The notes under the pieces were generated by a model. That model ran no database searches, had not been told where the DNA came from, and worked only from the letters and a program-made list of their open reading frames with translations. A DNA stretch of 35,124 nucleotides, taken from positions 1 through 35,124 of the forward strand of contig JADCES010000303.1 of assembly GCA_020250005.1 (NCBI GenBank), in the 5' to 3' direction. Shown one piece after another: positions 1-35,124 of this stretch. The stretch is from Roseomonas sp. (GTDB lineage: Bacteria > Pseudomonadota > Alphaproteobacteria > Acetobacterales > Acetobacteraceae). Made by a program: the position numbers and the translations under genes. Within the stretch, counting starts at the first letter, position 1. Each line of letters begins with the position of its first letter.

Positions 1-2
1 AG

Positions 3-1004
<1,002 letters not shown>

Positions 1005-1018
1005 ATGCGGCGTTTCCC

Positions 1019-1849
1019 CTAACTCTTGGTGATGCCGAGCGCCTGCCGGAGCTTCGCGTCAATGAGGCCCTTGGGCAACCCGGTCTTCATACGAAAGCTT
1101 GTAATTGCAGCAATGGTGCGAGGCCCCAAATCGCCATCAGCCGCACCGATCTGGGTATAGCCTTTTAGCTGCAGGGCGCGCTGAATCGCGATCAGCTCAT
1201 CTGCTGGTGGCTGCTCATGCAAGGGCAGGGGCTCCGCAAACACGCGACGGACCTTGTCCAGCCATGCTTCCCGGTCCGGCTGCCCATGGGTGCCGCCATT
1301 GATGGCCTTTGTGACCGCCAGATAATCCCCCGTGTCGCAGATTTCGTTGAGTTTCTTCCAATTCCAGAAGCCGCAAGCGACATGGAAGGCATGTCCGGGA
1401 TCCAGCACCAATTCCGGCTGTGCTTCAAGGTCCAAACCGGTGATGGCGCCAACTTGGCGATAGGCATCCCGTCCGGTCAATTGCATGTATCCGCGCCCCC
1501 TGAAACGCCAGCCATCCCCGCTTTCCGGGGAACCATTGCCCATGCGATTGGCATAGACGACATTGGCGATCCTTTCCGGCTTTCGTGCATAGGACGCCGC
1601 ATTTTCAATTGAGGCAAAGCGTTTCGGCCAAGTCTTCACGAGGCCCTCGGCGCTGTAATTCAGATTTTCCTCAAGCATGGAAAGACCGCCGGATTCATGG
1701 CCAAGCTGCGCGAGGAAGAACTGCCAACGTAGGGGCCTTCGCGACATCCGGAAGGCGTCGAGAAATTCGTCGGCAAACTCTGCCATGGAAGTGAGGTGTT
1801 CCGCAGAAGCCCGAGGAAATAGGAGCTTGAGCCGATCGAGCGAGAGCAC
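1019..1849 (-). CDS. GH19-type endolysin/chitinase with C-terminal peptidoglycan-binding domain
   Basis: This 276-residue protein should cut peptidoglycan or chitin glycan chains. Residues about 40-195 look like a glycoside hydrolase family 19 (lysozyme-like) domain: LGHESGGLSMLEENLNYSAE supplies the usual catalytic glutamate (E52) and a second acidic site (E60/E61), followed by WRFRGRGYMQLTG and a late AINGGTHGQPDREAWL helix. Residues about 205-270 (IQRALQLKGYTQIGAADGDL onward) resemble a PG_binding_1 fold. No signal peptide is seen, as in phage endolysins that need a holin. The start is GTG, chosen because AGGAGG lies five bases upstream. It sits beside a disrupted membrane-protein gene and a broken 2TM-like gene, which suggests a lysis cassette for releasing injection particles. 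That role is inferred from position; the enzyme family call is firm. Confidence 0.88.
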   Translation of the reverse strand: MLSLDRLKLLFPRASAEHLTSMAEFADEFLDAFRMSRRPLRWQFFLAQLGHESGGLSMLEENLNYSAEGLVKTWPKRFASIENAASYARKPERIANVVYANRMGNGSPESGDGWRFRGRGYMQLTGRDAYRQVGAITGLDLEAQPELVLDPGHAFHVACGFWNWKKLNEICDTGDYLAVTKAINGGTHGQPDREAWLDKVRRVFAEPLPLHEQPPADELIAIQRALQLKGYTQIGAADGDLGPRTIAAITSFRMKTGLPKGLIDAKLRQALGITKS

Positions 1850-1885
1850 ATCATCCTCCTGTTCGTTTCGCGTGCAGGGGGAAGG

Positions 1886-2058
1886 CTATTGTCGGACGCA
1901 CACATTATGCAAGTTTCTTTGTGTAGAAGGGGGGTTACTGGAAACCCCAAGCGGCTTTTCGCCTTGTCCGGCGCCGATGCGCCGGGACCTTGGTCTTCCA
2001 AGGCGATCCGTGAGGTGAGGCCCAACAAGTATGTTGCGGAACCCATGAAGCCCCCCCT
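1886..2058 (-). pseudogene. 3' remainder of the membrane-protein gene split by the IS element
   Basis: When the IS element and one TA copy are removed, the 5' fragment (3256-3001) reads straight into this DNA as ...FDVL-RGGFMGSATYLLGLTSRIAL..., with no stop for a long way. That frame would run on to base 1660, overlapping the lysozyme gene by about 190 bases, which is unlikely for a real gene. A second frame ends at a TAG at 1888-1886, 36 bases before the lysozyme GTG, and would be reached by a slip in the run of seven C (seven G on the coding strand) at 2051-2057. The true 3' end is therefore uncertain. I do not recognise the product. Confidence 0.35.
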
Positions 2059-2142
2059 TAGAGCCTGTCCGAAAACTTCTTGAATCGCCTGAGTCATTTG
2101 TGATTCCCTGATGATTGTCTGATTCGCAGGGTGTACGGGCCA

Positions 2143-2978
2143 ATGTGGACCAAGGAAAATCGTGCGCGTTATGATCGCCGGGGGCTTCGGTACCCGAGTG
2201 ACCTTACTGATGAGGAGTGGGCGGTGCTTGCGCCGCTGATCCCGCGGGCGAAGCGCGGCGGCAATAAGCGCAGCGTGGATGAACGGAGCCTGATCAATGG
2301 TTTGCTGTATATTCTCAGCACAGGTTGCCAATGGCGGGCCATTCCGAAGGATTTTCCGCCACGCAGCACGCTGTTTGGCTATTTTCAGCGCTGGGAGTGG
2401 GACGGCACGCTTGAGAGGGTCCATCACGCTCTTTATCAGCAATGCTGATCGCAAGCTGGGCGAGATGACAGCCCAAGGGCTGCCATCATTGACAGCCAGA
2501 GCGTGAAGAGTGCGGAAAAAGGGGGGCCTCGATTGACCCGTCGGGTTACGACAGCGGCAAGAAAATCAAGGGAAAGAAACGCCACATCCTTGTTGATACG
2601 CTCGGCCTGATGCTGCATGCAGTGGTTCACGGGGCGGATATTCAAGACCGTGATGGCGGCGTCATGGTCATGGCGACGCTGTTTGGGCTTTATCCGTTCT
2701 TGCGCAAGCTCTACGCCGATGGTGGCTATCAGGGGCCTCTGTTCCGGGCCGCGCTCGGGCGTATCCTCCGGAACTTGCAGATCGAAATCGTAAGGCGATC
2801 TGACACCGCATCGGGTTTTCAGGTGTTGCCGAAGCGATGGATTGTGGAACGAACCATTGCTTGGCTCAACCGCTGCCGTCGTCTCGCGAAGGATTGGGAA
2901 AATCTCAATCTCTCAGCACTCAGTTTCATGCGTTTGGCTTCCATACGCCTCATGATCAGAAAACTTTGCAAAAGATAG
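2143..2978 (+). pseudogene. IS427-group DDE transposase, nonsense mutation plus -1 frameshift site
   Basis: The first frame encodes the usual N-terminus (RRGLRYPSDLTDEEWAVLAP, then GLLYILSTGCQWRAIPKDFP). It meets TGA at 2446-2448 where relatives usually carry arginine (CGA), so a single C-to-T change explains it. The same frame then resumes as SQAGRDDSPRAAIIDSQSVK, containing the first catalytic aspartate. At A5G6 (2516-2526) the frame must shift by -1 to continue into IDPSGYDSGKKIKGKKRHIL, the second aspartate (YADGGYQG), and the catalytic glutamate region (KRWIVERTIAWLNRCRRLAK). The -1 shift is normal for two-frame members of this group; the TGA is not. An upstream GTG at 2131 is an alternative start. 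The element is probably immobile unless a helper transposase acts in trans. Confidence 0.8.
2516..2526 (+). other. Probable programmed -1 frameshift site A5G6 in the transposase
   Basis: Five A followed by six G separate the upstream frame (…SAEKGG) from the downstream frame (…IDPSGYDSGKK). Moving back one base in the G run joins them as KGGASIDPSG, matching the continuous sequence seen in single-frame relatives of the family. Homopolymer slippage sites of this kind are known in two-frame IS5-family elements. Whether it still works in this copy is moot because of the upstream TGA. Confidence 0.55.
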
Positions 2979-3000
2979 AAATGTTCCCGGACGGACTCTA

Positions 3001-3256
3001 AGACGTCAAACAGAATACTGAACCGTTGAGTTGGCGCATGCTCGGTTAGTGGGGTTGTGATGATATTGAAGCGCAATTGAAGACCGCCCGGTTTTTCGGG
3101 TGGCAGGTTCACTGCAATAGCATCCCCACCGCGCATCAACGTCCTGATCCGGCGACGATAGGCAGCAAGTATCACGACCCCAAGCAACGCAACCACAAAA
3201 AGATTTACGATCAGAAAGGAGAGAGAGGCACCCGAGAAATTGTCAAACGTGATCAT
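3001..3256 (-). pseudogene. 5' part of a small membrane-protein gene disrupted by the IS element
   Basis: The ATG at 3256 has a strong ribosome-binding site (GAGGAGG five bases upstream), so this was a real gene. The product begins MITFDNFSGASLSFLIVNLF and has one membrane helix (about residues 13-32, continuing VVALLGVVILAAY), then basic residues (RRRIRTLMRGG) and a beta-rich soluble part (about residues 55-85, ending RFSILFDVL). The IS element interrupts codon 86. N-out or N-in topology cannot be decided. The gene lies directly upstream of the lysozyme gene in the same direction, so a holin, spanin-like or anchor role is possible, but I do not recognise the family. As it stands the frame runs into IS sequence and would make a chimeric 145-residue product. 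Confidence 0.5.
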
Positions 3257-3474
3257 TTGAGCCTCCTCTGTCAGCCATTGCGTGCTTGGCGCTCATTTGC
3301 TGCCTGTTATCACTTCCATCACGAAAGAGTAATTTCATCCTATATTCGGGCATCTTTATTGGTTTGTGCAATGACATAAAAGAACGTCTATTTCTGAAAG
3401 AGCCCTACCTTGCTTTGAATTTTCGATACGGAATTTTCAATTGGATGGCATTAAACGGCCTTGCGAAAGCGATA

Positions 3475-5589
3475 TCATAGCACCCAATCCTCACCCATCA
3501 GCTTTGCCATATCCTCAAGCGCCACCTCTCGCCAAAGTGGCGCACGCGGATGCTTGGGGCTCACATTCTTTTCGTGGATCATGCCAACAACGACATCTCC
3601 CAGGACTTGAATGCGCCGGCAGGCAGGCTCCGCACGCACAAAGAGCGCATCCTCTCCCACATCCACCTCCTCAAAGGGACCGCGTCGCCAGCGTGACGTG
3701 CGGTAAGCGAGCGTGCCGCCGGCAAGCCATGGCCGCGGATCGCCAAGCGCAGCGTAATCATAACGCCACGCCTGACCGGCGGCCCTGTCGAAAAAAAGTT
3801 GGGTCGTGCTGCCACATAACTCAGCCTCCGCGACCTCCATTGCCGAAACCTGACGCGACAGCCGGTCATGGGCGTGCCAATCATCATCATCCCAATGCAG
3901 TATAATGTCGCCGCGCGCAGCTTCACACGCGACATTGCGCTTCGCACCCACCGTCAAGCGTGGCGCAAGGCGAATGAGACGCAGGCGGGGATCGTCTGGC
4001 ACAAGCCTTGCGATGGGCATGACGCCATCATCAACAATGACAAGCTCCTTCTCCGCATAATCCTGCTTCAGGAAAGCCCGGATCGCACCTGGAACGAAGG
4101 CTACCCGATCCGCTGTCGGCATGATGGCGCTCACCAAGGGCGCTGCCCGACGCGCGATGTGGGGTGCGGCGTGCGCCCCTTCCCGCCTGAGCACCACAAG
4201 CGAATCGGCGCGGTCAAGCAAGGTCCATCCCCCGCTTGTGACCAGCCCATCCACCACCTTCATCACACCGGGCCAATAGTCGGCATAGTCATGAAACGCC
4301 ACCAAGGCGCCGGGCAGCAAATGGGGCGCGAAATGCGCGACGTCAGCGGCGACCGAGGCTTCGTCATGCAGCCCGTCCACGAATAGGAAGGCCAGCGGAT
4401 GATTCCAAGCTAATGAAGTAGAACGCGCGACCCGAAGATTTACATGCTTCGTAAGCCCCGCCGCGGCCAAGTTGGCTTTTAGCCTGTGCAGTGTGGACTC
4501 ATTCCGCTGTATGCGCCCGTCATCAATACTCACCTCTCCTTCATGCGGGTCAATCGCATGCAGAAGTCTCGCTTCATTGGTCGCGCGCAGCACACCCGCC
4601 AGCACCACGGTCGAACGCCCGCACCAACTGCCAATCTCGGCAATCTCGCCCTGCGGGAGCCGGCGCGCAGCGTCACTCAGCGCCGCGATCAGAAGATCGG
4701 CCTCGGGCTCAGTCAGCCAGCCCTCTACCCTCTGCATGGCAGCGATGATCGGCAGGCTGCGCAACAGCCCGGCTTGAGGTGGTGCAGCAGCGGGGCGCAA
4801 CGCTATGCGCAACGGGTCATTCAGCGTTCTTGTGACGGGATGTATCCAGAAGGCGGCTGGGTCCGCGCGAGCTGCTTCCGCCTCTGCGGGGGCGAAGGTG
4901 CGGCGGAACTGCACCCACTGTGTCGCTGTTGGTGTGCGGCCAATGCCGAAGCCAAGCGCGGCCACCAGCGTCGGCAGCAGCACTTCCTCGGTCGCCCAGG
5001 CGCGGCTTTGGGCAAGGATGGCGTGAAGCTCCGCATCGGTGTCGAAGCATTGAACCAGCGCTGCTGCGGCATCGCGCGTGAAGACAGTGGCGGGCCAAAA
5101 GGTCCAATACGCGAAGGCTGCCTCCCCGCCCGGCAAGCGGCGTAGCAGCGGCAGCCACAAATCCTGTTCAGCGTAGAGCGTGCGAACGGGATCGATTTTG
5201 GTATCCGCATAATGCCGCGCGGGTTCGCTCGAAAGAAGGCCGAGCTGCGGATAGGCCGCAAGCATGGCGCCTACCGCAGCAGTCCAGCCAGGGCGCAACG
5301 GCATCTGGTCTGAATCAACGATCGTCATGGCCCGGAAGGGAAGCTGCGCCAGGGCGTGGCGCATGCAATCCAGCGCGAAGCCGTGCAGCGTGCCCCAGCG
5401 CATGGGGCGCGGCGCGGGATGAGCGTGCACGCGGAGATTCTCAAGCGGCAACCCAGCCAGTAACTGCGCATCTGTTCCGCCATCATAGAGCAGGATATGG
5501 CTATCGGGGTCGTGCTGGCGTAGAGCGCGCAGCAGATCAAGGATGCAATCCGGGCTTTCGTGGACCAGGACGGCGTAGAGGTGGGTCAT
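3475..5589 (-). CDS. Trimodular glycosyltransferase-methyltransferase-glycosyltransferase
   Basis: About 704 residues in three modules (numbering from the alternative ATG at 5613). Residues 9-270 look like a core-2/GT-A type glycosyltransferase: LLYDGG, a VDSDQ motif at 99-103, then a TFWPATVFTR segment. Residues 290-475 are a class I SAM methyltransferase of the Methyltransf_24 kind: EIGSWCGRS at 326-334, acidic D355, FVDGLHDEAS at 411-420 and a VAFHDY strand. Residues 492-712 are a family 2 glycosyltransferase: VDDG at 527-530 and HWDDDDWH at 573-580. I prefer the ATG at 5589 because MTHLYAVLVHE starts the fold directly and a GAAGGG motif precedes it; 5613 is possible. It follows the toxin gene after about 100 bases on the same strand. 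Modification of the fibre or another surface glycan is inferred from context only. Confidence 0.8.
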   Translation of the reverse strand: MTHLYAVLVHESPDCILDLLRALRQHDPDSHILLYDGGTDAQLLAGLPLENLRVHAHPAPRPMRWGTLHGFALDCMRHALAQLPFRAMTIVDSDQMPLRPGWTAAVGAMLAAYPQLGLLSSEPARHYADTKIDPVRTLYAEQDLWLPLLRRLPGGEAAFAYWTFWPATVFTRDAAAALVQCFDTDAELHAILAQSRAWATEEVLLPTLVAALGFGIGRTPTATQWVQFRRTFAPAEAEAARADPAAFWIHPVTRTLNDPLRIALRPAAAPPQAGLLRSLPIIAAMQRVEGWLTEPEADLLIAALSDAARRLPQGEIAEIGSWCGRSTVVLAGVLRATNEARLLHAIDPHEGEVSIDDGRIQRNESTLHRLKANLAAAGLTKHVNLRVARSTSLAWNHPLAFLFVDGLHDEASVAADVAHFAPHLLPGALVAFHDYADYWPGVMKVVDGLVTSGGWTLLDRADSLVVLRREGAHAAPHIARRAAPLVSAIMPTADRVAFVPGAIRAFLKQDYAEKELVIVDDGVMPIARLVPDDPRLRLIRLAPRLTVGAKRNVACEAARGDIILHWDDDDWHAHDRLSRQVSAMEVAEAELCGSTTQLFFDRAAGQAWRYDYAALGDPRPWLAGGTLAYRTSRWRRGPFEEVDVGEDALFVRAEPACRRIQVLGDVVVGMIHEKNVSPKHPRAPLWREVALEDMAKLMGEDWVL

Positions 5590-5694
5590 ATGCCCTTCAG
5601 AGAAATGCCGCATAGGGTCATTCCTTCCCTCGGGTGCAGCTAGTTTCGCGCGCCTGGATCAGACCACAACAAGGGGCCATTCGCCGACTGGCCT

Positions 5695-8600
5695 TCATAG
5701 CCCGTTAGTAGTGGAGCGAGAGCCGAGGTAGTCCTGTAGGCGCATCAAACCCGAAGCATTGGCGGTGCCCTGTCCACCCGTACCGTTGGGACGGGGAGCC
5801 GCGCACCGTATTTCAGCGAAGGCACGAGGGCCAGGGTATCTGATCTCTACGCCCGCCGCGTTCAAAACTACAAATTCGTAAGTCACGAGCCGCAGTACCG
5901 GCTGTGTGATGCGTTGCGGCACGCCTGGCGGCGGATCGGCAAAGGATGTGCCAACGACGCGAACGGCGACGCGGCCACCAAGGCGAGTCACTTGCTCCCT
6001 GATCTGCCGAGCATAGCCTTCGATACCGTATACGCGTCCGCGGCTCTGGAGTTCATTATTGACGTGCTCCGAAGCTAACATCAGCCCGGTGCGCGCCTCG
6101 TCTCCGAAACCGGGACCGTAGAGATGCGCCCAGCGATACCCTTGCACATAGTGCGCGACGGCCGCCGGTAGCGTTCCGATACCAGGCATTGTGGTGTTGT
6201 AGTTTGGGGCAGCCGCGCGGTTCATGCCAGGACGCAGTTCTCCTTCGACGCCAGCGGTGACCACGCCACCGGGCCCAGTCGATGAGGCGACCCGGTTAAT
6301 GCCGCCAGTACCCGCGGTTTCTCCCGTTGGCGGCAGGCGCCAGACCAGCGGTGGATTGATGACGGCGCGTACAAACCAGCCGCCGTTCTGCTGATACGCA
6401 ACAAGCTCCCTAAGGCCGTAGCGTAGCTTAATGGCATCGTGCGCTCGCGTCAGCAGTTGGGCGGTTATGCCAGACCTCGGGAGCCTTGGTGCAATCGCCA
6501 AGGAAGCACGCGACGCAAGCCGCAAGCGCTCGGTTGGATCCTGCGGAACGCCCGCCCCCACCACCGCCCGCCCGAGCCTGCGCGCCTGCGCCACGATCCA
6601 GTCCACCAGCCGTTCCAGCGCCCGTTCTATCGGCCGGCGCACGCGGTCCAGGAAGCGCGTCACCACCTCGCCCACATTGCCAAGCCCAATCAGCCGCGCC
6701 AGGAAAGCAATCACCACCGGCAATAGCCGCGCCGCCGTGCGTTCCACCGCATTGGCGGCTTGGGTAATCACGCCGCCCGCAATGGCCGCGATGGAATCAA
6801 TCACCCCGGCCGCGACCTGCGCGATCTGTTGCAGCCGTTCAACCAGGAACATAATGGTGTTGTAGATCGCAAGGATCGCCTGAATGAAGGCGCCCGCGGG
6901 ATTGAGGCTCGCAATCAGCCGCGTGATCGCCGCCTGAACAATGCGGCTGCGCACGAAGCCCATGACTTGCTCAACCACCATATCGCGCAGATTGCCGACT
7001 GCCTCCACAATCATCTGCCAGGCCGCTGCCGGGCCTTCGGTCACCAGGCGGCGCACCATGTCAAACCCTTGTTCCAACCCGGCAACCGCCGTCTCTCCCA
7101 CCACGCGCACCAGCCGCAGCCGCACCGCCTGCCAAGTCAGGCCCAGCACGGACAGCACGAATTTCAGGATCTCGGAAAGGCTGAGCGCGGTTGGGATATG
7201 CACGCCCGTGCCCCCCATCGCGCCAGTCAGCCAGCCAATCAGCCCGGTGCGCAAATGATCAAGGATATTCGTGCCAAATTGCCGAAAGCCAGTCAGCGCC
7301 GCGCGTACCAGATTGCCGACAAAGCGAATGGGGTCGCGGATGATTGTCGCGAAAGCGCCCGCCGCCCGCTTCAGATAAGGTAGGATCGCAGGCGCAACGA
7401 CCTCAATAATGATTTCAAGCAGCCGCAGCACCTGCGCGCCTGCCCAGCCAAGGAACTGACCGACAAAGGCACCAAAGGTCCCGGCAATGCGACCAAAGGC
7501 CGCCATCGGCGCGACAAGATCGCCGATGGACAAGGAACGGAGCGTATCAAGGAAGCGCTGGGGAAGCTCTCGCACAAAGGCCAGAACGCCGGCCAAGGTG
7601 CCCTGGAACCAGGCCCAGGCCCGCGCCACCGCATTGCCGCGCTTGATGTTTTCCCACACCTCCTCCTGGCCGATCAGCTTCATGAAGCCACCGATCAGTG
7701 TCTCGGCATTGCGCGCCACCGCTTCGCCGGTGATCGGGTTGCGCCCAAGCACGGCGCAAAGCAGCTCCCAGGCGCGTGTGCGGCTGGCAAGCTCGGCCAG
7801 CGGCCGCAACACCGCGTCCCGCACGAAGGTTGCAATCCCTTCGGTCAGCGTGCCGATGAAGGCGCGCATGCGCGCGATGGGCTCCTCAATCAGGCGCCGA
7901 GCGCGATCAATCACCGCACCGGGGCTGACAATATCCAAGGGGCCAAGGCTGCGCAGGAAGGCCATCACCGCGCCGCCAATGGAACCAAACACACCGGCAA
8001 GCGTTGCCATCTGCTGGTCCACGAAATCCGCCACCCGATCCACAATCCCGTAGCGGTCCAGCGCAACGCGAATAACGGTACCGATCGGGTTCAGTTCCAG
8101 CATTGCGCGCAGCAGATTGGCGGTGCTGAAGGCCACTGCTTCACCGGTCAGCGGATCACGCTTAAGAATCAGGCTGGCCAGTCGATAGCCCGGGATTGCA
8201 TTGGCGCGTTCACGCACCCAACCAAGCGCTGTGCCGATGACATCGCCAATCGCGCCAACCACCGCGCCGGCCGCTCGGCGCAGGCCGTCGAACAGGAACA
8301 TCGGCCGCGTCCGAGTCCGGCCAGTGACCTCGAAGGATTCGCCGCGCCCAACCGCACCGGCGGCAGCCACCGCCTCGCGCTCCAGCCCGCCCGTGTCATC
8401 GCCCAGGCGTTGCACTGTCGCGCCACCCTGCTGCTGCAGGACATGGGCGACCTCATGCGCCATCACGCCAAGATCGGCGCCACTTTCCCTGGGGCCCAGG
8501 AAAATGCGCGGGCCGATCGCAAGCGCCCGCGCCCCGGCGGCCGCCACCGCCGCCCGCGCCGCCGCATCGCCATGGACGCGCACCGCGCCCAGATCAATGC

Positions 8601-8793
8601 CGAGGCTGCGTTCCAAGGGCGTGCGCACCGCGCCCGCCAGGGGCGCCCCCGCACCCGGCGAGCGCAGCGCAATCACTGAGGCACTTGGCAAACCGGCCAG
8701 TGACGGCGCTGATGCGCTTGGACGCAGAGAGGCGCGCGGCCGGCTCGAAGCCGGTGCGTGCCGCTGCGTTGCCTCGCTTACGGCGGCCTTCAT
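5695..8793 (-). CDS. DUF4157 eCIS-associated polymorphic toxin/effector
   Basis: A 1032-residue candidate cargo protein. Residues about 58-130 are a DUF4157 domain, a marker of eCIS-associated toxins, with a metalloprotease-like HEVAH at 113-117 and LERSLGIDLGAVRVHGD before it. Residues about 160-800 are long amphipathic and hydrophobic helices with an internal duplication: LILKRDPLTGEAVAF (about 208-222) and AVLGRNPITGEAVAR (about 347-361). The last 145 residues form a separate domain starting WAHLYGPGFGDEARTGLMLA at 888, with VNNELQ and IEGYARQIRE further on. This pattern resembles Ntox4/polymorphic toxin type 4 domains, a tentative match. The start overlaps the ATPase stop by ATGA, so it is translationally coupled to the particle genes. 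No obvious immunity gene follows. An alternative is that the helical part serves in packing or as a tape-measure substitute. Confidence 0.85.
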   Translation of the reverse strand: MKAAVSEATQRHAPASSRPRASLRPSASAPSLAGLPSASVIALRSPGAGAPLAGAVRTPLERSLGIDLGAVRVHGDAAARAAVAAAGARALAIGPRIFLGPRESGADLGVMAHEVAHVLQQQGGATVQRLGDDTGGLEREAVAAAGAVGRGESFEVTGRTRTRPMFLFDGLRRAAGAVVGAIGDVIGTALGWVRERANAIPGYRLASLILKRDPLTGEAVAFSTANLLRAMLELNPIGTVIRVALDRYGIVDRVADFVDQQMATLAGVFGSIGGAVMAFLRSLGPLDIVSPGAVIDRARRLIEEPIARMRAFIGTLTEGIATFVRDAVLRPLAELASRTRAWELLCAVLGRNPITGEAVARNAETLIGGFMKLIGQEEVWENIKRGNAVARAWAWFQGTLAGVLAFVRELPQRFLDTLRSLSIGDLVAPMAAFGRIAGTFGAFVGQFLGWAGAQVLRLLEIIIEVVAPAILPYLKRAAGAFATIIRDPIRFVGNLVRAALTGFRQFGTNILDHLRTGLIGWLTGAMGGTGVHIPTALSLSEILKFVLSVLGLTWQAVRLRLVRVVGETAVAGLEQGFDMVRRLVTEGPAAAWQMIVEAVGNLRDMVVEQVMGFVRSRIVQAAITRLIASLNPAGAFIQAILAIYNTIMFLVERLQQIAQVAAGVIDSIAAIAGGVITQAANAVERTAARLLPVVIAFLARLIGLGNVGEVVTRFLDRVRRPIERALERLVDWIVAQARRLGRAVVGAGVPQDPTERLRLASRASLAIAPRLPRSGITAQLLTRAHDAIKLRYGLRELVAYQQNGGWFVRAVINPPLVWRLPPTGETAGTGGINRVASSTGPGGVVTAGVEGELRPGMNRAAAPNYNTTMPGIGTLPAAVAHYVQGYRWAHLYGPGFGDEARTGLMLASEHVNNELQSRGRVYGIEGYARQIREQVTRLGGRVAVRVVGTSFADPPPGVPQRITQPVLRLVTYEFVVLNAAGVEIRYPGPRAFAEIRCAAPRPNGTGGQGTANASGLMRLQDYLGSRSTTNGL

Positions 8794-10817
8794 GGTGCCG
8801 CCCGCCGCCGCAACGGCGCTATCGCACCTTGCTTGCGGTATTCACGTAGAACCGCCGCTTCAAGCTCTGGCGCACCGATCAGCCGGCCGGCCTCCATCGC
8901 CAGCAGTGACGCATGCAGCACAACGTTGCGCAGCGCCCCGCCGGCCAAGGTGCAACGTGCCGCAAGCTCCGCGAGAAATTCCGGCGAAACCACATGGTCT
9001 TTCGGCAGGTGCAGCGCCAGGATACGGGCGCGTTCCGCCGCTTCGGGCAGCGGGAAATCAATCACCACATCCATGCGGCGCTGGAAGGCGCTATCGATGC
9101 GTTCAGCCGCATTGGTGGTAATGATGACCAGGCCTTCAAACGCCTCAAGCCGCTGCAACAGAAAGCTTGTTTCAAGATTGGCCCAGCGATCCTGCGCTGA
9201 GCCCACATTGGTCCGCCCGGCCATCAGGGCGTCGCCCTCGTCAAGCAGTAGCGCGACACCAAGGGATTCAGCGGCATCGAACAGGCGCTCAAGATTTTTT
9301 TCCGTCTCGCCGACATATTTATCCACAAGACTTGCCATCTCAGCGCGATAGAGATCCAAACCGACCTCCGCCGCCACCAGCCTTGCCCCCAGCGTCTTGC
9401 CGGTGCCGCTGGGTCCGCGGAACAGGGCGCGCACGCCGGGCGCGCCAGCGCCGAAAATTTTTGCAAGCGGCTCGGCAAAGCGCCAGCGTGCCGCAAGGCC
9501 ACGCAGCTCCGCCTCAGTCAGCTCGGGCACCGCCAGCGCGTTCAAATCCTCCATGTCAGGCAATGGCGGCATGCGACGTGCCAGACCATCCAGGGCCTGG
9601 CGATCCAGGGCGCGCGTCGCCTCCTGCAGGATAGCTGGTGTAGCGGGCTTGTCGCCAGCCAGTGCGCGGGCGAGTGCGGCGGCGCGTAGGATGCGCCCAC
9701 TTGCCATGCGCGGCCCAGCCTCGGCCGTCTCGCCACCAAGGCCGCGCGCCCAAAGCGCGCTGCGCAACGCCGCGAGCGGCAGCGGCAGCGTCACGGTCAG
9801 GGCCTGGGCGTCGCCGGCCAAGGCCACATGACCTTGGCCGCCAAGGGCAACACCAAGCGGATGGATCAGCGCTGGCGCCGGCGGAAGCTGCACTGCGGCG
9901 CCTTGGGTTGGTGCAGCCAGCAACCGTGGCATGGCGCCAAGCAGCGTCGCGACCGTGCCCGCCCGCCGCCATCGCGCTTCACCACCGGAACCCGGCACTG
10001 GCAGGTCCAGCACGCCTAATCCAAGTGCGCGCGCCACCGCCGCGATCACCGTGCGTCGCCCATTGAAGGGAACGCCCCGCACGAGTAGTGCCTGCACCCC
10101 GCCGCTGGCGAGCAGCGGCAGCGCTCGGTCAAGCGCGGCACGCGCCTCATCCGGGATCAGCAGCGCCTCCAGTGTTTGCGCCGTTTCGGCTGGCTGAAAG
10201 ACCAATGCCTCGCCCTCTGGCGGCTCGCCGCGCAGCGCAGGCCAGATCTCGGCTGGCGGCACCAGCGCGCGCTCGGCACGGCTGGGAGCATCGTCCGACC
10301 AGTCAATGAGACCGAGCGCCCGCAGCCGCCCGAGCAGCGCACCGCAGGCAGTGCTTGGTGAAAGTAATTCGGGGACCAGTGCGGGGGTAACACGCCGCAG
10401 CCCCGGCGCTCCCTGAAGCGCCTCCAGCATGCCACCGAAGCGGGTATCCTCATCCGGCAAGCCGCAGGTGGCGATCAGCACCAGCGCCTCATCCGCGAGG
10501 CCGGTGGCGCGTTGCAGGCGGCGCAATGGCAGCGTGTCTGGCGCGTCGCGCGCAAAGGCGCGGATCCCGGCGTCCCACTGATCCTGCGCGGTTTCGAGTG
10601 TCATACCATCCAGGCCGCGGGTCGCGATCTGATCAAGGTATCCCGCAAGAAAGGGGAAGCGCTCCAGCACTGCCTCGGCCGAGCCCGCAGCGCGCAAAGC
10701 AATGCCAACCAGACGCAACACTCCTGCAAGTTGGAACAGCATCAAATGCTGCGCCGCATCGCGCGGAATATCCGCCATGGGTCGCAGCGAATCCGAAAGC
10801 CCACCATGCGGCTTCAC
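8790..10817 (-). CDS. AAA+ ATPase, Afp15/Pvc15-like
   Basis: A 675-residue ATPase thought, from Afp15/Pvc15, to act in the cytoplasm during particle assembly or cargo loading. The C-terminal AAA+ module carries Walker A GPSGTGKT at 468-475, a pore-loop-like DKYVGETEKN stretch at 499-508, Walker B LLLDEGDAL at 523-531, sensor-1 TTN at 567-569, and paired arginines (QRRMD) at 579-583. The N-terminal half (about 230-360) contains LLVRGVPFNGRRT, a degenerate P-loop lacking the GK[TS] signature, as in other eCIS ATPases with an inactive first module. The start is set by a 4-base ATGA overlap with the upstream gene, and the stop overlaps the toxin start the same way. Its place beside the DUF4157 cargo matches other eCIS loci. 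Confidence 0.9.
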   Translation of the reverse strand: MKPHGGLSDSLRPMADIPRDAAQHLMLFQLAGVLRLVGIALRAAGSAEAVLERFPFLAGYLDQIATRGLDGMTLETAQDQWDAGIRAFARDAPDTLPLRRLQRATGLADEALVLIATCGLPDEDTRFGGMLEALQGAPGLRRVTPALVPELLSPSTACGALLGRLRALGLIDWSDDAPSRAERALVPPAEIWPALRGEPPEGEALVFQPAETAQTLEALLIPDEARAALDRALPLLASGGVQALLVRGVPFNGRRTVIAAVARALGLGVLDLPVPGSGGEARWRRAGTVATLLGAMPRLLAAPTQGAAVQLPPAPALIHPLGVALGGQGHVALAGDAQALTVTLPLPLAALRSALWARGLGGETAEAGPRMASGRILRAAALARALAGDKPATPAILQEATRALDRQALDGLARRMPPLPDMEDLNALAVPELTEAELRGLAARWRFAEPLAKIFGAGAPGVRALFRGPSGTGKTLGARLVAAEVGLDLYRAEMASLVDKYVGETEKNLERLFDAAESLGVALLLDEGDALMAGRTNVGSAQDRWANLETSFLLQRLEAFEGLVIITTNAAERIDSAFQRRMDVVIDFPLPEAAERARILALHLPKDHVVSPEFLAELAARCTLAGGALRNVVLHASLLAMEAGRLIGAPELEAAVLREYRKQGAIAPLRRRAAP

Positions 10818-12637
10818 GGCGGTGGGGCCAACATGGAAAAGTCAAAGCGTATGTCCAAGCCCGCAGCGGGAAGCCAACCAGGGTCGCGGTCCAGCCCAGC
10901 GCATCGCAAAGCGATTGGGTGCGCCGCCAAGTCAAACCCCGCAACAAGATTTGTCGCCGTGACACGAATACGCGCCGGCCGCGCCACCAGCCAAGCCAGC
11001 GCCTGCCGCGCCGGCACGCCCACCGCCGCTTCGATCCTTGCGGCAAGCACCGCCGCCATGATTTTCTGCCACCCGATCAGCGTCGCAGCTGAGGGCGCCG
11101 GCGGCGCCACGCTGCGCCGGGGCCGCTGGCGCAGGCGAAAACGCGCGAGCGATGCTTTGGCCTGGCTTGTTGGCACGTCCAATACCGGGATACCGGCTGG
11201 GTGCAGCAGGCGCACCCTTCCCCTGGCAGATTGCAAGCGCCACGGCCCAATGCCGCGCAGGCGCGGGATCCAGTCGGGCGAGGCCTGCCAGCCGCGTGGC
11301 GGGCGGAAGCCCTGCCCTGGCCGTTGATGAGGCGCGCGCCCGGCCAGCCTGGCCAGCAGCGCCCATATCGGGTCCGCGCGAAATCTGGCCCCGCAGGAAT
11401 TTTCGCCCATCAAGGCCAGCAAATCCCAGGGCGAAAGCGGCAGGCGGGGCGCTTGCGGCGCGGTGAAATCACCATAAAGCCGCATGGCCAGGAAGGCGTT
11501 CAACAGGAAAAGCAAGCCGCCAAAGCGGGTCTCAAGCAGCATGTCGGGCTGAGGCGCTGGCAGGGGCAAATCAGGTTCAATCCTGGCAGGGTCAGATATG
11601 GCTGCTGTGTTTGACGACCTCGCCCACGGCGGACCTTGCTCTGGCATCGGCACGGCCGGGCCCGTGAGGGGCAGGGCTGACGAAGCGCTGTCCATGGATG
11701 ACCATTCAGGGGATGATTGCTCATCATGCCTATGGGTCTGCGCCGACGCCCGCCTGCCGGTCTTCCCCGCTCCGGCCGGTGCAGACGCAGCATCCGCATA
11801 TCCCAAACCCGCTTCCGCCTTGGCCGCCGCGATACTGCGCGCGATCCCTTGGGCGAGGCGCGGCTCACGCGCGAGTGTCAGCGCCAGGACCAGTAGCCGC
11901 CATGGCGCATGGCCGCGCGGCAGGATGCTCGCCTCGGGCGCCAGTTCCCGCAAAGCCTCAGCCCCAGGGGTGGGCTGGAACCGTGGAACCCCCCAGCCGC
12001 CGGTAAGTGCTGCCGCCGGACCAGGCATTCGACGCCAGGCCGGCTTGCCGCTGAGTGCCACCGGCGTTGCGCGATCATTTGCTGCGGGCAGCGCAAGCCC
12101 GGCATGGCGCGCAAGCGCGTGCCATATTTCCTCTGCCGCCACCGGCCCCAGGCATTCGGCGACCAAGGCGGCCTCGCCCGTTGCGGCAAGCCGCTGGAAT
12201 ACCACCGGCACCAAGGTCAGATCGCGCCGCAGCGCATTGGCTAAGCCTGCCGCGTCCGGCGCAGGTGAGACACTCCGCCACCACCAGGATTGCGCAGCAA
12301 TGCCGCGCGCAACATCCCGCGCGAGGCAGGCGAGCAGTTCCGCCTGATCAGCGAACCATACGGCTGTGCAGGCTGCCGGCACAGGACCAAGCGCTGGGCG
12401 CGCGGCGCCGCCTCCCGCCGCTTCAATCCGTGCCGCGACGCCTTGCGCCCACCGCCTGGCTGCCATGGGATCAACCGGCCCACGTGGGGCTGGTAATGCC
12501 AGGCTGCGCAGGTGAAGGATCGCCGGCGGTGATGGCCCAATTGGGTTCAGGCCCGCAAGCCAAGCCGGCAGCGCAACACCCATGCCTGCCGAAGGCACGA
12601 CCGCGCGCCGCACTGCAAGGGATGCGGCCAAACTCAC
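10814..12637 (-). CDS. eCIS-associated protein of unknown function, 607 aa
   Basis: I do not recognise this family. The protein is rich in alanine, proline and arginine. It has an N-terminal part with tryptophan-rich segments (QSWWWRSVSPA), a low-complexity, probably disordered middle (about residues 285-350, RRASAQTHRHDEQSSPEWSS), and a more ordered C-terminal half (DLLALMGENSCGARFRADPI, then GIGPWRLQSARGRVRLLHPA and WQKIMAAVLAARIEAAVG). No signal peptide or clear membrane helix is visible. It is joined to both neighbours by ATGA overlaps, lying between the fibre-like protein and the ATPase. Afp/PVC loci place the tape-measure gene (Afp14) in this slot, but this protein is not the long coiled helical chain expected of one. 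It may be an assembly factor or a lineage-specific structural part. Confidence 0.55.
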   Translation of the reverse strand: MSLAASLAVRRAVVPSAGMGVALPAWLAGLNPIGPSPPAILHLRSLALPAPRGPVDPMAARRWAQGVAARIEAAGGGAARPALGPVPAACTAVWFADQAELLACLARDVARGIAAQSWWWRSVSPAPDAAGLANALRRDLTLVPVVFQRLAATGEAALVAECLGPVAAEEIWHALARHAGLALPAANDRATPVALSGKPAWRRMPGPAAALTGGWGVPRFQPTPGAEALRELAPEASILPRGHAPWRLLVLALTLAREPRLAQGIARSIAAAKAEAGLGYADAASAPAGAGKTGRRASAQTHRHDEQSSPEWSSMDSASSALPLTGPAVPMPEQGPPWARSSNTAAISDPARIEPDLPLPAPQPDMLLETRFGGLLFLLNAFLAMRLYGDFTAPQAPRLPLSPWDLLALMGENSCGARFRADPIWALLARLAGRAPHQRPGQGFRPPRGWQASPDWIPRLRGIGPWRLQSARGRVRLLHPAGIPVLDVPTSQAKASLARFRLRQRPRRSVAPPAPSAATLIGWQKIMAAVLAARIEAAVGVPARQALAWLVARPARIRVTATNLVAGFDLAAHPIALRCAGLDRDPGWLPAAGLDIRFDFSMLAPPP

Positions 12638-15477
12638 ATGCTATCCAATGCGGCACGAGCGCCGTGCATGATGGCCGCGGCCTGCACCTCATCGCCGCCA
12701 AGCAAATTAGCGACGACGCCGATATCGGCCCTGGCCAAAGAATACACGGTTTCGATCCCGAACGATTTCAGGGCAGTCGCCTGACTGGGCGCGATAGTTG
12801 CCAAAAGCCCGACATCAAGCGCTTTGGCAGAGAGCAAATCGGCCTCGGCCGAGCTATCGGCGGCGTTGGCATCAACGCCCTTGACAGAGCCAAGCAAAGC
12901 CGCAGGCGCCAGCGTCACTGAAGCCGAGGTCATATTGGCGACCGCGCTGCCCACCAGATTATCAATCGGCACACTGTCGTCGGACGGCAGCGCTTTAATG
13001 ATCGCGTCGCGCGGCTGCCCACCCGCCGCCGCTCGCACAAGCGCACCCTGGCTATCCAAGCCCAACCCGACCAACGTTTCGGTCAGGCCCGCGTCGAGCG
13101 CTAGCGCCCCCAAGGACCAGGCGCTTTCTGGCACAATTCGGCGCGCTTGCAAGACAAGGCGCCCCGCCAAGCCAGTGTCTCCAAGTTCCTTTCCAAGCGC
13201 CGCAGGATCCGCATTGGCAAGCGCAACATCATCGTTCAGGCCAAGCTGGTCGAGCGTCTTCTTCACCTCATCTGTTGCGCCGGCCAAGTAGTCGCGGTCC
13301 AGGTTGATCTTCTCGGTCCTTGCGACGGCTTCGAAGATAATGTCAGGTACCGGATCGAGCCAGCCTGGCCGAGGCCTTGGCCCGCGCAGCCGCTCCGCCC
13401 AAGAGGCAGCAAGGTCATCCAAAGTACGAATGCCAAGCTTTTCTAACTGCTCAACCAATTGATCATCAAGACCGGGGATCCTGGCCTCATTCACCCGGAC
13501 GGGCACCCTGGTCTGCAATTTGGTCACGCTGATAGACACGGGGATGGCAATGTCGCCGAATACTGCCCAAGCAGGTGGTTTCTCCCGCACACTTGCTGCA
13601 TTCCGCGCCGGCCGCCAAGCCGCGTCAACAAGAAGTTTGGCTGGACTTATAAATTTGATTTTCTCACCGCGATAAATCCACTTGAGGTAATCGCCCCAAG
13701 CATTCAACCAACCTGTGACTTTGCGATCCGGCGAAACATCGACCATTTCCTTCTCATCCCGCTCAGACACGCTGCCGCTCGTTTTGGTTGTCTTGTCCAA
13801 TCCGCGGAGGAATATTTCACGGCTTGCCGGCAGATCATTCTTTTCCTCCAAAGCTTCAGGCACCATGCAAAGGCGAAGTTTGGCTGGCAGCTTCGCGTGA
13901 AGTCTTTGGACCGTGACGCAGCGTGCTGGTTGGGGAAGGTTCTTTTCCGGCTGCGTCCCCGGCTGAGTGGTTGGACTCGCTTGCGCGGTTGGCGCAGCGA
14001 GAATGACATCGAGCGTCCGGCCAGCTACCAGCGTCTGGGGTGCACTGATCGACGGCGGAAGGTTTCCGGCTATTGCCACGGCCCGATGCAAGCCGGCGGC
14101 GGCGCCATCAATGATGAAGCCGCGCCCGCCCGACACGCTCCAGGCAACATCCCTGACTTCTGGGGCAAGGCTGCCGCGCGTAACTGTCCCACCACCAACC
14201 GGCTGCACTTCCAAAACAAGCCCGGCGGGGAGGGGATTGGCAATAATCACGCGCAGCCGCGGCGATGTCAGCCTGCGAAACACGAAGCCAAAGCGGTTCC
14301 CCCCATCCAGCACTTCATAAGGTGTTGCATTATCAACCCGGCCGCTGGCTGCCGGCGGCGGCAGCAATGCTCCCGGCAAATCCAACCCGGCGCGCAGCGC
14401 CGCGCCAAGCATAGCCGGGTCAACTGGCGTCGCGATGGCGGGCCCGTGATGGCCGAGAAAAACCGGCCAATCGGTGTTGGTCGGCAGGACGCCAACGGGT
14501 GGCAGGGCCGCCAAGTGATTACGAGCCGAAGACTGCAGCATACTTGGCTGTTGCGCGATCAGGTGCTGGAAATGAAGCATGGCCGCAAGCCCTAGGCGCC
14601 GCATCGTCGCCCCGGTCGCACGCCCATGGGCGGCATCTGCCTCCGACAAATCAAGCCCGCGTCGCACGGCCCAGGGATCGGGCGGTTCCAGCCCATTGCC
14701 GCGCCAGATCAGCAGCGCCAGCGGCACTTCACATTCGCCGAGCGCGCCAGCCCCGGCCAGGGTCGCAATCGCCCCCACCTCACCACCAGCGCTGCCAGCG
14801 GCGGCTGGCTGTGCCGCCAGGGCGGCTTCGAGGGGGGCCAAGCCAAGGCAGGCGCTTGCCAGAACGCTGCGGAACATTATGCGGCTTTCGGGATCGCTGC
14901 GCCGCGCAAGGTCGGCGGCATTTCCGGCTGGTAATCCGATATCGCTAAAGGGCAATGGCACAAGGCGGAAGCACACGCCTTCGACCGCCCAGCGGCTACC
15001 GCAGGCCCCGCCAGGCAGGGCATTGGCCGCCAGCCCCGCTGCTGGGGCGCGTCCCTGGAAGCCGGAGACGCCGGAGATGGTCAAGATATAGGCGCCAACG
15101 CCTGATGGCAGGGCGGCGGTCGCCATGGGCGGGACGCAGACCTCAAAAAGGCCACCATCCGTCGGCGGCGCCGCAGACGATTGCACCAGCCTGATATCAG
15201 CCGGCAGAGGAAGTTCGATGACTTGCCCAAGCCCATCAAGGGCAAGTCCCGGCTCCACCCTGACCACGGGGGCGCCGGCGGCAGCGCCGGGCACCGGCGT
15301 GACCATCAGCCCATGGGCGACGCCCCTGCCAAAAAGGCGGCCGAGCTGTCCGCGCTTGGCCCGATCCGCCGCCTGATCGGCGCGCAGATCCTCAGCGGTG
15401 AGCAAGCGTCCATTGAAAAAATGCGTCCGCCTGATCCCGCCTTCAAGGATTGGCGCCAATAGCTCAGTCACGGTCAT
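12634..15477 (-). CDS. Large eCIS baseplate/fibre-associated protein with helix-hairpin-helix-like repeats
   Basis: A 947-residue protein. Its N-terminus (GIRRTHFFNGRLLTAEDLRA, residues about 14-33) matches the pattern of the next upstream protein (HVNFAVGMVLGKDDLDQEFA), so the two probably share an attachment domain. Residues about 50-520 are beta-rich. The C-terminal third has three similar helical units: LEKLGIRTLDDLAASWAERL (about 678-697), LDQLGLNDDVALANADPAAL (about 742-763) and LKSFGIETVYSLARADIGVV (about 902-924). They resemble helix-hairpin-helix or DUF4332-like modules. A strong ribosome-binding site (GAGGAGGGGAAGG) precedes the ATG, 13 bases after the fibre stop. Position and shared N-terminus suggest a second receptor-binding or fibre-network protein. 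No catalytic motif is apparent. Confidence 0.6.
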   Translation of the reverse strand: MTVTELLAPILEGGIRRTHFFNGRLLTAEDLRADQAADRAKRGQLGRLFGRGVAHGLMVTPVPGAAAGAPVVRVEPGLALDGLGQVIELPLPADIRLVQSSAAPPTDGGLFEVCVPPMATAALPSGVGAYILTISGVSGFQGRAPAAGLAANALPGGACGSRWAVEGVCFRLVPLPFSDIGLPAGNAADLARRSDPESRIMFRSVLASACLGLAPLEAALAAQPAAAGSAGGEVGAIATLAGAGALGECEVPLALLIWRGNGLEPPDPWAVRRGLDLSEADAAHGRATGATMRRLGLAAMLHFQHLIAQQPSMLQSSARNHLAALPPVGVLPTNTDWPVFLGHHGPAIATPVDPAMLGAALRAGLDLPGALLPPPAASGRVDNATPYEVLDGGNRFGFVFRRLTSPRLRVIIANPLPAGLVLEVQPVGGGTVTRGSLAPEVRDVAWSVSGGRGFIIDGAAAGLHRAVAIAGNLPPSISAPQTLVAGRTLDVILAAPTAQASPTTQPGTQPEKNLPQPARCVTVQRLHAKLPAKLRLCMVPEALEEKNDLPASREIFLRGLDKTTKTSGSVSERDEKEMVDVSPDRKVTGWLNAWGDYLKWIYRGEKIKFISPAKLLVDAAWRPARNAASVREKPPAWAVFGDIAIPVSISVTKLQTRVPVRVNEARIPGLDDQLVEQLEKLGIRTLDDLAASWAERLRGPRPRPGWLDPVPDIIFEAVARTEKINLDRDYLAGATDEVKKTLDQLGLNDDVALANADPAALGKELGDTGLAGRLVLQARRIVPESAWSLGALALDAGLTETLVGLGLDSQGALVRAAAGGQPRDAIIKALPSDDSVPIDNLVGSAVANMTSASVTLAPAALLGSVKGVDANAADSSAEADLLSAKALDVGLLATIAPSQATALKSFGIETVYSLARADIGVVANLLGGDEVQAAAIMHGARAALDSM

Positions 15478-15490
15478 GGCCTTCCCCTCC

Positions 15491-17545
15491 TCAGTTGTTC
15501 GGACGGAAGCGGGTCAGCTCGACCATGAACTGACCACGCGCATTTAGTTCATCCTCCTTTGGCAAGGTTCCGCTGACAGTAATGACTGCCAGCTCCATCT
15601 CGGGGCCAAGTTGTTGGTCAATGTTGAATCGAATCAAATTTACCACCAGCAAGTTGGTTCTGCTCACGTCCTGCAAGGATAACGGCAGCGGCAGCACCTT
15701 CGGCACGATGACACTTTTTCCCGCGAGGTGTTCCGCTATGTCATTAGCAGCCGTGGACCAGGTGAGGAAAATACGGCCTGCGGCCGCGCGCGTCATCCGA
15801 AGGCCATTGCAGGCGCGCAATTTTGGGTCCACCGCAAGGCCGACCAGCCCGGCCGCCAGAATGCGAGCCTGCACGATGGGGCCAGTTTCGGAGCCGTCAC
15901 GGGGTGCCTCAACAGCCCCCGCAGCCGTTGAACTACCAGGCTCGCCGGCTGGAATGCCAAGCGTCAGGACACGGGTGCTAGCATTCAGCGCGGCAGTCGG
16001 CGCACTACCGGCCGGGAGGCCGCTAGCTATAACCGAGGCAATCCCTGCCCCAACTGGTCCCGCGGGCCCCGCTGCACCCGCCGCCCCGGCTGGGATGCCC
16101 AGCGTCAAGACGCGGGTCGTGCTATTCAAGACAGCCGTTGCAGGGCTTCCCGCTGTAATGGTCGTTGCGGTGACTGAGGCAATCCCTGCCCCCGCTGGCC
16201 CAGCTGGTCCCGCTGGACCCACCGTGCCTGCTGCGCCCGCCGGCCCGGCTGGAATGCCCAGCGTCAAGACGCGGGTCGCACTATTCAGGACTGCCGTCGC
16301 AGGGCTTCCCGCTGCAACAGTCGTTGCGGTGACTGAAGCAATACCCGCCCCCGCTGGCCCTGCCGGCCCCATCGGCCCGGCTGGCCCCACCGCGCCGGCC
16401 GCGCCGGCTGGGATGCCAAGGGCCAAAACGCGGGTTGTGGCATCCAACGCAGCCGTAGGCGCGCCGCTTGGCGCCAAGCCGCTCACCGTAACTGCGTTTA
16501 TCCCCAGGCCCTGCGGTCCCTGGAGCCCACGCTCCCCGCGGTTGGTTGGACCGCAGAGCTGCCATTCCTGCCAGAACCGCATCGTGCCGAGCAAAGGCCG
16601 CTTGGTCTCCTCAACCACAATGCCCGCCGATACCGCGCGGCCTTGGGCATTAGTCGGGATCAGCAGTGTGCCCAGCAAAAGGCAAGCTTCCGGCCCCACA
16701 GATGGCGTGCCCTCCCCACAGCCTGCACCATCCAGGAACTCAGCGCGATGGCGTGGCCGGATTTCGGTGATCCAAACCCTGAGCGCGTCATTCAGCCAGG
16801 CGCAAGCGTCACGGGCGGCGATGCGAAAGCGCCGATAGGTCGGCGGGCTGGCCGGAGGCGAAAGATCCATAGTTGCAACATCAGGTGGCGACCCGATCGG
16901 CGCCTCAAGACGGCGCACCAGGGCCAAGAATTCGGCCAATGTGCCGCTTGGTGCTTCATCCTCAACCACCACAACGGCGCGGCGCAGCGCGCGCACAAAC
17001 CGGCGCACTGCATCCTCCTCAGGCTGCGCTGGTGGCGTCAGCCGCAATTCAAGCCGCACATCATCCGCAATCCGAGAAGGCGCACGCAGATCGTCCTCGC
17101 TCCGGCATGGCTCACCCGGGATCAACACTTCGTCGCCGGGACATTCCGCGTAGCAAAGCACAACATGCGCGGCGATCACGCCGGGCGGCGATGAACTGCG
17201 CGCTGCCGCCGCCTGGGATCGTTGTGGTTCCTGTGCGAGCCACCCGTCCAACCGCGCGCATTGCGCGGTGGCAACGCGCACCAGATGCCCAGATGGCGTC
17301 AGCGCGGTACCAGGATCAATCCGCACCTCGGTCGTGCCATCGCCCGCTGCCGCAATCGCCACGCGCAGGCCAGAAAGCGTGCCATAGCCAAGCGCGTCGC
17401 GCGCAAGCCAACGGTCATGGCCGGATAAATACGCGAATTCCTGGTCAAGATCGTCCTTGCCCAGAACCATGCCGACCGCGAAATTGACGTGTTTCAGCGG
17501 ATCAAGCGGTGCGCGTGCCGGAAGGGCGGTGGTAAAGTCAGTCAT
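15491..17545 (-). CDS. Collagen-repeat tail fibre-like protein
   Basis: A 684-residue candidate fibre. Residues 1-100 form an attachment-like domain (HVNFAVGMVLGKDDLDQEFA, then a beta region RIDPGTALTPSGHLVRV). Residues about 110-330 are mixed helix and strand. Residues 340-540 alternate Gly-X-Y collagen runs (VGPAGPMGPAGPAGAG) with a 34-residue beta unit ending TRVLTLGIPAG, four times. The last 140 residues form a distinct C-terminal domain, perhaps the trimer tip (LLVVNLIRFNIDQQLG). The start at 17545 is chosen over 17602 because GAGGAG lies eight bases before it and it follows the upstream stop by 22 bases. Collagen-like stalks trimerise in phage fibres; host or surface binding is inferred from that. 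Confidence 0.8.
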   Translation of the reverse strand: MTDFTTALPARAPLDPLKHVNFAVGMVLGKDDLDQEFAYLSGHDRWLARDALGYGTLSGLRVAIAAAGDGTTEVRIDPGTALTPSGHLVRVATAQCARLDGWLAQEPQRSQAAAARSSSPPGVIAAHVVLCYAECPGDEVLIPGEPCRSEDDLRAPSRIADDVRLELRLTPPAQPEEDAVRRFVRALRRAVVVVEDEAPSGTLAEFLALVRRLEAPIGSPPDVATMDLSPPASPPTYRRFRIAARDACAWLNDALRVWITEIRPRHRAEFLDGAGCGEGTPSVGPEACLLLGTLLIPTNAQGRAVSAGIVVEETKRPLLGTMRFWQEWQLCGPTNRGERGLQGPQGLGINAVTVSGLAPSGAPTAALDATTRVLALGIPAGAAGAVGPAGPMGPAGPAGAGIASVTATTVAAGSPATAVLNSATRVLTLGIPAGPAGAAGTVGPAGPAGPAGAGIASVTATTITAGSPATAVLNSTTRVLTLGIPAGAAGAAGPAGPVGAGIASVIASGLPAGSAPTAALNASTRVLTLGIPAGEPGSSTAAGAVEAPRDGSETGPIVQARILAAGLVGLAVDPKLRACNGLRMTRAAAGRIFLTWSTAANDIAEHLAGKSVIVPKVLPLPLSLQDVSRTNLLVVNLIRFNIDQQLGPEMELAVITVSGTLPKEDELNARGQFMVELTRFRPNN
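15944..16504 (-). repeat. Four tandem 34-residue units with collagen linkers, inside the fibre gene
   Basis: Residues 348-381, 401-434, 454-487 and 501-534 of the fibre protein follow the pattern GI-x-x-V…AG-x-P-TA-x-LN-x-x-TRVLTLGIPAG. They are separated by Gly-X-Y linkers of about 20, 19 and 13 residues. The middle two units are nearly identical in protein and DNA, which suggests recent duplication and easy change in copy number by recombination. Confidence 0.85.
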
Positions 17546-17567
17546 CGGGTATGCTCCTCGGCGGGAA

Positions 17568-20240
17568 TCATGGCCCGCCCAACGTCGCGGTTTCGGCCAC
17601 ACGATCGCGGCCTAGGATGATGCGGTCGGGCAAGTTGAAGGGATGGCCGGGCGCAAGATGTGCGGCACCCAAGGCGTCGCGACCCAGCACCACGGAAGGC
17701 ATCAGCGCCGGCGCGCGGCTGCCCTCGCCAAGCAGTGTATCGAAGCCAAGACGTGCCTCACCGATGCGCAGCATGTCCCAGAATAGCCGGACGTCGAAAG
17801 CTGTATGGGCGGGCCGTTCAAGTTCGACGATACGCTCCGCCATCGCCACGCGCTCAGGCTCAGGCGTTTCGCGCAGCCCGACCGGCAGCAGGACAGTAAA
17901 GCGATGCGCGAGCGGCCGACGCGCGACTACCGCTTGCTGATAAAGCACCCATAGCGCGAGCAGTGTGGAGGATTCCGGCACTGCATTGGGCAGCGCTACC
18001 AGCGTGGCGCGCCGCCGCGTCAGAAATGCCGCCCAAGTCGGCGCATCGCCGCCTGGGACGAAGCCCAGCCTATCCTTGGCGAAGCGGGTCCAAACGCTGC
18101 GCTGGGCGGAATCGACCGGCGGTGTCACGGGAAAAACGGCTGCTTCGCCAAGACCCGTTGCCGCCCGCCACGCGGCATGCAGTGCTGCGGCGCCATCCTC
18201 AACGCGCCAGCGCGGCCCAGACGCTACCGGTATCCGAATGGCGTCGGTGGTCAGGCCAAGCTCGATTTCCGCTGCGCGACGGAGGCGGAAGCGCTCAACG
18301 ATGCGGATTGGATCAGCTTGCGCCGGCAGGTCAGCGAAGCTTGCATCACAAACCTCTGCGTCAAGCGCCAAATGCAGCGCAAGCGATACCCCGCGCGAGG
18401 TGCCACGCAGCGCAAAAAGCTTCATCGCATGGCGCAAAAACAGGCGACGCCGCGCGATATCCCAGCGCGGGTCAAGCAGGACACCAAAAAACCGGGCAAG
18501 CCAATCCAAGGCTTCCGCAGGCGCGGTGCGCGTCGAGAGCAACAGATGCGCTGCCGCAATGCGTTCCTCAATGCCCGTCAGCAAACCTTCGAAATTCGCG
18601 AGCCAGCGTTCGAGCAAGGCAGCCGAGGTCGCATCTTCGCGATAGACCGCCGGCAGATAGCGCTCAGACCATGAAAAACGCGGATACCAGGCGCGCAGGG
18701 CCTTGAGAGAGGGCGTTGCGCGGCCATCGCCAACAAGCGTGAGACGGAGCCGCAGCCATCGGCCTCGCGCGGCTTGGAACAGCGTCTCACGCGTTGGATG
18801 GCGGGCAGCGGCGGCCGCGTCGCCGAAGGGGCGCTCGGGTTCGGGGCGTCCATAGGGCGCGGGTTCCATCTGCCAGCGCAAGGCATCGAGTTGGCCGGCA
18901 TTCGTGGCCCCCGGCAAAAGCATAGCGATGTCATCGGCCGCCACACTCTCAACCTGGATGCCAGCGCCTGATGGCAAGGCCAAGTCCAGCATTAGCCGAT
19001 GCCAGATGCAGCCCGTTTCCCGTCCATCAAGGGGGGGCGTCACGATGACGGCGCGCTCGGCATGGCGTGGTCGGCGCTGGGCCACCAGCGGCACCATCCG
19101 GCCGGCCGAACCAGTGTCGTAGAAGGCGCCTTCGGGCGTGCCGGCCAAGGCGCGCCCCCCAAATAGCCGCATCGGCAATTGATCCGGCAAGGGATCCAGC
19201 GCTGGCGCCTCATCTGCCAGGGTCAGGTCAAAGACAAAGGCCTGATCGCCCTGCGGTGTTGCGATGGCGATACGTCGGTCGGGCAGCAGCGCCATGTCGT
19301 GACCGATGAGTGAAAAACCCTCACGCGCTTCAGGCGCCATGCGCGCGACCATGCCACTGCAGGAGGCCGGCCCGTATAGACTTCCGCCGACCACGTGCCA
19401 CAGCGCGGCGAAGCCATCGGCGCCCTGTGCTTCCAGTAAAAGTGCCGAACCGTCCGGCAGGGCCAGGACAGAAACGGCATCCATGGGTGTTGGTGGCGCC
19501 ATTGAGGTAAGCAATGCAAGCGGGTTGAGCGGCTCGAGGCGCGCCGCTGCCGGTCGAGGTGATCCTTCAAGCGGCTGGAAATCCGCTGTAGACGCCGGCC
19601 CTTGGGCGGTTGTTGGCAGGTCAAGCCTTCGATCAAGCTGCCAAAGCCTACCCCCCGCACGGTCCAGCACGAAAAGGCCTCCCCCAGGCCGCGCCGCCAA
19701 GGCAAAAGGCTTAAATGACGTACCATCGGGCCAAAGCCGCCAGCGCGGCGGGCCGCCCGCATACAGGTCGAAGACCAGCAGACCCGCCGGTTCAAGCAGT
19801 CCCGCGACCAGCATGTGATCCTCTGTGACGGCAATGCCGGCAAGGCGCGGTGCTTGCGGCTCGGGCGCGGGCCGGGTGGCCGCAAAGGCGCCGTCTTCCG
19901 GCGGGCGCCAGGGCTCACGCTGGATTGGCCAAAACGGCGTCCATTCACCATTGGGGGAGGCCGCAAGGATGCCTCGACCGTCCTCGGCAATGCGGAACCA
20001 ATTGCCGTAACGGTCTCGTGCCGTGCCGCGTCGGTCCAGCGGCGAAAGGCGCGGCGCGCCGGGTGACGCACGATGAAAGGCGAGCAATGGGCGTAGCTTC
20101 AGCGCCCCTTTGCGCTGATCCCAAGCAAGATCGCACCCCGCCTTTCCAAGGCGCCCTTGCAAGGGGCCAGCCGCATCAAGGCAACGCCCCCAATCGGCGT
20201 CGTCCAGCAGCAGGTGGAAGCGGGTGCCGTTGATATCCAT
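17568..20240 (-). CDS. Afp12-like baseplate/tail protein (gpI-like domain with N-terminal propeller)
   Basis: An 890-residue protein. Residues about 140-420 carry repeated strand patterns (GIAVTEDHMLVAGLLEPAGL, GGGLFVLDRAGGRLWQLDRR, LPDGSALLLEAQGADGF) typical of a beta-propeller. From about residue 522 a phage tail gpI-like domain follows: WSERYLPAVYREDATSAALL, then LANFEGLLTGIEERI, LDWLARFFGVLLDPRWD and LRHAMKLFALRGTSRGVSLA. Proteins of this architecture (Afp12/Pvc12) form the wedge of the baseplate and connect fibres. The ATG at 20240 overlaps the stop of the upstream baseplate J gene by one base (TGATG). The fibre gene follows, which matches the Afp order. The propeller assignment is inferred from strand patterns; the gpI-like part is more secure. 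Confidence 0.82.
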   Translation of the reverse strand: MDINGTRFHLLLDDADWGRCLDAAGPLQGRLGKAGCDLAWDQRKGALKLRPLLAFHRASPGAPRLSPLDRRGTARDRYGNWFRIAEDGRGILAASPNGEWTPFWPIQREPWRPPEDGAFAATRPAPEPQAPRLAGIAVTEDHMLVAGLLEPAGLLVFDLYAGGPPRWRLWPDGTSFKPFALAARPGGGLFVLDRAGGRLWQLDRRLDLPTTAQGPASTADFQPLEGSPRPAAARLEPLNPLALLTSMAPPTPMDAVSVLALPDGSALLLEAQGADGFAALWHVVGGSLYGPASCSGMVARMAPEAREGFSLIGHDMALLPDRRIAIATPQGDQAFVFDLTLADEAPALDPLPDQLPMRLFGGRALAGTPEGAFYDTGSAGRMVPLVAQRRPRHAERAVIVTPPLDGRETGCIWHRLMLDLALPSGAGIQVESVAADDIAMLLPGATNAGQLDALRWQMEPAPYGRPEPERPFGDAAAAARHPTRETLFQAARGRWLRLRLTLVGDGRATPSLKALRAWYPRFSWSERYLPAVYREDATSAALLERWLANFEGLLTGIEERIAAAHLLLSTRTAPAEALDWLARFFGVLLDPRWDIARRRLFLRHAMKLFALRGTSRGVSLALHLALDAEVCDASFADLPAQADPIRIVERFRLRRAAEIELGLTTDAIRIPVASGPRWRVEDGAAALHAAWRAATGLGEAAVFPVTPPVDSAQRSVWTRFAKDRLGFVPGGDAPTWAAFLTRRRATLVALPNAVPESSTLLALWVLYQQAVVARRPLAHRFTVLLPVGLRETPEPERVAMAERIVELERPAHTAFDVRLFWDMLRIGEARLGFDTLLGEGSRAPALMPSVVLGRDALGAAHLAPGHPFNLPDRIILGRDRVAETATLGGP

Positions 20241-22498
20241 CAGCAGCGTTCCGGCACTACAGGCACGGGCAGGCTTGTGATGCCACTGGTCGTTTCGGGT
20301 GGGGGCGTCGCACCGCGCAATTCGGCGATCGGCACCGCCTCACCGGCAGAAACGGATAGGCCAATGATCCAGGGCAATTGCAGCCCCGCCATAGGCACTT
20401 CTTCGGGCGTGCCGCCACCATCTTCGGCCAATAACTCGAGCCCACGCACAAAGGCCACACCCTCTACGCGCGCAGCGATCGTGGCGAGTTCCAGGCGCAA
20501 GACAGGCTTGCGGAGTGGCCAACCGTTACGCTGTGACGGCGTAGCGAGCACCGCGCCCGGCGCCGGTATTATTGCTTCCGGCACAGCAAGGCCACCCGCA
20601 AGCGGCGCAAGGCTATTGCGCAGCGCCGCTTCAACGGCGGCCCTTATCTCGGCGATGCTTCGGCCTGGCTCGACCTCAATGCCGACGGAGATCCAAATGC
20701 CGCGATAGGCTGGCCCACGCAGGAAGAGCTCAGTCGTGACCAAGCGGCGCGGTTCCAGCCAGTGGCAGAGCGCATTCAGAAAAGCACCATCTGGAAGCGG
20801 CGGGCCTGGCTTTGCCGGATCTGGGCGCGGGATCACCATCAGCGTCACGGCGCCCGCCGCATCGCCTGGTTGGGCAGCGCCCAATTCAGGGCTGTAAGCC
20901 GCAAGCACTTCCACCCGCCCGATTTCAAGACTTGGTGCGCGCAGCGCAATGGTGGCGAAATCAGCGGCCGTCACGCAGCGGTCACGATGCTGCAAGAAGC
21001 GGGTTACCTGTGCTTCACCATCCTCTGTCGTCTCGGCATCGGCACCGCCCCAGCTACGGACGGGATTGGTCACCGTAACTCCCAACGGCAAAGTGGCGCC
21101 ACGGTCAATTCGGCCCGGCCCGACATTGCCTTCCCGCCCCTCCGTGACGTCATAATCCGCTCTTAGGGGGGCGCGAAGTGGGGGCCGTGCGCCGGTGGCA
21201 CCATCCCCGAAGCGCAGCAGCCCGGCCTCAGCATCCAACGTAAAGACTTGCGAAGGCGCTTGTGGGCGCGACGTTACTGTCCCAGGCGCCAGGCGCGGGT
21301 CCTCGCCAGGCACTTCTGACCCCGCCGCCGCCAGATCATCGGTTGCCGACCAGGATCGCCCATTGACGGTGAGACGGACGGAGCCGGCAAGGACCGGCTT
21401 GCGCGCCAAGGCGACCACCTGTCCGGGCTCTCCAGTGCCTGATGGGAGCGCCTCACCCTGGATGCGGGTCCGCTGTTCCACCATGACGGCGTTGATGCCG
21501 ACCCAAAGCAGCCGCATCGCAACGCCTGCCGGTGCGCGCAGGCGAAGCCAGCCGATCAGCCGCGTTGCCAAAGCAGTATCCTCAAGCGGCGGCGGGAATT
21601 GTCCGGTGCCAGATTCGAGGGGCTCCAAACCTTCAAAATCACTCAGATCGGCGGGCAGCACGGCCTGCGCCGTACCAGGTGCCTGCAGCACATCCCCATC
21701 AAGCCGCAGCGGGATGCGGCGATAGCGGGGCTGACGATCCGCGGAAAGCGGCCCAGGCTGCGGTACCTCAAGGATTGGTTCGGGCTTGAGTGCGGGCGCG
21801 GCTGGGCCAATACGCCGTTCGGCAGCCTCGGCAATCGGCACGAAGCCCAGCGTCAGCGTACGTCCAGCGAGCGCCGCGCGCGCCGCCGCCACCGCATCCG
21901 GGGCGCGATCGCCGGTCCGCGTCAGCAGCGCGATCCAAAGCGACCGGTCAATTGTCTCCGCACCCAGGTCAATGCCCTCAGGTGGCATCGCGATGGTTTC
22001 GTATAGAGAGACATCGCCAAGTGCCGGTTGATTGAAGGCGGCGTAGAGCTGCTTGTAATAGGCGGTGAGTTCAGGATTGGCGGCGGTATCCGCGATGGCG
22101 CGTTTGGCAAAGACGCGTGCTTCCACCGGCAGCACGTCAACACCCTGGGTAGTCCGAAAGCCGATCTGGCCGGCAGTGAGTTCCGTGCCGACCGGCAGCG
22201 GTGGCAGATCAAGCGCTGCGGCATCATTGGTGAAAGCAACAATCCCGCTGGCGGCACTTGCCGGGCGAAGCGTCTGGCCGAGCAGTTCAAGAAAGCGCAG
22301 GCGATTGCGTTCCGGCACGCGATTGGCCGTGTAGAGCACCGTTTCCGCCAGATAGGCGAAGACCTCCAATAGCGTGATGCCAGGATCACTGCGGTTAAAA
22401 TTAGTCCATTCCGGTGTGTGAACGGGAATGCGCGCCAGCGCTTCGGCACGCAAATCCTCGAAACGGCGATTGTCGAGTTCGGGCAGGGCGAGAGGCAT
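20240..22498 (-). CDS. Baseplate J/gp6-like wedge protein, Afp11-like
   Basis: A 752-residue baseplate wedge protein. The N-terminus (LPELDNRRFEDLRAEALARI, then WTNFNRSDPGITLLEVFAYL, then TVLYTANRVPERNRLRFLEL) is the standard signature of the putative baseplate assembly family in eCIS and T4-like tails. The second half includes a baseplate_J-type region with VTAADFATIALRAPSLEIGR and, near the C-terminus, GIWISVGIEVEPGRSIAEIR, the usual strand-helix unit. It should join gp25 and the Afp12-like protein into wedges that trigger sheath contraction. It starts one base after the gp25 stop and its own stop overlaps the next start, so these three are tightly coupled. Confidence 0.92.
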   Translation of the reverse strand: MPLALPELDNRRFEDLRAEALARIPVHTPEWTNFNRSDPGITLLEVFAYLAETVLYTANRVPERNRLRFLELLGQTLRPASAASGIVAFTNDAAALDLPPLPVGTELTAGQIGFRTTQGVDVLPVEARVFAKRAIADTAANPELTAYYKQLYAAFNQPALGDVSLYETIAMPPEGIDLGAETIDRSLWIALLTRTGDRAPDAVAAARAALAGRTLTLGFVPIAEAAERRIGPAAPALKPEPILEVPQPGPLSADRQPRYRRIPLRLDGDVLQAPGTAQAVLPADLSDFEGLEPLESGTGQFPPPLEDTALATRLIGWLRLRAPAGVAMRLLWVGINAVMVEQRTRIQGEALPSGTGEPGQVVALARKPVLAGSVRLTVNGRSWSATDDLAAAGSEVPGEDPRLAPGTVTSRPQAPSQVFTLDAEAGLLRFGDGATGARPPLRAPLRADYDVTEGREGNVGPGRIDRGATLPLGVTVTNPVRSWGGADAETTEDGEAQVTRFLQHRDRCVTAADFATIALRAPSLEIGRVEVLAAYSPELGAAQPGDAAGAVTLMVIPRPDPAKPGPPLPDGAFLNALCHWLEPRRLVTTELFLRGPAYRGIWISVGIEVEPGRSIAEIRAAVEAALRNSLAPLAGGLAVPEAIIPAPGAVLATPSQRNGWPLRKPVLRLELATIAARVEGVAFVRGLELLAEDGGGTPEEVPMAGLQLPWIIGLSVSAGEAVPIAELRGATPPPETTSGITSLPVPVVPERC

Positions 22499-22499
22499 G

Positions 22500-22883
22500 T
22501 CAGGCGCGTCCCAGGGTCAATACGATGGCGGTTCGTTCAGCTACGTCGGTGGCGACAAGGCGATAGGCGATGGTTGCAATTGCGGCTTCGGGGTCTGTCG
22601 GGTCCGGTTCCACACGCACTTCCTCCAGCCGAATGCGGGACTCCCAGGCGGCCAAAGCGCGTTCAATCGCGCCGCGAATGAGTTGATGGGTCGCCGCCGT
22701 ATTCGGTTCAAAAAGCAGGCGACCAAGCCCAGCACCAAAAGCGGGCAGGCGCACACGCTCGGTCGGTTCGGTGGCGAGGATCAGGCGGATCGCCTCGGCG
22801 ACCGAGGTTGCATCGGCTGACCAGGCGAAGCGGCCTTCGACGATGCGCGGCGGGAAGCCCATACCCTTGCCAAGACGTGCCAT
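22500..22883 (-). CDS. gp25/GPW-like baseplate protein, Afp9-like
   Basis: A 127-residue protein of the gp25/GPW family, the lysozyme-related baseplate component that connects baseplate and sheath. Visible family marks are MGFPPRIVEGRFAWSAD at the start, IRLILATEPTERVRLPAFGA (residues about 32-51) with the conserved EPGERVM-like motif, then the long helix QLIRGAIERALAAWESRI and the terminal strand pair. The ATG at 22883 overlaps the upstream stop by one base (TGATG). A longer frame to 22937 would overlap the upstream gene by 55 bases and adds unrelated residues, so I reject it. Confidence 0.92.
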   Translation of the reverse strand: MARLGKGMGFPPRIVEGRFAWSADATSVAEAIRLILATEPTERVRLPAFGAGLGRLLFEPNTAATHQLIRGAIERALAAWESRIRLEEVRVEPDPTDPEAAIATIAYRLVATDVAERTAIVLTLGRA

Positions 22884-24886
22884 CACTTTGGCCCCTTTGC
22901 GCGCAGGCCCGGCACCGGCAGACACATGATGAACCAAGGGATCCAGCGGAAGATGATGTCAAACAGCGTCACCATGATGATCAGCAGGATCAGCGCACAG
23001 AGCGTGATGATCGGAATGGAGAGCGAGCAAACAAGGCCAAGCGAAAGCGAGGGATCGCTGGAGGAGGTGCAGGGCGCTCCACCCGCGCGTTTCAGCGGCT
23101 TGTGGAAAGGCCAAGGCAGCACTGACAGCACAAGATCGCCAAGGCCCAGGCCGCGCATGCGATGCAATTGACCGCAAAGCGCATCGGATAAGGTCACGAC
23201 CGCCTTCTTGTCGAAGCGCCTGAGACCCGCCGGCGTGATATCGAGCGGAAGGCCAATCCGCACGGGGCGGGCGGGCGCATCACTGTCAAAGAAGCCGGCG
23301 ATGCGGAAGGGTTCGGTGCCTGGCCCGACCAAGGAAGAATGGAAAGGTGCGCAGACGGGACGATCCAACACCGGGCGCATCACGAACCAGGCATCGCGCG
23401 GTTCCTGCCCGGCACAGGCAGCGGGCATCGGCGCAGGATCGGGCGCCGGTGACGCATCCGGCATGGCACGGATGATCAGCGCTTCGAGCGCGGTCACGCA
23501 ATCCTGCTGGTCCTGCCGTGCCTCAGGTTCTTCCAAGGCCAGATCTGGATCAATGCCATCCGCAACGCCAAGAATGGGTTGCGTGCCAGGCGCATTGAAG
23601 AAAAGGTGATTTGGATCAGGATCGGCCAGTGGGAAGAGAAAACTTGGCCATTGCGGATCGCGGGTTGGAGGGGTGGTTCGGGCGAATTCCGCAACCACCG
23701 CTTCCAGCCCCGTACGCGCTGCATCAATGCTGGCAAGAGCGTCAGCGAGTGATGTTGCGACAGATTTCGCCGCGTAACCGCCCGTCTCCAGCGCGCCAGC
23801 CAAGCCCGTTGGGATTTTCATGTCACGCATGGCATCAACAAGCGCCTGTTCGGCATGCGAAAGGCTTGCTGACCTGCCGTTGATGGCATTCACCACTTGC
23901 GGCAAGTGCTTCTTCAGCAGGTCGTGCAGATCAAGCAGTATGTACCAGGACGCAGTCTGAATCTGGTCACGCGCCTGACCAATGGCCGTTGCCGCTGCGC
24001 TCCGAGTTTCTGTATCGCCGCCCAGATCATTCCACAAGCGCAATTTCGTCTGGTCGGCCAGATCAATCAGGCGTCGCCAGGGTTCGATCACATCGGCGCG
24101 CAGCAGCATCAGCCGCGCGGTTTTCGGCGCCGGGGCGGGAGTCACCACGCGGCCCGTTGCCGCATCAGCGCGGGCGACCGGCGCACCGATATAGGCTTCG
24201 CGCCGCCCAGTCGGCACGCTGCCCGCAAGTAGCCGCCGATTGCGCCCATCCGCTTCGGCATAGCGCATGGGAAAGGCCGGTAGCCTTTCCTCGCCTGCGG
24301 GCGCTTCCAATGGATCGGGCAATTGTTGCCAAGAAGGCCCATCCGGCCCCGGCACCCAGGCATATTCCTGCCAGGTGGCGGGGTTGAAGGGCGGCGGATC
24401 CAACTTTGGATCGGGTGCAGGTCCTGGCGGCAATAGCCGACGCAGCACGAAGCCGGCGCGATCACCTGCGGCAAGATCAATCTCGCGATCCGGCAGGCCG
24501 GGCAGCCGACAGACAAGCATGGCCGCCACCAGATAATGCCGCATTTGAGAAGGCTGATAGAGCTTCAATGGGCCCGCCGAGCCACCTGTTGCTTGCGGCA
24601 CGGCTTCCCGGCCAGCGATCAGGCGGCGCAGCTTCTGCGCGGCAGCGGAAAGCGGTGGTGCTGGCGCACCTTCCGCCACTGTCGGGAGCGCCATGGGTTC
24701 ACGCCATGTTTCGGGAAGCGCACGAAATGCAGCGAGACGGGATGGCGCTTCCGCCAGTACAGCCTGCAGGCGTTCGATGAAATCATCGGTCGCGAAGCGC
24801 AACAAAGCCGGCCGCCCAAGCCCCTGTCCCGCAGCCAGCAGTGGGCCGGGCGCCGCCCAGGCAATGTCATGGCTTCTTGTGCTCAC
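22883..24886 (-). CDS. Unknown 667-aa protein with C-terminal membrane segment, in the baseplate block
   Basis: I do not recognise the family by sequence. Residues 1-600 are soluble and mostly helical with proline-rich patches (FVLRRLLPPGPAPDPKLDPP). Around residues 135-145 there is a hydrophobic stretch, and the middle carries QTASWYILLDLHDLLKKHLP. The last 52 residues are striking: about 616-653 is nearly continuous hydrophobic sequence (LGLVCSLSIPIITLCALILL, then IIMVTLFDIIFRWIPWFI), enough for two membrane helices, followed by a short basic tail (LRAKGPK). No signal peptide is seen. It is coupled to the spike gene by ATGA and to gp25 by TGATG, so it is an integral part of the operon. A membrane-tethering role like CisA of Streptomyces or the baseplate anchors of thylakoid CIS is an analogy only. 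Confidence 0.6.
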   Translation of the reverse strand: MSTRSHDIAWAAPGPLLAAGQGLGRPALLRFATDDFIERLQAVLAEAPSRLAAFRALPETWREPMALPTVAEGAPAPPLSAAAQKLRRLIAGREAVPQATGGSAGPLKLYQPSQMRHYLVAAMLVCRLPGLPDREIDLAAGDRAGFVLRRLLPPGPAPDPKLDPPPFNPATWQEYAWVPGPDGPSWQQLPDPLEAPAGEERLPAFPMRYAEADGRNRRLLAGSVPTGRREAYIGAPVARADAATGRVVTPAPAPKTARLMLLRADVIEPWRRLIDLADQTKLRLWNDLGGDTETRSAAATAIGQARDQIQTASWYILLDLHDLLKKHLPQVVNAINGRSASLSHAEQALVDAMRDMKIPTGLAGALETGGYAAKSVATSLADALASIDAARTGLEAVVAEFARTTPPTRDPQWPSFLFPLADPDPNHLFFNAPGTQPILGVADGIDPDLALEEPEARQDQQDCVTALEALIIRAMPDASPAPDPAPMPAACAGQEPRDAWFVMRPVLDRPVCAPFHSSLVGPGTEPFRIAGFFDSDAPARPVRIGLPLDITPAGLRRFDKKAVVTLSDALCGQLHRMRGLGLGDLVLSVLPWPFHKPLKRAGGAPCTSSSDPSLSLGLVCSLSIPIITLCALILLIIMVTLFDIIFRWIPWFIMCLPVPGLRAKGPK

Positions 24887-25575
24887 CAGATATTCCCCGC
24901 ACCAGGTGTATAGGTGGAGCTGATCACCGTATTGCTGATCACCGTATCGGCCTGCACCACGCCGCTGAAACGCGACATGCCGGAACTAACCGAGACCATG
25001 CCGGCCGAGATTTCCACAGTGGACGCGCTGATGGTCAACTTTGCGCTTGCCGTCAGGGTGATGCCGGCAGGTGCAAGCTCAATCGAATTGCCGTTGGAAT
25101 CTGCAATCTTGACGCCACCGGGCCCGTCCTTGAGGGTGATTTTCTGGCCACCTGGTGTTTCGCAGACGAATTGCTCACGCCCATCACTGTCATCAAGCGT
25201 GACCTTCACGCCATTGCGCGACCTGATCATTTTCGTCCTGTTCGACCGATCGGGGCGCGTTGGCGGCGCATCCCGGCCATTCCACAAGCCCCCAATCACT
25301 ACGGGCAAGCGCGGATCGCCCCCCTGAAAGATCACCAGCACCTCATCGCCCGGATCAGGCATAAAAAGGCTGCCGCGATTATTGCCGGCAAAAAGCGTTG
25401 CGGTGCGCGCCCAAGCTTCGTAGCCTGCGCCATTGGCATCCGGCACACCGGGTAGCGCAACGCGGATGCGTGCCTGACCATCCGGATCTTCAATATCGCG
25501 CACAATGGCGGGATAGGCGCCAAACCAGAAGGCGCTGTCGGGGCGGGGGGGAAGCGGATCGGCGTCATACGGCAT
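24883..25575 (-). CDS. gpV/gp5-type spike protein (OB fold plus beta-helix)
   Basis: A 230-residue spike protein that would form the trimeric needle under the tube. Residues about 13-85 are a gpV-like OB fold: FWFGAYPAIVRDIEDPDGQA, RIRVALPGV and GYEAWARTATLFAGNNRGSL, ending LVIFQGGDPRLPVVIGGLWN. The second half has short glycine-separated strands (KITLKDGPGGVKIADSNGN, IELAPAGITLTASAKLTISA) typical of VgrG/gp5 triple beta-helices. The ATG at 25575 is chosen over 25653 because GAGGAA lies eight bases upstream and it follows the hub stop by ten bases; the longer frame would overlap the hub gene. No PAAR tip domain is fused or encoded nearby. Confidence 0.88.
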   Translation of the reverse strand: MPYDADPLPPRPDSAFWFGAYPAIVRDIEDPDGQARIRVALPGVPDANGAGYEAWARTATLFAGNNRGSLFMPDPGDEVLVIFQGGDPRLPVVIGGLWNGRDAPPTRPDRSNRTKMIRSRNGVKVTLDDSDGREQFVCETPGGQKITLKDGPGGVKIADSNGNSIELAPAGITLTASAKLTISASTVEISAGMVSVSSGMSRFSGVVQADTVISNTVISSTYTPGAGNIW

Positions 25576-25585
25576 GCGGCATTCC

Positions 25586-26650
25586 TCAGGCCCTTCGGCC
25601 AATACCGGGGCGTTCCGCAACGAAGGACGTCCGAAAACCACGCGTCTGGTCAAAGCGGTGCGTCACCTCGGTGCAGTGGTAGTCACCTTCAAACAGCGGC
25701 CCCAGCCCACGCAGCGCGAGGGTTGCGCCGGGCATGATGGCCGCATCGCGATCAGCCTCACCGCGGGCAATCACGAAGCGTCGCGCAATTCGGCGATAGG
25801 CAGCTTCACTCATCGCGCGGGCTTCCTCGGTCGTGCTTGGCTGACTATGGGCCAAGGTCTCCCTTCGCCGGCCAAAGGCGCGATCCAGGATGGCACTCCC
25901 ACCTTCAAGCGACCCAAGCTCTGCGCCGAGGGCAGCGGGATTGGCTTCAACGCTGATGCCTTGCTTTGCCGCCACGTCCCAGCCGGTTGCGACCACCGCG
26001 CTGCGCTGCCCCGCCAAATCCGCGCTGACGCTGCATTGGCGCAATCTTGCACCCTGGATCAGTTCAAGCACGCTGCCCGCCCGACGCAGCCGCGCCTGAA
26101 GCTTATTGCCTTCCACCGAAAGCTCTGCCCCGCTTGCGCGCGCGCGATCGCGCAGAAAGGCAAGGTCACTCCGATTGAGTTGAGCGAGCACCCCATGGGT
26201 CGGGCCTGGCCAGTCAATATCCGGCGTCAGCCCATGCTCAGCGGCAATGCGGCTCGCAATATCCGCATCGCTGCTTTGTTCAAAAACGCGGGTGCGGCGC
26301 GTCATCCGCAGTGCCTGAAGCCGGTCTTCAGCGAGAACCATCGCAACCGGTGGCGCCGCTTCGGCGAATTCGGCCTCGATGGCGCCGATCAGCCCGTCAA
26401 ACAAGATTTCATCGCCCAGGCGAATCTTGATTGACTTACCGAATTCCAGCACGCGCCGATCAAGATTGAGAAGGCCAAGGCTGCCCGCTTCCGTCATGCC
26501 CCATGCGCCAAAGCGCAGTTCAGTCCGGCGCATCCCCTCAATATCCTCGATGATCTCGAGCGAGATCAGTTGCGCGGCGAGTTCCTGACGCTCCTCATTT
26601 TCGACCTCGATCACGGGGCGACTGGCAAGCGAGAGGCTGCGCTTCGACAT
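25586..26650 (-). CDS. Spike hub protein, gp27/VgrG N-terminal-like (Afp8-like)
   Basis: A 354-residue protein of the phage late control gene D/VgrG N-terminal type, which forms the hub connecting tube and spike. Marks include RPVIEVENEERQELAAQLIS, LEIIEDIEGMRRTELRFGAW, the strand pair FGKSIKIRLGDEILFDGLIG, and IASRIAAEHGLTPDIDW, which is the conserved region after the first barrel. The C-terminal part (MPGATLALRGLGPLFEGDYH, CTEVTHRFDQTRGFRTSFVA) ends the second barrel. In this cluster, hub and spike are separate genes, as in phages, rather than the single Afp8/Pvc8 polypeptide. The start lies three bases after the small DUF5908-like gene. Confidence 0.9.
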   Translation of the reverse strand: MSKRSLSLASRPVIEVENEERQELAAQLISLEIIEDIEGMRRTELRFGAWGMTEAGSLGLLNLDRRVLEFGKSIKIRLGDEILFDGLIGAIEAEFAEAAPPVAMVLAEDRLQALRMTRRTRVFEQSSDADIASRIAAEHGLTPDIDWPGPTHGVLAQLNRSDLAFLRDRARASGAELSVEGNKLQARLRRAGSVLELIQGARLRQCSVSADLAGQRSAVVATGWDVAAKQGISVEANPAALGAELGSLEGGSAILDRAFGRRRETLAHSQPSTTEEARAMSEAAYRRIARRFVIARGEADRDAAIMPGATLALRGLGPLFEGDYHCTEVTHRFDQTRGFRTSFVAERPGIGRRA

Positions 26651-26653
26651 GGG

Positions 26654-26812
26654 CTAATCCGCCATCAGGCGCAGCCGCCGCCGCACGCGTGCTGCAATCC
26701 GCGCTTCGATCGCTTCCACATCCGGGGCGCGTGGTGCCTCTGCTGGTGTGGCAATTGGCGCTGCGGCGGGCGCTTCCGGTGTCAGGGTCAGTTCATCAAT
26801 CACAACGGCCAT
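26654..26812 (-). CDS. Small DUF5908-like eCIS protein, 52 aa (Afp6/Pvc6-like)
   Basis: A short frame fills the space between the Afp7-like and hub genes: MAVVIDELTLTPEAPAAAPI, an alanine/proline-rich linker, and a basic helix (IEARIAARVRRRLRLMAD). The form matches the short DUF5908 proteins of eCIS loci, which start with a strand like MPIEIRELVI, have a variable linker, and end in an arginine-rich helix. It begins four bases after the previous stop and ends three bases before the hub ATG, so it fits the operon exactly. Function is unknown; in PVC/Afp the equivalent small gene lies among the tube and baseplate genes. Confidence 0.72.
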   Translation of the reverse strand: MAVVIDELTLTPEAPAAAPIATPAEAPRAPDVEAIEARIAARVRRRLRLMAD

Positions 26813-26816
26813 GGCG

Positions 26817-27545
26817 TCACATCCCCAGATCGATCAGGGTTCCGGTGCCAATGCGGCGCGGATCTTCAATCCCGTTGCGCGCAGCGATTTCCTGCCAGCG
26901 GGCGCCGAGCCCTGCGGCATCGGCCAGTTGCGGCAGGCCCAGCCCAGCGGGTGTTGGCGTAAGCGGGCGTGTGCCAAGCAGACCGCCCGGCCCCTGCGCC
27001 GCGCTGCCGAAGCCGCCGCCGCCCGCCGCCGCAGCCTGTCCATAAGCGAAGGCCGTGATTTTTTGCTGCGACAAATTAATGGTAACGCTCGCGCGGAGCG
27101 GCCTTCCCTCGGGCGAGAAGAACTCCAGGCTTTCCTCCATGCCGTCCACCAGACCGTCGAATTGGAAGCTGCCCCAAAGGAAGCGAATGCCAGGCGGCAC
27201 GAATTGATTGCCTTCAGCCTTTGGTGTGATGAAATAGGCGACGCCTTCAGTCAGCTTGCGCACATCATCGGTCGCGGGTGCGCCTTCAGGCAGCGGCGCG
27301 GTCGCGTCGAACCAAAGCGCCAATGAAAGTTTTGTCGTTCCAGCTCCAACGAACTGACGCGCGGCTGTTCCGCTGCGATCCGACCCGCCCCCGCCTTCCG
27401 CCGTGACCAGTTGGTTGGCGTAGGTCACCTTCAGGGTTTCCGGATTGAACTGAACAATAACCTTCTTGCCGCGCGGCAATTCCTCGGACGTACCGGGCCG
27501 AAGCTCACGCAGTTCGGCTTTGGCAAGGCGGACGGCATCAACCAT
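26817..27545 (-). CDS. Afp7-like CIS tube-initiator protein with C-terminal LysM-like domain
   Basis: A 242-residue protein. Residues about 15-185 match the CIS_tube/gp53-like N-terminal domain: KKVIVQFNPETLKVTYANQL, then LSLALWFDATAPLPEGA, VRKLTEGVAYFITPK, PPGIRFLWGSFQFDGLVDGM, and EESLEFFSPEGRPLRASVTI. The C-terminus (LPQLADAAGLGARWQEIAAR, then NGIEDPRRIGTGTLIDL) is LysM-like. Afp7/Pvc7 adapt the tube to the spike hub at the baseplate. A glycine-rich linker (about residues 195-207) separates the domains. It starts two bases after the tube 2 stop. In some phages the LysM part binds the tail; binding to peptidoglycan is not implied. Confidence 0.88.
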   Translation of the reverse strand: MVDAVRLAKAELRELRPGTSEELPRGKKVIVQFNPETLKVTYANQLVTAEGGGGSDRSGTAARQFVGAGTTKLSLALWFDATAPLPEGAPATDDVRKLTEGVAYFITPKAEGNQFVPPGIRFLWGSFQFDGLVDGMEESLEFFSPEGRPLRASVTINLSQQKITAFAYGQAAAAGGGGFGSAAQGPGGLLGTRPLTPTPAGLGLPQLADAAGLGARWQEIAARNGIEDPRRIGTGTLIDLGM

Positions 27546-27547
27546 GC

Positions 27548-28024
27548 TCAGCCCCCCTCCCGCCTGAGGGAAAGGCGTTCATAGGCGATTTGCAATTCCT
27601 CAATCGCCACACCGCCTTCCCGTGCATTCATGGGCGGGGCTTTTAGTTTTGCCGGCAGACAGCGTTCCAGTAGAAAACGTGCCCGCTTGGTGCGGCCATC
27701 AGCGGCAAGCAAGACCACTTCTGCTTCCGCGCGCAAACCAGGTTCAGCTACCGTACGATCAACCCACTCCCAAAGATCTGCGCTTTCCGTCATGCCGCGG
27801 CGCAGCGTCAGCACGCCAAAGGCAAGCGGCCCAGCCAGACGGATTTGCCTTCCATTGGCGCCACCTTCGCGAATGGTCTTGATTTCCATTGTCTGTTCCA
27901 GCCCATCACATTCCGCGAAGGCCGCGTGACATAGCGCGGGGGAAAGACCTGGTACGCTGATTTCCACCGCGAAGTTGAAGGCGGTGAAAGGCGTGCGGAT
28001 GGTTTCGGCGGCTGGGCTTGCCAT
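27548..28024 (-). CDS. Inner tube protein 2 (gp19-like)
   Basis: A 158-residue tail tube protein of the T4 gp19-like/Afp1-Afp5 family. Family marks are FNFAVEISVPGLSPALCHAA at the start, then FAECDGLEQTMEIKTIREGG, LTLRRGMTESADLWEWVDRT, and a C-terminal APPMNAREGGVAIEELQIAY plus ERL, the strand that completes the hexameric ring. It should form hexameric rings inside the sheath, perhaps the baseplate-proximal rings because it is next to the Afp7-like gene (as Afp5). It starts three bases after the sheath 2 stop. It differs clearly from tube 1. Confidence 0.92.
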   Translation of the reverse strand: MASPAAETIRTPFTAFNFAVEISVPGLSPALCHAAFAECDGLEQTMEIKTIREGGANGRQIRLAGPLAFGVLTLRRGMTESADLWEWVDRTVAEPGLRAEAEVVLLAADGRTKRARFLLERCLPAKLKAPPMNAREGGVAIEELQIAYERLSLRREGG

Positions 28025-28027
28025 GGC

Positions 28028-29650
28028 TCAACTCTCCTCAAGTGTCAGGCGATCACCTGTACGCAACAGCCGCACCAACAGGAAGGCGAGCGGGCGAGAG
28101 GGGGCGACGCGCAATTCAATCACCAATTGTCCTTTCTCCGCGCCAGTGGCATGTACCGTGACTTGGAAAGCCTCGGCGCTACGTGCTGGGGAAAAAGCGC
28201 CGCGGGCAAAAAGTTCTGCCATCAGCGCCTCAAAGCGTCGCTGCAGGGCACGATGCAGGACTTCGCCATTCGGTTCAAAGATCAACTCCGCGCCGTCACG
28301 GAGAACAATCCGTCGCAGCAGGGTCAGCAATCGGCGCACGCCAATCGGCCTGAGATCTTCATCAATCGCCAAGGTCGTCGCCGACAGGGGCATGATGCCG
28401 CGCGCGGTTGGCCGCAAGACATTGATGCCAGCCTGTTGCAACGCATTTAGCCGTTTGGCGTTGAGTGCGCGCGGCACAAGAGCGATGGCATTTTGCCAAG
28501 CCTCGCCGGCTGGCGCCATCCATGCGCCGCGGGAGATGGTGCGTCGGGCGATCGCGCCACAGGCCGGACCATCTGGTGCGACTTCGCCCTGACCCGCAAA
28601 GGCGACCCAGGGATGATACAGCGCGCCGAAGGAAAGTGCCGGCGCTTCAATGTCTTTAAGGTCACCAAGCAGCGCGGCATGGCTGATAGCCGCCGCCTCG
28701 TCATAGTGGCGCGGCAAGGAAAGCAGCGCGAAAGCATCCCCGCGCGCGGCACAGAGCCGGAGCAAAGCGCGATGCAATGCAAGCATGGACGCACTCTGGA
28801 AAGCATGCGCCGGCACTTCGCGCCGTAAACTATGCGCGGTGCCGGGCAGCAGCACGCCGTCGGACCAGATGCTGGCGCGATCACCATCGCGCGCACGCAC
28901 CCGGGCATAGCGTGGCGTGGAAACAGCGGGCAGAAGCAGCGCGTTCACCGCACCAGCCAGTACGGTCTTGGCATCCGACCAAGCCGGATCCTCGGCCAGC
29001 TGCAGTTCGAAGCTGGATGCGCCAGGCGCCGACCATTCCAGGCGACATGGCGCTGTCAAGGCGAGCCGAGGCTTCGATAGGTGGGCCAGGTCACACATCC
29101 GGAAAAGCGACGGTGATGCCGGGGTGGGGGCCGCCGAAGCCAGTGGCGCAGGCGGTGTTGGTGGCTGCTCCTCGGTCCAGCCGGCCAGCACGGCATCAGG
29201 CAGCGCGAGCAACGAGACCTCTTCGACTGTCGCCAGCGCGTGGAGCCCTTCAAGTTGACGCGCGCCATCAAGCGCATTTGCGACCCCACCTATTGTCGCC
29301 TCAAGCAGTAGCGGGTCTGCAAGTGCTGCCGCATTGAAGCTATTCGGCACGGGTACGCCCACAACATGGCAACGCCGGCCACCCTGCGCGAAGAAGGTGC
29401 GCACTGCGGGCCCAAGCAGGCCTTTGACCGGTGCACCGGTAGCATCGAGACAAAGCGAGACATCGGCACCGAACATGCGCTCGAAGCCTGCCGCATCTTC
29501 GATCACAACGGGCATATAGCGCTGATCGGCCGGGCGTGAATCCTGCCCCACGAAGCCGCAAAAGCCGGCAACATCCATGCGCGGCCAATAATCGGGCGCT
29601 GGCTTTGGTTCCTGGAAATAGAGCCCGGGAAGCCGGGCATCCGCCCTCAT
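28028..29650 (-). CDS. Tail sheath protein 2 with a Fn3-like insertion
   Basis: A 540-residue sheath protein. The N-terminus (LPGLYFQEPKPAPDYWPRMD, then VAGFCGFVGQ) and the C-terminal domain (ISRGAWMAPAGEAWQNAIAL, QAGINVLRPTARGIMPLSAT, then RRLLTLLRRIVLRDGAELIF, EPNGEVLHRAL) are those of contractile sheath proteins. Unlike sheath 1, it carries an extra segment at about 193-270: PRLALTAPCRLEWSAPGASS, FELQLAEDP, YARVRARDGDRASIWSDGVL, which looks like a fibronectin type III or Ig-like fold placed between the N- and C-terminal sheath domains, after a proline/alanine-rich linker (162-181). The start at 29650 lies four bases after the tube 1 stop and gives the canonical N-terminus; the longer frame to 29707 overlaps the tube gene. 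Confidence 0.88.
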   Translation of the reverse strand: MRADARLPGLYFQEPKPAPDYWPRMDVAGFCGFVGQDSRPADQRYMPVVIEDAAGFERMFGADVSLCLDATGAPVKGLLGPAVRTFFAQGGRRCHVVGVPVPNSFNAAALADPLLLEATIGGVANALDGARQLEGLHALATVEEVSLLALPDAVLAGWTEEQPPTPPAPLASAAPTPASPSLFRMCDLAHLSKPRLALTAPCRLEWSAPGASSFELQLAEDPAWSDAKTVLAGAVNALLLPAVSTPRYARVRARDGDRASIWSDGVLLPGTAHSLRREVPAHAFQSASMLALHRALLRLCAARGDAFALLSLPRHYDEAAAISHAALLGDLKDIEAPALSFGALYHPWVAFAGQGEVAPDGPACGAIARRTISRGAWMAPAGEAWQNAIALVPRALNAKRLNALQQAGINVLRPTARGIMPLSATTLAIDEDLRPIGVRRLLTLLRRIVLRDGAELIFEPNGEVLHRALQRRFEALMAELFARGAFSPARSAEAFQVTVHATGAEKGQLVIELRVAPSRPLAFLLVRLLRTGDRLTLEES

Positions 29651-29654
29651 GCCC

Positions 29655-30107
29655 TTACTCCATCTCCAGCCGCTCATAGGCGAGGACAAGTTCCTCCATC
29701 GCCACATCGGTGCCCTTGCCGTTCATCGGGCCGGAAGTGTGCTTGATGATGCGCGCGCGCAGCAGGCGCCAAGTCTGCACGATCTGGGTATGGTCCTCAT
29801 TCTGGAGATGGATTTGCACGGTGCGCAGAGCCGCCTGATCACCATTGCGGATTTGGTTGAGCCACCGATAAAGATTGAGCGAGCCAATTACCCCGCGCTT
29901 CATCGTAACATCGGTCGCCTTGTTCATCCCGGTGATCTTGCGGACGGCGTTTTCCTTCTCATTCCCGTTGCGGTATTCGGAGACGGTTACCTCCATCCCG
30001 ATACCGCTTACCTCCTGGAACCCGGCTTCGGGCCCATCGGTTACCCCGTCGCCGAGATCAACGAGGAAATTGAACTGGACATAAGGTCTTTCGCGCAGCA
30101 CAGCCAT
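29655..30107 (-). CDS. Inner tube protein 1 (gp19-like)
   Basis: A 150-residue tail tube protein, the probable main subunit of the inner tube. It shows the standard eCIS pattern: ERPYVQFNFLVDLGDGVTDG, FQEVSGIGMEVTVSEYRNGN, KENAVRKITGMNKATDVTMK RG-type strand, then LNLYRWLNQIRNG, and MEELVLAYERLEME at the end. Hexamers of this protein stack within the sheath. It lies between the two sheath genes, 18 bases after sheath 1, which pairs each sheath with a tube gene. Its close match to the family consensus contrasts with the divergent tube 2. Confidence 0.95.
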   Translation of the reverse strand: MAVLRERPYVQFNFLVDLGDGVTDGPEAGFQEVSGIGMEVTVSEYRNGNEKENAVRKITGMNKATDVTMKRGVIGSLNLYRWLNQIRNGDQAALRTVQIHLQNEDHTQIVQTWRLLRARIIKHTSGPMNGKGTDVAMEELVLAYERLEME

Positions 30108-30125
30108 GGGTCAACTCCTTCGCGG

Positions 30126-32171
30126 TCAGCCGGGCGGCCGCTGGTCAGCGGTCCATTGTCCGATGCGGAAGATCACGAATTCCGCCGGCCGCAGCGCCGC
30201 GACGCCGACCAGACAGACGAGCCTTCCATTGTCGAGATCATTTTGGGTCATGGTGCTTGGGAAGCCGCACCGCACGAAGAAGGCCTTTTCCGGCTTGTCA
30301 CCGAGCAGCGCGCCCTGCATCCATTCATTCAGCAGGAAATCTTCGACCGTCCGACGAACATTGTCCCAGAGCGCCTTTCCGTTCGGTTCAAACACCGCCC
30401 ATTGCGTACCGATATCGATTGAGCGTTCAAGATAGGCGAAGTAGCGCCTAAGGTTGACATATTTCCATTCCGGGTCGGAACTGATAGTTCGCGCGCCCCA
30501 GAGCCGATAGCCGCGGCCTTCAAAATAGCGGAAGCAATTGATGCCAAGCGGATTGAGGACTTCCTGCTGCGCCTTATTCAGCAGTGTCTCAAAACCATTG
30601 GCGAGTGTCACCACCTCATTCGCGGGGGCCTTCCAGACCGCCCGTGTGATGTCGTTACGCGCATAGATGCCGCAGACAAAGCCGGAGGGTGGCAGGTTGA
30701 TCTCGGCGCGCGTCACCGGGTCCAGCACTGTGACCCAAGGATAGTAAAGCGCGGCATACTTGCTGTCGAGGCGAGCGCGGAAGTTACGCACTTCCGCGAT
30801 GGTGTGCTTTTCTGCACTGTCTAGCACCGCAATGCGGTAACGCATGCGCTCGGCATGGCCGATCAGCAGACGGGTTATCGCATCCGCGTTGTCGGTGAAG
30901 GAGGCGTAGCGCCAGGTGCTGCCCGGTGCGGCAACAATCGCGATATCCTCGATCGACTCGAGTTGCTTGAGGCCGGTCCGGTAACCGAGTGTGTCATCGG
31001 CGCGGCCTTCATATTCGCGCGCCCCCGGCCGCAGCCCGTCATGGCCGCCTTCGAGATCGCCTTCCACCGCTACGCCGCGCGCAAGGCGAGCCCCTGGTCC
31101 GATCTCTCGCGTACGTTCGATTTGGTTGGGGCGCAAATGGTCAGTTGGCGTTGCGCCGAACAATGCCGCCAGCGTGGTAAGGCCATTAGGTGTCTGCGCC
31201 GCATTGCGCGTGACCACAATGGGGAGCGAACGTGACTGCGCAAGTGAGGCTGGTTCATCGGCGAAGGTATCGAATAGGTTATCTGGCAAGCCGGCCAGCC
31301 GATGTCCGGGATCCGGGGCGAGATCAGTCCAGGTTCCAAGATCCCGCCCTTCCTTCGTGCGCAACGTGAGCGAGAGCGTGACCACGCGCAATTCTGCCGA
31401 GGAGCCGTCGCCGCTTAGCAAAGCGCTGAGTGGGACCGCACCAGGTGGTGAGGCGGGGCCATTGTCGAAAAGCCATTCCCCAGTGACCGAATCTCGCCGC
31501 GCGAGGCAGAATGTCCCCTCTGGTGGCGGCGGCTTGGCCATGCCGGCCGTCGGTCTTTCGTACAACCAAACAAGGTCATTCTCGGCCAGCGCGCCGAAGG
31601 TGAAGCGACTGGCGCCGGTTGTCGGATCGGCGCTGCGGCCGAGCAGATTGGCGCGGCTGCGCAGCGTGATGCGCACCCGCAGATTGCCCTGCGCGCCCGG
31701 AAAGCGTGAGCGGATACCAAGGCCGACCATCGTCACCTTGCTTGGCAGCGGTGGGCTCGCATCCAGCGCCATGTCCACGAAGCGCAATTCGGTCCCGATA
31801 CCATGGCCATGCTCGTACCGACCCGTCACGAGTGGCGTATTGAAATTCGCCGGCGGATAGCTGCCAGTGCTTGTGTTTGGACGGAATACGCGGGTTACAT
31901 AAAGCCGTCTTCCCTGCTCGGCGAAGAAGGCGCGCGCCGCATGCCAAAGAAAGTTCGGCGATTCGGTTCCGTCCGCGTAAACCAGCGGGGCGCCATCGCC
32001 GTAGATCCTCTCAAATTCTTCAAGGCTCGTAATCACGTCCGGATCGACAGTGACTGGGCCGAAGCGTGCTGGACCGATAAACCCCGTGGTAGTGGTCCCC
32101 ACACCTTCAATTGATTTGGCGCGGAAGGAAACTTCTTCCACATAGACACCGGGGGCGAGATATTCTGGCAT
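30126..32171 (-). CDS. Tail sheath protein 1
   Basis: A 681-residue contractile sheath protein, the likely major sheath. The N-terminus (PEYLAPGVYVEEVSFRAKSI, EGVGTTTTGFIGPARFGPV) and ITSLEEFERIYGDG are diagnostic, and the C-terminal domain has VWKAPANEVVTLANGFETLL, NPLGINCFRYFEGRGYRLWG, SIDIGTQWAVFEPNGKALWD, and ends RPAEFVIFRIGQWTAD. The middle (about 110-330) holds variable inserted domains that would face outward. Sheath strands interlock through the extended N- and C-termini and contract on triggering. A GGAG ribosome-binding site lies seven or eight bases before the ATG. Longer than sheath 2, mostly through the outer insertion. Confidence 0.96.
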   Translation of the reverse strand: MPEYLAPGVYVEEVSFRAKSIEGVGTTTTGFIGPARFGPVTVDPDVITSLEEFERIYGDGAPLVYADGTESPNFLWHAARAFFAEQGRRLYVTRVFRPNTSTGSYPPANFNTPLVTGRYEHGHGIGTELRFVDMALDASPPLPSKVTMVGLGIRSRFPGAQGNLRVRITLRSRANLLGRSADPTTGASRFTFGALAENDLVWLYERPTAGMAKPPPPEGTFCLARRDSVTGEWLFDNGPASPPGAVPLSALLSGDGSSAELRVVTLSLTLRTKEGRDLGTWTDLAPDPGHRLAGLPDNLFDTFADEPASLAQSRSLPIVVTRNAAQTPNGLTTLAALFGATPTDHLRPNQIERTREIGPGARLARGVAVEGDLEGGHDGLRPGAREYEGRADDTLGYRTGLKQLESIEDIAIVAAPGSTWRYASFTDNADAITRLLIGHAERMRYRIAVLDSAEKHTIAEVRNFRARLDSKYAALYYPWVTVLDPVTRAEINLPPSGFVCGIYARNDITRAVWKAPANEVVTLANGFETLLNKAQQEVLNPLGINCFRYFEGRGYRLWGARTISSDPEWKYVNLRRYFAYLERSIDIGTQWAVFEPNGKALWDNVRRTVEDFLLNEWMQGALLGDKPEKAFFVRCGFPSTMTQNDLDNGRLVCLVGVAALRPAEFVIFRIGQWTADQRPPG

Positions 32172-32186
32172 TGGTATCTCCAGCGC

Positions 32187-32969
32187 TCAGGGGTGTACGA
32201 AAAGGTTGGAAAGATCAGTCGGGCTGCCGTGGCGGAGCGTCGCCTCGGTAATCGGGGTGCCATCAGCCATACGAAGCTGCGCAACGGGCTGGCTGAGCGT
32301 ATTGCAGAGATCAGGCAGCAGCATGCGCGGGTCCGTGGGATCGCGTGGCTGTTCTGCCGCGAAGCCCGCGCGCCAGCGCAGTTCCAGTCGGCGTGTCCAG
32401 GACTGCCCGGCAAGGACGCCAGGCTTCGGTTCAGGCCAGGGCAGGACCAACAGGACGCGCCCATTCTCGTCGGCGAAGCTCTGCGTCAATAGTTGCGTCC
32501 CCTCAAAAAGACTGAGCACGGCGCAGCGCGCAGGCCGTTGCGCGGCTTCAAGCAGGGTTACCCTCAGCGTTGCTTCAGTCCCGCTGAGTGACGCTGTTGG
32601 GCTCAGCATCAGGGGCAGGAACGGTCCAGCAACGCAGGCGGGCAACATCCAGCCCTTGGCTGAAGGTGCCGTGGCAGCGAAGGAGAAGGCAAGGAAGCGC
32701 CCAGCCGGATCGGTGACCAGGATGCGTGTCCGGTCGCGTGGTCCTGGCAGAAGATGCGCCACCATGGCGCCGCCACCATTCGGCTTTGCCTCAACTACCT
32801 GACGGCCATGGACCAAGCGTACGCGCGGGGGGGTGGACATCAATGGTCGGCCAGATCCGGCGTCTACAAAGCGTAGCCCAAACGCGGCCTGTAGACTGAT
32901 TGTTTCCATAGATATCTTATGGAAACCCGGCGGCAGGCCTTGTGGGTCAAGCAGTTGGGCGCCGCTCAT
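32187..32969 (-). CDS. eCIS-associated beta-rich protein of unknown function, 260 aa
   Basis: I do not recognise a named family. The protein has an N-terminal beta-sandwich-like part: ISLQAAFGLRFVDAGSGRPL, PPRVRLVHGRQVVEAKPNGG, then GPRDRTRILVTDPAGRFLAF, resembling carboxypeptidase-regulatory or Ig-like folds. A second such part follows (GTEATLRVTLLEAAQRPARC, then TQSFADENGRVLLVLPWPEP). The C-terminus has a helical ARMLLPDL-type segment (DPRMLLPDLCNTLSQPVAQL). No signal peptide or membrane helix is seen. It is joined to the cap gene by an ATGA overlap and precedes sheath 1 by 15 bases. A role at the head-distal end of the particle with the cap is inferred from position only. Confidence 0.6.
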   Translation of the reverse strand: MSGAQLLDPQGLPPGFHKISMETISLQAAFGLRFVDAGSGRPLMSTPPRVRLVHGRQVVEAKPNGGGAMVAHLLPGPRDRTRILVTDPAGRFLAFSFAATAPSAKGWMLPACVAGPFLPLMLSPTASLSGTEATLRVTLLEAAQRPARCAVLSLFEGTQLLTQSFADENGRVLLVLPWPEPKPGVLAGQSWTRRLELRWRAGFAAEQPRDPTDPRMLLPDLCNTLSQPVAQLRMADGTPITEATLRHGSPTDLSNLFVHP

Positions 32970-33571
32970 GTCTCGGACCTTGGCGATAAAAAATCAAATC
33001 GACGTTCAGTCACGGGGTCACCTTCGGCCATGGGGATATCACTGTCTATGGCAATGCCGCGCGCCAGATAGAGAGCCGAGGATTGCAGCCGCGGCTTCAG
33101 CTTATCCCAAATCGCCAACCAATCGGCGACCACGGGGGCATCCTGGACCAGTTCCACCTGTTCATCGGCCGCAAAGACATCATTGATATCCAGTCTGCGA
33201 TTAAGCTCGGCTGCTGGCAGCACAGCCATATCGGCCAGTCGGCGCACCAGCCAGCCAAGCATGCGCTGCTGTTTTTCGACATTATTGGCCCAAGGCGTAA
33301 TCAGATAATGCAGATCAAGCGGAAGCGAGGGACGAAAACGACGTCCATCTGTGGCAAGGCGTGGTCCGCGCTGGCGCAGGGTACCGTTGGGAGTAACGCA
33401 CCACAAACATAGCGTCACGCCATCCGATGCACGTGCTGCCTGCGTTTCGTCGAATACCGCCGGATGGACAAGTGAAAATTCTAGTCGACCAAACAGGCTG
33501 CGCGGATAGCTATCCTCAAGCAGGCCGAGGATCGCACGGCTGACGGCAGCGATGGCGTTGAAACTAGCCAT
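32966..33571 (-). CDS. DUF4255 tail terminator/cap protein, Afp16/Pvc16-like
   Basis: A 201-residue protein of the DUF4255 (Pvc16_N) family, whose members cap the tube and sheath at the end away from the baseplate. The pattern is clear: FNAIAAVSRAILGLLEDSYP at the start, FSLVHPAVFDETQAARASDG, VTLCLWCVTPNGTLRQR, then LPLDLHYLITPWANNVEKQQ, RMLGWLVRRLADMAVLPAAE and the terminal DWLAIWDKLKPRLQSSALYL region. It is the first gene of the operon. The ribosome-binding site is weak (a G-rich run about 16 bases upstream). It lies 37 bases from the predicted sigma-54 start. Placing the cap gene first, before sheath and tube, differs from Afp/PVC, where it is last. Confidence 0.92.
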   Translation of the reverse strand: MASFNAIAAVSRAILGLLEDSYPRSLFGRLEFSLVHPAVFDETQAARASDGVTLCLWCVTPNGTLRQRGPRLATDGRRFRPSLPLDLHYLITPWANNVEKQQRMLGWLVRRLADMAVLPAAELNRRLDINDVFAADEQVELVQDAPVVADWLAIWDKLKPRLQSSALYLARGIAIDSDIPMAEGDPVTERRFDFLSPRSET

Positions 33572-33596
33572 AGTGGCTTCGCACGACCCCCCTGTT

Positions 33597-33612
33597 GCAA
33601 TTCAGTAATTGC
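33597..33612. repeat. Inverted repeat GCAATT-CAGT-AATTGC at the predicted operon start
   Basis: Perfect six-base arms around a four-base centre. The predicted sigma-54 transcription start (about 33608) falls within it, so it may form a hairpin in the leader RNA or act as an operator. The word TTGCAATT that overlaps its outer arm recurs at 33812-33819. It could also be chance. Confidence 0.4.
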
Positions 33613-33618
33613 CAGTGA

Positions 33619-33634
33619 CGCAAGTTGCATGCCA
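33619..33634 (-). promoter_or_regulatory. Sigma-54 (-24/-12) promoter of the eCIS operon
   Basis: On the minus strand the sequence is TGGCATGCAACTTGCG. It matches the consensus TGGCAC-N5-TTGC(A/T) with the required GG (33633-33632), ten bases, then GC (33621-33620). The two mismatches to consensus are minor. Transcription would begin near 33608, 37 bases before the cap gene ATG, and read the whole eCIS operon. The activator gene next door supports the call. Confidence 0.7.
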
Positions 33635-33756
33635 TGAGCTCGTTCCCTGGCAGTTCCTTCCGGATGGGGGCTTTGCCGTGTCAGCGCTGCCATAGGCCTG
33701 CAGACAAGAAATCAGATAGTGTGTGCTTTTCTGCCTGCGGCTATGTCGCCACAGTA

Positions 33757-33774
33757 TGTGCCGTTTTCGGCACA
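33757..33774. promoter_or_regulatory. Inverted repeat TGTGCCG-TTTT-CGGCACA, candidate activator site
   Basis: A perfect seven-base inverted repeat separated by TTTT. It is centred about 158 bases upstream of the predicted sigma-54 start, a normal distance for the binding site of a sigma-54 activator dimer, and about 200 bases from the activator gene start. It could alternatively be a short terminator-like hairpin, but no gene ends here. Confidence 0.5.
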
Positions 33775-33973
33775 GTCGCGCCCGCTTACGGTTTAAATTT
33801 CATAGAAAACATTGCAATTACAGCTTGCATCCCGGTTGCCGTTGCGGTGTAGTACTGGACTTAGGCAGCAAGCGATCTGGGATGCTTTTGTTTGCCGGCA
33901 TCCAGTGTGCCGGTGTGGAAGCATGGCTAAGGTCACGGCTGCTTATTCACGTTCGAACGGCGTGGAGGCGGAT

Positions 33974-34960
33974 ATGACGCAGAATGCGACGATGACGGGC
34001 GAGACGACCTTCAGCGGCATGCGCCTGGTCGGGGAATCCTTCACCTTCCGCGAAGCCTTGCGTCGCATTGAGCGTATCGCGCCTTACGACGTGCCGGTAC
34101 TAATCGAAGGCGAGACAGGCACGGGCAAGGAACTTGCCGCCCGCGCCGTGCACGCGCTTAGCCCAAGGCGACGACGTGCCTTTGTTCCATTGAACTGCGG
34201 CACCCTGCCTGACGCGCTCATCGAAAGCGAATTGTTTGGACACACCAAGGGCGCCTTTACCGATGCGCGGGAGGCGAAAGGCGGCCTCGTCGCAGCGGCG
34301 GAAGGCGGTACGCTTTTCCTGGATGAGGTGGACAGCCTTTCATCGCACGGACAGGTTGCGTTGCTGCGCCTTTTGCAGGATAGTGAGTATCGGCCCGTGG
34401 GTGGACGGACCCCATTGAGGGCTAATATTCGAATTGTTGCTGCAACGAATACTGAGCTTAATTCCGCAGTCGCGCGCGGGTGTTTTCGGGAAGATCTGCT
34501 TTTTCGGCTCCGCGTGCTGACAGTGACAATGCCGCCGCTGCGCGAAAGGGACGAGGATGTGAAGCTGCTCGCGCGCAGTTTCCTGGCGCGGTTCGCTGCG
34601 CAGTATGGGCGTCCCACGCCACGCCTCACGGAGGAAACCGAGGGAGCCATTTCGTCCTATGCCTGGCCCGGCAATGTGCGTGAACTCGAGAACCGGTTAT
34701 TGAGCGCCTTCCTGCTTGCCGAACCTGAGGCGCCGGTTCGCCTGCCGGGGCTCGAGCCCGGGCGGCGCACTGCGGATACCGGGCTGTTCCGCGAGGCGCG
34801 GGCGCGCACCATCGCCGAGTTCGAACGCCGTTATCTCACGACTCTGCTGCGCCGCGTTGGCGGCAACATGAGCCGCGCCTCACGCGAAGCTGGAAAGGAA
34901 AGAAGCAGCTTGATCCGGCTGGTGCGCAAGCATGGGCTGAAGCGTGACGACTTTGCCTGA
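33974..34960 (+). CDS. Sigma-54-dependent activator (AAA+ domain plus Fis-type HTH)
   Basis: A 328-residue enhancer-binding protein that would remodel sigma-54 RNA polymerase. From the ATG at 33974: Walker A GETGTGKE at 46-53, the sigma-54 contact loop as GAFTDA at 93-98 (consensus GAFTGA), Walker B GGTLFLDE at 111-118, arginine-finger region FREDLLFRLR at 171-180, and WPGNVRELENR at 231-241. The C-terminus (VGGNMSRASREAGKERSSLI) is a Fis-type HTH. There is no receiver, GAF or PAS domain; only about 15 residues precede the AAA+ core. That suggests control by abundance, oligomerisation or a partner protein. The start is chosen for the GGAGG site five or six bases upstream; longer frames to 33923 or 33812 lack one. 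It is divergent from the eCIS operon, with the promoter between them. Confidence 0.9.
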   Translation: MTQNATMTGETTFSGMRLVGESFTFREALRRIERIAPYDVPVLIEGETGTGKELAARAVHALSPRRRRAFVPLNCGTLPDALIESELFGHTKGAFTDAREAKGGLVAAAEGGTLFLDEVDSLSSHGQVALLRLLQDSEYRPVGGRTPLRANIRIVAATNTELNSAVARGCFREDLLFRLRVLTVTMPPLRERDEDVKLLARSFLARFAAQYGRPTPRLTEETEGAISSYAWPGNVRELENRLLSAFLLAEPEAPVRLPGLEPGRRTADTGLFREARARTIAEFERRYLTTLLRRVGGNMSRASREAGKERSSLIRLVRKHGLKRDDFA

Positions 34961-35124
34961 CGAAGTTATCGCAGCATCAGGTTTGCTCTTACGCTGCAGC
35001 TCGCCGAAATAGATGATTTATGGCCAGAGATGGCTCGGTTTGTTTGAACAGTTCTGGTGCGTTTCCTGAGTGGTTTTCTGCCTTGGTTAGGCCGCCATCG
35101 GGATTGATGGCAGCGCGGTGAAAT

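What the first reader, a model, noticed from the sequence alone, without database searches (positions are those of the whole stretch)
5695..33571. Complete minus-strand eCIS operon, with the cap gene first, joined end to end by overlaps
About nineteen genes run without a break: cap, beta protein, sheath, tube, sheath, tube, Afp7-like, DUF5908-like, hub, spike, membrane protein, gp25, gp6-like, Afp12-like, two fibre-like proteins, unknown, ATPase, toxin. Most junctions are ATGA or TGATG overlaps or gaps under 25 bases. Compared with Afp/PVC, the cap is first, hub and spike are split, and at least three proteins (260, 607 and 667 aa) have no recognised family. This looks like a distinct eCIS subtype.
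Basis: partly seen in the sequence, partly recalled or inferred. Interest (0 to 1): 0.8.

Follow-up and report, generated by a model that had tools for sequence, protein, structure and literature searches.

The report
Phage-tail-like toxin syringe, probable sigma-54 control
A bacterium whose nearest named relative is a Roseomonas carries a complete phage-tail-like toxin syringe from a little-studied branch of a known family, with a probable sigma-54 switch beside it and a conserved protein that may tie the syringe to a membrane.

Summary
Confirmed: the minus strand (5695-33571) encodes a complete contractile injection system of 19 tightly joined genes, cap first, hub and spike split. It is not unique: the same order recurs, as far as each reaches, in 40 fetched loci from several phyla. 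The three 'unknown' proteins are lineage-wide: the 667-aa in 38 of 38 loci reaching its place, the 260-aa in 21 of 21, the 607-aa in 17 of 17. So this is a distinct lineage, nearest by sheath, among identified solved ones, to the Streptomyces coelicolor CIS.

My searches found no paper on this. (2) The 667-aa protein ends in a conserved hydrophobic helix: a candidate membrane anchor. (3) The effector is a DUF4157 + tape-measure-like carrier with a variable tip (Ntox4 here), the design of the known effector Tme.

Operon control, docking, lumen loading and toxicity are inferred. A new variant of a known kind.

The parts
33812..34960 (+). Sigma-54 activator (AAA+ and Fis-type HTH, no receiver domain found), divergent from the operon; true start perhaps an ATG at 33923 or 33974
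   Evidence: Sigma54_activat 2.6e-61, HTH_8 9.5e-5; homologue within about 1.3 kb upstream of the cap in 10 of 21 relatives
33757..33774 (.). Palindrome TGTGCCG-N4-CGGCACA, candidate activator site about 123-140 nt upstream of the -24/-12 site
   Evidence: 7-base arms; about 0.15 palindromes of 7 or more expected in 400 bp by shuffling, and not shared by relatives: weak
33619..33634 (-). Sigma-54 -24/-12 promoter-like site, 1 mismatch, 47 nt before the cap ATG
32966..33571 (-). Cap (Pvc16/Afp16-like), first gene
   Evidence: Pvc16_N 4.4e-29; PF14065 match in 22 of 22 relatives' genomes; upstream of the sheath, same strand, in the 21 upstream stretches fetched
32187..32969 (-). 260-aa lineage protein, second gene, partner of the cap by position
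   Evidence: HMM hit in 21 of 21 upstream loci; no PDB relative
30126..32171 (-). Sheath A
   Evidence: Phage_sheath_1 3.8e-20; S. coelicolor CIS sheath 5.6e-99
29655..30107 (-). Tube A
   Evidence: Phage_T4_gp19 7.6e-33
28028..29707 (-). Sheath B
   Evidence: phrog_17610 tail sheath 9.2e-24; Pfam below cut-off
27548..28024 (-). Tube B
   Evidence: Phage_T4_gp19 6.2e-29
26817..27545 (-). Afp7-like tube/spike adaptor
   Evidence: CIS_tube 2.3e-25
26654..26812 (-). 52-aa small protein between Afp7-like and hub
   Evidence: small ORF at this place in 33 of 33 relatives tested, 29 by eye with the shared start pattern; no control
25586..26650 (-). Hub (GPD-like), separate from spike
   Evidence: Phage_GPD 2.6e-9
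24883..25653 (-). Spike (gpV-like)
   Evidence: Phage_base_V 3.1e-22
22883..24886 (-). 667-aa lineage protein with C-terminal hydrophobic helix (residues 623-655): candidate membrane-docking protein
   Evidence: HMM in 38 of 38 relatives reaching the place; strongest hydrophobic stretch 36-50 residues from the C-terminus in 36 of 36 aligned rows; AlphaFold2 pLDDT 79; no PDB fold match
22500..22937 (-). Baseplate gp25
   Evidence: GPW_gp25 3.2e-20
20240..22498 (-). Baseplate wedge, Afp11-like
   Evidence: TIGR02243 3.8e-69; Baseplate_J 3.3e-7
17568..20240 (-). Baseplate wedge, Afp12-like
   Evidence: Tail_P2_I 1e-7; CIS12_fam 1.8e-31, below cut-off
15491..17602 (-). Fibre 1 with collagen-like GPAGPAG repeats
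   Evidence: phrog_366 tail fibre 1.8e-4; CIS13_fam 0.002, below cut-off; repeats seen in the sequence
12634..15477 (-). Fibre 2
   Evidence: CIS13_fam N-terminal 1.5e-8, below cut-off; no PHROGs hit
10814..12637 (-). 607-aa lineage protein before the ATPase
   Evidence: HMM in 17 of 17 downstream loci; AlphaFold2 pLDDT 74; no fold match
8790..10817 (-). AAA+ ATPase (Afp15-like position)
   Evidence: AAA 1.2e-22
5695..8793 (-). Effector: eCIS_core (DUF4157, 51-124) + tape-measure-like carrier (to about residue 800) + Ntox4 tip (884-957)
3475..5613 (-). Methyltransferase + glycosyltransferase, possibly the last gene of the locus
   Evidence: Methyltransf_24 2.3e-19, Glycos_transf_2 1e-16; relative near the effector in 5 of 17 downstream stretches
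1019..1849 (-). Phage-type endolysin downstream, possible release factor
   Evidence: phrog_181 1.9e-68; 81% identical gene downstream of another eCIS type in congener G020

Best explanation
A horizontally acquired, complete contractile injection system of an uncharacterised lineage, expressed as one operon from a sigma-54 promoter under an activator encoded next to it. Particles assemble in the cytoplasm: cap, two sheaths, two tubes, split hub/spike, baseplate and two fibres. The AAA+ ATPase loads an effector whose DUF4157 + tape-measure-like carrier lies in the tube lumen and ends in an Ntox4 domain. The 667-aa protein, with its C-terminal hydrophobic helix, docks the baseplate on the cytoplasmic membrane. 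Shown here by sequence: the gene set, the lineage-wide conservation, the pairing of promoter-like site and activator, the carrier's tape-measure similarity. Inferred: single transcript, activation, lumen loading, docking, toxicity.
For: Core families. Same order in relatives of several phyla. Transfer: in the Afp11 tree the window lies outside the 13-row clade (100/100) whose named members are alphaproteobacteria, although its nearest named record is a Roseomonas MAG, and the 607-aa gene is in 1 of 34 congeners and 0 of 24 other genomes of the class. Sigma-54: a site with GG/GC core and at most 2 mismatches within 1000 nt of the cap in 8 of 11 loci with a nearby activator, 0 of 11 without (Fisher p 0.001, which ignores that the loci are related); 7 of the 8 have at most 1 mismatch, where 0.11 are expected over all 22 from the background rate; rpoN in the window's genome and in all 10 activator-bearing relatives. 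667-aa protein: C-terminal hydrophobic stretch in 36 of 36 rows, and a like segment in the relative from Rhodococcus opacus, a monoderm. Effector: all 4 PHROGs hits are tape-measure families, best 1.5e-6, and 2.3e-9 in the Caulobacter relative; identity to 12 relatives is 42-55% at residues 451-700 and 5-12% from 801 on.
Against: No expression, imaging or localisation data. 3 of the 11 activator-bearing loci lack a recognisable site, and 11 of 22 loci have no nearby activator in the stretch held (only 1.55 kb upstream in L071), so sigma-54 control is not lineage-wide. rpoN is common anyway (19 of 22 genomes). Two of four effectors tested gave no tape-measure hit; two of six relatives' effectors gave no eCIS_core hit; 3 of 17 downstream stretches gave no effector hit. 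The hydrophobic helix could instead enter the target; in R. opacus it is followed by about 110 residues, so it is not always a tail anchor. Two fibre genes and an endolysin fit release. No structural match for the 667- or 607-aa models.
Confidence: 0.7

Rival explanations
1. A classical released eCIS: particles leave by cell lysis (endolysin at 1019-1849) and bind target cells with the two fibres; the 667-aa protein is a baseplate part whose hydrophobic end is shielded or enters the target membrane on firing.
For: Two fibre-like genes; endolysin downstream here and an 81% identical one downstream of another eCIS type in a congener; the 667-aa gene sits among baseplate genes.
Against: Of the other loci held, the endolysin was hit in one only, though many loci do not reach so far; a strong C-terminal hydrophobic stretch in 36 of 36 rows, with no second one over the threshold in 35 of 36, fits a single-pass membrane protein.
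Confidence: 0.33
2. The activator and the -24/-12 site control something else, such as the activator's own gene, and the operon runs from another promoter.
For: In the window the activator is divergent, so both could share the region.
Against: In the 10 relatives the activator is on the cap's strand, and each of the 7 sites found in them lies between it and the cap and points at the cap; in congener G033 the activator is at the far end of its eCIS, while the only site within 1 mismatch in the roughly 38 kb held lies 328 nt before the cap.
Confidence: 0.12
3. A silent or decaying locus in a metagenome bin, possibly mis-binned.
For: Near-identical fragments (99.7-100%) in another species' bin with 8% contamination; an IS remnant and a truncated membrane-protein gene downstream.
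Against: All 19 ORFs are open; the downstream stretch is 75% identical over 1.6 kb to a congener's, so the contig fits the genus.
Confidence: 0.08

Closest known systems
Streptomyces coelicolor CIS (CISSc, subtype IId; PDB 9GTP/9GTR/9GTS)
   Same: Best identified solved sheath (5.6e-99) and the only PDB match of Afp11 (1.8e-38); a membrane protein, CisA, is encoded in the locus (passages)
   Different: Its hub chain is 643 aa, so hub and spike are fused; reported to lack conventional fibres; NCBIfam CIS12/CIS13 cut-offs are far from reached here; CisA has a C-terminal domain after its membrane segment (passages of PMC12237407 and PMC10066040)
Streptomyces davawensis CIS and its effector Tme (PMC11126660)
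   Same: Effector with DUF4157 + tape-measure-like region + C-terminal nuclease; sheath clade reported to span Proteobacteria, Chloroflexota and Actinobacteria (passages and one section)
   Different: It has a PAAR-like tip, and tme is upstream of the baseplate genes; no sequence of it was compared here
CIS cluster on a Rhodococcus opacus plasmid (NZ_CP095404.2)
   Same: Cap first, 305-aa hypothetical second, two sheaths, two tubes, 58-aa ORF, split hub/spike, 552-aa relative of the 667-aa protein (1.4e-25), 493-aa relative of the 607-aa (8.4e-14)
   Different: DUF4157 genes lie inside the cluster; the 305-aa protein is not hit by the 260-aa HMM; deep branch in the Afp11 tree
Afp / PVC (subtype Ia)
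   Same: Homologous sheath, hub and other core parts
   Different: Cap last and PAAR tip (both recalled); hub chains of 529-538 aa, so hub and spike fused
Anabaena thylakoid-anchored CIS (PMC8894136)
   Same: Membrane anchoring of a CIS
   Different: Anchoring there is by Cis12 and Cis13 extensions, not by a separate protein of this kind (passages)

Membership tests
[quoted passage not shown]
   By Pfam: Pvc16_N cap, sheath, tube x2, CIS_tube, GPD, gpV, gp25, Baseplate_J, Tail_P2_I, AAA, eCIS_core; the authors' own HMMs were not at hand; criterion from passages
eCIS | No capsid, terminase or other phage head genes beside it | tested here: met
   None hit among the window products scanned; one endolysin
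eCIS | Released from the cell as free particles | not testable with these tools
   Needs imaging of cells and supernatant
Subtype I (Afp/PVC) | Fused hub-spike | tested here: not met
   Two genes here and in 36 of 36 relatives with both; the seven solved chains matched are 529-643 aa
Subtype I (Afp/PVC) | PAAR tip (Afp10) | tested here: not met
   No PAAR hit in any of the 19 products
Subtype IId (CISSc) | NCBIfam CIS12 and CIS13 cut-offs reached | tested here: not met
   109.6 of 860 bits and 34.3 of 370 bits
Subtype IId (CISSc) | Sheath phylogeny inside IId | tested here: inconclusive
   CISSc sheath is the best PDB match (the second best, 9ezm, 2.7e-97, was not identified); no tree with reference sheaths was built
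Tme-type effector | DUF4157 + tape-measure-like region + C-terminal toxin domain | tested here: met
   eCIS_core 1.9e-18 and Ntox4 3e-10; PHROGs tape measure 1.5e-6; not all relatives' effectors meet it
Tme-type effector | Sits in the particle and is ejected | not testable with these tools
   Needs purified particles
Sigma-54-dependent operon | -24/-12 site, activator gene and rpoN in the genome | tested here: met
Sigma-54-dependent operon | Loss of transcription without rpoN or the activator | not testable with these tools
   Needs a deletion strain
CisA | Sequence homology of the 667-aa protein to CisA | not tested
   No CisA sequence was at hand; the profile has no significant PDB hit

The most novel reading that the evidence does not exclude
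This lineage is an alarm-fired, membrane-docked injector: a stress or envelope signal acts through a dedicated sigma-54 activator to switch on the operon; the 667-aa protein is a further, separate solution to docking a CIS on the producer's own cytoplasmic membrane; and the effector is itself the ruler, so a particle cannot be built to length without its toxin.
Probability: 0.3. Interest if true: 0.82.

Novelty: new variant of a known kind. Interest (0 to 1): 0.6.

Why it matters
How eCIS operons are switched on is little studied as far as my reading shows: the conserved regulator that I found named is a LuxR/GerE type next to 25.8% of loci (PMC8213781, passages and one section). A sigma-54 switch names its genes and predicts a start site, so it can be tested directly. 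A lineage-wide candidate docking protein would help decide which CISs act from inside the producer and which are released. A tape-measure-like carrier with interchangeable tips would explain how one lineage can change toxins while keeping its loading signal.

Tried and rejected
Prophage: rejected, no head genes hit. Unique system: rejected by 40 related loci. Known fold for the 667- or 607-aa protein: no PDB sequence match at E below 0.1 and no Foldseek match at E 0.001. 607-aa protein as tape measure by position: not favoured, the model is globular with a long low-confidence stretch. Conserved activator binding site: the window palindrome is not shared by relatives. Sigma-70 promoters and terminators: at chance level. 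Sigma-54 as a general eCIS feature: not supported. Of 37 cap loci from 398 Pseudomonadota (own included) and 247 Acidobacteriota genomes, my HMM placed the cap in 26; among these a nearby activator was seen in 2, both with the 260-aa protein (one, L140, is a relative already counted), and a site with at most 1 mismatch within 1000 nt in 1 (at -662). The 667-aa profile hit 2 of 248 other Pseudomonadota, 0 of 295 other Actinomycetota and nothing in phages. Literature: five terms together, at least two required, gave 450 papers, 15 listed, none of the 15 with 'contractile injection system'; 'contractile injection system' with sigma-54 gave 3 papers, with RpoN 6, judged by listing except passages of one; none appears to describe sigma-54 control of an eCIS. 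A search for phage tail-like systems with enhancer-binding proteins gave nothing on it in the 12 of 153 listed. In two eCIS reviews a word search finds no 'sigma', 'rpoN' or 'promoter'.

Rows dropped: alignment A1 holds 35 of 38 relatives (L005 near-identical, L031 short, L041 lost in my start-codon script); A2 holds 23 of the 24 relatives (L089, a second copy of L030's gene, left out); A3 holds the 7 relatives (8). The effector profile uses 12 of the 14 downstream loci with an effector hit. The tree lacks loci whose Afp11 ORF was not 601-899 aa, among them one activator-free locus, L036. In one search some cap starts were too long; the scan was repeated with corrected starts, and the counts here are.


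Full report
What was checked. The window is one contig of a 4.03-Mb, 325-contig assembly; the nearest named record is a Roseomonas MAG, 99% identical in protein and 99.7% in DNA over 5,098 bases. Family searches identify 15 of the 19 as parts of a contractile injection system; the 260-, 607- and 667-aa products and the 52-aa ORF have no family. The second sheath passes only in PHROGs, and the fibres match weakly. No head genes were hit nearby.

It is a lineage, not a singleton. A genome scan with Afp11 returned 40 loci, one of them the Roseomonas near-copy. As far as each reaches, tblastn shows the same order. PF14065 caps were found in 22 of 22 relatives' genomes examined, and in the 21 upstream stretches fetched the cap precedes the sheath on the same strand. 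Hub and spike are separate ORFs in 36 of 36 loci with both, whereas the seven solved chains that the hub matches are 529-643 aa long, as for fused hub-spikes. HMMs of the three unknown proteins hit 38 of 38 loci reaching the 667-aa place, 21 of 21 upstream loci (260 aa) and 17 of 17 downstream loci (607 aa). They hit none of four congeneric eCIS loci; those stretches cover the 667-aa place in three of the four, and the 607-aa place was held only for G033. A more distant member lies in G099 and another on a Rhodococcus opacus plasmid. An Afp11 tree of 40 rows puts the window outside a 13-row clade (100/100) whose named members are alphaproteobacteria, with no well-supported sister. Only 1 of 34 congeners and 0 of 24 other genomes of the class have the 607-aa gene; the one has near-identical DNA on two short contigs, which may be cross-binning. 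I read the pattern as horizontal transfer. Caps of any eCIS were found in 5 of 35 genomes of the genus, own included.

Regulation. A sigma-54 activator gene lies divergent from the cap (33812-34960), and a -24/-12 site 47 nt before the cap. Over the whole window the loose pattern is no more common than chance (16 found, 23 expected), so position and comparison carry the argument. Ten of 21 relatives have an activator homologue within about 1.3 kb upstream of the cap, on its strand. With corrected cap starts, a site with GG/GC core and at most 2 mismatches lies within 1000 nt in 8 of 11 activator loci and 0 of 11 others (Fisher p 0.001, which ignores relatedness). Seven of the 8 have at most one mismatch, where 0.11 are expected over the 22 loci from 7 hits in 1,421,536 strand-bases of mostly coding DNA. 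The activator loci fall into several branches of the tree, and the label needs 3 changes. rpoN is in the window's genome and in all ten activator-bearing relatives, but also in 8 of the 11 others. Two congeneric eCIS loci without the lineage proteins also have a site before the cap: G033 (1 mismatch, 328 nt, with a 56% identical activator at the far end of its locus) and G031 (no mismatch, 45 nt; contig cut); G003 has none, and G020's cap could not be placed by my HMM. In a wider sample the activator next to the cap was seen only in lineage members. My searches found no paper on it.

The 667-aa protein. AlphaFold2 (36 rows, pLDDT 79) gives an alpha/beta N-terminal part, a helical middle and one C-terminal helix, 623-655. 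The strongest hydrophobic stretch lies 36-50 residues from the C-terminus in 36 of 36 rows, and 35 have no other stretch over the threshold further upstream. Its consensus (GMICSLSIPIITICALILLMIIV) is among the best conserved parts of the protein. In R. opacus the segment is followed by about 110 residues. This fits a membrane-docking protein, as CisA is proposed to be in S. coelicolor (passages) and the Cis13 membrane segment is in Anabaena (passages), but no homology to either was shown.

The effector. An effector was hit in 14 of 17 downstream stretches. The part alignable by tblastn runs from about residue 45 to 814, with one relative reaching 938. Identity to 12 relatives is 42-55% in bins from 451 to 700 and 5-12% from 801 on. 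Tips differ: Ntox4 here, an Endonuclea_NS_2 match below the cut-off in a Sphingomonas, an APOBEC-like match just below the cut-off in a Thermoanaerobaculia locus. eCIS_core was hit in 4 of 6 relatives' effectors scanned. The carrier matches tape-measure families here (1.5e-6) and in Caulobacter (2.3e-9), and in neither of two others. This is the Tme design of S. davawensis (passages). That it also sets the particle's length is my inference from the lack of another tape-measure hit.

Edges. A methyltransferase/glycosyltransferase gene follows the effector here, and relatives of it lie near the effector in 5 of 17 downstream stretches. Further on lie a truncated membrane-protein gene, an IS remnant and an endolysin; in congener G020 a 558-aa membrane-protein gene and an 81% identical endolysin follow the effector of a different eCIS. 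This may be a release module, or a chromosomal site at which eCIS types are exchanged.

Verdict. It is a new variant of a known kind. The sigma-54 switch and the 667-aa protein are the parts most worth testing.

Noticed in passing
window 340-1914 and L107:15756-17329: Endolysin and neighbouring DNA 75% identical to the stretch downstream of a different eCIS type in congener G020: an eCIS exchange site or a shared lysis module. The endolysin is single-copy in the window's genome.
   Followed up: partly
window 2610-3256: IS-type DDE transposase remnant; the 145-aa ORF on the other strand resembles the first 66 residues of a 558-aa membrane protein of the congener, so that gene appears truncated here.
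   Followed up: partly
   Followed up: partly
L004:18442-21710, L008:18097-21654, L010:17582-20924: At least 9 of 21 loci examined carry two more genes between fibre 2 and the 607-aa gene, of about 390-450 and 615-726 aa. By eye two of the longer ones start like signal peptides, and one ends in an outer-membrane beta-barrel. The window lacks both genes.
   Followed up: partly
G000:C226:127-606: A second Phage_sheath_1 gene on another contig of the same genome.
   Followed up: no
G034:C63 and G034:C223: Two short contigs of another species' bin, 99.7-100% identical to the window: recent transfer or cross-binning.
   Followed up: partly
L079 and L076, downstream of the effector: Repeated glycosyltransferase modules after the effector in Acidobacteriota loci.
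   Followed up: no
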